NCBI GenBank assembly: GCA_001600635.1
Contig: BCKL01000037.1
Location: forward strand, 30,185 to 94,184
Direction: 5' to 3'
Source: Leucosporidium creatinivorum
Taxonomy: Eukaryota; Basidiomycota; Microbotryomycetes; Leucosporidiales; Leucosporidiaceae
DNA length: 64,000 bases
Part shown: one piece after another, positions 1 to 64,000 of the stretch
Layout of the letters: the number at the start of each line of letters is the position of its first letter
How positions within the stretch are numbered: position 1 is the stretch's first letter
Notes under the pieces: generated by a model
Databases searched by the model: none
What the model was told of the DNA's origin: nothing
What the model saw: the letters and a program-made list of their open reading frames with translations, nothing else
Translations under genes and position numbers: made by a program

Positions 1-375
1 ATTGTGGCTCCGACCTCGGAGCCACAGGGTCTCTAGTCACACAGGGGTGGATGTTGCCCTATTCTAGACACCCTACCCTAGAGCTATACAGCCTANAGCA
101 GCAGCTGCGAGCTCGATCAGCTCCCGCTTGAGATGAGCGAACTGCCCCAGATCCTGCTCGGCGCGCTCGCTCCGCCATGAGCATCAACGGTACACCAGTC
201 GGCAGCACCCATGGCTCTTCCTCCTCCTCCTTGCTCTTGCGTAGTACACGGTTGAGCAACCTTCGGGTAGCATGACTGCTCGGCTAGAGTACGCGAGCTT
301 CCTCTCGCCGCTCTCTCGCCTCTTTCCTTCCTACCGCTCACTGCTCGTCTGCCTCGTCTCTTCAGCTCGCCGTCG
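1..375. other. 5' flank of family gene A
   Basis: No gene is supported here. The stretch starts with a perfect 10-bp inverted repeat with a 2-bp spacer at about 4-25. The last ~55 bases before the ATG at 376 are nearly the same as the sequence upstream of gene C on the opposite strand (24026-24095), so the leader was duplicated together with the gene. One base is N at about position 95. Confidence 0.5.
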
Positions 376-3300
376 ATGGATTCGAAAGCCAAGTGGAAAC
401 GCTCCTTTGACCCTGTAGGACAACCTCCGCCTGCTCAGCCAACTTCCTACTCGCCTACAGCTTCAACCGCAGCGTCAGCGTCCGCCGTGCACCGGCCTCT
501 AGCTCTCCCGCAACAACAACAAGCTCGCTCAGCTTCACCAGCGCCGAGTGTAGCAGGACAGCATGCGCCGAGGCCTCGTGCTTGGCCAGTAGATCCTTCG
601 CCTGGAGTACAGCCCCGAGCGGCGAGTCGCGAGGCCAGCGCGGAGCTTGAGACGAGGGGTGGAGCAGATGCGACGAGCGAGGTGAGCGATGCAGGTGGAG
701 CGAGTGACGGACGCCAGCATCTAACGACTCTGTACCGCATCAGATGCCCGAGATGGACGTGGACCGCTGGCTCGAGGAAGCTTGTCGAGGGCCCGCCGGC
801 GTGAGGAGCAAGAGTGTCGTGTCGAGCTCGAGTACAGCTGCTGCAGAGGATATCAAGTCTTCTATCGACCTACAGGGAGCCGAGGCAAGTACTGGTCCTC
901 CAAGCTCAGCTAGACAGCAGCTCATCTTGCCCTGGACAGGCCGACCGAGCTGGTGGGGCGTTCAAATCGCGCCTTCCTCCTCATTGAACCCAGTCGGTGA
1001 GTCGACGCTCAGCTCTCCAGCTTGTAATAAGCTCACATTGGCTATGACGAAGCAGGTGAAGCCCAGCAAGACCTCTGCGCCCACTTTCAAGCCTCGACTT
1101 CCTCCTGCTGTTTCGCCATCGTCGGTCGCCGTGAGTTTGTTGCATGCTGTCATTTCTCTGAGCACATGCTGAGATTTCGCGTCGCTACGCAGACCTCTAT
1201 CCCTCCACCGGTGACAGCTATTCAGCCGCCGCCCCCAGCTTCGGCGCCCGTCATCGCCGAGCCGTCTCGGGCTGAGCTTCCTGCATGCCCTCGTCCCTCA
1301 AAACCAGTCGAGGTGCGCACTGCGCTTCAGAGTGCCTCCGGGGAGACGCTGACCTCTGTTTGGCATCTAGCTGCTTCCCAAGCCACCTCCCGCTCCATTG
1401 CCGGCGACGCTCCCTCAGTGCCCACTTCTACCTCGTCCGCCTGGAGTACGTCGCTCTCCACGCTTCGCATGAGCTCTTCTGACACCGGATTTTTGTCACA
1501 AAGCTGCCGGAGAAGCCCGTCTACGCCCCTCCAACGCCGCACCGTTCGCTCGGCGATCACTTGGGTCGCCCCGAGCCTGCGACGGCTCCTCACCCCGCTC
1601 CTCCTGCGCCATCGAGCACCTTCAACCAGGCAGCCAAGCTATCCCGGCTTTCAGCTATCCCACCCACCATCACGACCTCCGCCCCATCGCAAGTGCCGCC
1701 TACTCAAAGCTCAAGCGACATCCAGCCTCAGCCTGGAGCCCCGCCATCGCCATCTCTTCCTTCCCAAGTCGCTTCCTCACGCCCATTGGAGGGCAAGCAG
1801 GATCCACCACCTTCCAACTCGACACCGCCTCCGCTGTCGAAAACGGTGAGCTGACACTCTCCAAGCGCTTTGGATCTCGGCGCTGATCCTTTCCTCTGCA
1901 GGACCAAGCACTCGCTCTTCTCCCGCAACCCGGCGACGACTTCACCTCTCCCGAGCAGTTCTACGCCGCCTGCCTCAAGTCCACCATCAACGCCTTCGGA
2001 GTGCCGACATGGAAGAGCGACGACTCGACTGCGACCCTCCGCGCCGAGTGCTCGCTGAGGAAGAGCAGGATTGTCGCTTCTCCATCGCTGCAGTGCGCTC
2101 GGAGGGGAGATGGGTAGTGAGCAAGGAGAAGAGCAGACTCGAGCATAGTCATGTATGGGGCGAGCAGAAGATTGAAAGCGAGGTTGAGGATTCAGACGGT
2201 GAGCGAGCAGATTGTGGAGTCGGACAGAGACGGTTAACTGACACTCTGACGACTTTCAGACGACCTACCTCTCGTTCAACGACCTCCTCCAAAGCCTCAG
2301 CCACCTCGCAAAGCCCCTCCCAACTCGCTCTCCGTTGCGCCGAGCAAGACGACCTCCACCTCCTCCGCTCCACCCAAACCTTCGCTTCGCATCTTCCAGC
2401 CGGTCAACACGAGCAAGCCAGCTCCTCCGATGGTCAAGGTCGGCGATAGTTTCGACTCTCGCCTCGCCATCCACACCGTCGCTTCGAAGGCCGCCTACGC
2501 TCGAGGATTCGGCATCGTCGTCTCGGGTAGCCTGCACGGTCGCAACCTCCTCACCTTCTCCTGCCGTCGCGAAACGAGCAACAGTGGTCTCTCGGTGAAA
2601 GATCGCTGCCGCTTCAAGCTCCAGGTCGAGGTCAGCAAGATGAAGGACGGCTTGGAGGAGTGGAAGGTCGTCCACCTCGACGAGCCCCACAATCACGTGC
2701 CATCGACAAAGGACGACCTCGGCGAGTGGAAGGCGCCACACGGAGAGGAGCAAGTTCGTCGCTACTCTGGGCAGAGCTCAACGGTCGACTCGGACAGCAG
2801 CGATGGAGACGAAAGCTCGGACGACAGCTCCGGTTCGGTCGACGGCGAGAGCTCGGACGAGGGCGTTGTCGAGTTGAAGAGAGACGATTGTGGCGGAGAT
2901 GAAGGTGAGTAGTCAGCTCGTCGCCGACCTCATAAGCTGATTTTCTCGCCCCTCAGCCGACTCGACCAAGCCGAACATCAAGCGCAAGAGAAGCTCGAAC
3001 GCTTCTCCTTCGCCGAAACGCAGCTCCAGCTCGCCAGAAGATCTCCGCCTCCGCGTTCTCCACCCTCTCAGCTCGTCGCAGCCCGCTCCCTCGCTCCCTC
3101 GTGTCGGCAACGTCTTCTCCTCCCGCCTCGCTCTCCATACCGCCGCCTACAAGGCCGGCTACGCTCGGGGGTTCAACGTCGTCGTCTTCCAGTCGCTGCA
3201 AGAAAACGGTCGGATGCAATTTGCGTGCACCAAAAGCGCCAAGGCCGGAGGGATGCCGAGTCACGAGTACTGCCCTTTCAGGATTCGCACGAAGGCGACG

Positions 3301-4010
3301 CTCGACAAGAAGGGCGGAGAGCGATGGGAGGTGGAGGCGACTCAGTTGCAGCATAATCATGGAGCCGGAACGAGGGAGGAGATGAGGAGCTGGAGAGGGC
3401 CGCGAAAGGCGAGCACGAGGACTTTGAGGGCGACGAAGCGAGGAAGTAAAGGTAGGGCGGAGGGATCCGGCGACGACGAGGAGACAGAAGAGGAGAGCGT
3501 GGAGGAGAATGATCCCACTCGCCCCAACGTCAAGCCGGAGCGTTTCAATTCGATCTCGTCGGCCCCACCTCGCAAGAAGCAACGAGGCGCCTCCTCCCTT
3601 CCCTCTCCTCGACTCTCCCGCACCCCTCCAGCCACCTCTCGTCCCGCTCACTCCACGAGCCAGCCCAACCCCGCCTTCCTCCCCTCCCTTACCTCCTTCC
3701 TTACCGCCCTCTCTCCCTCACTCGGCCAATTCGCTCCCATCCTCCTGGCTGTCGGCGTCGACTCGGTCGAAGCGATCGTCGAGTTGGCTCTTCTTGAGGA
3801 GGCCGAGCTCGAGGCGTTCATCAAGATGGATCGGAGGGGCGGCTCGGAGGGGGAGGGAGCTCGCAGCTTGATGGAGCTGCCGCCGTTGGAGCGGGCCAAG
3901 TTGAAGAGTAGCTTGAAGAAGGCGAGGGCGGCGACTGGATCGACGCAAGCGCCGCAGTTTGTTCAGTGATGTAGTCAGCTATACCTCGATGCAAGACCTG
4001 CTCGAAACGT
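320..4010 (+). repeat. Left arm of inverted gene duplication A/C
   Basis: This arm matches 20830-24095 in opposite orientation. Identity is high in the 5' leader, the first exons and the 3' end including about 60 bases past the stop, and much lower over the zinc domains. The copies enclose KHA1, MAGOH, gene B, the MYND gene, the DUF3429 gene and PET100. Boundaries were judged by eye. Confidence 0.75.
376..3969 (+). CDS. Family member A: three FAR1-like zinc domains plus SAM-like C-terminus
   Basis: Multi-exon gene of a locally expanded family; a DNA-binding role is inferred from the domain type. The N-terminus (begins MDSKAKWKRSFDPVG) is Pro/Ser/Gln-rich and disordered. Three FAR1/WRKY-GCM1-type domains follow, at about 1905-2180, 2430-2700 and 3090-3390, each with a leading GDxF/GNVF helix, paired cysteines, a W-V strand and a closing HxH (LEHSH, EPHNH, LQHNH). 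Between them are acidic Ser/Asp-rich linkers. The C-terminus (about 3660-3930) has the family FLPSLTSFLTALSPSL helix and ends in a basic ELPPLERAKLKSSLKKARAA segment. Compared with gene C, domain 1 carries a one-base deletion near 2060 after ECSLRK, so the copy is either a pseudogene or contains a sequencing error. It has one zinc domain more than C. Exon joins in 800-1860 are tentative. Confidence 0.62.
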
Positions 4011-4409
4011 GCGATTGTCCCTTTGCACCTGAACTCCATGAGAGCTGAGCTCCCCGGGCGCGACAATTTGCCGAGCATCCCGAGCCAGGTCTCAAGTCTA
4101 CTCTCTCTCCGCGAGTCTCCAGGAGATCTTCAAGCTCTCGTAGCGGGCTTACTGAAAGACTGATGGCATTACGAGGCTTGCAGCGTTCGGCGACTAATGC
4201 GCACGACGGGCTAAGCTCGACCGAGGTACTGATGAAGGTCGTCGATGATAGAGAAGGTCGTGAAGGTCGTTAAGAGTGGGAAAAAAATCGATAGAAAACG
4301 TAGAGAGTATAACAAAGCAGCTGCGAAAGAGAGAGGTCAGCTCGGTGCTCCTCCTTCGACGAGAGAACACGACTCACCGAGACCCAAAACCGATGAGAGC
4401 ATCCCTCGC
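3970..4409. other. Convergent intergenic, A and KHA1
   Basis: This region lies between two 3' ends facing each other. The first ~45 bases match the sequence downstream of gene C. The rest shows no coding exon or RNA gene that I can recognise. There is an A-rich patch around 4270-4330. Confidence 0.5.
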
Positions 4410-7400
4410 TCAGACATCCTTGCTCTTGCCAGCTGCGCCGAGGCCAGCCTGCACGACGAGCAAGTTCGCTCCCACTCCGCTAACGCAGTAGGCCGTTCCG
4501 AGATCTCCCAAGCTCCTCCTGACCTCGCTCGAGGCGCAGAGGCTCTGCTGCACGACCTCCAAATTGGCCTTGAGGTACGAGGCGAGCTCAGTGGTGTGGG
4601 AAGGAGCGTCACGGCGCGAACGACCGGTGAGGATGGTGAGAGGGATGGGGAGGGAAGAGGAGAGGGCACGGGCGCGAGCGACGCTGAGGTGAAGGGGAAG
4701 AGCGGTTTGGGCGAGAGGCGCGAACTTGATGCGAGGCGGGAGGGGAGTGAGGTGACGGGTGAGAGCGAGCGAGTCCGCCGTGTCCGATTCCATATCGTGG
4801 TGGATGGTGGGGTAGACTGTGGGAAGCAAGAGGGTGAGCGAGCGCTCGACAGCTCGATGCGAAGGCGACTCACCGGTATCCGTAGCTCCACCTCCCTGGA
4901 CAGTCAACTGCGAGAACAAAACGGGCGCGCTCGGCTCCTCGCTGGACGCCCTTCCATCCCTCGTGTTGGCCTTGGTCGACAATCCTTGCTCCTCATCGCG
5001 GTCGTCCTGGGTAGGCTCGGCAGCACGCTCGACGCGGACGATGGTAGCCTCGAGCGAAGGGTTGCGAGCGATGAGCTGGACCAGAAGGGCGAGGCAGGCG
5101 CGGTCGTCCGAGCCACCGTGGAAGGCGAAGAAGATGTGGGCTGTGCGATGAGAGGGAGGAGTGAATATCCGAGGGGAGGAACAAAGGATGGCGTCACGTA
5201 CAGCGACCAGTGAGGAGCGAATTGCTGGAGGACTCGACGCCTCGGTCGACGAAGAGCGCGACATCGCAGGCGGCTGAAGACAAAGGGAAGTCAGCTACAG
5301 CGCCCCCGACGACCTTGGCTCCAAATCGACTCACCCTCAGCGAAGACCCTCCTGACGAAGCTGGCGTAGAGCGGGCTGCCTCTCTCATTGGCTGCACTCT
5401 TTCCTCCGCCGAACAAGCTAGCGAACGGATTCTGCACCTGCGCCAAAAGTCCACCAGCTTCCTCCTCCGGCTTTCCGAGCGAAGCAGCCTCCTTCAGCGC
5501 CCAAGGCAAGACGAGGACCTGGCTTCTCTGCTCCTCGGCGTGCTGAGCGACGATGGAGGCGTAGGTGTCGCCGGGGGTGATGGAGAGAGCCGAGGTGGTG
5601 GGAATGGCGAGGGTCGAGTGGGTGAAGGTGCGGAAGATGGTGGAGAGGGTGTCGGAGGCGAGGAGCGAGGCCGTCGAGGTGGAAGCGCGCATGAGAGCCG
5701 AGGTACGATCCGTGAGCTCGATGAGGCGAAGGGCCGAGATGGAGAGTGGCGAGGAGGAGATGACCTCGACTGCCTTGCCCTTGACATCCTCCTTCTCGTT
5801 GACGGTATCGGTTGAGGGAGGAGCCGAGTACTGAGGCGGCGCCTGGAGAAGCTTGCAGAAGGCAAAGCTGGCGGGGAGGTGGTCGAACTGCTCGAGCACG
5901 ACGGTGAAGCGCGAGCGAAGGTCGGGAGAAGTGGCGGTGGCGTCCTTGTCGTCGTCAGATCCCTTGCCGCTCGAGATGGAAGCGGCGTGCTTCTCGCGAT
6001 GGCGGCGCTCGGACTCGAGACGGAAGGCCTTCGGGTAGAAGGCGAGGGCGAGGGGCGTCGTGGCGAAGGTGGTGACGCTGTGGGAAGGAGGCAAGCAGAA
6101 GGGGGTCAGACCCCTTCGAGGACGAGTTGGAAACGGAAAACAACTCACAGGGCCATGGTAACGAACATCGCGAAGACCTCGGGGTTGAGGATACCAGCGT
6201 TGAGTCCAATGTTGAGCACGATGAGCTCGACGAGTCCCTTGCAAGCTGTAGGCGGTGATAGGGTCAGCGGGCTCCCACCCATCGCCGAGCTGAGCCAACT
6301 CACCCATGAGACTGCCAACGGCGCCGCTCTCCCTCCAGTCCATGCCGTTGAGCTTGGCGACGAGACCGCAGGACAGGAACTTGGAGAAGAAGGCGACGAC
6401 GATCACGCAGACGACATAGCCCCAGATTGAGCCGTTGGCGAGCAGGCCGAGGTCAGTCTTGAGTCCCGAGAGGGCGAAGTACTGTGTGTTTGGTCGGGGG
6501 CATTGTCAGCGAGAGGTCCTCGAGAGCGTAGCAAGGGCATGCGACGCACCAGAGGAAGGAGCAAAACGGAGACAAGATCCTCAATCTTCTCGGTGAGGGC
6601 GTGGCGGATCTTCTGCGGCACAATGAGGCCGACGAGGAACGATCCAAAGATGGCATGAATGCCGATCCTATCGGTGACCCACGCGCTAGCGAGCATGGTG
6701 AAGACGACGATGCAAGTCATCGTCTCGGTGGGGCCCTTCTCGCCGTAGGATCCAGTCTTGCGACCGAGCCATTGGAGGGCAGGGCGGCCAATGAGGAAGA
6801 GGGCGAGGATCCAGCCGATGGAGGTGAGGATCACGTAGAGGACGATGAGGCCCGAGGCGGCGTTGACGAGGGCGATGGCGAGGGCGAGGAGGACCCAGCC
6901 GCTGGTGGAGAGGGAGGGTCAGCTCGAGCGGCGAAATCTGCGAGGAAATGGCAGCATACACGACGTCGTTTCCGACTCCAGCGGCGAGGACGATGACTCC
7001 GACATGGTTCTGCAGCATCTCGAGCTCGGTGAGGATACGAGCGAGGACGGGGAAGGCGGTGATGGCGCTGTGTAGTCGGGACGAGGTCAGCAGCGCTTCT
7101 CTGGAGCTGAACATACTCTCAACTCACTTGGCGACTCCAATGAACAGCAAAAACGTCCCAAACTTGACTCCATCGCCGACGAAATTGTCGTAAATGGGCT
7201 TGGAGACGGCCGCGCCGAGGGCAAAAGGAATGACCATGCCAATCAAGCTGATGCTGATACTGGCCCGGGCGTTACGACGGAAGACGGTAAAGTCCGTCTC
7301 CATGCCGACGAGGAAGAGGAAGAAGCAAAGGCCGATGTTGGCGACGAGGCTGAGGTAGGGGATCGACGGGGTGGGGAAGATGCGGTGGGTGAAGTTGGGG

Positions 7401-9810
7401 ATGCGGCCTGTAGTAGCGGATAAAGTGGGAAAGGGATGAGAGGAGAGAGCATTAGATCGGCCTCCGCAACTGCAATCGGCTGTGGCCTTCACAGAATCGC
7501 CAGCTGTCGACTCGATGCAGTGAACGAAAAGCAGACGATGCGGAGCTACTTTACGTACTGAGCAAACTACCGTGCAGGTAGCAGATCACACTGTACGAAG
7601 CGCGTCCGAGCTACTCCTCCGCAAGCGCCGTCGGCGACCAAATCGAAGCGTCTCCATCAGGACGACGGCTTGTTCGACCCCTAGAACGCGCCGAGCGATC
7701 CGCCAGGAAGGGCCAAATTCAAGCACCGTCAGCGCCAAGTACTCTTTCCGTTGAGGAGAGACCGCCTCAGCGCGAAGGCGTCGAGTGTGCTCCAGCCTTG
7801 CTCTTGCCCAGCTCGGCGAGCATCCTCTTAGCCGCTCCGAAAGCGGGAGAGCTGGTCCTCACGCAGCTACACACGACGAGCAATCGCACTGCATGTACGA
7901 CCGCTCGAACGCGAAGCGAGACGTTCGGCTCTTCGTGCAAAGGGCGCTCACCACCGGCCAAGGGAGCCGAGCCGAATGAGCATGCTATGCTGGCCGAGGA
8001 GCAGATTCTTCTCGTTACGCGTCAAGCCACCTTCTCCACAGAGGAGAGGGCTCAGTGCGAAGTTAAAGAAATGCTCCCTGCTCCCTCGCCTGTCCAATCA
8101 CGCGGCCAGATTGACGCTAGGACAAGAAAGCTCGCTGCCGAGGTCGCGGATCCAGCTCGTGCCGCTACGCCCCGAGCCATCTCCTGAAGCAGGAGCTCAC
8201 TGGAAGGCGATGTGGCGCGAGCGCGGTCCCGTGTCCTTCCCCAGCTCGGCTGGCAAACTCGCCGACCTAAGCGAGCAGCGCCGTACCCAGCCCTGGAACC
8301 GAGTTGACGCACGATCACGCACAGAGTAGCCTCCTCTCAACAAGAGAACACTCGATGCGAGATCAACAGAACGTCGGCTCGGACTGCTCGTGCTCCAACG
8401 CTCCGCCGTCTCGGCAGTCCAGCCGAGACAAGGCCAGCCACGGCATCAAGAAGACAACCTTGGGGCCCTTATCGCACAGAACAGCCTCACTCGAAAGAGG
8501 CTACCCATGTGCGAAGGGACTCGAGTCGGCTCCTCCTGCCTGTGCCAGCGGCGCCGAGCGAGAGCCGCTTCCCCTCCAAGCGAAAGCAGCAGGGAGCACG
8601 CTTAACCAACGTGCTCAGCTATCCCCCAGCACAAGGGATCGCCTCAGCACGAGGGCCGGTCGTCGCTACTCCTACGCAACGTCCGAGCCGTGCAAGCCTC
8701 AGAGTGCGAGGTCAACTGCTCAACGCCGAGATGGACAGTCGTCGACCTACGCAGCAGCCAAGTGACCTCTCTGCATAGAGGAATCACAGAACCGCAAGAG
8801 TCTTCGCCGCCACGCGTCCAGGTCTCCTTTCCTGCCCGCCCTTGCCCTCTCCTCCTCCTGCGAAGCCCTCTCTCCCTCCCTCGCTCCCTTGCTCTCTCTC
8901 TCTCCCAGCCCACGAATAGCACCGCCGCAAGCGTCGCACTCACCCATCACACTCGGTCCCACCAACAAGCCCGCCACCACCTCGGCAATGACCTTGGGCT
9001 GCCTCAATTTGCCCAAGAAGTAGGCCAACAAGCGGGAGAGGGAGACGATGAGGGTGGCTTGGAGGATGAAGAGGATGAGGGGGCTGTTGCGAGGCGAGGG
9101 CGAGCGGAGGAGGGAGTCGGAGGGAGATGGTGAAGGAAGGGAGAAGAGAGGAGAAACAGGAGGAAGGAAGAGGTCAGCGAAAGGGCTCGGCGAAAGGGAG
9201 GTAGAGCTGCTCGGTCTTCTTTATCAACGCGCGAGCGAACAGCTCAACATCACATCCTATCTTTTCGAACACATTGCACCGCTCCAACGAACACCACTGC
9301 TCCGCAAAACATGCCCCCCGGCCCTTCCCAAGAGCTCCAAGCTGAGCTGGGCTGGCTCAAGATGCGCGTGCGCTGCGGTGAGGCCGAGTTTACCTGAATA
9401 CCGAGATACAGGGCCCGAGGGCTAGCAGCGGTGGTTCCACCACTCTAGACTACATCCACGCCCGTTCCCCTCGTCTCAGTCCCCCGTTCGTCGCCCAAGC
9501 CTGAGCCTGAGCGCGAGCGAGCGCGCAAGATCGACGGCCCCAGCTCCTGCAGTACAAACTCACTTGCTCGCATCGAAAGCAGTAGGGTTCGGCCTTGACG
9601 GATCAAAGATACTCGCCGCCGCTGCTTTGGTACTAGTAGGAGCAGCGGGCAGGGTCGTGAGGAGGGTCGCTCCCGCTTGGGCGACGATGGCTATGACCAG
9701 AGGGTTAGCTGCTGTAAAAGAGCAGAGCAGAGCAGGGCGGAGAGGTACGTACTAGCAGTGACTTTAGCTACAGATTTGACTGTAGCCGTAGCTGCTGAAG
9801 TGGAAGCCAT
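4410..9810 (-). CDS. KHA1: Kha1-type K+/H+ (cation/proton) antiporter
   Basis: Monovalent cation/proton antiporter of the CPA2 family, in yeast a Golgi/endosomal pH and K+ regulator. The start is the ATG at 9808-9810. Exon 2 ends ...NPTAFDASN at 9564 and exon 3 (9083-8944) carries [12 protein letters not shown] and [21 protein letters not shown]. The exon from 7407 has [12 protein letters not shown] and [20 protein letters not shown]; later exons have [57 protein letters not shown] and [18 protein letters not shown]. These are the diagnostic Kha1 membrane-core motifs in order. A long hydrophilic C-terminal half (about 6080-4410) has stress-protein-like segments as in the yeast protein and ends in TGA. 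Two introns are unusually long: 9084-9563 (480 bp) and 7408-8943 (1536 bp). All splice phases I checked join in frame. It diverges from MAGOH across a 416-bp intergenic region. Confidence 0.93.
7408..8943 (-). other. 1.5-kb intron of KHA1
   Basis: The intron begins GTGAGTGCGACG directly after the VMG codons and ends CTACTACAG before GRIPNF; both neighbouring exons join in frame. It is about twenty times longer than typical introns here. Open frames on both strands inside it show no recognisable domain, and I see no transposase, tRNA or clear terminal repeats. Confidence 0.75.
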
Positions 9811-10226
9811 AGCGACGAGCGAGCGGGGGCTCCGCTTCGAGTTGGCTGAGATGTAGGAGTGTAGAGGCTGTAGGACGGTAGAGCTGTAAAGACTGGATAC
9901 TTCCCCTGTAACGCTGAGCCGAGCTGAAAACGACGAGTGAATGGTGGGAGAGAAAGAGAGGGAGAGCGACGAGAGCCCAGCCAAAGGGTCCAGGCCCGGG
10001 GGAATTAAAGGGGCATTAGAAATCTAATTGATCAATAGAAAGTCAAGCGATTCCTTACTCTAAATTGTCTGGCCTCTCTCGTCTCTCGCTCTCTCTCTCC
10101 CTCTCCTCGTTCTCGCTTCTATCGTCCTACAGCTTTCGTCTCTCTCTAGCTCTCTCCAAGCAGTTACCGTCCTACAGCTTCCAAGCCTCTACTCGCCTAC
10201 AGCCTCAACAGCTCGCTCAGCTCGAA
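9811..10226. promoter_or_regulatory. Divergent promoter region, KHA1 and MAGOH
   Basis: The 416-bp spacer between two start codons contains repeated CTGTAG/CTACAG words on both sides (about 9849-9900 reading towards KHA1, 10125-10200 reading towards MAGOH). It also has an A/T-rich island at 10005-10070 and a pyrimidine-rich CT stretch at 10075-10150 before the MAGOH start. No TATA box is evident. A shared bidirectional promoter is inferred from geometry. Confidence 0.5.
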
Positions 10227-12766
10227 ATGGAAGCCGCTCTCGCTCCTCAGGACGTCTTGAACGATCCTTTTTACCTGCGGTTCTAGTGCGTTACATGTCA
10301 TTCTACTACAGGACTGGAGCTGTAGTCTGTAGGACTACAGCTCTCAGCCTCAGCTTGAGCCCGCTCGCTAACCCGCTCCCTCCCTCTCTGCTTAACAGTG
10401 TCGGCCACCAAGGACGTCACGGTCACGAGGTGTGTATTCTCCTACATCCCAACCAAGCTGTAGCTCATCAGCCTCGGCGATGGCTCACCGCGACGCCGTA
10501 CAGAGCCCCAGCGCTAACGCTCCCCTCGTGCTTGAACAGTTCCTCGAGTTCGAGTACTCGCAAGGTCGGCTGCGTTACGCCAACAACTCAAAGTGGGTCT
10601 TAGCTGCTGGTCCTACCGCCCTACAGCTCCAGCGGACGGGAGGCGGGCTCGGCGCCTGTCGGAGCAAGGGGCGTGTTGTTGCTCGCCTGTCGCTACTCGA
10701 GCTGAGGAATCGAGGCTACAAGGTTGCAGCGCTACAAAGGAAGATTGCTGACCATTCTGTACTCGTCCAAACAGCTACCGCAACGACTCCCTAATCCGTA
10801 AAGAGAGTGCGTGTCTGGTCTCGCGCTGGACTTGCTCGACGGTCCGCCTTCGCATAGAATGGGCGGCATCGCTAACGCTCTCTTACTCGGTAACAGTGTA
10901 CCTCTCTCCTCTGGCCGTCTCGCAGCTCAAGAAGATTGTCAGCGAGTCGGAGATTGTAAAGTGAGTTTGGTTCAGGCTGCCGGGGCGCGCGCGTCAGCTT
11001 GTGCAGTGGAGTCGGCAGCAGGTCGTCAAGGTGCAGCAGTGCAAGATTACTGACTTTCTTTCCCTTCCTCACCACCAATCTACTCCCCTCGACCAACGAC
11101 CAACTCCCGCCCTGCCCGCTCTCGCGCCGACCTCGTCGCCTCGCCGCCTCCTCCTCTCTTCTCTCTCACCGGTCGACCCTCGCCGCCCATCTACATCGCG
11201 CTCCCCTCCCTTCTTCGCTCTCACCCTCCACCTTCTCTCGATCGCTCCGCTCGCTCGCTCAACCTAAAACAGGGAGGACGACAAGTCGTGGCCCGAAAAG
11301 AACATTGTCGGCAAGCAGGAGTTGGAAGTCAAGTTGGGCGAGTACCATGTGTCTTTTGAGGTGAGTTTCTTGTTGAGCGATTGGGTGAAGTGAGGTCGGG
11401 GCGGCGAGAGAGGAGGGAGGGAGGAATGGGGGGGGCGGCTCGGCGCTGAAGGGCAACTCGGCGCTGCGCTGGTAGTGGCGGGTGGGTGCGCGGGCTGAGG
11501 TTGAAGAGTGGAAGCTGATCCGTCTTTTCCCCCTCTTCCCTCCCGTACACTCCGTCTATCTCTCCACGCTCGCCCTCTCAATCCAACTCCACCTCCCTTC
11601 CTCTCCCCTCGCCTCGCCCCGCCCGCCTCCCCTGCTTAACTCCCATCAACCCCCTCGATCCTCTCCCTCTTCCACTACCTCGTTCAATCGCCCACTCCCC
11701 TCCCCGTCTCCCTCTCCTCCCAACCCCCTCGCCTACGCTACGGCTCGGTGTTCGGCAAACAGACCGCCAAAATCGGCTCCCTAGTGGACGTCCAAGCCTC
11801 GGACGACCCCGAGGGGATGAGGGTCTTTTACTATTTGGTGCAGGATTTGAAGGTGCGTTCCTCTCGCGCTCGGGGGCTTGGCGGCTGGGAGGGCCGAGGG
11901 TGGTGAGGGGCAGGGAAGGGAGCCCGTCGGCGATCGCTTTGGAGCTGGCAAGCTGAGGCCTAGAGTCTCGAGCTGGAGAGGGGAGTGCGGAGGCACGGAG
12001 AGATGCGAGGACAAGTGGATGGAGCTCGGAGGAGGTGGGAGCAAAGAGTGGCGAGCAGGCGCGGCGCTCAGATAGGAGATTGAGGCGCTGCAGACGAGCA
12101 GTGGCTCAGACGGAGCCCTCGGGGCGGGAGCTTGACTCGCCAGCATCGAGCCGTGCTTCACCTCCCGCGAAGGGGGGTCAAGCAGGCTCGATACTTGCAG
12201 GCGGTCGAGTTCTCGCCTGCGGCTTGGGTTCAGCCCAATTCGAGCAACTCGCTCATCTCGAACTGCTGCCCAGTCGAAGCCACGGCTCGACCTGCAGTCG
12301 AGCTGGGCTTGACTTGACGCGTAGCCGATGTTGAGCTGGCGCACTCTACGCTGCGAGCGAGGCTGGACTCGCTAAGCCTGTAGTGGCCCCGGCTGCGAGC
12401 TGGCTACTACTCGAGCTGAAACCGACGCGTTGTCGGCCTTTACTCGAATAGCGTACGCTTCGAAGTCGAGTCGGCGGTGGCCTCGAAACGCGCGAGGCTG
12501 GGCGGCTGAGCTCTCCTGTACCTCGAGCGGAAGCGGGACGGCTTTGAGCAGAAGGGCTTGCACTGGGTCTCATAAGTTGACGGCCCTGTCCAAGTCCTGC
12601 ATCTGGTCCAAAGCCGTCTCGTCTTCTCCGATGACAGCGCGGATACGCGCCTGAGCAGCCCGAGCACATCCCGAGCGCTCGCTAACTACCCCGCCTTCAC
12701 TCCGAACAACAGATCTTCATCTTCTCGCTCATCTCGCTCCACTTCAAGATCAAGCCTACACATTAA
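10227..12766 (+). CDS. MAGOH: Mago nashi (exon junction complex core)
   Basis: Core exon-junction-complex subunit that pairs with Y14 in spliceosomal mRNA marking. Eight exons join in frame: 10227-10285, 10399-10429, 10540-10592, 10775-10806, 10897-10960, 11273-11360, 11763-11852 and 12713-12766, giving 156 residues, close to the family length of about 146-150. Conserved pieces in order are [106 protein letters not shown] and [14 protein letters not shown]. The only clear departures are RFY for RYY and EMYLS for EAYVH. Introns are long for this genome (113, 110, 182, 90, 312, 402 and 860 bp). A protein so conserved serves as a good internal check that the splice rules used elsewhere are right. 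Confidence 0.96.
10317..10343 (+). repeat. Perfect hairpin in MAGOH intron 1
   Basis: GAGCTGTAGTC and GACTACAGCTC form an 11-bp perfect stem around the 5-base loop TGTAG, inside the first intron. The stem is built from the same CTGTAG/CTACAG word seen in the divergent promoter. Confidence 0.8.
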
Positions 12767-13095
12767 ACGGGCTTCTCGGTCAGTCGGGCGGGTCGCAGGG
12801 CGAGCGGTGGGAGAGCGGAGCGCATGGGGAGGGAAGGCGAGGTCGATACAAAAGGAAATTTAAAACGAGATGTACCATTCTTCGACGTCGACTCGAGAAC
12901 GAGCAGTTGTGAGAGCGGGAGAGAGCGGAAGCGAGCGAAGAGAGAGCGAGAAGCGAGCGCCGAACTGCTCGCGTTGCAATTCCGCCTGGGAGTCGCGATG
13001 ATGCTGCATAACACACAACACCAGCCTTTCCCGCCTATCTACAGCTCCTACCCGTCTCCTCTCCAACGCTATCGACACCCACCAAGCACCCGCTC
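12767..13095. other. Convergent intergenic, MAGOH and gene B
   Basis: This region lies between the MAGOH stop and the 3' end of gene B. An A-rich patch near 12850-12870 could serve MAGOH 3'-end formation. No gene or RNA is recognised. Confidence 0.45.
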
Positions 13096-14983
13096 TTAAA
13101 TCGTTTTCCTCGCTTTCCTCGGTCTCTCCGCCTCTTCCTCCACCGTCCAGCCCCTCTCCCTCGCCTCCGCCACCCCAATAACAATCCTCGACCTCTCCAA
13201 CACGCCCACCCCCGCATCTTTGAGCATCCTATCCCTGCTTTCATCGTCTAGCACGAGGAAACGGACCAGGAGAGGGAGGTCGGTGATCCCTGCGTCGTGA
13301 AGCAGAGGGCTGAGAGAGGTGAGGTGCGGGGAGAGGGAGGTGAGGAGGGAGGCGAGCTGGAGGGGGAAGGGTGCGGTGGAGGGTGAGGGGATGGGAGCGG
13401 CGGAGGGAGCGCGGGAGGGGAGGGGCTCGGCGGTCAGAGAGGCTGACGAGTCGGAGGAGGAGGAGCCTGGAGAGTCGGATGAGGCGCTGCTATCGCTACT
13501 GAAACTGCTGGTACTGAGCGTTGAGCTTGACTGTGCAAGTGAAGGGCGGGCGAGAGGAGGTGGGGCAAGAGGGAACCCTCGATGGCGGTCCTCGGTGATG
13601 GTGGCTACGAAGGTGTTCTCCTCCTCCGATGACCATCCGCTGCTGTCGCTACTGCAGCTACTAGAGCTCAGGGCAGAGTTGGAGCTTTTGAGGCCGGAGA
13701 AGACGGACGAGGAGAGTTGAAAGATTGGGAGCTGAGGCCTCGGCGGAGGTGGAGGGCGAAGGGAAGGGTCATAGATCATGGCGAGCTGTAGAGTCGTCGA
13801 GTCAGCCCCGATATAAATGATCTCGCGTGCACCAGCGGCCAATTTCGAAACAAAGCGGCCTCGGCGGTTACTCACCTCCTTCAGCTCGGCCTGCTCGTCA
13901 TAGGGCTTGCCTCCCTGAGCGAGCGGTCTCCAGGTCGGATCTTCTACTACCCGTCGATCCGGTCCATGCCTGTGTTCCCAGCAGCTCGACCTCCCAACCC
14001 TCCACTGGCCACCCCCAGCCGGTTCACACACCACCCGAAACGGGCATGAGCTCCCCCAGGCGGATGATGACCGGGCGGCGTGGTTGCAAAAGAGCTTGTG
14101 GAAGCGTCCTGAAGCGGTCNTNCGGAGGGAGATGCCGATTTGGGGGACTATGGTGGTACGGAGGGTGAAGAGGAGGGCGTTGACGGAAGGGAAGAGGGCG
14201 CCTGGTTGAGGGAGAGAAGGGATTACCTAACAATAGGGGACATTGAGCATGCCAACTGACATGGAAGGAGAGGAAGATGCCCTACAGGACAGGAGCCTGG
14301 AAACGCAGCGCGGTACGCCTCAAGGCTGCGCTGCAGAGAGAGGCACGTCAGCTTCGGCGCTCGGCGCTACCCTCAGGCCTCAGCTCAGGGAAATCGGACT
14401 TACATGCTGCCCCTAGCCTATCCCATGAGCTCCCTCAGTCAAGTCACTGCTACTCTCCCAGTCTCCATGCCGGTGTACAGCGCACCACGCCTCCTTAGTA
14501 ACGATCCAAGTTGCGCTGACACGGTCGTAGCTGGCGGCGCATCGTACGGGGCAAGACTTGAGCTCGCACTCGGCGACGAGCTTGTCCCGAGAGTCCTCAG
14601 CGCGCTTCATGTGGTAGGCCGAGTAGTGCACGCTGGAGCGGTTGCAGTCGAGGAAGAAGGCGTGCGCCGAGAGGAATCGCTCCCCGATTAAGGGGAACTG
14701 CCAGGAGTGGAGCCGTGTCGGCGGGGGAGTACTTTTGAGGAATTTGTACCGCTGTGCAGTACTGGCATCAGCAATGCGGGAGAGAGCAAGGCTCTGTCTC
14801 ACTTACCGGCGCCGAACTGGCCTTCTGCGCTCCTTCGGCGCTGCTCTGGAGAGGCTCAAGTCGATCGCCATTCTTCTCCTTTAGTGCGAGTGCAGGTCGA
14901 TCCGGGAAGGGTCTCTTGACTATTCCCGACGCTTTAGGGTCGGGCTGGCGATTCTCTGAGCCGTTGTAAGCTTGTTGATCCAT
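13096..14983 (-). CDS. Family member B: two FAR1-like domains, HGPDRR motif, SAM-like C-terminus
   Basis: The start is the ATG at 14983 (MDQQAYNGSENRQ). A 55-nt intron joins SSAP to RYKFLKSTPPP. Zinc domain 1 (about 14690-14460) runs GERFLSAHAFF ... CELKSCPVRCAA ... ATWIVTKEAWCAVHRHGD. After an intron comes the family linker EAYRAAFPGSCPV, then domain 2 (about 14190-13960) with GALFPSVNALLFTLR, GISLR, LFCNHAA, SSCPFRVVCEP, GQWRV and EHRHGPDRRVVEDPTWRP. A Ser-rich region follows (about 13740-13420), and the SAM-like end (about 13350-13130) includes LASLLTSLSPHLTSLSPLL and GITDLPLLVRFLVLDDESRDRML. Two N calls fall inside domain 2 near 14120. A nucleic-acid-binding role is inferred from the domain family; no target can be named. 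Confidence 0.68.
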
Positions 14984-15356
14984 CCTCTTCGGAGTTGGGT
15001 CGGCGCGGTCGAAGGGGCGAGGTTGGTGTACAGCTAGAGAGCTGCAGGTTGCTGTAGTGATTCTTGGGGGCTCCTGGCAGGCGACAGACGAAGCAAGATG
15101 GGGAAGAAGGGAGAGAAGCAGACGCGTCGAACTAGCAGAGGTCGCTGACGTCGTTGGGAGTGAAGTGATACAGCTTTGGAGCTGAACGACAGTCCAGCTG
15201 TAGCCTTGACTTATACTTGATTCGCTCTGACAACTCTGCCTAATTACAGTGCCCCTATTCTGCTCAGCTCGAAGTGCTCGCTCTTCTCCTTCTCACCCTT
15301 CGCTCGTCTCTTAGCTCTCGACTATGGAGTGAGTTCTGTAGCACATTCGAGGCTCT
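14984..15356. promoter_or_regulatory. Divergent spacer, gene B and MYND gene
   Basis: This spacer lies between two divergent starts. CTGTAG/CTACAG-type words recur at about 15040-15055 and 15165-15205, as in the KHA1-MAGOH spacer. A possible short 5' exon ending ATGGA|GTGAGT lies at about 15323-15328 but is not required. No RNA gene is seen. Confidence 0.4.
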
Positions 15357-16984
15357 ATGCAAGCTCATCGAACACCCTACAGTCTCGCCCCCGTGCCGAC
15401 GCTGGCCTACGCTGGCCAAGTGTGCTTCTCTTGCTACCGCGCTCCTCCTGCTACCGACGAGCTGAAGCGTTGTGGAGGCTGTAAGAGGGTCAAGTGAGTG
15501 CTGCATATCTGCTGCTGCTGCAGGGCGAGCTGTATCGCGCTACATCGAGACAGCCGCTGATCTCCGCCCTGCTTCGCTCGCTGCCCAGGTTCTGCTCGGC
15601 CGAATGCAGCAAGAAGGAGTGGAAGGATCACAAGCCGTTCTGCTTGGCATTCTCGACCCTCCGCTCCCGCCAGCACGCCTTCCTTCCCCCGCTCTCGAGC
15701 AACTCGACCTTCGCTCTCGCTTCTCGGAAAGAGACTCACCGCTCGCAATTCCTACTGGAGGATGAGCTGCTCACGGCAGCTCTCGGTCGAGATCAAACTG
15801 TGCTGGAGGGGCAGCTGCTGTGGAGGGAGCCGAGGTGCAGGGAATGTGGAGATCGCGAGGGGGAGGTCGGTGTTCGAGAGGGGAACGAGGGAGATGGCGT
15901 CAAGGGATGGAGGGTTTGCAAGGGGTGTAGAGTGGTGCAGTGGTGCTGTTTGGAGCATGAGCAGCTGGGAGGTGAGAGCCATTTCGAGGTGAAAGGCGTG
16001 GATGGTCGGAATCAGGTTCGTCTTGCTCGGCTTTCGCTCGGCGGTCTGCTCCTCGCTCATAGCCTGACACCCTTCAACAAACAGTGCCAAACCCTCCAAC
16101 TCTCTACCGAGATCGACGAGTTCCATCTCCGCCACGCCCTCTCGCAAGAGCACCTCGCCTCGCCCTCGCCTCCTTCGCTCTGGATCCCCACCCGGCGGCT
16201 CACTGCCCCCGAATCCCTCCCTCAAGGCGGCTGGGAAGCCTACCTCACCTCCCCCTCCATATCCGCCTCCCTTCCCACCGCACCACCACCCACCACCGCC
16301 CAAATCTACGGCATCTGGCTCGAGGCGCTCGCTCCCCCCATCTCCTTCCTCTCCGACCTTCGTCGTCTCCCTTCCTCCCAAATCGACAGCGCCAAATCTC
16401 TCACCCTCCACGTTCTCGAAGAGACGCACCAATCCCTCTCGGCCTGGCTACCCGCCCTCGAGGAACTCGGCCATCAACTCCCTTCGCTTCGCTCGACCGA
16501 GATTCGAGCGTGTGCGCCTACCATCGACACCAGCGGAGGGAACGCCAAAGGAGTCCCACTCCCCGTCTGCCCCGACTGCAAAGCGGAGAGCAGGGAGCGC
16601 CGAGTAGTCAGCTGCGGAGGAATCAGCTCGGCTTCGAAGAGCGGAGGAGTCCAGGCTGCCGTCGTCTGGAACCGCTCGTTCGCCCAATCCGATCCCGATG
16701 CTCCTTGGTGGAAGGACCAACTTCGGTCGCTCTTCGCCCCGTCCTCCCCCTCCTCAGCGCCGATCCCTCTCATCTGGTTCTGCCTCACCGCCGAAGAAGC
16801 GGCCGATGAGCTCGACTCGGTGCTCGCGTGGGTTCGGAAGGAGATGGGCAGTGAGGATAAGGTGCAAGTATTGTGGAGGCCGGAGAGGAATGAGTGGGCG
16901 GGTGGATGGCCGAGGGTGGATTTGTGGGAGGAGGACGGTGTGGTTAGGAGGGGGGAGTGGAGTTTTGCGGTGCAGAGGGCTTAG
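15357..16984 (+). CDS. MYND-type zinc finger protein, Mss51/ZMYND-like C-terminus
   Basis: The start is the ATG at 15357 (MQAHRTPYSLAPV), in frame with the finger. The MYND finger is split by an intron: CFSCYRAPP, LKRCGGCKRVK, then FCSAECSKKEWKDHKPFC. A second cysteine cluster, CRECGD ... CKGCRVVQWCCLEHE (about 15830-15965), looks like a further degenerate finger. One intron follows near 16015-16083 (5' GTTCGT, 3' AACAG). The C-terminal half has CPDCKAESRERRVVSCGG, WNRSFAQ and PWWKDQLRSLFA, resembling the C-terminal region found after MYND fingers in Mss51 and related proteins. Substrate or partner is unknown; MYND fingers usually bind proteins. The protein ends in TAG with no sign of damage. 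Confidence 0.85.
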
Positions 16985-17178
16985 ATCGAGTCTGTAGAGG
17001 AATAGAAATCGACATTGCTATTCGACTACAAAGCTTAGAAACTTGGGCGCTCGACTCGGCGGATCTGAGCCAGATGAGCGAGGGAGGCAGGGATGACGCT
17101 CGCTTCGACTTGCCCAGTTCTGGCTTTCGCTCCTCCCATCACCTCGCCTCTTCTCCGAGCAGCAGCACGTACTACAAC

Positions 17179-18797
17179 ATGCTACAGACGACCTCCCTCC
17201 TGCGCGCTACGCTCCTCCGCTCTACAGCTCGTCCCCTAGCCCTGCGCGCCCTCCCTTCAGCATCGGCGCTCTCGACAGGTGGGGCCCTGAGGTCATTCCA
17301 TTCGACCCCCTTCCAACGCGAGACGGGCGGTGTATCCCAGCAGCCGGGGTCCAAGAGTTTTACCGAGTTGGGCAAGAATGCACTGGAGGAGACCAAGGGG
17401 ATTGGGAAAGTTGTGGTCGGCGCTGTGACGGGCAGGGGGAGTGAGGGGCAGAAGGGTGAGGAGCAGCCGGCGGGAGGTGATGGGAAGGGAATGGGGAGCT
17501 TGAAGGCTGATTTGGTGAGTAAAGTCGAGCTTGGTACAGAACACAGAGAAGACGACCGCCGAAAGCTGACCCTTTTCTTCGCCGAGCAGGACTCGGTCAA
17601 ATCCCTCGCTCAAGAGATGCCCCGCGACGCTCTGATCTGGGGAGGTCTTGGACTCCTTCCCTACGCCGGTACTTCCCTCGCCACCGTTTACCTCGCTCGT
17701 CAAGCTTCGATGGCCATTTCCCTCGGCGGTTCGTCTTCGGTCACTCTCTTCGCGCAGGGGCGCTGCTGACCCTTCTGCTTACGCAGAGACTTCGGGACTC
17801 AACTCTGAAGCAGCGACAATCCTGCTACAGCAAGTGCAGCAGCTCCAAATCTCCTACGGCGCCGTCGTCCTCTCCTTCATCGGCGCCATCCACTGGGGCT
17901 TCGAGGTCAGCTCCTTCATCTTCCTCCATCCGCCTCAAAGCTCACTCTCTCAATCCCACAGTTCTCCAAGTACGCCGGCACCCACCCTCAACGCTACACC
18001 CTCGGCATCATCCCCTCAATTATCGGCTGCGGATCGCTTCTCCTCGCTCCTCAGGCCGCTCTCATGACCCAGTGGGCAGGCTTCTTTGGTACTTGGTATG
18101 CGGACCAGCAAGCCACGAACCGAGGATTCACGCCTGGATGGTACAGCACTGTCAGTCGCTGCTAGCTCTCGCTTGACCGTCTTGCTCGGCGCTGATCACT
18201 TCCTCTCGCGTTCGTCGCCATACCTCCGTCCATTCTATCCACCTCATCCCTCTTCCTCTAATTACCCATGCACCTCACAACTAACAGTACCGCTTCTGGC
18301 TCACTGCCGTCGTCGGCTCTTCCATCCTCTTCACCCTCGCCGGCGAATCCTACTTTGGCTCCGACAGCAAAGAGATGCAAAGGCGCAGCGACGTGATGAA
18401 GCTCGGCGGAAAGGGAACTGATGCGCCTGTCGGGTAGTTTTCTCCTTACTCATTGCAGCTCAGCTCGGCGCTGACCCCCCTCCTTGGGCACAGCAAATCG
18501 GCCGACCTAGGCGACTTCCGCATCACCAAGACGGACCGTTCGAGTGCCGAGGAGGGCTACACCAAGTTCACCAAGATTGATCACGAGGCAGAGGCCAAGA
18601 AGAAGGAGGAGGATCGCAAGGAGATGGAGGAGGAGGCGAAGAAGGAGGATGCTAGACCGACGATTGTGAGTTCTCACGCTGGTTGAATGAGGATGAGCCT
18701 GAAGATTACCTGGAGCTGACCCGCTGAACTCTCACAGAGCACGAAGGAGAGGGAGGCGAATGCCAGGAAGGCGAGGAGCCAGTCGGGGCTGAACTGA
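17179..18797 (+). CDS. DUF3429 mitochondrial inner-membrane-type protein
   Basis: The N-terminus (MLQTTSLLRATLLRSTARP, rich in Arg, Ser and Leu with no acids) looks like a mitochondrial presequence. After a linker come hydrophobic segments: DALIWGGLGLLPYAGTSLAT, ISYGAVVLSFIGAIHWGFE, GIIPSIIGCGSLLLAPQAAL and FWLTAVVGSSILFTLAG, about four membrane spans. The SYGAVVLSFIGAIHWG segment is the hallmark of DUF3429 (TMEM69-like). The C-terminal tail is highly charged (EAEAKKKEEDRKEMEEEAKK). Six introns join in frame, including one before FSKYAGTHPQRYTLG. The molecular function of the family is not established. No damage is visible. Confidence 0.82.
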
Positions 18798-19420
18798 GGT
18801 GCTCAGCGCTGAATGTAGCTGGCTCCCCACGAAGAGGACCTTGTGAATAGACAGTACATCATCGGCGATTTGAGTCTTGGGCGCCGCTGCCGATTGAGCT
18901 GGACTTTGAAGCCTGGAAAGCGAGACGAGCCTGCCAGCGCCGAGGTGCCGAGCCAGGAAATCGAGCTTTGAGGACGGCGCGCCGGGAGACTTGAACTTCC
19001 ACAGACGCCTCGCGTGCGTCCTCTGTAGCTCTGCAAACCCGAACGAGAGACTATGCTCCGTCGAAACGTAAATCTCAGGTTGACTGTCGGCCGATTCGGC
19101 GATGGCAGCGAGGCGGGCGATCCAGAGAAATGCGCCTGAGGGGGTGCGAGAGAAGTCGAGGGGGCGAAGGAGATAATGTCTCATGCTCTAGACGCCGGCG
19201 GAAACGTCTGGCGAGGTCGAAGTAGCCTTATAGAAAGCCCGAAGCGAGTGCTCGCGGGTGCTCAGACTTCGGCGATTGTCACTCGAGCTGGAGGGGCGAA
19301 AGAGCATTGCTCAAAGTGATACTATCCTACAACATCATTCTCCTGCAACGTAAAAGGTCAGCACGAGTCGCAACGACCAGCAGAACCTCAACTCACCTTC
19401 AACGAAAGATGCAACGCGCT
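18798..19420. other. Convergent intergenic, DUF3429 gene and PET100
   Basis: A 150-codon open frame lies here on the minus strand (18732-19184), but it overlaps the 3' exon of the DUF3429 gene and has no recognisable domain. The rest shows no exon or RNA gene that I can support. Confidence 0.4.
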
Positions 19421-19967
19421 TCAGACCCGCTTTCCGCTCTCCCTTTCGGCCTTCTTGGCCAGTCGTTCGTCGCGCAGACGTGCTAGCTCAGCCTTGAGCT
19501 CCGTGGTGGTCTGTGGTGGTGCGATCTGAGGGTTTGAAGGGGGTCAACGGTCGGCCTCGGGACGCGAATTCGAGAATCGAAATCGGGCTGTAGGCCACTA
19601 GACGGATCGCCGCTTCGTAGGCTGGTAGCCCAAGGTCAGGGCTACATGCTACTTGAATGGGAAGTTGCTAGGTCGCCAGGAAAGCGCAGAAAATCGACTT
19701 ACTTGCTTGACCTCGTCCCGGCGGAAATGAGCGACCAGGGGGGTAACGTGCTCCTCGTAGAACTCGGGGGCACCAAAAAACATGAAGATACCCAAAGGAA
19801 AGAAGACGTCTGAATGTAGGGGAGTCGATACGTCCAATCAGCGCTCGAAACGGATGGCAGGAAGGCGAGATATCGCCAACTTCCTCCCAGCGGCCTCCGG
19901 AGCACTTACAGACACCAAACTTGAACAGTTCTAGTCGAGAAGCACGAGCCTTGACCGCGCCGAACAT
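19421..19967 (-). CDS. PET100: Pet100-like cytochrome c oxidase assembly factor
   Basis: Small mitochondrial inner-membrane chaperone needed for complex IV assembly. Three exons on the minus strand start with MFGAVKARASRLELFKFGV. The second exon gives YVFFPLGIFMFFGAPEFYEE, and the third IAPPQTTTELKAELARLRDE ... ESGKRV then TGA. The FKFG(V)YVFFPxG core plus one membrane span is the Pet100 signature, and the total length of under 100 residues agrees with the family. Introns lie at about 19809-19911 and 19531-19699. The neighbouring DUF3429 gene is also mitochondrial in type, but the two are convergent and share no promoter. Confidence 0.87.
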
Positions 19968-20323
19968 TGTAGGTGAGGTAGTGCGGGAGAGAAAGAGCGG
20001 TTCGGCGAAAGTTCGAGGCGCGACGAAGTCCTGCGAAGTTCAAGTGGTCAACGTCGGCCTTCCTGGGCTGTTGAAGGTGCTGAGAATAATATGTAGCATT
20101 CGAGCTGTATGGCTGCTCTCCAGTGGACCCCCTACAAGCTCTGCAAAACCTGTCAGTCGCGGAGCAGCCTGCGCCGACCCGGCCGAAACTCGACGCCGAC
20201 CTCTTAAGGCTCGGTTCGGGACTCCCAGCTACGCTCTATAAGCTATGAAGTCACCCAAAACGCTCGAGTACCCAGCAGAGTCCCTCATTGCGGCAGCAAG
20301 TTGACGAGAAGCGCCAATCGAGC

Positions 20324-20623
20324 TCATCCGCCAGCTTCCGCCTCCCTCCACAAGTCGATCTGAGGCCTCAGCTGCTCCCCAACAGCACTGCCAGCCTCTT
20401 GCAGCCATTTGGAGCCCTGCATAACTCCCTTCGCCCCCTCAAACACGCGAAACTCACCTCTTGACCCTCGAGAGCCAACCCTCGATTCTGACTGCAGGCG
20501 ATCGCTCGACAGACTGAGGCGCTGAAGCAGAGGTGTAGCAAGGTGTAGCGCTGTACTTGTCAAGCTGCGAGGCGAGGCCAGAAACGCGACGAGCAGGAAG
20601 ACGAGGAAAAGGCGGGAGATCAA
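20324..20623 (-). CDS. Possible small secreted or membrane-anchored protein
   Basis: A 99-residue open frame begins MISRLFLVFLLVAFLASP, which reads as a signal peptide or signal anchor, followed by a Ser/Arg/Leu region and a tail GSKWLQEAGSAVGEQLRPQI. I do not recognise it. It lies between PET100 and the 3' end of gene C, reading towards PET100's start. A GTGAG...CAG pair inside could be a 41-nt intron, which would change the frame, so the true product is uncertain. The frame may be fortuitous. Confidence 0.33.
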   Translation of the reverse strand: MISRLFLVFLLVAFLASPRSLTSTALHLATPLLQRLSLSSDRLQSESRVGSRGSRGEFRVFEGAKGVMQGSKWLQEAGSAVGEQLRPQIDLWREAEAGG

Positions 20624-20829
20624 GAAGCGAACTTGAAAAAATCACGGATGTCGCTCGCTTTGCGAGTCACCGCGGGCTTGCTTTGTAGGTTAGCTGGTCA
20701 GTGCAGCACACTCATGGAACTAATCTCGTGGCCTTTGCATCTCCAGTGCGTTCGCGAAAGCCTTGCGCGAAGTGTAGCAGGCCGAGGCACTTCGGCGGCG
20801 AGCCTGGAGCGGTTGACCTCGAGCTGAGC

Positions 20830-23800
20830 AAACCGAACATTGCACGTATTGAGCAAACCTCGGCATCGAAACATAGCTAACTACATCACCGAACGAGCTA
20901 CGACGCCTGCCTCGATCCAATCGCCGCCCTCGCCTTCTTCAGGCTACTCTTCAATTTGGCCCTCTCCAACGGCGGCAGCTCCATCAAACTTCGAGCTCCC
21001 TCTCCCTTCGGGCGGCCCGTCCGATCCTTCTTGATGAAGCCCTCAAGCTCGAGCTCCTCGAGCAGAGCCAACTCGAGGATCGCTTCGACCGAGTCGACGC
21101 CGAGAGCGAGGAGGATGGGAGCGAATTGGCCGAGCGAGGGAAAGAGCGCGGTGAGGAAGGAGGTAAGCGAGGCGAGGAAGGTAGAGTCGGCCTGAGGATC
21201 AGGAGGTAGTGGACGTGTTGGAGGTGTTCTGGAGGGGCGAGGCGTGGGAAGGAAGGAGGAGGTTCGGCGTTTCGAGTACGGCGAACGGGTGGAGGAGGAG
21301 GCGTTGAGGGCGTCGCTGCTGCTTCTGCTCAAGGTGCGTTGGCGCTTCCTCTTCAGCTCCACTAGCGCATCGGGCTCTGAGCTCTCATCGCTCGACTCGC
21401 CCTGCTCCCTTCCCTCGGCTCTCCTCCTGCGACCAGGGCGATGGACGTGGGGCTTCTGCGGAGCCTTCCAAGGCCCCATCTCTTCCTTCGACATTGGACC
21501 ATGGTTGTGTCTCGTCTCTACGTGAGTGACCTTCCACTCCTCCGAGCCGTTCCTCCTCGGTGTGACCTCGACCTCGATGCGAAAGGGGCAGCGTGTCGCC
21601 CGAGCCGCGGTTCTCTTGCCGAGCTGGCAGGTGAAGGAGAACCGACCTTCCTTGAGAGTGGTGTAGACCAGAACTCGGAAGCCGCGATCGTAGGCGGCCT
21701 TTGACGCCGTGACGTGAAGGTCGGAGCGCGAGGAAAAGACGTCGCCGACTTGTGGGGGAGGGCGTGCTGAGGTCGAGGGGTCGAGTGGCGGGAGAGTATG
21801 GAGGCTTGTCTTTGCCGCCGGGAGAGGGGTAGGAGAGGGCGGTTGGGAGAGCTGCTGACGCTTGCCGGCCGCCGACTTGCTCCTCTCGGCGAGAGGCTTG
21901 TCGTCTGCGAAGCAGCAGGGTCAGCTCTACGAGCGATGCGGCGATCCGCGGATGTACACACCGTCCGAGCTCGTATCGAAGCTCCTCCTCTTCATTCTCG
22001 GAAGCAACATCACATCGCTGGAGCTCTCGTCGGAGTCCGAGCTGGCCGCCGAGGGGTCTGACCATTGCTCTCGAGGCTTCAGAGGAGCGCCGGTGAGAGT
22101 CGTAGCGTCTGCGAATGTGCTTGGTGAGTCTCCGAGATTCTGGAACCAGGCGAGGCGATGACTTACCCTCCTGATCCTCGGCATCGCTCTTGGAGATGGC
22201 TTGCTTTGTCCACGGGTGGTTGTGCTCCAGCCTGCTCGCCTCGGCGCTTACGACCCACTTGCCCTTCGACCTCACGGCGGCAATCGAGAAGCGGCAGCTT
22301 TCCTTCTTCCGCAGGGAGCACTCGGCGCGGAGAGTCGACTCGGAGTCGGTGTTCTTCCACATCGAGAGCCCGAACGCGTTGAGGTGGGCTTTGTAGCAGG
22401 CGTTGTGGAAAGCGGCAAAGGAGCTGAACGACTGTCCATCTCGTGGGAGAAGCGCGAGAGCCTTGTCGAGAGCCTTCTTCTGCACGCGCGGAGGTTAGCA
22501 TTGCGAGCCTAAGTCGTCAGCGAAAGTAAGGGCGCACGTTGAGCGTAACTGAGCTCGACATGGATGCTGCTGCTGATCCTTCCTGGCTCAGTGATCCGGA
22601 TGGAGGGATCGAGGGAAGCAGCGAGAGCGACGGCGCAGGTTGCGGTTGAGGCGGAGGCCGGACGACGAGGGAGGCTGACGTTGCAGACTTCCCCTGGAAT
22701 GCTGAGCCTGTGTCGGTGGATTTGCCCATGCAAGAAGGATCAATGCCGTCCGAGGATGGTTTGACGCTTGCGGTAGCGAGGGGCTGGCGAGGAGAAGCAG
22801 TCGGGACCTTCAAGTTCGGGCAAGGTGAGCAATCGCCGTGCGAGGGTGATATCCTCGAAGGGGCCGATGTGGGCTTCTTCGGGAGCTGTAGGTAGCAAGA
22901 AACGGTTAGATGTGATCTGTGGAAGCTCGAAGAGTCACCTACACCAAGAGGACGGGAAGGAAGAGGGTGTTGAGGGCGTTGAGGGAGCGCTCTTGGCGCT
23001 GTAGCGGGAGGTGGCTTGGCGAGGATCTACAGATTCTACAGAGGTCAGCGTCTGGTCGGAAACACTCCAGAGCTCAGAGCGTACCTCGACCGGCTTGGAG
23101 GGACGAGGGCACGTGGGAAGCTCGGCTCGAGACGGCTCGGCGATGACGGGCGCCGCTGCTGGGGGCGGCGGCTGGATAGCTGTGACCGGTGGAGCGGTAG
23201 AAGTCTGCGTAGCAGAAGAACTCTCAGCATCTATCCGGACAGAGCGAAAGCGTGCAACAGACTCACTGCGACCAACGATGGCGCAACAGCAGGAGGAAGT
23301 CGAGGCTTGAAAGTGGGAGCTGAGGTCTTGCTGGGCTCCATCTGCTTCGTCATAGCCAATGTGAGCTTATTACAAGCTGGAGAGATGACCGTCGACTCAC
23401 CGACTGGGTTGCATGAGGAGGAAGGCGCGGCTTGAACGGTGTTCGCGCTCGGTCGGCCTGTCCAGGGCAAGATGAGCTGCTGTCTAGCTGAGCTTGGAGG
23501 ACCAGTACTTGCCTCGGCTCCCTGTAGGTCGATAGAAGGCTTGACGTCCTCTGCAGCAGCTGTACTCGAGCTCGACACGACACTCTTGCTCCTCACGCCG
23601 GCGGGCCCTCGACAAGCTTCCTCGAGCCAAGCCAGCGGTCAACGTCCATGTCGGGCATCTGATGCGGTACAGAGTCGTTAGGTGCTGGCGTTCGTCATTC
23701 GCTCCACCTGCATCGCTCACCTCGCTCGTCGCATCTGCTCCACCCCTCGTCTCAAGCTCCGCGCTGGCTCGCGACTCGCCGCTCGGGGCTGTACTCCAGG

Positions 23801-24095
23801 CGAAGGATCTACTGGCCAAGCACGAGGCCTCGGCGCATGCTGTACTGCTACACTCAGCGCCGGGGAAGCTAAGCGAACTTGTTGTTGTTGCGGGAGAGCT
23901 AGAGGCCGGTGCACGGCGGACGCTGACGCTGCGGTTGAAGCTGTAGGCGAGTAGGAAGTTGGCTGAGCAGGCGGAGGTTGTCCTACAGGGTCAAAGGAGC
24001 GTTTCCACTTGGCTTTCGAAGCCATTGACGGCGAGCTGAAGAGACGAGGCAGACGAGCAGCGAGTGGTAGGTAGGAGAGAGGCGAAAGAGCGGCG
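20830..24095 (-). repeat. Right arm of inverted gene duplication A/C
   Basis: This arm is the reverse-complement partner of 320-4010. The ends of the arm, including the 5' leader with GCCTCGTCTCTTCAGCTCGC and the 3' flank with GTGATGTAGT.AGCTAT, are the most alike. The centre is shortened by loss of one zinc domain and of part of the Pro/Ser-rich linker. Confidence 0.75.
20898..24025 (-). CDS. Family member C: inverted copy of gene A with two zinc domains
   Basis: The start MASKAKWKRSFDPVG at 24025 and about 45 following codons nearly equal gene A. Zinc domain 1 (about 22460-22170) runs ALALLPRDGQSFSSFAAFH ... CSLRKKESCRFSIAAV ... KWVVSAEASRLEHNHPW. Domain 2 (about 21770-21480) runs QVGDVFSSRSDLH ... 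FTCQL ... CPFRIEVEV ... EEWKVTHVETRHNHGPM. The C-terminal SAM-like segment and the ELPPLERAKLKSSLKKARAA tail (21200-20900) are nearly those of A. The middle zinc domain of A is absent. In the first exons, a one-base loss (near 23780) and a five-base gain (near 23620) relative to A break the shared frame, so the N-terminal coding part is probably decayed or mis-sequenced while the zinc domains remain open. Confidence 0.6.
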
Positions 24096-24341
24096 ATGGG
24101 AAGCCTTGTCGGCGCTGATGTTGCTCGTCAAGGTTGTCGGCCGGCTGCGCTACATTTCTCTACAGTATCAGAAACATCTATAGAGCTCCACTGTAGCGGT
24201 CCGAGTCCCTAAGAAGCTCGACGCGCTGCTGAACCGTTTTCGCCGAACAGGCTGCTCTGCGCCGACAGCTCTCATTACTCTCTCGAAGCGTAGGATCAGC
24301 GAACCGATTACTACTAGACTAAGAGAACACACTGGTAGTCT
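24096..24341. other. Spacer between 5' flank of C and 3' end of D
   Basis: Short spacer upstream of gene C and downstream of gene D. CTGTAG/CTACAG words appear at about 24160-24200. No RNA gene or exon is recognised. Confidence 0.4.
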
Positions 24342-26052
24342 CTACGCAGCAGAGAGAGCTCCCAGTCCCTCTTTCACTCCCTCCAAAACCAATTCCGGCA
24401 CCCCCTCGGCGTCCAGCAGCTCAATCACTTTCTCCAAGTTGGTCTTGGCCATCTTCATCAAGTAGGCAGGATTACAGCTGCCGATGGCGAGGAACTCTTC
24501 GACGTAGTGGTCGCCTAGGGTAGGACACTCGGGAATGAGCTGGTTGAGGAAGTCTTGGAGGGAGTCGTTCGCCGAGAAGGTACGAGGGAGAGGGCTGGCC
24601 GAGTTGTGGTCGGTCGAGTGGGGTTGAGCCTGGGTAGACGAGGACCTATCGGAGGCTCGGGGCGAGAGGACGAGGAGAGGAGAGGACGTATCCCGACGGC
24701 GGCGCTTGGCGCTGGCGTTGGCGGAGGGGAGGGAAGATTCGGAAGGCTGGATGACGGGAAGGGCAGGAGTAGGATCGCGCTCGCGCTTCATTGGATGAGG
24801 CGGAGAGAGGGAAGGCGACCGAAGCTGTGCCGGCGCCCTGGGCTCGCTCACCTGCGAGGTTGAAGTCAACGATCAGTTCGGCGAGACTCGCGGGATCACG
24901 TACGAGAGGGAGCACGAGATCCTGTCCAACATCCGTTTTGACGCCGAGCTCTGGCTCAACCCTATTGCTCCTCTCCCTCTGCCTGCCTTGCTCCATCGCT
25001 CTCGGCGTACCCATCAGTATCGCCGAGCTGGCTCCCTTCCCGAGGGCATGGCTGTGAGAAGCATACTGCTCCATGACGACAACCTGCCCAGTGCTCTTGA
25101 CGTCGACGTCGATGAACCAACCACACTTAGCAGCCGTCGTCTTCGCCGAGCAGTAGCGAAGCCCGCTCTCCTCTCCTGCCGACTCGGAACGAACCGAGAA
25201 GCCCTGCTCTTGCGCCCAGGCGTTGATGTACGTGTCGAACTGATTGACAGTGCGGAAGGTGCAAAGGGAGCTGGAGAGGGGGGTCGAGACGGTCGAGGGA
25301 GCGGAGGAGCTGGAGGAAGGAGAGGCTGGGAGGAGACGAGAAGTGCGAGGGGGACGAGGGCGTAGTCTGAGGCTGGGCGCGGTCTGTATCATGATGAGCG
25401 GTCAGCGGGTGAATGAGACCAATGCTGGTGAGAGGACAGGCATACCGAACGAGGCTCCCTCTCCGTGCCGCTGCCGATCAAGAAGCGCAGCTTCTGCGCC
25501 GAGTTGAGCAGAGCATCCGCCGACTCGTCGCCCAGTGCGCGCTTTACATCGGCAACTACACCATCCTGAGCAGCCTTTCTATCAGGAGGCGGGATGTTGG
25601 CCAGCCCGCCGCACCTCTCGATCGACTTGAGCTCGTTGAGGGCGTATCCGAGGAGGTTGGCTCGGCGCTGATAGATCATGCCCTCTTGCACCGAGATTTC
25701 GGAAGGCGACAGCGGTAGAAGAGGGTGATTGTGCTTGAGCAACACGGCGACGACCTTCTCGGCGCATTGACTGCTGTCATACGCGATTTGAACGGCGCAG
25801 GAAGGGGAGGAGGAGCGGCTGCAGGTGGCGCAAGAGAGGACGATATTGTGCAGGTGGGTGCTCTCCTTCACCAGGAAGCCTTTACGTTCTAGCGCGTGCT
25901 TGAGGGTCAGTCGACTGGGATGTGCAGCGCGTGAGGCGCGAGGTGGACTCACGAGCGTGCTCGGCCCAGGCGAGGCGTGCGCTCCTGCTGTTGTCCCAGA
26001 GCGGCCAGCAGGATCCCACCTCGAAGGTCTGAAGCGGTGGTGCCATCTCCAT
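24342..26052 (-). CDS. Family member D: two FAR1-like domains, divergent C-terminus
   Basis: The start is probably the ATG at 26052 (MEMAPPLQTFEVGSCWPLW), joining by an intron to a first zinc domain: ERKGFLVKES, LSCATC, SPSCAVQIAYDS and LLKHNHPL (about 25890-25720). A second, FAR1-like domain (about 25270-25030) has FDTYINAWAQEQGFSVRSES, YCSA, KCGWFIDVDV, QVVVMEQYASHSHAL. This is the copy most like canonical FAR1 (GFSVR...C...C.W...HxH). The C-terminal segment (about 24560-24345) DFLNQLIPECPTLGDHYVEEF ... LLDAEGVPELVLEGVKEGL is helical and SAM-like but clearly diverged from the other members, and a basic KRRRRD stretch precedes it. Splice joins between 24870 and 25430 are tentative. Confidence 0.6.
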
Positions 26053-26598
26053 ATTGTTGTAAGAGAGCAAGAGGCGGGAAGGGCGAGTCGAACGAGTCGA
26101 AAGCTTGCAGAAAGTGCTCCAAGTCTCCGAACGCGATCGAGGGCGAGCGCGTCGGCTTGGTGGGAGATATACGGGGGTTTTGGGCGTATGCACTGCTTTA
26201 GACGGCGCGAGGGAAGCATTAGCGAGGATTCAGTCGTGTCGGAAAGTGGACGGACCCTGTGCTCACCGAGATCTACGCCGAGCGATTCTAGGAGAAGACA
26301 GAGAGTCCGTGCGTGCGAGCAGGAGATTGCTCCTGAGTATCCAACGAGCTTTCTAGGCCACTGTCCCAACCCCTCGAAAGCTCAACGCCGAGAAATAGCT
26401 CATGAGCGGAACAGCTCGTTCAACGGCTCGTGGGCGGCGGCAGCAAGTAGCTGCAGTACACCAGCGGATAGCCGAGAGCAAGTTTCGAGCGTCTACAGAT
26501 CCCATGCTGTGCTGTAGTAAAGTCGAAGTTGGCGACAGATCGGCCGGAGCCAACCAATTCGCTCCTTGTCTTCCGCCTTCTTGGTCTCATTTTTCGGC
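26053..26598. promoter_or_regulatory. Divergent spacer, genes D and E
   Basis: The 546-bp region between two divergent family members holds no recognisable gene. TACAG/CTGTAG words occur at about 26450-26520. Longer open frames here on both strands have no domain similarity. Confidence 0.4.
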
Positions 26599-28141
26599 AT
26601 GGCTACATATCCTCGCTACGGAGACAAGTTCTACAGTATAACTGACTGCAAGCTCGCTCTCTACCACGCTGCTCGTACGTACAATTCGCCTTTCTCGGCG
26701 CGCGTTTAGTGTTGGCTGATACTCCTTCGCTCATCACAGTCGGCTCACTGGGTGCGCCTCGTCGTCAAGCGCGGGGACGCTGTTTCCTACCAGTTCATCT
26801 GCGATGCTCTGGGCTATGCACGCTGCTGCTCCATGTCCTTCGCCGCCAAGCTCGAGGGCAAACACGCCTGGGTGATTCGCGAGGCACGTCTGCAGCACTC
26901 TCACGCGTTCACCGAAGAAGACTATGTTAAAGCCGCTAAAAGCTCTGCTGCCGCTATCAAGGCTTTGCGGAAACAGCTACGCAAGGAGAAGCGCAAGCGC
27001 CGAGCTGCCGATTCGGCGGAGGAGAGTCAGCTCGACTCAGAGGTCGATTCGGCCGACAATTTCGACTCTGACAACGCACGGGATAAGCTGATTGCGCGCT
27101 CTGTCACGTCCTCAACCACCAATGAGCCCCTGCCGAAGTCTCAGGCGGTTGTCAAGGAGATCGCCGAGCTGATTTCTCGTTATGTGAGTCTTCTTTTCTG
27201 TGCCAACTCGGGGTTTGATGGACCCCGCCTGCGAATCTTCTTCTGGCTAGCTGACCTGACATCTCTCCCTCGCCTCACAGGACGGCATCCTTCCTTTCCC
27301 GAGCGCCGACATGACCTTCGCCGACTTGCGCGATCTGCTCATATATACCTATGCTTCTGCCCAGCAACATCACTTCCAAGTCTATCGTCAAGGACCCATG
27401 AGCAAGGGCGGCACCCATATCCGGCTCTCCTGCCACCTCAGCCACAACATGCACCAGCCGAAGCCACAATGCTTCGCCCGCTTTCACTTCGTGCGGGGCC
27501 GCAACGGACGATGGGGCAGGGTCGACGATATGTACAGCAAGCATACGCATACTACGCTGGACGACCGAGGCAAGAAGATCGCTCCTTCGCCTCCACCAAC
27601 TGCAGACGAGAAGACCCCCTCGGGCAGGGTTCACCGAGCGCGAGTCGCCGCGATTCAGGCGCCTCCCGCCCGGCGTTCAAGCTCATCCGCCTCATCTTAT
27701 TTTCGTTGTGCCCCTTCTTCCTCCTACGCTTCTTCCTCCTCCTCCGGCTCTTCCTCGGACAGCGACTCGGACGACGAACCCGACGATTCCTCCCGCTCAG
27801 CATCTCCGACTCTGCGCTCCTCCTCCCTCATCGTCATCTCGCCCTACACCGCTCCCCGTGCTCCTCTTCCCTCCCTCTCCGACCACCCTTTCCTCCCCAC
27901 CCTCATCTCCTTTCTCACCTCTCTCAACCCTCGTCTCTCGGCCCTCGCTCCTCCCCTCCTCCACCAAGCTCGAATCGACTCCTTCGACCGTCTCGCCGTC
28001 TTCCTGAGCCTCAGTGATAATGTGCGCGATCTTATGGTGAGCGAGCTGAGAGGAGTGGGTGCTGGGCAGAGCTATGTGTTGAAGAGGGAGGTGAAGAGGC
28101 TGAGGGAGGCGGGTTGGGGGGTGGAGAGAGCGAGAGACTGA
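26599..28141 (+). CDS. Family member E: two zinc domains plus SAM-like C-terminus
   Basis: Probable start at 26599 (MATYPRYGDKFYSITDCKLALYHAA), whose GDKFYS..F-like helix fits the front of a family zinc domain. Its continuation SAHWVRLVVKRG ... FICDALGYARCCSMSF ... HAWVIREARLQHSHAF lies after an intron ending at 26739. With the obvious splice sites the phase is off by one base, so the exon 1 junction or start is uncertain. A basic coiled segment (IKALRKQLRKEKRKRR) follows. Domain 2 starts after the intron at 27184-27280: DMTFADLRDLLIYTYASAQ ... LSCHLS ... CFARFHFV ... RWGRVDDMYSKHTHTT. The SAM-like end is FLPTLISFLTSLNPRLSALA ... IDSFDRLAVFLSLSDNVRDLM. The DNA-binding role is inferred. Confidence 0.65.
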
Positions 28142-28771
28142 TGGAGGGCATGGTCTTCGCGACTGGCAATGCAATAGCGGGATTGGCGCTAGTCCTATAG
28201 GATGTGGAGGGGCGATGGGAGGTAGCCGGACTGCGAAGGACGGGATCGCCGAGATTCAGAGCTACCTCCAGTGGGCGCTGGGGAGTCGCTAGGGAGTCAC
28301 GATTGTGGGAAAAATTGTGTGAATCATCTCAGATCGCTCTTGGAGGCTATTCTGCACCGCCCTGCGTCGAGACCAAGCGAGCAAGCGAGCTCACACAGCT
28401 CGGCGCCGAGCAGCTCCCGACTTCGGCTTTCAAGGGCTGGTGGGACTCACCGCAGCTTGAATACCAGAGTGTTGTGAGTTCATTGAGCTACTCTCTGACC
28501 AGCGTCAGCTACGCCACTGTCAAACCGCTGACCCCTAACGCTCGACCCTTCAGCGCTCGGACCAGCTTCCGTCCCCCCCTTGTGCTCCGACCACATCCAC
28601 CCCCTTCGCTCGCTTCGTCTCTGCGCCGGCTTTCGAGCGACCCACAGCACTACAGCAACCACATCACTCGACTACAACTTCTCCACTGCAGCCCCGCTCT
28701 CTCCTTGCCAGCGCCTCTTCGCCTCATCTCGCTCAAAGCGCCTTCGTCTCGCTTCGGTCAGCTCTTCGACG
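28142..28771. other. Spacer upstream of gene F
   Basis: This lies between the stop of E and the ATG at 28772. An open frame across part of it has no recognisable domain. A CT-rich stretch before the ATG (28540-28770) resembles the leaders of other genes here. No RNA gene is seen. Confidence 0.4.
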
Positions 28772-31713
28772 ATGGGGCAACAGCATCAGCAGACTTCCGA
28801 GCACTTCCACCACATGAAAAAGCCCGCCTCCAGCGAGGATCCGAGAGCGCCGGAGCGCCGGAATGCGACGAACGGCAGCAACGCGAGCGGAGGAGGGGGG
28901 TCGTTCAAAGATGGTCGAGCTGGAGCTGGTACCCAGAAGCTGGAGCAGAGCATGAGTGAGAAGGATAAGGAGGTGCAGATTGCGACCAGCTCGGCGCAGG
29001 AGAAGCCATCGCCGGCGAGACTTACCGGCGGCGCTGCTCAAGTGAGTGCTGCTGCATGCCGGAGCTCGCCTTGTAATTGAATTGGAGCTCACACCCTTCG
29101 GCGATCTACAGACAGCAAGAGCGACTCCGGTACTCGTCCTGTCTCCCTCGCCAGCCTCGTCCCGCACCGCTTCCCCAATCCCCTCTCCCGCCGCCGAGCC
29201 GGCAGCGACCAGTCCTCAGAGCTACGCCTCGAAGGAAGCGTTCTACACCTCCGTCCGCGAGTCCGTCAAAGCCTCTCACGGCGTTACGATCTGGCGTTAC
29301 AACGAGACGGCGCACTACGCCATCGTCGTTTGCGGAAGGAAGCAGGCGACGGGCTGCGAATGGAGGATGAGGGTCGATTGGGAGGGGGGTGGAGAGGACG
29401 AGAAGTGGGTGGTGAATAAGGAGAAGAGTTGTCTTGAGCATCAGCATGAGGAGAAGAGTTGCGAGACTCGGCTCAGAGGTCAGAGGTCCAGATTGGCGGG
29501 AGACGAGGAGGGTGAGCTTATGACGCCTTCAATTGCTTCGAGCGGGGCGTGTGAGCTGATCCATCTCGTACTGTTTCCTACAGACCCGGATACGAGCTCT
29601 AGCGACTGTCCAGACGGCAAGGAGCGCATCTCGGCGCACGCTGGATCGTCGTCTTTGCCCGCTAAGCGCACCAGCGCCAGAGTTGTAGGCCGCTGTGCTG
29701 GCGAAAGGTCAAATTATTGGGCAGAGAAGCTGACCTCTGTTCCTCGCGCCACGCAGCATCCTCCGCCTTCGCATTCTCACACCGAGCACCGTTCGGCCTT
29801 TGAGTAGCGCAAAACGAGACCAAACTGGTCCCAGCTGAACATTTCGTGGGCGTAGAACATGAAGACGATGCCGGTAAGGAAGAGTGAGAGTGGTGATGGA
29901 GTCGAAATGTGTAGCGCAAAACGAGACCAAACTGGTCCCAGCTGAACATTTCGTGGGCGNNNNNNNNNNNNNNNNNNNNNNNNNNNNNNNNNNNNNNNNN
30001 NNNNNNNNNNNNNNNNNNNNNNNNNNNNNNNNNNNNNNNNNNNNNNNNNNNNNNNNNNNNNNNNNNNNNNNNNNNNNNNNNNNNNNNNNNNNNNNNNNNN
30101 NNNNNNNNNNNNNNNNNNNNNNNNNNNNNNNNNNNNNNNNNNNNNNNNNNNNNNNNNNNNNNNNNNNNNNNNNNNNNNNNNNNNNNNNNNNNNNNNNNNN
30201 NNNNNNNNNNNNNNNNNNNNNNNNNNNNNNNNNNNNNNNNNNNNNNNNNNNNNNNNNNNNNNNNNNNNNNNNNNNNNNNNNNNNNNNNNNNNNNNNNNNN
30301 NNNNNNNNNNNNNNNNNNNNNNNNNNNNNNNNNNNNNNNNNNNNNNNNNNNNNNNNNNNNNNNNNNNNNNNNNNNNNNNNNNNNNNNNNNNNNNNNNNNN
30401 NNNNNNNNNNNNNNNNNNNNNNNNNNNNNNNNNNNNNNNNNNNNNNNNNNNNNNNNNNNNNNNNNNNNNNNNNNNNNNNNNNNNNNNNNNNNNNNNNNNN
30501 NNNNNNNNNNNNNNNNNNNNNNNNNNNNNNNNNNNNNNNNNNNNNNNNNNNNNNNNNNNNNNNNNNNNNNNNNNNNNNNNNNNNNNNNNNNNNNNNNNNN
30601 NNNNNNNNNNNNNNNNNNNNNNNNNNNNNNNNNNNNNNNNNNNNNNNNNNNNNNNNNNNNNNNNNNNNNGGGTCGGCGAGAGAGGAAAAGCGAACGTACA
30701 GAAGCGTCGTAGTGAGAACTCAAGCGCCAGCTCCCCGTCACTCGCCCGCCAGCGAATACCGATCTTCGGCCTCGCCTCGCGTTCAGCCTACGCCAAAACC
30801 TCAAAGCTCCATGGTCGTAAGTTGTAGGCTTTTCAGCTCAGTCTCCAGCGTTGTACTGACTGTGTTCTATTCTACAGCACATTCCGAACGCTCCCAAAGT
30901 CGGAGACCGCTACGCCGACGTCGCTGCCGCTCTCGCCTACTACGAGTCTCACGTCGTCCTACCAAGTGTCGCTGGCTTGCAATCGGCGTGCAGGACATGG
31001 TCGTCCTCTCTGCAGCTATCGAATTGTGCTTTTCCCGGATGAGAAGCGCGGATGCTGGCGCGTCGACAAGAGCTCCAATCTCCACCACAACTATGGACCG
31101 GTGCAGCAGATCCTGAAGGACCCCAGCTGGAGGCCTCACAGCAGGAACAATTGGCGAGAGCGACAAAGGAAGCGCGCGAGGAGAACGGTGGTGACCGGAT
31201 TTCGGCGCTGGCAGCTGTTTGCTTCGCTGAAGCCTTATTCCACAGGTGAGCGACTCGGACGACGCCGAGAGTAGCAGCTCAGAGGTGGAAGAGGAGGAGG
31301 ACTCTCCGGTCGTCAGCCGCTCGATCAAGCCTCGCCCCTCGGCGCCCGCTCCTCGCCTTTCGACTGCCTCTGTGCTCCCCGTCCATCGCCCTAGCGTCGC
31401 CCCCACCCCCATCTGTCTTCCCTCCTCCTCTAGCTCGAGCTTCCTCCCGACTCTCAGCCTCTTCGTCACCTCCCTTCACCCCTCGCTCGGCGCTCTCGCC
31501 TCGACGCTGCACCAAGGCGGACTCAGCGACCTTTCGCTCCTCGTGCGTTTCATCGGAATGGACGGTGATCTGAGAGATCGGGTCTTGTTGGAGATGAATG
31601 TGGGATTGCTGCAGAGGAGGTTGGTGAGGAAGGTGCTGAGGGAAGCGAAGGAGAAGGGGTGGGAGATCGGCGTGAGGGAGGTTCATCATCAGCAGGATGT
31701 GCAGGGGTGGTAA
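28772..31713 (+). CDS. Family member F, interrupted by the assembly gap
   Basis: The start is MGQQHQQTSEHFHHMKKPAS at 28772. After an intron, zinc domain 1 (about 29220-29455) reads YASKEAFYTSVRESVKASHG ... VVCGRKQATGCEWRMRVDW ... KWVVNKEKSCLEHQHEEK. Beyond the N gap, domain 2 (about 30880-31140) has HIPNAPKVGDRYADVAAAL, ACNRRAGHGRPLCSYRIVLF, CWRVDKSSNLHHNYG and a diverged QQILKDPSWRP motif. The SAM-like end (31440-31650) has FLPTLSLFVTSLHPSLGALA and LSDLSLLVRFIGMDGDLRDR. The frame slips once within domain 2 near 30960. Whether the two sides of the gap are one gene is inferred from domain order; two genes are possible. Confidence 0.52.
29804..29959. repeat. 107-bp tandem repeat running into the gap
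   Basis: A unit beginning GTAGCGCAAAACGAGACC starts at 29804 and again at 29911 (period 107 bp). The second copy is cut by the N run after 49 bases, which are identical to the first copy. The period is not a multiple of three, so the array cannot be one continuous coding repeat. The array probably caused the assembly break. Confidence 0.85.
29960..30669. other. Assembly gap (710 N)
   Basis: A continuous run of N. Open frames reported across it are artefacts. Its true length and content are unknown; the left edge lies inside a tandem repeat. Confidence 0.99.
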
Positions 31714-32111
31714 AAAAACTAGCCCGGACTTTGTACATAGCTTGGCCTCGCAGCGCAGCTCAGTCCTTGATCGTTCGAGTTCGGCGGTGGCGAGCGCGAG
31801 CTCACCGCCGAGACAAGGCTTTGACTAGCTGCAGCCGTACAGTACTACACCAGTGTCTACGTATAGCTCTTCGGCTCGCTTAAGCTGTCAGGACACACGA
31901 AGAGCTAGAATTGTTCTCCCCTCGAACAGCTTCGAGAGCGAAACGAGCAGCTCGACCGCCGCTTGCCCTCTTCCACATCCCTCGCTTCTGTTCTCTTCGC
32001 TCTTCGTACTCTGCAACAGCCCTAGAAACGCTCTTGCATCTTTCTCCTACTCTCGTACATCACCCTCATCTCCACGGACGCCGCCGTCTCTGATTCGTTT
32101 CACCCTAAAGC
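31714..32111. other. Spacer between genes F and G
   Basis: An A-run follows the stop of F (31712-31720). The remainder, including the CT-rich stretch 31960-32100 before the next ATG, shows no exon I can support. TACAG/GTAG words occur near 31835-31865. Confidence 0.4.
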
Positions 32112-33652
32112 ATGGAGTCAGCAGAGAGCGTCGGACCCGCCGAGCGCGCCAAGTTGAGGAGGGCGAGGCCAGCAAGCAACAGTATACAGCCGAGCAGAGT
32201 TGGAGGTGAGAGGCAGCAGCAGGGCAGCGTTCGAGCCGGGACGAGCGGAGGGAAAGGGTGAGCGGGTCGCGGTGTGCGGTGAGATTGCGAGCTGAGTTTG
32301 TCTTAAGCTGCAGGAAGAGAGCGGTTTTGGATCTTACGTTGTCGTCGCCTGTATCGTCGTCGACTGTGCAGAACAGCAGGAAAAGTGAGCTTGATGGTTT
32401 GCGCCGACTGGCTGAGCTGACGCTGTTGAGCTGTAGAGAACGACTCTGGCTTTTACGAGGCGCGCGTCGCCAGTATAGACCTCAATGCGGAGGAAGAGGG
32501 CGCTTCATCCCCCATTGCAGCTGCTCTACCGGCTCCTCAAGCGCCTCCCACTCATCACCCTTTCGCCGAAGCTTGGTCCAAGGTGCTCGTTTCCCTCAAA
32601 ACGGGTCCCTCCGCGTACGCTGACACCTATAACAGGTCTTCCCGCGTTTGCCTCGTCACTCCGAGCGCTTCTCCTCCCCTCACGACCTGCTCTCCCACCT
32701 CGAAACGCCATTCACCGAGCGCGCCCTCCCCTCCCCAATGGCGCTGGAGATGGCCACCTCTGCGCACGAAGCGGTGCTCATCAAATTTCGACAAGCTAGC
32801 TGTGGATATGCGCTAGTAGCGGAGAGGGATGCGAGGTGGGACAGCGGGTGCGCTTGGGTGGTCAAGGGGGAGTGGAGCGAGTTGAGGCATGGGCATGCGC
32901 CGCCGGGGAAGAAGGTGGAGGATGAGGAGATGGTGGGAGTCGAGACGGAAGCCGTTGGCGATGGGACTGCGATGACGAAGGAGCAGCAGCAGCGCCGAGC
33001 ACTTCAAGAGGGAGCCGAGGAATCCACGACCGAGGCTCGAGCAGTTGCCGGCAAGCCCACCTCAACCTCCAAGCGCCCTCAGCTCAGCCTCATCACCAAC
33101 ACACGTCCTCTCGCCGCTCTCCGCCGTCACGCTTCCGACGACTTCGCCCTCCCCTCCTCTAAAACCGAACCCTTCGGCCCCTCATCCTCTCGCGCTCAAA
33201 GCTCGCCACCTTGCTTCGAGTTCTCTCCGATCGGTCAACAAGACACTCCAGCCACCCCCCTTACTATCTCGCTCGGCTTCTGCGGGAGCGCCACCCCTTC
33301 GACTCACGTCAAATTGGAGATGAGCCCCGAGCTGAGGGCGACCGAGCGGGGCGTCGACGTCGATATCGACATGAGGGAGGTCCAGAAGCTCGGTCCCCAA
33401 TCCGAAAGCATTATCGATACTCTCCTCGCCGCCCTACACCCGTCGCTCGCAGTCCTTTCACCCAAGTTGGAGCAGCTCGGCGTTCAGGATGAGGAGTCGC
33501 TTGTCGACCTCATGCTGCTGCAGGAATCGGAGTTGGATTGGCTGTTGAAGCCTCGACTTTTCGGCGTCGAGCAAGACGAGTACTGGGCGATAATGAAGCG
33601 AGAACTCGCGGGATTGAGGGAGGTTTGGCAGGCGGAGGAGATCGCCAAATGA
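32112..33652 (+). CDS. Family member G: single degenerate zinc domain, SAM-like C-terminus
   Basis: The start is MESAESVGPAERAKLRRARP at 32112, with short exons joined across introns at about 32208-32311 and 32389-32435. The single zinc-type domain (about 32640-32900) keeps FSSPHDLLSHLETPFTERA ... LIKFRQASCGYALVAERDAR ... CAWVVKGEWSELRHGHAP, but one cysteine pair is reduced, so metal binding is doubtful. A Pro/Ser-rich linker leads to the C-terminal segment IIDTLLAALHPSLAVLSPKL ... DEESLVDLMLLQESELDWLL ... EYWAIMKRELAGLREVW, the clearest SAM-like end in the window. It ends TGA at 33652. It is probably a family member that has lost one domain. Function unknown. Confidence 0.6.
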
Positions 33653-33864
33653 GGGCGCCGTTGTCGAGCTTGATGGCAGGAAATCTTGGAAAATGTACAG
33701 AGACGTTTTGAAGTGATCCGACTATAGCTGAGAGCCTCGCGAAGCTCAGAGCTGAACTCTCGATTTCCTCGCAAACCCCTTGACCGCCGAGTAACTCGTT
33801 CCGCAGGTTCGGCTCCTACGCTCACCTCGTCTGTTCGTTTCGCCTTCGCCAGCAGCAGACCAAG

Positions 33865-36040
33865 ATGGCTGGATCAGCTCCGATTGCCATGTGAGTGCTA
33901 CTACTCTTCTGCACTTCATCACCTGCCCACTAACGCGCTTGTTGAACGACTCGACAGCACTTCCCTGGCCTACTCGGCTCCCGTCACCGTCTCGGGCACA
34001 CCCATACCGCTGTACAACCCTGTTTTACGGCTAGCAGCCAACACCTCAACCTGCTAGATCGAAGCGCAACCGGGCCTCGAATTCCGCGTCGAATACAGCT
34101 CGCTCCGGCCAAAAGGACAGGTCGCTGCGACGGATATCGCTGTAGCGCTGGATGTAGATGGCGTGCGCCTGGGGATGTAGAGGATCGTGAGATGCTTTGA
34201 TGTGGATGTAGGGGATGGCCGGACAGCGAGGTTCGAGGGCCATCGGACGAGCTCGGTAAGTCGCGTCGTCGCGTGCTGTCGGTGGGAAGATCTGGCGAAG
34301 GCTGACAGCCGGCGCTCTGTAGACGACGATCCAACCATTCGTGTTCAAATCTTGGACCGCCGACAAGGGCGCTTCGGCCAAGGGAGGCAAGATCGAGCTC
34401 AAGTTCTACCGCGTCAAGATTGAGGGCGTCAACCTGCAGCCCAAGTTCATCGCAGCTTCGTCTTCTACTTCGTACGTGCTTGATAAGCCGCAGAAGCCCT
34501 CTGCGTCAGACGCTAACTTCGGCGCTCGCCTTCTCATTCGCAGGCTCGGTTCGGCGCGAGCAGCATCGCAAAAGGAGCACCTCAAGTACACCTGGATCGA
34601 CCATCGAGACTCTCCCTGCGAGACTATCGAGTTCTTGTATTTCTCCAAGGCTCAACTTGTGCTGAAGGGCCTTCTTCGTGCGTCGCTTTCGCTCGAGATT
34701 CAGCGCTCGCCGGCGCGAGCTAACCCGTACCCCCACAGCTTCAAAGAAGGAGCAGAAGCTCAAGAAGAAGGTCATCGCTTCGATGGAGAAGAGATTGAAG
34801 GATATCGAGCCTCCTGCTGTGGTCCAAGTCCCAACGAAGCCGACCTTTGCGCCGACTTTCGTTCGTGAGTAGAGCTGTGGGCAGGATCCGTCGCCCCAAG
34901 CTGACATAACTTTCTTTAACAGCCGCCTCTGCTCCGGACCCATCTCTCAGCGCCGCACCAGCCCCTTCACCTAATTTAGCGCCAGCTTCCTCGCCTTCAA
35001 CCGAGCCTATCGGCCCTCTTACTCGGGCCGAACGCACCGAAGCCACACCTGTAGTCGCTCCTCAGGCTACACCCGCAACACTGGTATCCTCAAGGCCCGA
35101 GCCACTCCCACGCTGGCTTCCTGCAGGCTGGAGAGCTATCGGTGAGTCGCCCGTCCTCTAAGTTCGGCGGCCGTGAGCTGACGTCTTTGCCTTCTCAGAT
35201 CCCTCGAGTCCTCAAGCGAAATCAGCGTGCTCAACCGCGATCGCTCCGCCAGTGCCAGCATCCTCACCATCGTCGGATCGGCTTCTCATCACCAAGGTCT
35301 CCACCGAGGAGAGGAGGAGAGAGAAGGCGCCCTCGCCTGCACCTCAGTTCAAGCCGAGGCTACCCCCAGGTGAGTCTGCTACTCGGTTTCTGGCTTGTTA
35401 GAGGCTGATCTCTTCCTCGCCCGCCTCCCGCAGCACTTCCCTTGCTCTCAGCGCCCACTGCTCCTCTCCCTACGCCCGCTCCTTCCCCGCCTGCAGCCTC
35501 GACAACCACCGGGCCCGCTCCGCATGTGGCTGTCGAGCACTCAGCATCGTCCACACCCCCACCCGTCACACAATCATTCCCAGCCGCCTCTTCCCATCAG
35601 TCTCTTCCCCAGCATCTCCGAAAGGACCCTCCCCGAGTCCGCCCCGACACTCCTCCTCGCCGAACGAGGACCACCGCTCGACTACCCATTGCTGGAACTA
35701 TCGAGCAGGATATCAAGCCTCAGCTTCTCGCTCTGGCCACCCCTCCCAAACCCTCTCGTCGAGCTCTCGCTTCCCTCGGCTCCAACGCTCCCTCGCCTCT
35801 CCGGCCTGGCGTTTCGCTCAAGCTGCACCATCACCTTGGACGCGATGCACCCAGGTGGAAGCCGAGAATGCTCGACTGAGGCTTGAGATCGCCGAGCTGG
35901 AGAACGCTAGATTGAAGCGTCGGCTGCACGAGTTGAGGGAGGAAGCCGACCGAGGCGCCGAGGGCAAGGAGAGTCAGGGGCAGAAGAGGAGGAAAGTGAA
36001 GGTGGAGAAGCGGGCGATGGAGGTACTTGTATTGGACTAG
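33865..36040 (+). CDS. DUF7918-type protein with C-terminal coiled coil; two in-frame TAG codons
   Basis: Basidiomycete-type DUF7918 protein of unknown function. Exon 1 is MAGSAPIAI; exon 2 carries TSLAYSAPVTVSG and, after a TAG at about 34056, IEAQPGLEFRVEYSSLRPKG and ATDIAVALDVDG, the family's most typical strand. A second in-frame TAG lies at about 34178, followed by RFEGHRTSS. Later exons give TIQPFVFKSWTA, GGKIELKFYRVKI, and YTWIDHRDSPCETIEFLYFS. A Pro/Ala/Ser-rich region follows, then a basic coiled-coil tail (VEAENARLRLEIAELENARL) reached by a probable 45-nt intron near 35810-35855. The two TAGs fall inside the conserved domain and no ordinary intron removes both. This is either a pseudogene or a draft-sequence error. 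The 3' end sits 109 bp from the next gene. Confidence 0.7.
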
Positions 36041-36148
36041 ACGTGGAGTAAATTATCATGCACCTTTTCAAAGCCGAGGTCTTGCTCAATGCGAACGGAC
36101 TTGGCCGTTTGGTCGCTCTCGCTCCTTCCTCGTCCTGCTCGTTCAACG

Positions 36149-38612
36149 ATGCCGACACCTTTCCAGGCGCTACACCACCCTTATACGCGCTACGGCGGGA
36201 TCTTCCTCTCCGTAATTCTGACCCTGCACCTTCTCGCCTCCTTCTCCTCGCCAAGCTACAGCTCAACCACCGCCGCCGCCCGCGCCAAGCTCGGATTCGG
36301 CGGAGATGAGATTGGGGCGTCGCATTACTACAAGGGTCAGAAGACACCAGCAGCAGGGTGGGAGCCTGTTGATTATGCTGCAGGGAATGAGCTGAGCAGC
36401 CTGGGGAATGGGACACGAGCGAATGCCGCCTTTGTCGTTTTGGCGAGGAACAGCGATTTGTGGGAGATTCTTTCTTCTATTCGAGGGATGGAAGGTGAGT
36501 TTCCCTTGGGGGTTCTGTATGGTATTCGAGCGGCTCGGGGGATGTTGACGCATCGCTTCCCCTTTAGATCGCTTCAATTCGCGCTACCACTATCCCTGGG
36601 TCTTCCTCAACGACGGTGAGCTACTCTCCTGCATACTCTGAGCACGCCGCTGCTCGCCCGGAATCTGTAGCTCACCCGTTGCGCCTCCAGAACCGTTCAA
36701 CGACGACTTCAAAGCCCGGACCTCGGCTCTCGCTTCGGGGCCCTGCTCTTACGGGCTGATTCCGACCGAGCATTGGCCACCAGGCAACGAAATGCCCAAG
36801 GATATCAACACGACTCGCGCGTGGGAGGTGGGTCTTCTCTGGGCCGTCTTCGGTTCGCCGAGCGGTTTCCGTCGTTCGCCGAGCGCCTTTCCTTTCGACC
36901 AGAGCTGACCTAAGGCTTCCTCATCTACGAAACAACTATCATTGAGAACCAACAGCTGATCAAGGAGATGGGCACCAAGAATATCCCATATGGCGGGTCG
37001 CTTCCCTACCGAAAGATGTGCCGTTACCAGTCCGGTGAGCTTTGCAGGCGATCTTGATTCGATATGAGCCCTGAGATCTTCGCAGAAGAGTTCTTGGGGG
37101 CTTGCATCGAGCCAAGAAGCGAGCTGGCGCGGCTCGGCGCTGATCCCTCCTCCCTCTCAGGCTTCTTCTGGCGCCATCCCCTGCTGGACGACTACGAGTT
37201 CTACTGGCGTGTAGAGTGAGTCCTAGTCCACTAATCTGAGCTACACCGAAGCTGAGTCTCCGTTCCAACAGGCCGAGCGTCAAGTTCTTGTGAGTCGTCC
37301 GCTCGGCGCTCGTGAGCCGTACTGACGCCCTCACTCGCAGCTGCGACATCGACTACGACCCGTTCATGTACATGAAGGAGAACAACAAGAAGTATACCTT
37401 CGTGATCAGCCTGTGAGCCCCCTTCCGCCCTCTTGACGGCCAGCTCGTCTACTCCAGGTCGGCGCCGAGCTGACCTCTTTCTCCCTGCACAGCTACGAGT
37501 ACGGCGAGACCATCAAGACATTGTGGGATACCACCAAGAGCGAGTCGACTTGCCGCTCCTCCCGCCCTCGACTAAGTGACTGACGCTCCTCGGTCTCTCG
37601 CCTCTCGCTCCTTTCCCTTCTCGCATCGCTGCTCTACCTACAGAGTTCATGGTCGCGCATCCCGAACACATGGCCGAGAATAATGCGCTCAAGTGGCTCT
37701 CTGATGACGGTGGAGAGACTTGTGAGTTCTATTCGAGCCCAGCTGAGCGCCTTCGCGCCGGCCGAGAGCCTCCGCGACGAGGTGAGTGACGCTGACCTTC
37801 CTTACCTTCTCCATTAACTTCATTAGACTCGAATTGCCATTACTGGTCGAATTTTGTCAGTGTAGCCCTTCTCCGCCCGCCCGAGCTCGTCTTGACCCTC
37901 TTTCGCCGAGCAGGAGATCGCCTCGCTCTCGCTCTGGCGGAGTCAAGCGTACCAGGATTATTTCCAGGCTCTCGAGGATGCTGGAGGATTCTTTTACGAG
38001 CGATGGGTAGGTTTCGATGGCCTACAGCTGACTCTTCGAGACGGGAGCTAACCTCGGCGATCCCCCTCCCTCACTTCTTCACAGGGCGATGCACCGGGTC
38101 AGCCATCTCGAATCATGTAGGATTCTCATTCGATGTACACTGACACCCCTTCGTTCTTCTCCCCACTCTTCCCTGACCCCACCGCCGCGTCTCGCGCTTT
38201 GTCGGCCACCGCCGCTCCCCTCCTCAGTCCATTCAATCGCGGCGGCTCTCTTCCTCCCCAAGGATCAGATCCACTTCGCAGATAAGATAGGCTACTATCA
38301 CAACCCATTCTCTCATAACCCGCTGAACGGCAAGAACTGCATCTCCGACCCCAAAGACGAGAACGCCTTCGGCGAGTTCATCTCCCTCGGCGCAGCTGGC
38401 GACCTCAGCTAACCTCGCTTCTCTCACAGAGTTCCACGGTACAGCCTCTCATACCAGAAATGTGTCCACACGTCGCTCCTAACCCTCTCTCCATCTTGCA
38501 GGCTACTCATGCACGCCGCGGTGGAAGGTAAGCGCTGCCTTCGCACTCGCCGAGCTGTATGAGCTGACCTCCTACCTTCCCCTCACAGCAAATCAACACC
38601 TTCTCCAACTAG
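36149..38612 (+). CDS. KTR/Kre2-family alpha-1,2-mannosyltransferase (GT15)
   Basis: Golgi type II enzyme adding alpha-1,2-mannose from GDP-mannose to O- and N-glycans. An N-terminal signal anchor ([18 protein letters not shown]) follows a short cytosolic tail. GT15 motifs appear in order across about thirteen exons: [153 protein letters not shown] and [15 protein letters not shown], then TAG. The catalytic-region YNxCHFWSNFEIA-type motif is intact. Two introns appear to be GC-AG: after TTK (about 37540) and after ENAF (about 38371); using them restores the family sequence exactly. No damage is seen. Confidence 0.95.
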
Positions 38613-39063
38613 TATGGTCTCTCAGATACCCTTCGCACTTCTCGACACTGTGCAAGAACGTTATACCCAGCTCAAACTAGCTCGGAGAGCGAGAGCCGAG
38701 CTCGGCGCTGGCTGCGAGACGGAACAGCAGCTCGAGAGGCTCGGGAGCTGCTCCAGTAAGTTTAGGGCGCTCTGAGAGCTAGTTATCGCACTCGACTGAT
38801 GTCGCCCAAAGTCGCTGCTCGGAGCTGGCGACCTGCTGGCTTAGACTGGCTCAGGGTAGCGCCGAGCTGAGAAAGAGCGAGAGGCTACAGCAGCTGCGCA
38901 GTGCAGCAGGAATCTCTCATCGTGAGGTTAGACTCGCGTAGCCGATTTCTGAGCTACACATTCTCGTCTCTCAGTATCCGCAGTGGCGACCACTTGACCA
39001 GCTCGAGCCCTCCCGCTCCTCTGCTTCCTGCCACACCTTGCTCGCTCGCTGGCTTCGACTCGT
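38613..39063. other. Spacer between mannosyltransferase and gene H
   Basis: No gene is recognised. The sequence is rich in GAGCTCGGCGCT-type words and has a CT-rich stretch before the ATG at 39064. An additional 5' exon of gene H cannot be excluded. Confidence 0.4.
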
Positions 39064-40786
39064 ATGGACTCGCCGACAGTGCTACAGCTTCCCAGCGTAG
39101 GTGATACCTACTACAGCCTACAGGAATTCAGGCTGTTAGTCTACAGAGCTGCTGGTGAGCCGTTTCAAAGCAGCGCTCGAGCCTTGCACAGCTGACCCCG
39201 TCTGTTGATTCGCAAGTCAACCAAAAAGTACGAGTGGAAGCTATTCGGCCTTCCATCAACAAGCTACCACTCTACTGCACTCTTCGACCTCGCACGAGAG
39301 AGCAGACTTGCCCTTTCGGCGCAAGAGCGGAGTGGAAGGGATCGAGCAACAAGGGCGTCTTCATCGTCGTCGAGAGTTGCTCGAAGCACTCGTGCGGGAT
39401 GGAGCAGGACGAGAAGGCCAAGCAGGCGGCGGAGCAGTACATTAAAGCGGAGCTGGAGAAGCTCGAGGCCTCGCTCGGCGGAGCGGGGATGAGGAAGCTG
39501 CCCGCTTTCGACGTCGCGACTCACAGAGGCTCGAACGGCGTCGACGCAGCACCATCCTTCGAAACCAGGAAGCTCTACGAAGAAGCGACGGCGACAGACG
39601 AAGACAGCCACTCGGATCAGAGCTCGGACGAAAGCGACACCCGCTCCAACGCCGAGACGTGCGCCGAGCCGCCCAAGAAGGTGCATCGCCTCGACAATGA
39701 CAGCTCGCTCAGCCCCGACAACGGCATCTCTGCCGCCCCTGCACCTTCTTCGACACTCATCCATCCTCACATGCGCTCGCTCGAAGATCAAGTTTATCGA
39801 CTGGCCAACGTGAGCGGTGCTCCTCGCTCCTCCTCGCGCTACAAATACTGACCTCCTCACTGCGCTCGTATCACAGCTTGTGCCTCTCGTATACCCCTCC
39901 CCGACGCAGTCTTTTCCGACCCACACCGACATCCGAGTCCACTGCCTCGCCGCCGCTTTCCAACTCGGCGCAACCCTCATCCTCCTCAAGAAGGGAGTTT
40001 CGGACAAGGATTTCAGAGCTGGTAAAGCTTTCTCCCTCCGCTGTGCTCGCGCCTGTTTTCGCGGAGCCAAGCGAGCAACGAGTGTGGCGTGTCCGGTCTA
40101 CCTCGCTTTCGGTCTCGGGGCCTATGGTCAATGGAGAGTCACCCGGTCGCACTTCGATCACAGTCATACACTGCAACCGCCGAGGCTCGAATGGCAAGAC
40201 GGGAACAAGAAGCGCCCTGAGAAGTGAGAAGGAAGCTCGCATGGAGAGGGTCGTTGCCCAAGCGCCGCCGAGTCCCGAGCCGCCCTTCGCCAGCTCCTCA
40301 GCCTTCGACTTCTCCATCGACGGCTCCCAGAAGGGCTTCTTTCCTCACCAACTCGCTCCTCCCATCGATGCGCTTCAGCGCTGTCCGCAAGCCTCGCCTC
40401 CACGCTCGACTTGCCTCCGTCGGTCGGCCACTTTCGCCTTCCCTATGCCCTCGCTCGCCCCTTCGCACACGCTCAGAGCTGAGGCAGTCACACGGATTGA
40501 CTTCCTCCCCACCCTTACCCTGTTCCTCACCTCCCTCACCAGCTCCCCCACCCTCTTCGCCTACGCCCCGTCCCTCCTCCAAGCCGGCCTCGACTCGACC
40601 GAGAAGCTCGTGTTCCTCCTCTCGCTCGAGGACGAGTCGGTGGATCGTTATGTCGGGGATCTGGGAGCCAGAGTGGGAATGGCAAAGATGCAGCAGGCGT
40701 TGCTGAGGAAGGCGGTGAAGGATGCGAAGAGGAGGGCGATGGTGAGGGAGGGTGAGAGCGAGGAGGCGGTCAAGATGGAGCTGTGA
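39064..40786 (+). CDS. Family member H: two zinc domains plus SAM-like C-terminus
   Basis: The start MDSPTVLQLPSVGDTYYSLQ at 39064 gives the front helix of zinc domain 1; a phase-1 intron joins it to VNQKVRVEAIRP ... LYCTLRPRTREQTCPFGARA ... GVFIVVESCSKHSCGM, where the usual final HxH is HSC. A charged coil (KAKQAAEQYIKAELEKLEA) and an acidic linker follow. Domain 2 (about 39890-40190) has SFPTHTDIRVHCLAAAFQLG, SLRCARACFRG, ACPVYLAFGLG and QWRVTRSHFDHSHTL. The C-terminal SAM-like segment lies in another frame that joins if a 48-nt intron (GTGAG...CCGAG) near 40225-40272 is used: FLPTLTLFLTSLTSSPTLFA ... LDSTEKLVFLLSLEDESVDR. A DNA-binding role is inferred. Confidence 0.62.
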
Positions 40787-41713
40787 GGAGTGACTGGGTG
40801 GCTCGGAAGCGGGATCAAAGCTTCGAGAATCTGATGGGATGTACTGGACGCTTTGAAGACCCTGCACCATCTGTCAAGACTCATCTCGACTGGTTGGCCG
40901 CTGGCGAAAGCTCGGCGCGGCTGAGAGCGGCAAGGCAAGCCTCTGCAAGCTCCGCAAGACCTGTCTCGGCTTCTGGATTCCATCTCGCTGTACGAAGTAT
41001 CTTTCAGATTCTGCTGTAGGATCTCAGCGAGCAACGAGCTGCCAGAACGGTGATCAGGGGCGCCGACCTGCTGCAGGGAGTCGCCGAGGGGAGTGCGAGC
41101 AGTAGCAGAAGCTCACAGAAGAGCTCAAGATCCCCTACCCAAGTCTGCAGAGTCCTGCACCTCATCACCCTTCATCACCGCTCGCTCGACCTCCCGCTCG
41201 TCGCGCCTCTCACTCCTTGTCTTCCTCCCTTTTCGTCTGCTCTGCTTCGACTCGTCTCTCGCTGCTCCGCGATACTTGCAACAGCTACAGGTGAGTACTA
41301 CTCCATCGCTCTACAGTTCTTGCTTTTGTTGACGCCCGCTTCTGCTTTCAAACAGCTCTCGAACGGACCGCGTCGCTCTCTCGCTTCGCTACAGCTCGTC
41401 AGCTACTCGACAGCTCTCGTACAGGCTCCAAGAAGCTACTGGACAACTAAGCTACCCCTTTCTGCTACCGCCATCCCTCTCTCTCGTTGAGCTGCTGCTT
41501 AGAGCGTCGACGCGACCTGAGGTCCGTAAGTTCGGCGGTTGAAGGTGCGCAGGAGTCGCGTCAGACCAGCTTAGCTAACTTCTGATGACCTGCAGAAGCC
41601 CTTCCTGCCCTGCCACCGCTTTTCCTCGACCTTTCCCAACCTCTACACCTCCACCGAGCTTCGCCCACTCCCTCCCGCGCTCGCCCTCACTCCCTTTCGC
41701 CATCTCGTCGCCC
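40787..41713. other. Leader region of the BTB-like gene
   Basis: No domain-bearing exon is found. Plausible spliced 5' leader pieces are seen: CAGCTACAG|GTGAGTAC at about 41290 with a 3' site CAAACAG near 41356, and a 3' site CCTGCAG near 41595. An open frame at 41050-41490 has no recognisable content. Confidence 0.4.
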
Positions 41714-43048
41714 ATGGCCGTCACTTGCACTACGTCGGAATTTCACTCCAAGACTTGGAAGCTGTCGTCGTCGTTTGAAGCAGACCTAAGGAAGGCGGCC
41801 GAGGTCGACCTTGAGACAGAGATATCGCTCGACTTACCTGGAAGATGGGCTCTTTACGGCGCACGGGAAGTTGACAAGCCGTCCAGCGTTATCTTCGGCG
41901 TTCACTGGCGCGGTACCGCACTCGGATGCATAGGCTCGGCCGGCTCGACGCTCAAGTACCGCCTTCACGCCGAACGCTCTCAGCACAGTACGATCATCGT
42001 GAACAGCGTCGACAAGGATGGGGCGTGGCCGTACCTTGTGTCGGGAAGGACGGTAGACTTACGCGTCACGGAAAAGCGCCTTCTCGAACACCACGTCCCC
42101 CTCGACACCCAGAGGGCGTGGCGCCTTGAGGTGGAGATCAGCACCGCCGACGCTCGTTTGCTCGAGCGGGCCAAAGTCTCTGAAGCTGCCGCGCATGTCA
42201 ACTGTGAGCTGTGCAACTTCTTCCGCCCCAAGTACGAGCTGACCGCTCCTGCCTCGGACCAGCTACCGTGGACTGTCTCGTGACGAACGACATCCGCCTC
42301 TACTTCCCGAAGACGGAGCTCGAGCTGTGGACGATCTCCCAATTGCTTCGCACGTCTCCCTTCTTCACCACTCTCTTCGATTCGTCGTTTGCAGAAGCCT
42401 CGTTGACTCGGAAGCGCAGGAGGACCAAGTCGGGATCCTCTCCCGAGATGGTCAACGTTGGTCAAGACGATGTCGCATTCGAGGACTCGGACGACGAAGC
42501 CGATGACATCTACATCGAACAGGGCCGGTCTTTCGCCGATCCTGGCGAGGCCGACTACCGCGAGATTCGAATCTCTGCGACGGCGTACGCGACCTACCGG
42601 CCCTCCTCATGTGGCTCAGCACGTCGCACATCGACTTTGCTCCGCTCGCCTCGTCCTTCAAGGTTGGCAACACGGCAGGTTCGATTCCAAATGAACGACG
42701 TACAGCTCTGGATGACTTCCATGAGTGTCAGCCCCGACTTCCCGTCCCCGTCTCGCCGAAATCCGTCTACCGCCTCGCCCACATCCTCGACCTACCCGCC
42801 CTCCAATCACTTGCCCTTGCGGCGTACAAACTACAGCTCAGCATGAACACCATTGCCCATGAACTCTTTTCGGACGTCTCCGCGACCTACGACGAGCTTG
42901 GTTCGCCGCTCTCGACAGGGCAGGCGAGGACTTTGCCTTCCTCAAAACAAGCGAGGCAATGAAGGAGGTGGTTGAGTTGATGAAGGATGATGATGGACTC
43001 AGGGATAGATTTGCCAGGGGGATGGCTGAGCTTTTGACGCGGGAGTGA
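41714..43048 (+). CDS. MATH/BTB-like protein with frame breaks
   Basis: The start is MAVTCTTSEFHSKTWKLSSS at 41714. The N-terminal half (ISLDLPGRWALYGARE, VIFGVHWRG, YLVSGRTVDLRVTEKRLLEH) resembles the MATH-like part of basidiomycete BTB proteins. After an intron near 42208-42268 comes a BTB domain: TVDCLVTNDIRLYFP, LWTISQLLRTSPFFTTLFDS, then YREIRISATAYATYR. The continuation ALLMWLSTSHIDFAPLASSF lies one base out of frame near 42599, and the C-terminal helices FLKTSEAMKEVVELMKDD ... RDRFARGMAELLTRE are again shifted near 42915. BTB domains usually dimerise or recruit Cul3. The two slips suggest a recent pseudogene or base-loss errors in the draft; a normal intron does not repair either. Confidence 0.68.
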
Positions 43049-43575
43049 TTCGCAGTGCTCGGCGAGGGTAAGTTGTGCTTCGAGTCCCTAGCGCGGAGTG
43101 TCCCCTAACGTCTCTCAACTCTTCGCAGAGACCATCTGCTGTACTACTGTGCTAGCTTTGCTCGCAAGACCCCTTCGTCCGCCCGTCGAGTCGTCATCAG
43201 CGAGCGCCGAGGCCGAGAAAGCTTCGAGCCGGGCGAGAGTCGAGTCGAGAGCTCGCGAGCTCAGCGGTCCGGCTTTCACATGCTCTCACGAGCCATCGTG
43301 CTTCTTTCTGGCCCAACATACTCGTTTACAGGCTCATCGAGCGGAGAAGAGCAGGGCGAATGGCTTCGGCGATGCCAACCAAGACCCTCGCTCGCGATCT
43401 GAACCGCCAAACAGGGTAAATTCCGTGCACACTACATCCCTGCAGCTAGCCACCACCTCAAGTCTCGGTTCGAGGCTCACCTCGAAACTCAGCAGTGACG
43501 TTCTTGATCCGAAAAGGCGCGAATCGCGGCAGGCTCTCCCTTTCACCACACCTCACCTCGTTTCTGCACCTCATC
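43049..43575. other. Spacer before LTN1
   Basis: No gene is recognised. An open frame upstream of the LTN1 ATG continues in frame into it, but the conserved-looking Lys/Ser-rich start at 43576 is preferred. Intron-like GT...CAG pairs in 43070-43130 may belong to untranslated exons. Confidence 0.4.
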
Positions 43576-46500
43576 ATGGCCAAGAGCAAGTCTTCAGCCT
43601 CGAGTTCGACTAGGAAGAAGCACGAGAAGAAGGCTGCCAAAGCTGCAGCCAACGGCGACGAACCGCCTCCGCTCCCTCAGCAGCCCGCGCAGCGCGGCCA
43701 AAAGAAGTCAAAGAAGGACCGCTTCGCCCCAAAAGTAAAGACCTACACGCCGCCTCCCCGTCCTCCCAAGGGCGCGCCGGACCCGGTCGATTTGTATCTC
43801 TCAGGAGGAAGCGCCGTCGATGCGGAACTGGTCGTCGTGCTGAGGAAGCTTGGCAAGCGGGACGAGTCAACGATTGGTAAAGGTGTTGAAGGCTTGGAGG
43901 AGTGGATTAAAGCTGTACTGGACGAGGAGCACAAGGCGAGCAAGAGCGGCGAGGAGGATGACGAAGGATGGAAGCTCGAGCTGCGCCGAGATCAGGTGGT
44001 AGAGAGCATGAACGTCTGGGTAAGTCTTTGAATTGCTGCATTACTGCTGCTGTACGACGGCAGATCATCGCCGAGGTCTGACTGACCCGTTTCGCTCACA
44101 ACAGGCCCACCACCTTCCACGGCTCCTGCTGCACCCCAGTCGTCGACTTCGACTCGCGGCGCACACCCTACACACTCTCCTCACGTCCCGTCAGCCTGCA
44201 CCCGATTCTCCTCGCCATTCGTCCCTCCTCGCCGCGACCCGCTCCGCCCTTCTCCTTCCGCAATGGATCGAGAACAGCGAGTACGTCGCCAGCTGGGCCA
44301 TGGGACCCTTCGATGGCGACCGTCAAGTTCGCATTATCGCCAACAGGTCTTGGACCAGCGTTGTCCAGACCGGCGAGGTCTCGGAGGACGCCGAAGCCGA
44401 GGCAGGCATCAACCTTGCCGAGCAGGCTCAACCCATCTTCGGTTTCGCTTTTCAGCACATCCTCGCACCTTCCGTTACGCCTACTCGTGACGAAGAGTCT
44501 GGAGCTGCCGAGGCCGAGGCAGAAGCCGATGCAGCGGCTCTCAAGACCCAATCGCTTCTCCTCCTCTCCTCGCTACTCTCGAGCCTCCCCTCGCCTCTCC
44601 CTCTCGAGCAGGAGACGATCGACCTCTTCGCCTCCGCCGACCTGTGGGATCTCGCCGATCCTCAAGAGCAGCCCAGTGCAGCGCTCAGGAGGGCTCTCTA
44701 CCAGCTTCTAGGCGCTGCTAGCGGACGGAAAGAAGAGACGCTGTTGGAGGATGAAGGGAGCGTCGAGACGATTGCTGCTCGAGTGCTCAAGTCGTGCTGG
44801 GGAGAAGATGAGGGCTGGGCTGGCATTATAGCTTTCCTTCGTCGTGAGTGCCGATCCGTTTCGATCCGTCTGGAGCTGGAAGCTGATTGCTTCCCACTCG
44901 CTCAGGCTACCCTCAAGCCTGGACTCTCGCCGACAACGTCCTCTCTGCCGGTAGCAAGGATCGCGAGGAGGAGGAAGGGTCCGAGGACGAGGATTCGGAG
45001 GACGAGGACGACGAAGATTCGGCGCCAGTCGCATCCAACTCTACGCCCAACGAGCCCTCTTCATCCACCTTCACTCCCTCGCCGACCCTCTCCCTTCTCT
45101 TCCTTCACCTCCAGACCGCCTGCAGCAACCAGCCCGCCTCCTACCCCACCGTCCTCCTCCTCCTCACCACCATCCCAGCGTCGATCCTCCCTCCTCGTAC
45201 CGACGCTCTCTCCCTCCTCTTCGAGACCTTTTGGTCGGCACTGTCTGGCCGCTCGCTTTCATCTGGAACGCCTGGACCGATGGGAGGCAAGGCCGCTTCG
45301 CCGACCGAGGAGTGGGCCACCGCCTTGCTCGAATGCTTGGTGTGGGAGAGTGGAGCGATGAGCAGGGACGGGGTTGAGCAGACGGAGGTCGAGGCGCTGG
45401 TGAAGGAGTGGGTTAGCAGGATGTGGACCGCCTTCCTCGGCACCGAGGAGGGAAGTAAGCCCTCAAAGAGCGTCGCCACGCAGAAGATCGCCCAACAGAT
45501 CGAGGCTACGCTGGCCAAGCTCGCTACTCGGGACAACCCCCTCTTCGAGACCGTCTGGCAACCCATCGCCACCTCTTCCTCCGACCTCTCCGCCTCTTCG
45601 ACCGCCGAGGACAAGCTCGCGTATTCGCTCTCGCCGCTCGCGATTGGCCTTAACGCCCTTGCTTCGTCAAGCAACGAGATCGTCGGTGCCAAGGGACGCG
45701 ATCTCGCTGTGCAGAGCGTCAAGCTGGCCGCGACCGAGATCGTTCAGGCGCAGACCGACGGAGCGAGGACAGCTTCGTTGCTCAAGTTCGCTATGGCCGT
45801 CCGAAATGTTGTCGGAGAAGAGTCTGCAGTCCTCGAGGTGCGTTTCCAACCTCTCTCTCGAGCTCTCAGCTCCCCCTGACTTGTCCTACCCGCAGACTCT
45901 CGACGACTTGAGCAAGTTCCGCCTACCGGTCCTCCTCGCTACTCCCTACACCTCGGCGCTTGCTCTCTCCTTCCTGCAAAGCTACCTTCCCTCCACCTCA
46001 CCATCCTCCCGCGCAGCAATCTGGCTTTCCCTCTTCTCGCCTTCGACTCCTCCCGCCTCGGTCCTTCTGCGTCTCATCAACGCGGTTGGAGGAGGTGCCA
46101 TTTCGACCGACGATCTCCCCTCGGCTGGACTCGAAAGCTGGACGCTTGAGGTCGCTGGGAGGGTGCTCGGTGATGAGCTGCAGTTTGAGGAGGTGGAGGT
46201 CGAGATCTTGCAGCGCCTTATGGTACAGCCTCGTGAGTGCATACTCGTCCCACCAGCCTACTTCACGTTCGCTAACCCTGCCCTGCTCCACAGAACCCTT
46301 CATCCCGCCCACTATCCCCGCTACCCTCCTCTCCATGCTCGCTGTTCGGCTTCCCCCTCTCGCAACGGCCGCGATCGCCGCATCTACTCCTTCCGACCGA
46401 GTCCTCCACTGCCTCGCCGCCCCCGTACGACTCCTCTCGCACTACCTCCAAGTCGGATCCAACGCCGAAGCCGTCCTCGCCCTTCGGCCGGCCGCCTCCT

Positions 46501-49500
46501 CACCTTCTTCAACCGAAGCCTCGCTCCCTCTCGCACTCTTCGAGATTGGCTACGTCCTGCCGAACTGCAGGCTGGAGGATGCGGGCGCCGAGCTGCCGCA
46601 TGAGGCCATCTTCCCGGCGCAGGAGGCGTGGGGTCACCTGGTCGCTGTCGGAGGCGAGGAGCTTCTCAATGATGTCGTGAGGCGGCTGAGCGTCAGCGTC
46701 ACAAGCGTCGATGTTCGGGCAAGCCCTATCGAGCTCGTCTCGACCGCCGCCGACCTTCTCTCGCCATTCCCTTCCATCTCGCTTTCCTCCATCCTCCCGA
46801 CTCAATCGACATTCGACACGCTCCGCTCCACCCTCAACATTCAGCCTCCCGCCGCATCCCTCTCTATCCTCTCCCCTCTCGTCCCGCTCTCGACAGAGGA
46901 CAGCCCAGCAACCTACGCTACAGAAGTCGACGTCGCCGCCCTTCCTCCTTACGCTCGCGCCCTCCTCGCCCTCCTCGAAGTCTCCGCCCGCGCCGACCAC
47001 GCGTGGATTCGCTCCTCCGACAACCTCTGGATCCTCCCTCATGTCCTTCTCCTCGCCGACGTCGCCAGGGACGAGCTCGCCTCGGCTGGCTCCACTCGCG
47101 GATTCTTCGGCCGAGGTATCACCGAGGACGTCCTCACTCGTCTTGTAGGCTCAGCCGATGGATTATCCAGCTACCTTATCTCCTCGGTCGCCAACTCGCT
47201 GCCCGAGACTTGGCACGCCGATGCGATGAAGGTGGTGAGGGCGAAGGAGCCCGTCGCCGGTGAGGACGGTATGGTGCAGGTCTTGGACGGTTTGGCGCGG
47301 AGAGGAAGGTCGCAGGACGATGTGTATGCTAGGAGGGCTTTCAGCACCCTCCTTGGCGCGCTGCTGAGGTACTCGGAGGGCGTACAAGACGCCGAGCGGT
47401 GGCTGGCTTGGGCTCAGAGCTTAACCGAGGGTGAGTTCCTTCTTCTTCCACAATAACTCGTAAGCTGATTTTTTGCTTCGCAGCATCTGACCTCGCCTGC
47501 GCCGTCATCCTTGCCGTCAAGCCCGTCCTTCTCGAGTCGCCTCGCTTCGAGCGCTACCAAAACGAGCTCGCCTCCCTCGTGGCCGGCGTCTCTTCATCGA
47601 CCGCTTCAAGCAAGGGCCTACCTCTCCTTCGCCTTCTCCTCGCTACAACACCGCCTCTCGACGCGCCCATCATCTTCCTTCCTCAGCAGCGGACCATGTT
47701 CCTCATTCAGGCGGTGCAGAGGTGGATAGCTAGCGACGACGACCTCGAGGAGGAGATTCTCGCTAGCGTCGCCGAGTTGTTCCTTCACCTCGCACCTATC
47801 GTACAAGAGCTGAGCGGAAGTCATTGGGAGCTCGTGTTTGATGTGGTCGAGTCGAATCTCGAGGTAAGCGCCGAAGGCTTCTCTTTGACTCCGAGACCTC
47901 GCTGACGTCTCTCACCCACAGACCGCGTCCTGGGATGAGCCAGTCACACTTCCCGCTCTCTACCACTCGTGTCGTCTTCTCTCCCTCGTCAAGGAGCTCG
48001 CTTCAGCCAACTCGGAGCTCAAGGCAACGGCGAGGGCGAGGATTGACAAGTCGCTCGAGCTCGTTCGTGATCTCTTCGTGTCTAGGCCTGGTAAGCTGGA
48101 TCTCGTAGAGCTCCTTCGACGCTGTTTGCTGATCCGATCGACTCGCCTCCAGATTCGCGCGCTCGCAATCAGCCCCGAGTCGTCATCCTCGAGATCATGG
48201 CCAAGCTCATCCGCGACCTACCGCCGAAACTTCTTGCTATGGGCGATTCGTTTGGTCAAGTGGGTGAACATAGCAGACCGAATGCGCCGGCTGACGGCTG
48301 ACCTCTTCCCTCCCTCGCAGCTTCTTCACCTCCTCCGCGATCCCTCGCTCGCTGTTCAGCAGTCGTCTTACGACCTCGTCGTTCGGATCGCCGAGAAGCA
48401 TGTGTCGGATCTCGTCGTCGAAGTCGAACTGCAGACGGACTCGCCGCCAGCCATCGTCTTGCCGCAGGAGCTCATCGAGCTGCTGTCGGCCAAGCTCTCG
48501 CCCGACGTGCTGCATGCTCCCGAGCAATACTCCTCCGTGAGTAGAGTTCGCTCGAGTCCCCGTGATGATATGTTGACCTTGCTCTCGCTCCTAGGCGTCG
48601 ACCTACCTCTTGGCTTGGCTCGTCGCTTTCCGCTTCTTCGAGACTGCTGTGCGTCGCTGGCAGCTTCGTATCGCTGCGCAGTCAGCTAACTTCTTGCTTT
48701 TCGCAGTCGCCTCGCATCAAGTCGGCCTACACCGACCAGCTTCGCCGCGCCGACCTCATCGGCGGCTCCTTCCTTCCCTCCATCTTCGCAATCCTCAATC
48801 TCAGCGACCGCACTCGCGTCGTCGATGTGACACCTTGGGCTGTGAACGAGTTCCATCTCGAGAGTACGTAGATCGCTGTCGTCCACTCGCTGCTGTAGCG
48901 CTGACCCTCGCTCCCTTTCGCAGTGGTCGAAGACCTTTCGTCGACCATCCTCCCCGTCTTCGCCGCATTCATCTACTACCGCGCCCTCCAAGCCCTTCCC
49001 TCCCTCATCCGAGAATGGTGGGAGCGCTGCAAGAACCGCCAGCTTTCGATGTCCGTCTCCAACTTCACCTCCCGCCATTTCTCGCCCGTCCTCATCGCCG
49101 CCGAGCTCGCCCACCTTCGGGACCCCAACGATCCTGCCGGCAAGCAGCTGCGCGACAACGACGACTTTACAGTCAAGGTCGCTGCTGGAGCGAACGAGGT
49201 CAAGGCGGTGTTTGTGGTGGACGAGGAGAGCATGGAGATTGGCGTGCGGTTGCCGGCCGAGTTCCCGCTCGCGCAGGTCGAGGTGAAGGATGTACGGAAG
49301 GTGGGAGTAACGGATAAGCAGTGGAGGGCATGGTTATTGGCGGTGCAGCAGGTTATTACCAATCAGGTGCGTTACATCTTCCGCGCGGTGCTGCTCGGCG
49401 CTGATCTCGACTCTTCGTCCCTCTCCTCCCTCTCCACACCTCCTCCGACCTCGTCTCCTCGCATACAGAACGGACTCATCGCCGACGCCCTCAACATCTT

Positions 49501-49702
49501 CAAGAGCAACGCCGTGGCGCACTTTGAAGGCGTCGAACCGTGTGCGATCTGCTATTCCTCGATTTCCGTCGTGGACCGCTCCCTCGCCAACAAGACCTGC
49601 AAGGTGTGCAGCAACGCCTTCCACGCATCCTGCGTTTATACATGGTTTCAAAAATCGGGCGGCGCGACTTGTCCCCTGTGCAGATCACTTTGGAGCTCGT
49701 AA
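43576..49702 (+). CDS. LTN1: Listerin E3 ubiquitin ligase (ribosome quality control)
   Basis: Large RING ligase that ubiquitinates nascent chains stalled on 60S subunits, with Rqc2. The N-terminus is MAKSKSSASSSTRKKHEKKA, basic as in listerins, then FAPKVKTYTPPPRPPKG. A long helical (HEAT-type) body covers about 44105-48680, with an acidic insert EDEDSEDEDDEDS near 44980-45030. The C-terminal part carries the RWD-like region (LAQVEVKDVRKVGVTDKQWR, WLLAVQQVI) and ends in the listerin RING: CAICYSSI, NKTCKVCSNAFHASCVYTWF, TCPLCRSLWSS then TAA. About eleven introns join in frame; the total of roughly 1,800 residues agrees with the family. The last eleven codons and about 250 bp of 3' flank are duplicated at 60745-60997. 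Confidence 0.93.
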
Positions 49703-49925
49703 AACGGTTTAGATGTGGGAAAAAGCGATTTCCAAGCCTTTCTGTAGGTCAGCAGAGAGCCGCAAGCTACTGGGAGACTCCTGAGATATCTATCTACAAG
49801 TCTGGCGCATCGGTTAATCGTCAAAGTCTACTGTCAGTGAAGAATCGGCCCCCTCGGCGCTCTCTCGTCCTCTCGGCGGAACAGTCTTTGCTGACGACAT
49901 GGGCTCTTCCCATGACCTTCGCCCG
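49667..49925 (+). repeat. Source copy of duplicated LTN1 3' end
   Basis: The last codons of LTN1 (TCPLCRSLWSS, stop) and downstream sequence match the reverse complement of 60745-60997 with scattered substitutions. The match begins abruptly within the RING and fades after about 49925. Confidence 0.85.
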
Positions 49926-50534
49926 CTCGCGCACGCTTTCAGGAACTTGTTTAACACTGGTGCGGGCCGTCGACCGCTCAGGCGAAGACTAGCTATCACT
50001 GTCGATGACGGGAGCTTCGGCGATTCGGCCCACTTCGAAACCTCTGCTGCTGGAGGATCTCAGATGGCTGCGGTGGAGAGCAGCTCCGGAGGTCGGAGGT
50101 GGGACCCTTTTTAACCGTTTCAGTAAGAGAATGACACGGTAGATCGCTCTCTGCTTGCCTGCCGTCGTCTAGCTTCGACAGCCGGGCTCGGCGAAGCCCA
50201 TTCTGCGCCCAGGCGCAAGGAGATATGCAGCAGAGAGGGCTGCGAGGGTATTCAGACGTTTTGGTACCATCAGAGGTCAGCTACAGCTTCCTAATCGTCT
50301 CGGCCCTAGTCTCGAATTGCTCGAACCCTCCTCGCTCGCCGACGAAACTCGAAGGAGAGCAGAGGCGAGCAGCTTGCCTCTCGCCACATTCCTCGCTTGC
50401 TCGCTTTCGACTCGTTACTCAACAAGGAAGCAGCTCGACCAGCTACTGGACTACAGGACCGCTTACCCGCCTGCCCGACTCCGGCGTCCACCGCTTGACC
50501 CTCCGCTCACGAGCTCATCGCCTCGTCTCGAGAT
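49926..50534. other. Spacer between LTN1 and gene I
   Basis: No gene is recognised. A CT-rich leader-like stretch with TACAG words precedes the ATG at 50535 (about 50280-50530). Confidence 0.4.
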
Positions 50535-52541
50535 GCAGGACAGCGACGTCGAGCACCTTCAGACGACGGCGAGGGAGGAGCACAAAGCTATCATCGGAGA
50601 TCTGGATCGAGAGCATGGCCACTCGAACAAGGTGCAGAGCGCCGGCTGCTCTAAGAGTGCCGAGGAGGAAGGACGCGCGAGGACGTTGGTCGAAGGAAGC
50701 GAAGCTGGTGGATCGAGCTCTGAGAGGACGGAATCTGCTGGAGCTATGAGTGCTATTAGTGAGCAAGCCCAGCTGCTCGGAGCAGAGGTCTCCCGCGGCG
50801 AGGAGGACAGCTCGGAGGTGAGTTCAAACCGAGGAGGGCGATGCAGCGCTGCAGGCGGCTCGGCGCTTACTGACTGTACCTATCGTGCTCTTTAACAGCT
50901 CAGCAGCGTGGCCGGGGACGACGAGCTCCCCCCTCCCTCCTCCTCGGCCGACACTCCTTCGCACTCCTTCCCCTCGCCCGGCGACGTCTTCCGCACTAAA
51001 GCCTCCTTCTTCAGCGCCTGTCTACCGCCTCGAGACACCTACGAGTACCCCTTCTATAAGCTCACCAACAACAAGCGAACAATCGCGGTTGCCTGCCGAG
51101 CACGTCAAACGCTCGGTTGTCCTTGGAGGGTAACAGCGGCGCTGGGGGACGACGGCTGGGTAGTAGCGAGTGATGGATCGTTCTTCGAGCACAGGCATGT
51201 CGCGAGAAGGCTGTCAAGCTAGCTGGAAACCGAGGACCGGAAAGCGGAGGTGAGCACCAAGTTTCGGGCGCTCGCACGGTTCTCGGCGATGATCGCTGAT
51301 CTCTGCCAACCCACAGCAGCACCCCAACCAACGTCAATGAGGGCTGCGCTCCCTACAGTGAGACAATCTGACGGCTCTTGTATATCAAGCTACAGTACCT
51401 TCGCTGAGCCTTCCCGGCCGCTTGCAGGAACGCCGAGATGAGCTTGACGCGCTACAGATCATGCAGGACAAGATTGACTTCCCTGGGGAAATTCCTGTAC
51501 GCTCATATTCTCCTCGGCGCATTCTAAGCTCACCTCGAACTCCACAGCCCATCCTCGGCTTCCCCAAGGTCGGCGACCACTTCCCCTCGTTCGAGGCCGC
51601 CTACTACACCCTCCGCAACCTCAGTATCCCGCTAACGGGCGTCGGTATCAGCCCCTTAGGGTGTTCGAGGGTCGCTCGCTGCAACCGCAACCGCACCAGC
51701 TACAGCGCGGCGCGTCGATGCAACTTCAAGATCAAGTTCGCCCTCGATGCCGAGGGGGAGGGCTGTACTGTTTCGGCGGATAGCGGCTTCTCTCATAACC
51801 ACGGAAGGGATAGGAGAATCATTGAAGACCCTCATTGGAGGCCTCGCACGAAGGCAGGAGGCACCTACAACCAAGCCGAGGAGTTCCGCAAAGTGAGCCA
51901 TGCTCGGTCGGGTTGCGATAGCTCCCGTCGTTGACACTCTCCATACCATAGCGACAGGAGCTCATGGGTGGTTCGAGAACCCCCTTTATCAGCACAACGG
52001 CTCTCCCTCGCCCTCCTTCGGGCAACAAAGCGCCGACCTCTTCGCCGTCCCCTCCGCCAGAGCCCAGCCTTAAGCGACCCTCCTCCAACCCAGACCCCTC
52101 GAGCAAGAAGAAACGTCGCATGTCTACCTCGACTCATCTCGAAACCCCTCCTGTCGCAGTGGGATTCTCCAGCTCTTCCGCTCGGCCTTCGACCGCCCGC
52201 TCGAGCTCAACCTTCTCGGCGGCTCCTACCTCTCAGCGCCGTAAGGCTTCCCCCACCGCCACCGCCTTCGCCTGGAGGCTTTCTCACAGCACATCCTCCA
52301 CCCCTTCCCTCGCCAGCTCGCCCTCTTCCTCGCCTCACTCCATCCTTCCCTTGAATCAACCTCGGCGACCCTCTTCGAAGCTGGCGTCACGGACCTTTCG
52401 CTCCTCTTCGCTTTCATCGCGATGGTCGAGCAGAGTCGGGACAAGTTTTTGAGCGAGGTCAAGCTGCCGCTGCTGCATAAGCATCTGCTGAAGAAGGAGT
52501 TGAGGAACGCCGAGCCGAGCTGGAGGGTGGAGATTAGCTGA
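50535..52541 (+). CDS. Family member I: two zinc domains, HGRDRRIIEDP motif, SAM-like C-terminus
   Basis: The start is MQDSDVEHLQTTAREEHKA at 50535. Zinc domain 1 (about 50960-51220) reads SPGDVFRTKASFFSACLPP ... AVACRARQTLGCPWRVTAAL ... GWVVASDGSFFEHRHVARR; an in-frame TAG follows shortly (LSS then stop), before a charged exon end LETEDRKAE. Domain 2 (about 51555-51890) starts with the linker DKIDFPGEIP, then KVGDHFPSFEAAYYTLRN, VARCNRN, RRCNFKIKFALD, SHNHGRDRRIIEDPHWRPR and YNQAEEFRK. A basic linker (SSKKKRRMSTS) precedes the SAM-like end FLASLHPSLESTSATLFEAG ... LPLLHKHLLKKELRNAE. The last joins are uncertain: the linker and the SAM-like end lie in different frames. Decay or draft error is possible. 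Confidence 0.6.
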
Positions 52542-52897
52542 GGAGGATGCGATCGTGGAGGTCGGTCAGGCGAGCGCTGCTCGACTGTGAGAGATAAATT
52601 GTGAAACGATAGCTTGACTCTGTACAGCTCGATGGTGCAGCGGGAGAGAGAAACTGAGTAGGAGCAGCTCCGAAGAGGAGCGAATGGAGTACAAAACAGC
52701 CAAGCGAGGTTGGACCATGGTCTGCTACAGCTGACGACTCTTCTGTAGGGGAGCTTCGGCCAGATGCAAAGACGCCGTTGACCCTGACTGGCCTGGCGGC
52801 GATTCGGGATCTTCGCTCTTGCCTTCCGCCAGATCTGCTCGCTTTTAACGCTTCTCTCGCTGTTTCGTAAAGCAGGAAAGCATACAGCACTACTCGA
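52542..52897. other. Spacer between genes I and J
   Basis: This contains the 3' flank of I and the 5' leader of J. TACAG/CTGTAG words occur at about 52620-52750. No RNA gene or exon is recognised. Confidence 0.4.
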
Positions 52898-55012
52898 ATG
52901 GGATCTACAACCATCGCCCCTACGACCAACGACCCTCTGAACTTCTCGCTCTCGCCTCCCCACTCGCCATCTCATCCCGCTCCCGTCGTCGCTTCGAGCT
53001 CGCCGACTCCGCCTCGGGAAGCTCCAAAGACCTACAATCAGATTCTGGAGGATTCAGAAGCTACTCCGGATGCTCAAACAGCTCTGCAGGGCATCGAGCT
53101 GGACGCTGAGCCCGACTTGCGCCCGAGTGCGGAGGTTGAACCAGTCGAAGGCTTATCGCGAGAGGAAGCAGAGTCGCCCGAGGTCAAAGAGGAGGAGGCT
53201 ACCTTTCCCAAAGCTCGATTGACGCCCATCATCGAGATTTCGCACGACGAGCAGAGTGACGAAGAGCAGGAGGGCTCGGCCGAGGTGAGCAGCTGTTGTG
53301 CGCGCCGAGCGAACTACCGCTGACCTTTTCCTCTTACAAAAGCTCGAAGTAACGCCTATTGTATCGACAACCAAGTCTCGCGCATCGGCTCCCACCGACT
53401 CCACCGCGCTGCTTCCTTCGCCCGGCGACAGCTTCCCCTCCTCGGCGGCCTTCTTTGAGGCCTGTCGCGCAGGTGCTCGCGCTGCGTATGGCAGTACTGC
53501 CTCAAAGTATACGGAGCGCGAGGACTATTTCGCTGTATGCTGCTCGCGTCGAACAGCTCATGTCTGCAAGTTCCGGATCGCCGCCCGCCCGAACGCCGAC
53601 GGCATGTGGGTGGTCACCAGCAGTCCTTACAGACTCGATCATGATCACGGCTTCCTGGAACCTATTGGAGCTCGACGGAAGAGGAGGGTACAGCGACGGA
53701 CCTCTTCGCGCGAGCTAGAGCAAGGTTAGCCTTCTTCTTCGCCTCTGCTCAGGCGAGGTCTTGCGCTGACGTGTGCTCCCATCAACAGATGATACGGAAG
53801 ACAGCGAGAGCGACTCTGAAATCTCGAATGACAAAAAGACTTTGTCACACTCGGAGCAAGAGGTGAGTCGACGTTATTCGACTCGGCTGAACGAAGCTCA
53901 TCCGATCTCTCTCCAGTATCGCCTCGCCTTCCCTGGTCGTATACCAGTGGGTCTNACACCCAACTCCATACTCTACCATATTCGTGCTGACCACGCTTTC
54001 CTGTAGCATCTCACTGGCCTCCCTTCCATCGGCGACCGCTTCGATANCGTCGAACTGCTCCTCCTTCGCCTCAGGCTTGCCATCGTACCGGTCGTGGGCG
54101 TCAACATCTGCAAGCTCGTCCTGGAGGATTGTGTACGCCTTCGCTGTCAGCACGCTACGTCGGCCTCGCCCTGGAAGCGCTGGTCCTGTACATTCGTTGA
54201 CATCGCCGAGCGCGCTGGCGACGGATGGCGAGTCGCTGCAGGTAGCAACTTCGAGCACTCGCATGGCCGCGACCGAAAAATCATACTGGACCCGAAGTGG
54301 AGACCTCGCATTGGAGCACGGTTCTACTATAGCGAGTCGAAGGATCGGAAGAGGGTCAGTCTTTGCACGCCGAAGATATGAAGCGCGATGGCTGACTTGG
54401 CTGTCTCTTTAGCTACAAGAGCTCGAGGCAGAGGCTCAATCTAGCAAGTCAAAGCCTCGCACATCTCGTACCTCAGCCAGAGCTCGCTCCTCGCTCCCTT
54501 CGCCTCCTCCTCGTCGCCTGCGATCCAGCTCCGAGCGCCCCTCCATCGCCAGCTCCTCGTCTTCATCCCGCAAGCACCCCAGCACCCTCAAGAAACCTTT
54601 GCTCACCATCGATTTACCTCGACCGCCCCCTTCTCGCTCTGCCTCCCTCAAGCGTGCGCCTTCAGCTCCCCTCCCCTCGACCTCGGCTCCCGTCTTCAAG
54701 CGGGCCAGAGTCTCAGCTCCTCCTCCCCAGCTCGCCACCCCTCCTCCTTCCCCATCATCCTTCTTTCCGACCCTCAAGACCTTTCTCACCTCCCTTCATC
54801 CTTCCCTTGTCGCCTCGGCACCCTTCCTCGACCTCGGCGGCATCAGAGATCGGTCCTTGCTGGTCGCGTTCCTCGTGTTGGAGGAGAGGACGCTGGAACG
54901 GCTACTGGTGGATATGGAGGTGCCGTTGCTGCAGCGTCATCTGTTGAAAGCGGGAGTGAGGAGATTGCTGAGGGGAGACGGAGGTTCGGCGATGGCTGCA
55001 GGGGGCGCGTAG
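52898..55012 (+). CDS. Family member J: complete two-domain form
   Basis: One of the best-preserved members, with exons joining in frame. The start is MGSTTIAPTTNDPLNFSLSP, followed by an acidic N-terminal region. Zinc domain 1 (about 53420-53670) reads SPGDSFPSSAAFFEACRAGA ... AVCCSRRTAHVCKFRIAARP ... GMWVVTSSPYRLDHDHGF. After acidic exons comes the linker YRLAFPGRIP, a phase-0 intron, then domain 2 (about 54007-54360): LPSIGDRFD, LRCQHATSASPWKRWSCTF, GWRVAAGSNFEHSHGRDRKI, ILDPKWRPR. A Ser/Arg/Pro-rich basic region (about 54420-54760) precedes the SAM-like C-terminus FFPTLKTFLTSLHPSLVASA, IRDRSLLVAFLVLEERTLER, VPLLQRHLLKAGVRRLL. Two N calls lie at about 53955 and 54047. Its 3' third is duplicated in inverted orientation at 63386-64000 (gene M). 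Confidence 0.7.
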
Positions 55013-55435
55013 GGCTGAGGTCGAAGGTGAGGATAGTACGATAGTGTAGAGCTGTTATCGTGGCATATATCCGTGGATCAGTGTCGACTGCAGGCCGGCT
55101 GAGCGACTTCAAGAGCTCCGCGCAGGCAGGTGGGCACCTCGCGCCGAGCAGGCTCTTGTGTGCAGGCAAGCAAGACGTCGAGGGCGGAAAGAGACTTTCG
55201 AGTATCTCGGAAAGCGAGTTGTAGCTCTCTCGAGCTCTTTCACCATATTCCGCTCTTCTCGAGAACAGCGAGGTTCGGCTCGCTCGCAGGTTGCCCTCTC
55301 CCACAATCCTTCGTCGTCTTCTCGTCTCTCCGCCTCCGCCAGAGCAGCACATATTGGATTATAGCTCTCACCCGCTGTTCCAGGTCCCCCAGCTCTACCT
55401 CAGTGTCGACCCGCCCCTCAAAAGCTACGACTGGA
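55013..55435. promoter_or_regulatory. Duplicated spacer upstream of gene K
   Basis: This spacer is nearly the same as 62963-63385 on the opposite strand. Conservation extends through the 3' flank of J and the leader of K, so K and L probably share their promoter sequence. No RNA gene is recognised. Confidence 0.55.
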
Positions 55436-57382
55436 ATGGAGCTCGAAGCTCGCTCGCCCGTCGTGGTCGAATCGGCTCTGCTACAGCAGGAGGAGGAGCC
55501 CAAACCGAATATCGAGTCGCTGCTCCCTCACCGTACGCTCGCAGAAACAACGCCGAGCTTCGAAAGCGCCGGCGTCGAAGACAGCGTCGTTGCTGAGGGA
55601 CCCGTCGAGGCGCGAGCTGCTGTCAAGGCTGAAGCGGAAGAAGTCGAGGAGGAAGATACAGATACCGAGATGATTGTCGTTCCTGCTCGGCGAACCGCTG
55701 CCATCGTCTTGTCCGAGACTGAGGAGGAGGAGGAGCGCTTGTCTCGCTGTAGCCTCGGAGCTTCGCTGACGCGCTTATGCCTCTACAGAACGTTGCGGAG
55801 CTTCCCTCTGCCACCGCGAAGCCGGCCCCAACCGCCAACACAATCGGACTCCCCCTCCCCGGCGCTCGCTTCGCAACCAAAGACGACTTCATCGAAGTAT
55901 GCCAAGCCGCTTCCGTAGCCAGCACCGGCTTCACCATGTACAAGTGCTACAACGACTCCGCGTACATCCTGCTCACTTGCAGCCATCGCTTGTCGGCGGA
56001 CAAGTGCCGCGCTCGATGTGCTGCTCGGCGCTCGGCAGACGGTGATTGGACCGTTCACGACCGGTCCTACGTCCTTGAGCACACCCATGCAGAGTCTGCT
56101 ACGATCATCAAACAGCGACCTCGCTCCTCGACCGACAGCGAGCTCTCGGACTCTCCATGTGAGCTTGTTTCTGAGCCCGAGCTATCTCGCTGAGCTGACG
56201 CACCTCGTTACACAGCGACCGACGAACGAAGTGACGAGGAAAGCGAGGAAGAAACTCCAACTCTCCGCCAGACGTCCAAGGTATACCCGTCGCTGTTCAG
56301 GGAGTGAGAGCCGAGCTAATCTTGACCCTTCGCAGGCCGACTTCGCCGCTTACCAAGCCGCCTTCCCTGGAGTTTGCCCTGTGAGTCGTGCTCGCAGCTT
56401 GAAAAAGTAACTGACGAGCGTAGCTTACATCCATCATCTGCAGGTCATCCCTCGCCTCCCTCAACCCGGCGACTCCTTCCCCCGCCCCGAGGCCGTCCTC
56501 TTGGCCGCGCGCAGCAAGATGGTGCCCATCACTGGAACGTCCCTCCGGAAAGAACAAAGCTCTCGGACTCGCGCCAGGATCTCCTGCCATCATACCGCGC
56601 CGAGGAACCCGTGGCAATCGACTTCGACCTGCGCTTTCGCCATCATCTGCGTTCGGCACGACGATGGGCGATGGACGGTAGACAGAGAGAGCTGCTACCA
56701 GCATGCTCATGGAAGAGATAGGCGTATCGTGCAAGATTCATCTTGGCGGCCAGCCATCTCCGGGAGTCGGCAATACAACGAGAAGGAGGAACGGAAGAAG
56801 GTGAGTGCTTTCGTACTCCTCTCCCCGACACACCGCTGACAAGATTCCATCATCTACAGCTTCAACAGCTTCTCGCGCAGGCAAGAGCCTCTCCGGCCTC
56901 GTCGTCATCTCGGCGCGCAAAGTTTCGAGTCAAGCCTTCCCCTCCGCCCCCTTCCAAGCGACCGAGATCGTCCCTCGGCCCTGGCACTCCACCTCCGTCC
57001 TCCCACCCTCAGCGCGAGTCCAAACCAAATCTCCCTTCTTACCCAAGACCACGCCACTCCCTCCCTGCCCGTCTCCCCTCGACCTCGGTCGGTTCCCGTA
57101 TCCCGCTCGCCAGCTCCCCCTACCTCCGCTCCCTCACCCTCCCTCTACCTCCCAGCTCTCACCACGTTCCTCACCTCCATCCATCCCTCCCTCTCTCTTT
57201 CAGCACAACTCCTCTATGAAGGAGGGCTCAAAGACCCCTCCCTCCTCCTCGCCTTTCTCGCCCTCGAGGACTCAACCAGGGAAGCTTTCTTGCTCGAAGC
57301 GAACGTCGCACTACTGCAGAGGCATCTGCTCAAAGCCAAGATTGGGAAGGCTAGGGAAGGAGGGTGGCTTACGAGCAGTTGA
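55436..57382 (+). CDS. Family member K: paralogue of L, frame-slipped near the C-terminus
   Basis: The start MELEARSPVVVESALLQQEE and the first ~95 residues nearly equal gene L. Zinc domain 1 (about 55850-56100) reads LPGARFATKDDFIEVCQAAS ... LLTCSHRLSADKCRARCAAR ... DWTVHDRSYVLEHTHAES, and differs strongly from L. The linker YQAAFPGVCP and domain 2 (about 56445-56770) follow: QPGDSFPRPEAVLLAARS, ITGTSLRKE, SCHHTAPRNPWQSTSTCAFA, GRWTVDRESCYQHAHGRDRR, IVQDSSWRP. After a basic Pro-rich linker the frame slips by one base near 57095. The remaining frame carries ALTTFLTSIHPSLSLSAQLL and LLLAFLALEDSTREAFLLEA of the SAM-like end. This copy may be decayed, or the draft may hold an extra base. Confidence 0.64.
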
Positions 57383-57656
57383 GGGGAGGAGTGGCGGCAG
57401 CGAGGCGCACGACTCGGCCGAGAGGTGAACTGGCGGGTGACGCTGTCGAGGGATCTTCGACAAGCGGTGGTTGTATAGAGGTAGTAGACGAGTGCAGTAG
57501 TGTTGGCTTTGACGTCTCTCGATAGCGGCAGCAGCAGTGATGAGCGAACAGGAGCTCGACTCTCGGCTCGCGGTCGCCGAGCGTTCTCAACGAGACGCGA
57601 GACAACCCATCTAGTCTTACAGCTCAAGAAGTGTCTATAAAAATGTACTACACGTC
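57383..57656. other. Convergent intergenic, gene K and CRH-like gene
   Basis: Spacer between two facing 3' ends. It includes the short A-rich element ATAAAAATG near 57636, suitable for 3'-end formation. No gene is seen. Confidence 0.4.
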
Positions 57657-60293
57657 TCAATACCTCGGTCCCTGCCAGCCCTGCTGCTGCTGCTGAGCGT
57701 AATGCTGCCCCGGTTGAGGAGAAGCGGCGTAACCCTGCTGCCCAGCATATGCATAGCTCTGCTGCTGCCCCCCTCGCTGGCCCTGAGAGTAATACTGTTC
57801 CTGCTGCTGGCGCTGTTGACCCATCGCCCACGCCTGCTGCTGCGTGTACTCGTGCCGAGGCGAAGAGTACGGGTCGTCGTATCGGCCCTTCTGAGTCGAG
57901 GAAGCGAGGGAAGCGGAAGAAGCTTGAGGAGCGAGGCGGTTAGACTTGGTGGCGGCGGCACCAGCGGAGGTGAGAGGGATGTGGTCGTCCTTGACCTCGG
58001 CGTACTTGTCCTTCTTCTTGTCCTTGGCGCGGGCGATGCAGGTGCAGAGGACGACGAGGGTGAAGAGGAAGACGGCTGCTGCTCCGATGCAAATTCCGAC
58101 TTTCTGTGAACGTAGCAGACGATTCAGCTCCGCCAACTCGAGCGAGAGACCAGGGAGAGACGAACAGCAGCAGTAGCGAGCTTGGCCCACCAGGATCCGA
58201 CGGCGGTGTTGGCGAGCGAGCTCGATCCTTTGGTGCCATCGGACTTGGTCACGCCCTTGGTGTCGCCGTTGCTGATGAGCACTATAGGAGAAAAGGCGAG
58301 GTCAGACAGTGGTTCGAGGGGACGGGCGTTCGGCGGGGAAGAGAGCGGCGCGAGCGACGAGCTTGGGCCGAGCAAGACTCACTGTTGAGGCCGGTCGAGT
58401 AGGGCGAGTTGATAATGGTAGGCGCATCGGAGCCGGTGACCTGAATCTGCCCATTCGTGTCGTTGGCTGCGAGCGTTAAGTCAGCGAAAGTTTCGCAAGG
58501 AAAGCTCGACGCAGCACTCACCTCCCCAGATGTACGAGTTGACGGTACCAGCTCGCTTCCCGAGTAGCGAATGTTCCCACAGCGACTCCTCCTCTCTCCG
58601 CGCCAGACGACTCGTCGAGTTCGAGCTGCTGTTCGAACCCGCGAAAGTGAGGTCCGCATTGTCGTAGCACTCGACGTTGATCCATTGGATGTGCGCTCCG
58701 TAGTAGCCTTGCGACTTGTAGGCGCTAGAAGACCAGTCGATCATGCCTCCCGACCAGTCGACGGTTCCCTGAGGAGCGCCGGCGATTCCAGCGGGCCAAA
58801 CCCTGCGAGTGAGAGAAAAGGTCAGCTCGGCCGAAGAGACGAGCATTTAATACACGAGGGATGAGCACTATGTTACTCACGACATCTGGATGCGAGATGG
58901 CGTTTGAGGGTACTTGTAGAGGGAGCCATCGAGGGTGCTGGCGCGAGTGAGGGTTCGGACGCTCTTGCCGTCGATAGTCCTGCATAGGGATAGTCAGCTA
59001 CAGCTCGAAAGGTGTAGAGGAGGTGAAACATACCAGTCGAGCTGGTCGGGGGTCCAGTTGAAGCCGCTGCGAAGGTCAGAGGGCTCGTTAGGACGGCTGC
59101 TGCTCGGCGCACGGAACGCCGGGGTCGGCCGTTCCGCAAACAGCAGTGAAACGGGCGCTCAGCTGCAAGTGAGAATACGCACTACACATGGTATCTCGAG
59201 TCACTGTTCTTGGCTGGACCCTTGCCGCCGTTCTTGTAACTGTTGACGTCCCCCTCCCAGTACTGTTCGACCAAAAAGGTCAGTTTCAGGCAAGATGCCA
59301 TGTTTAGGCTACAAAAGAGCTCACGTAGTTCGTCTGAGCTGTGTCGTAGTCGGTGCCGGTGCTCTCCCAGTCCTGTGAGCGCCGAGAGAAGCATCAGCGC
59401 AGGTTCGGCGATGGAGCGAGTCCTCCGATCGAGCGATGCATGGGACTTACGATCTCGTCCTTGACACCAGACATGGTGATGAAAGCGGTGACGACTCCCA
59501 CCACACCCGCCATCTTGATTGATGCCGTCACCTGGCCGTAGAGGAAAGCTCGGGTTGACGAGAGCTTCGTTCCGCCGCCCTCCTGGGTCAAGGGGAGGAT
59601 GAGCTCGCCGTTCTGGATGAGCGAGGTGTTGGACGTATCCCACTATTGATGAGGAAGCACATGGTCAGGGTTGTTCGGCTCGAAGCGAACCCCTCGGCGG
59701 AAGCGGTGGGCGGAGCTGCTCGGCTCGAGGTCTCGCCGAAGCAGGCAGGACAAGCTACTCACTGTGTCGAGGGTCCAGTCGTATTTGCTGGCATCGCCGT
59801 TGTAGCCGGAGACGTTGTAGTTGATCCTCGAGTCGTCCGTAAAGGTCATGTTCGAGCTCTGGCACACGGGTTGCGGCGCACAATACGACGTGTTGTGGCT
59901 GCCGAGGGGGTCGCATCCGGACAAGCAAGCTACTCCTGATGAGCAGAAGCCCGAGTTGGAGCAGCACGGCGCTGATTCGGGGCATTGGTAGCTCTAAAGA
60001 CGAGCGCGAGGTCAGCGCGTTCGCTCTTGATGGCGCGTGTAGCTCTGTAGAAACACAGCGGTGTACATACCCATCCACAAGCTTCCGCAGCGACGGCTGT
60101 ACCTCCTTGCGAAGGGATCTCGGCGGCTTCGACCGCTGGCGCTCTGGAAACGACGAGGCAGAGCACAAAGGCGGAGAGGGAGACGCCGGCTCCGGTGCTG
60201 TGGGTCAAGCGCAGCGTTAGCGGCGGGGCACCTGCAGCACTATGGTGTAACTGCTGCTGCTCACCGGAGTGCACGAGACGGACGAGAGACCAT
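57657..60293 (-). CDS. Crh-like GH16 chitin-glucan transglycosylase
   Basis: Cell-wall enzyme linking chitin to beta-glucan. The start is MVSRPSRALR at 60293, spliced to TGAGVSLSAFVLCLVVSRAP, a signal peptide. Next comes a cysteine-rich chitin-binding-like module CPESAPCCSNSGFCSSG ... LSGCDPLGS ... CAPQPVC. The GH16 core has RAFLYGQVTASIKMAG, VVTAFITMSGVKDEIDWEST (the DEIDWE catalytic motif, split by an intron), NYYWEGDVNSYKNG, FNWTPDQLDWTIDGK and IQMSVWPAGIAGAPQGTVDW. A juxtamembrane region leads to one membrane span (ICIGAAAVFLFTLVVLCTCI) and a Gln/Tyr-rich cytosolic tail of about 100 residues with a basic stop-transfer KDKKKDK. The family members in ascomycetes are usually GPI-anchored, so the true membrane span with a Q-rich tail is notable. 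About ten introns; no damage seen. Confidence 0.92.
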
Positions 60294-60744
60294 CCTTGAC
60301 GAAGCGAGCGGACGCGGTACGCGCGTTGCAGGAGAGGGAGGGTTGATGAGGTAGAACGAGTGTAGTGAAGCGAGCGTAGGAGCGCCTCGGTACGCGCTGT
60401 AGTCCTGTACTACGAGTCGAAGCTGGCAGACGAGCGAAAGGGCGGAGATCAACCTTTGAAATCTCGCGCCTTCCTTTCGAGGCCGGCGGTCGAGCCGAAA
60501 TGGGCGCACGCCGCGGTGCCGGAGGGCGGCGGTGATGGGGGGCAGTAGTCGTGTAGGTGCGAGGACGTGCAAGAGTTAGTTTGTCTGAATGTTCGGCTCG
60601 AACTTGGTTGGCCGAGCGTCGAGCAGTCGAGCGTAAACCTCATCGCCGAAGTCCGCCAAAGGGGCAGGTCTGGCGCCCTCAAGTTCGTCGCTGCTGCTGC
60701 AGACTGAAAGTCGTGACGGTGTCAAACACGATCGGAAGTGACCA
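60294..60744. other. 5' flank of the CRH-like gene
   Basis: This is the presumed promoter and leader of the CRH-like gene. It has a TACAG/CTGTAG word near 60398-60410. No additional gene is recognised; open frames on both strands lack domains. Confidence 0.45.
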
Positions 60745-60997
60745 AAGGTCATGCGCAGAGCCCATGTGGTCAGCGAAGACTGTTCCGCCGAGAGGTCCAG
60801 AGAGCGCCGAGGGGGCCGATTCTTCACTGAGAGTAGACTTTGACGATTGACCGATGCGCCAGACTTGTTGATAGATATTTCAGAAGTCTCTCAGTAGCTT
60901 GCGGCTCTCTGCTGACCTACAGAAAGGCTTAGAAATCGCTTTTTCCCACATCTGAACCGTTTTACGAGCTCCAAAGTGATCTACAGAGCGGACAAGT
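60745..60997 (-). pseudogene. Inverted copy of the LTN1 3' end
   Basis: On the minus strand this stretch reads TCPLCRSLWSS and a TAA stop at 60962-60964, then about 215 bp matching the LTN1 3' flank (49667-49925). The rest of the RING and the whole body of LTN1 are missing, so it is only a tail fragment. It lies just downstream of gene L in the same orientation. Confidence 0.85.
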
Positions 60998-61152
60998 GGG
61001 CGCGATGAGCTGAACCAAGCTGTGCTGTTCTCAATACGTGATGTGCTTGCCCATCTCTACCCTTCCTCGTCATCAACACTCCACCCGCGGGCGACCCGAA
61101 TCCCACTGCTCCTTCTCCTCGCCCCCGCTCCTTCTTCTCGTCGATCCCACCT

Positions 61153-62962
61153 TCAAGCAGCAGTCCCCCACTCTCCTTCCCTCGCCTGCTTGATCTTCGC
61201 CTTGAGAAGATGCTTCTGTAGCAATGGCATATTCGCGTCCGCCAAAAACGATTCCCTCGTCGAGTCCTCCAAGGCGAGAAAAGCGACGAGAAGGGCGTGA
61301 TCTCTGACTCCTGCGTCGTCGAGAATAGATGCTGACGTGGAGAGGGAAGGATGAAGGGAGGCGAGGAAGGTGGTGAGAGTTGGGAGGAAGGGAGATGGTG
61401 CAGGAGTAGGAAGGGGAGGAGCTGGCGAGCGGGAGAGGACCGATGAGGGAAGGCGCGCGGGGAGGGAGTGGCGAGGTTTTGCGTGGGCAGAGAGCTTCGG
61501 TTTCGACTCTTGTTTAGGCTGAGAGGAATCCCGGAGAGTGTCGAAGGCGAGGGAGAGCCTCGGTCGTTTGGAGATGGGTGCAAGGCTTGACTTGGTCGAA
61601 GGGCGAGACGCCGAGGGAAGCTGAGAGCTCGCCAATTCAATGTTGCGGAGCTGTAGAGCGGGGAGGACGGTCAGTGAGACCTGCAAGTCAAGAGAACGCC
61701 CTACTCACCTCCTTGAGATCTTCCGTCTCATCGTAGCGCTTAGTCCTACTGATAGCAGGCCTCCAAGACGGATCGTTGATGATCCGCGCATCTCGTCCAT
61801 GGTCATGCTCGTAGCAGCTCTTCGACTCCACCTTCCATCTTCCATCTCCCTGTTCGGCGCAAACGATGGCGAAAGCGCAGCTGGAAACCTGCTTCCAGGG
61901 AGAGTTGGCGGCAGTGTGGTGGCAGATGAACTTGTAGCGGATGTAGCTACTGCGCTCTTTCCGAAGAGAAGTGCCGGTGATGGGCACCATCGCGGAGCGG
62001 GCGGCGAAGAGGACGGCGTCGAGGCTGGGGAAGGCGTCGCCGGGTTGAGGAAGATCGGGGATTGGCTGTGGGTGGGGAGAGAAATCAGCCGTGGTTTGTG
62101 AGCAGTAGTAGAGCTAGGACGAACAGGACAGACACCGGGAAAAGCGACTCGGTAGGCAGCGAGGTCCGCCTGAGAGACGGCAAGATCAGCTCGGCTCTTA
62201 TTGTCAGGCGGCCAACTCAGAGCCTCACCTTCTTCGGTGGGCTGCCAGCTGTCAGCGGCTTTTTGACTCGCCGCAAGCGATCGAGGTGCTCTCCAGAGTG
62301 GTTGTGCTCCAGTATGTAGGGCTCCCGCTGGACGACCCAATCGCCCTCGTCCGAGCGCCGAATAGCGCAGCGAGCTCGGCATCCGTACAATGTCCTGCTG
62401 CTGCACGTTGAGAGCGCATACTTGGGATGATTGAGACATCGCCCCATGCCGTAGCCAGTGGTAGGGAGGGAGCCTGCGCGACAGGCGGCGAAGAAGTCGT
62501 CGGAGGTTGCGAAATGGTCGCCAGGGGAGGGGAAGCCGGCGATGGTGGAGGTTGTGGGTTGCTGGCGAGGGGATGAGCTGCACTCCGATTCGTGCTATAC
62601 AATCATCTCACCGTCAGCGAGGGGATGAGGCTACATTCGGACGAGCTCACCTCTTCCTCCTCCGCCTCCTCCTCTTCATCTTCGGACAAGACGATGGCAG
62701 CGGTCCGCCGAGCAGGAACGACAATCATCTCGGTATATGTATCTTCCTCCTCGACTTCTTCCGCTTCAGCCTTGACAGCAGCTCGCGCCTCGACGGGTCC
62801 CTCAGCAACGACGCTGTCCTCGACGCCGGCGCTTTCGAAGCTCGGCGGTGTTTCTGCGAGCGTACGGTGAGGGAGCAGCGACTCGATTTTCGGTTTGAGC
62901 TCCTCCTCCTCCTGTAGCAGAGCCGATTCGACCACGACGGGCGAGCGAGCTTCGAGCTCCAT
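61153..62962 (-). CDS. Family member L: intact two-domain form, partner of K
   Basis: All exons join in frame, so this is the best type sequence for the subgroup. The start is MELEARSPVVVESALLQEEE with an acidic leader, then an intron to HESECSSSPRQQP. Zinc domain 1 (about 62550-62270) reads SPGDHFATSDDFFAACRAGS ... TCSSRTLYGCRARCAIRRSD ... DWVVQREPYILEHNHSGEH. The linker ADLAAYRVAFPGVCP, an intron, and domain 2 (about 62065-61720) follow: LPQPGDAFPSLDAVLFAARS, ITGTSLRKE, FICHHTAANSPWKQVSSCAF, GRWKVESKSCYEHDHGRDAR, IINDPSWRP. After a basic linker (ISKRPRLS) the SAM-like end reads FLPTLTTFLASLHPSLSTSA, VRDHALLVAFLALEDSTRES, MPLLQKHLLKAKIKQARE. A nuclear DNA-binding role is inferred only from the fold. 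Confidence 0.72.
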
Positions 62963-63385
62963 TTCCAGTCGTAGCTTTTGAGGGCCGGGTCGACACTGGG
63001 GTAGAGCTGCGGGACCTGGAAAAACCTTTGAGAGCTGTAGTCGAGTATACGCTGCTCTGGCGGGGGCGGAGAGACGAAAAAAGGACGAAGGATTGTGGGA
63101 GAGGGCAGCCTGCGAGCGAGCCGAACCTCGCTGTTCGTGAGAAGGGCGGAAGATGGTGCGAGAGCTCGAGAGAGCTACAGCTTGGGCCCGAGATACTCAA
63201 AAGTCTCTTTCCGCCCTCGACGTCTTGCTTGCCGGCACACAAGAGCCTGCTCGGCGCGAGCTGCCCAGCTGCCTTCGCGGAGCTCTTGAAGTCGCTCAGC
63301 CGGCCTGCAGTCGACACTGGTCCACGGATAAATGCCCCAATAACAGCTCTACACTATCGTACTATCCTCACCTTCGACCTCAGCC
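62963..63385. promoter_or_regulatory. Duplicated spacer upstream of gene L
   Basis: Reverse-complement counterpart of 55013-55435, with few differences. It holds the leader of L and the 3' flank of M. No RNA gene is recognised. Confidence 0.55.
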
Positions 63386-64000
63386 TTACACGCCCCCTGC
63401 AGCCATCGCCGAACCTCCGTCTCCCCTCAGCAATCTCCTCACTCCCGCCTTCAACAGATGACGCTGCAGCAACGGCACCTCTATATCCACCAGTAGCCGT
63501 TCCAGCGTCCTCTCCTCCAACACGAGGAACGCGACCAGCAATGACCGATCTCTGATACCGCCGAGGTCGAGGAACGGCGCCGAAGCGCTAAGAGAAGGGT
63601 GGAGGGAGGTGAGGAAGGTTTTGATGGTAGGAAAGAAGGATGATGGGGACGGAGGAGGGGTGGCGAGCTGAGGAGGAGGAGCCGAGGGTTTGGTCCGCTT
63701 GAAGACGTGCGCCGAGGTCGAGGGGAGGGGAGCTGAAGGCGCACGCTTGAGGGAGGCAGAGCGAGAAGGGGGCGGTCGAGGTAGATCGATGGTGAAAGGG
63801 GGTTTCTTGAGGGTGCTGAGATGCTTGGGGGATGAAGACGAAGAGCTGGCGATGGAGGGGCGCTCGGAGCTGGATCGCAGGCGACGAGGACGAGGCGAAG
63901 GGAGCGAGGAGCGAGCTCTGGCTGAGGTACGAGATGTACGAGGCTTTGACTTGATGGATCGAGCCTCTGCCTCGAGCTCTTGTAGCTAAAGAGACAAGCA
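63386..64000 (-). CDS. Family member M, 3' part only (inverted copy of J)
   Basis: The gene enters from beyond the window end. The visible part begins in the last coding exon, just after an intron 3' site (TCTCTTTAG), and reads LQELEARSIKSKPRTSRTS, a Ser/Arg-rich basic region, then the SAM-like end FFPTIKTFLTSLHPSLSASA, IRDRSLLVAFLVLEERTLER, VPLLQRHLLKAGVRRLL and a TAA stop at 63386. By eye it is about nine-tenths the same as J. The zinc domains, if present, are outside the window. Confidence 0.7.

What the first reader, a model, noticed from the sequence alone, without database searches (positions are those of the whole stretch)
376..64000. Dense local expansion of an undescribed-looking FAR1/WRKY-GCM1 zinc plus SAM-like family
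Thirteen copies in 64 kb share tandem C..C..W..HxH zinc-type domains and a helical C-terminus around FLPTLxxFLTSLHPSL and LLxxFLxLEExxLExxL. I saw no MULE transposase, no terminal inverted repeats and no retroelement parts. FAR1-type domains are known from transposon-derived regulators, so this looks like a domesticated, lineage-expanded set of putative DNA-binding proteins, with the SAM-like end perhaps serving for self-association. The two-module architecture is not one I know by name.
Basis: partly seen in the sequence, partly recalled or inferred. Interest (0 to 1): 0.8.

Follow-up and report, generated by a model that had tools for sequence, protein, structure and literature searches.

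The report
Fungal cluster of DNA-binding-SAM genes
A fungal chromosome region packed with related genes, each pairing iron-regulator-like zinc modules with a sticky SAM-like end, looks like a home-grown, locally multiplied set of gene regulators rather than a mobile element.

Summary

In the 27.7-Mb genome, all matches at E<0.001 lie on this 218.7-kb contig or the end of contig C1, which overlaps it, plus one zinc-only gene on C2. I count about 29 loci. No MULE transposase match exists, and none of 16 reverse-transcriptase matches lies there. Self-match blocks are mostly inverted (25 of 34). dN/dS is below 1 in 29 of 30 segment pairs. One relative is an automatically named FAR1-domain protein of Leucosporidium creatinivorum. 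Best reading: oligomerising DNA-binding regulators, a new architecture from known folds. DNA binding and function are inferred; transposon domestication is unproven.

The parts
1932..3969 (+). Gene A: zinc 1932-2152 (frame broken inside the module), zinc 2442-2696, zinc 3106-3363, SAM 3676-3930
   Evidence: HMM hits; open frame to 3969
13096..14685 (-). Gene C: zinc 14464-14685, zinc 13963-14202, SAM 13147-13371
   Evidence: HMM hits
20898..22494 (-). Gene B: zinc 22216-22437, zinc 21498-21746, SAM 20925-21179; the rough model adds 5' exons up to 23353
   Evidence: HMM hits; gene model
24342..25904 (-). Gene D: zinc 25725-25904, zinc 25045-25260, divergent SAM-like end 24351-24572
   Evidence: HMM hits, (SAM end E=9e-12)
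26758..28141 (+). Gene E: zinc 26758-26907, zinc 27347-27553, SAM 27887-28117
   Evidence: HMM hits
29217..31713 (+). Gene F: zinc 29217-29447, zinc 30939-31097 (last His replaced by Tyr), SAM 31438-31662; a run of N lies between the zinc modules
   Evidence: HMM hits; alignment
32738..33652 (+). Gene G: SAM 33410-33628, with a degenerate zinc-like stretch 32792-32899 seen by eye (E=0.44, not significant)
   Evidence: single-exon model
39258..40786 (+). Gene H: marginal zinc 39258-39392 (E=0.0074), zinc 39907-40170, SAM 40499-40732
   Evidence: HMM hits
50533..52541 (+). Gene I: zinc 50980-51198, zinc 51572-51805, SAM 52302-52523
   Evidence: HMM hits; rough gene model
52898..55012 (+). Gene J: zinc 53424-53651, zinc 54031-54267, SAM 54758-54967
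   Evidence: HMM hits; gene model
55436..57382 (+). Gene K: acidic N-terminal exon 55436-55735, zinc 55861-56091, zinc 56468-56713, SAM 57149-57367
   Evidence: HMM hits; exon 93% identical to gene L's
61153..62962 (-). Gene L: acidic N-terminal exon, zinc 62298-62522, zinc 61796-62041, SAM 61168-61392
   Evidence: HMM hits; 515-aa model, used
63422..64000 (-). Gene M (3' end): SAM 63431-63640; its zinc modules lie beyond the window at C37:94318-94551 and 94934-95158
52509..55733 (+). Arm of a 3.2-kb inverted duplication (91% identity) holding gene J; the partner arm (C37:96066-92849) begins in the window at 62665 and holds gene M
   Evidence: self-BLAST
297..1423 (+). Arm of an inverted duplication on the 5' side of gene A (90% identity with 24104-22974, on the 5' side of gene B)
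60745..60997 (-). 253-bp inverted copy (93%) of the 3' end of LTN1 (49667-49919), downstream of gene L: a piece of a neighbouring gene carried along with a duplication

Best explanation
The window is part of a roughly 240-kb chromosomal cluster, in a fungus probably close to Leucosporidium, of about 29 related loci. Each intact gene encodes a protein, probably nuclear, with two (sometimes three) Aft2/WRKY-type zinc modules, an unstructured basic linker and a C-terminal SAM domain. Most likely mechanism: the tandem zinc modules read a bipartite DNA site (inferred from fold). The SAM end joins copies of the same or sister proteins head to tail, building cooperative or combinatorial regulatory complexes on DNA, as TEL/ETV6 or Polycomb SAM proteins do (inferred). 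The cluster grew by local, mostly inverted duplication with patchy exchange between copies, while the zinc modules diverged in sequence (shown: duplications, patchy divergence, divergence; inferred: exchange as the cause, and changed DNA specificity).
Confidence: 0.6

Rival explanations
1. The genes are a defence-like chromatin layer: diversifying zinc modules recognise transposon or foreign DNA, and SAM polymerisation spreads a silent state, a fungal counterpart of KRAB zinc-finger proteins.
For: Single-locus expansion with many divergent paralogs and patchy divergence between copies; the nearest SAM folds include Scm and Ph, Polycomb-type polymers. Retroelements exist elsewhere in the genome (16 RVT_1 matches).
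Against: No link between any member and a transposon sequence was tested; dN/dS gives no general sign of positive selection (29 of 30 pairs below 1); the presumed recognition strand is no more variable than the neighbouring strand; no known silencing-recruitment domain was found; a SIM-like stretch was seen by eye in genes K and L, but the regex count over 20 models is weak (11 overlapping matches against 4.5 expected).
Confidence: 0.18
2. The zinc modules bind protein or RNA rather than DNA, and the proteins are scaffolds or adaptors.
For: Zinc modules of this kind can have other roles (recalled); the linkers are long and look disordered; DNA contact residues were not tested.
Against: The closest solved match is a DNA complex (4lmg) covering the whole module; NLS-like motifs in 13 of 16 tested.
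Confidence: 0.12
3. The copies are non-autonomous or decayed mobile elements derived from a FAR1-bearing MULE.
For: FAR1 domains occur in some MULEs, including a group with fungal hosts (PMC6446971, passages).
Against: All matches at E<0.001 sit in one region of a 27.7-Mb genome, plus one gene on C2; no MULE match anywhere in six frames; most copies model as multi-exon genes and show dN/dS below 1; duplication blocks run up to 7.2 kb and one carries a fragment of LTN1.
Confidence: 0.05
4. They are iron-regulator (Aft1/Aft2) orthologs amplified for metal homeostasis.
For: Aft2 is the nearest solved relative; Pfam AFT gave weak hits in 3 of 21 modules.
Against: About 20% identity to Aft2; two modules plus a SAM, unlike Aft (recalled); FAR1 scores as well as AFT (best 0.0033 against 0.0032). 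A GATA-type repressor is the iron regulator in most fungi according to PMC4161868 (passage).
Confidence: 0.03

Closest known systems
Aft1/Aft2 DNA-binding domain (WRKY-GCM1 superfamily; PDB 4lmg)
   Different: About 20% identity; Aft has one such domain and no SAM (recalled); here two or three modules in tandem, a SAM end and about 29 local loci
FAR1/FHY3 (FRS/FRF) family and FAR1-bearing MULEs
   Same: Pfam FAR1 cut-off is passed by one of four family proteins (29.2 against 28.1 bits) and weakly approached by others
   Different: No MULE transposase found in the genome; single-region genes; SAM C-terminus. SWIM parts were not specifically searched for
DNA-binding proteins with polymerising SAM/PNT ends (TEL/ETV6; Ph and Scm)
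   Same: DNA-binding-type part plus SAM fold; SAM model nearest Tric1 and Scm in Foldseek; acidic/basic faces in 19 of 22
   Different: DNA-binding module is of another fold; polymerisation untested; no match to Pfam SAM models
Leucosporidium creatinivorum BCR35DRAFT_341705 ('FAR1 domain-containing')
   Same: Same zinc-SAM order; best match in this genome 57% identity (C1:1848084-1848959)
   Different: Automatic annotation only; no study found; copy number in that species not determined
KRAB zinc-finger gene clusters (by analogy only, recalled)
   Same: Local, single-region expansion of multi-module zinc proteins
   Different: Different zinc fold, no KRAB, no proof of diversifying selection or transposon targets

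Membership tests
WRKY-GCM1 zinc superfamily | Two Cys and two His zinc ligands (C-C-H-H) in order | tested here: met
   Invariant in the 32 complete modules aligned. In the wider window set of 21 the last His is replaced by Tyr in one (gene F, second module)
WRKY-GCM1 zinc superfamily | Four-stranded antiparallel sheet fold | tested here: met
WRKY-GCM1 zinc superfamily | Sequence similarity to a member family | tested here: met
   Aft2 E=1.1e-5 by profile; FAR1 over gathering score in one full-length member; single modules only weak
WRKY-GCM1 zinc superfamily | Sequence-specific DNA binding | not testable with these tools
   Needs an assay
FAR1/FHY3-type transposase-derived factors | FAR1 domain over curated cut-off | tested here: inconclusive
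   1 of 4 family proteins passes (29.2 bits), the others 13.0, 18.5 and 23.7; genome scan: 1 of 8 hits over the cut-off
FAR1/FHY3-type transposase-derived factors | MULE transposase core (PF10551) | tested here: not met
   0 matches in the genome at E<=1, six frames without regard to introns
Mobile element (MULE) | Dispersed copies | tested here: not met
   Matches at E<0.001 confined to C37 and the C1 end plus one C2 gene; weaker hits elsewhere were not examined
Mobile element (MULE) | Terminal inverted repeats and target-site duplications | tested here: inconclusive
   Inverted repeats found are long duplications; no dedicated search around each copy was run
Aft1/Aft2 iron regulators | Aft-type DNA-binding domain | tested here: inconclusive
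   Best PDB match, but about 20% identity and Pfam AFT only at E=0.0032 or worse in 3 of 21
Aft1/Aft2 iron regulators | Iron-sensing Cys-Asp-Cys motif (recalled) | not tested
   No scan was run for it
SAM domain | Five-helix SAM fold | tested here: met
SAM domain | Sequence match to a SAM profile | tested here: not met
   0 of 13 members hit a Pfam SAM family at E<=1
SAM domain | Self-association through mid-loop and end-helix faces | not testable with these tools
   Only a charge pattern: helices 3-4 acidic and helix 5 basic in 19 of 22

The most novel reading that the evidence does not exclude
A fungal lineage has evolved its own single-locus arsenal of diverging, polymer-forming DNA binders: tandem WRKY-GCM1 modules with changing specificity, joined by interchangeable SAM ends into mixed filaments. 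It would be a functional counterpart of KRAB zinc-finger clusters, used against transposons or other foreign DNA.
Probability: 0.12. Interest if true: 0.85.

Novelty: new variant of a known kind. Interest (0 to 1): 0.55.

Why it matters
Fungal transcription-factor expansions are usually described for Zn2Cys6 and C2H2 families (recalled). Here a fungus probably related to Leucosporidium holds about 29 loci of an Aft2/WRKY-type zinc family in one chromosomal region, in an unusual zinc-zinc-SAM order. If these are oligomerising DNA binders, the cluster is a compact natural experiment in how paralogous regulators diversify by inverted duplication and sequence exchange. It would also extend polymer-forming SAM regulators, best known from animals, to another DNA-binding fold.

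Tried and rejected
Mobile-element reading: rejected on genome-wide distribution, lack of MULE and dN/dS. Mating-type reading: the 5 STE3 matches all lie on C25, not here (homeodomain genes not tested). SUMO-interaction motif as a family trait: genes K and L have an attractive stretch by eye, but over 20 gene models the regex gave 11 overlapping matches against 4.5 expected, and of the two it matched only L, so I do not claim it. Recognition-strand diversification: I first read strand b1 and its hairpin as the most variable core element; on rechecking, strand b2 without its invariant Cys is equally variable (3.21 against 3.18 bits), so I withdrew that argument and lowered the novel case from 0.15 to 0.12 and the defence rival from 0.20 to 0.18. 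Positive selection: not supported; the only pair above 1 (s1/s2 first module, 1.44) rests on 6 changes, and 9 of the 30 pairs have dS above 1.3, where the ratio is rough. SAM relationship by sequence: no Pfam hit, and the PDB sequence search gave only incoherent weak hits. Relatives by protein search: 2 metagenome proteins matching the SAM end of the gene-A type, one L. creatinivorum protein and no further paralog with that protein as query; only the 7987 candidates sharing most words were scored, so absence elsewhere is not shown. Pfam scan of further C37 open frames: I gave 82 of the 118 of 200 aa or more outside the window (zinc-SAM frames and many antisense ones left out); the answer showed 25 of 33 matching families, none transposon-like, the other 8 were not displayed. 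Literature: seven searches, seen as listings (the pair Leucosporidium plus FAR1 gave 0 papers), and passages of PMC4469406, PMC2937223, PMC12093110, PMC9713403, PMC4161868, PMC9252788 and PMC6446971 brought no description of this architecture.
Full report
WHAT IS THERE. The window is G000:C37:30185-94184 of a 27.7-Mb assembly in 63 contigs, about 60% GC, with genes that model mostly with several exons (rough models of my own). Iterated HMMs over all six frames find 13 SAM-like domains and 23 zinc-domain hits at E<1e-3 (22 physical modules; gene A's first module is hit in two frames). They assemble into 13 genes, A to M, on both strands. The usual order is zinc, zinc, linker, SAM; gene A has three zinc modules. 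Gene G has no significant zinc module, gene H's first module is marginal, gene F has a run of N between its modules and a Tyr in place of the last His of its second module, and gene M runs off the window, with its zinc modules recovered on the contig.

WHERE THE FAMILY LIVES. Protein and family searches of the whole genome put every match at E<0.001 on C37 or in the last 27 kb of C1, plus one zinc-only gene at C2:627 kb. With a SAM end alone as query, 23 of 23 (gene L) and 18 of 19 (t1) matches at E<=10 lie there; the odd one is C3:1417222 (E 0.086, one stop). Full-length queries gave further weak hits on other contigs (E 0.0014 or worse), which I did not examine; one, at C24:239555 (E 0.018, two stops), covers the SAM part of its query, so a decayed relative elsewhere is not excluded. 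The last 3,531 bases of C1 are identical to the reverse complement of a stretch near the far end of C37, so the two contigs probably dovetail into one region of about 240 kb; much of the C1 side could not be fetched. Counting loci with zinc and/or SAM parts gives 26 on C37 and 3 more on C1. These are lower bounds by the tool's own warning. Two C37 loci show a SAM only. PF10551 (MULE) has no match in the genome. None of 16 RVT_1 matches is on C37 or near the C1 end. The STE3 pheromone receptor is on C25.

HOW IT GREW. Self-comparison of C37 gives 34 blocks, 25 inverted; not all involve this family. The largest are 7.2 kb (91%) and 3.2 kb (91%, genes J and M). Another block carries the last codons and downstream sequence of LTN1 (49667-49919) next to gene L at 60745-60997, the mark of segmental duplication rather than transposition. 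Synonymous divergence differs within gene pairs: K/L N-terminal exon dS 0.06 against 0.80-1.36 for the zinc and SAM parts; A/B SAM 0.28 against 2.0 for A's third and B's second zinc; t1/C1 gene SAM 0.29 against zinc 0.98; but J/M (zinc 0.04, SAM 0.25) and D/n1 (zinc 0.84, SAM 1.40) run the other way. This suggests sequence exchange between copies, though comparison of non-orthologous modules could contribute. dN/dS is below 1 in 29 of 30 segment pairs (pairs overlap, and 9 have dS above 1.3), so the proteins appear maintained; there is no general sign of positive selection. First and later zinc modules form separate lineages (2 label changes on the tree against a shuffled mean of 8.9, minimum 5 of 300; 28 of 32 modules labelled), although the deep branches have weak support. 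The tandem arrangement is older than the expansion.

HOW IT MOST LIKELY WORKS. Shown: fold of the zinc module (model), zinc ligands, tandem order, a SAM-like end, nuclear-type basic motifs upstream of the SAM in 13 of 16 tested models against 3.9 expected (4 of 20 models not tested), opposite charges on helices 3-4 and helix 5 in 19 of 22 SAM ends. Inferred: tandem zinc modules bind a two-part DNA site; the SAM ends join paralogs; the cluster provides a set of combinable regulators. The b1-b2 region, which carries WRKYGQK in WRKY factors (recalled), is only slightly more variable (3.2 bits, without the b2 Cys) than helix 1, b3, b4 and the Cys-Cys loop (2.6-3.0). That is compatible with changed DNA specificity but is no argument for it.

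WHO HAS IT. The only named relative found is BCR35DRAFT_341705 of Leucosporidium creatinivorum, labelled a FAR1-domain protein. Its best match here is 57% identical, so the window's genome is probably a different, related species. The reported size of L. creatinivorum, about 28 Mb, fits that kinship (PMC12093110, passages). Two metagenome proteins match the SAM end of the gene-A type (64% and 72%). In the Microbotryum genome paper, Pfam FAR1 counts were 0 in Microbotryum, Sporobolomyces roseus and R. glutinis, 1 in Mixia, 14 in Melampsora and 4 in Puccinia (PMC4469406, Table 3 passage); 3 of the 4 family proteins scored here fall under that family's cut-off too, so standard annotation would see little of this family. 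Babu et al. 2006 on WRKY-GCM1 and transposons was not held; I know it from recall and from reference lists.

VERDICT. A real, well-delimited gene cluster; known folds in an unusual combination and a striking single-region expansion; host gene duplication rather than mobile elements; function inferred only.

Noticed in passing
window 41.6-43.0 kb; C37:143.9-144.8, 163.5-164.3, 172.6-173.4, 184.4-185.2 kb: A second unnamed gene family (BTB-like by eye, no Pfam hit over cut-off) sits next to zinc-SAM genes H and t1 and is duplicated together with them; unlike the zinc-SAM family it is also expanded on C5, C13 and C24.
   Followed up: partly
window 1932-2152: The first zinc module of gene A continues in another reading frame halfway through, while the same module in gene B and in C37:216125-216343 is open; a broken module or a sequencing error.
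   Followed up: no
window 55436-55735 and 62663-62962: Genes K and L share a 93% identical acidic N-terminal exon with a hydrophobic stretch followed by an acidic run, resembling a SUMO-interaction motif; not shown to be a family trait.
   Followed up: partly
C37:155741-162913 and 181120-173934: A 7.2-kb inverted duplication at 91% holds an enlarged family member (s1/s2) whose gene model has an extra helical-looking stretch between its zinc modules without any Pfam match over cut-off.
   Followed up: partly
C1:1862949-1866479 and C37:213814-217344: Contig ends are identical in reverse orientation over 3,531 bases, so the assembly probably failed to join C1 and C37.
   Followed up: yes
window 43.5-49.7 kb: An LTN1 (listerin) gene with its C-terminal RING lies inside the cluster; a 253-bp copy of its 3' end lies at 60745-60997.
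   Followed up: yes
window 29801-29852 and 29908-29959: A 52-base stretch is repeated at 98% close to a run of N, which may be an assembly artefact inside gene F.
   Followed up: no
C37:119605-123327: A 1241-aa open frame with a marginal zinc-module hit (E=0.015) and no Pfam domain over cut-off; possibly an unexpanded relative.
   Followed up: partly
P0003 residues 441-502; C37:174315-174488 and 71318-71459: Residues annotated beyond the SAM end of the L. creatinivorum protein match sequence downstream of zinc-SAM gene H and at a second C37 place, so the same downstream neighbourhood may be conserved in that species.
   Followed up: no
C24:239555-239905 and C3:1417222-1417470: Weak SAM-region hits outside the cluster (E 0.018 and 0.086, with stops inside), perhaps decayed or distant relatives.
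   Followed up: no
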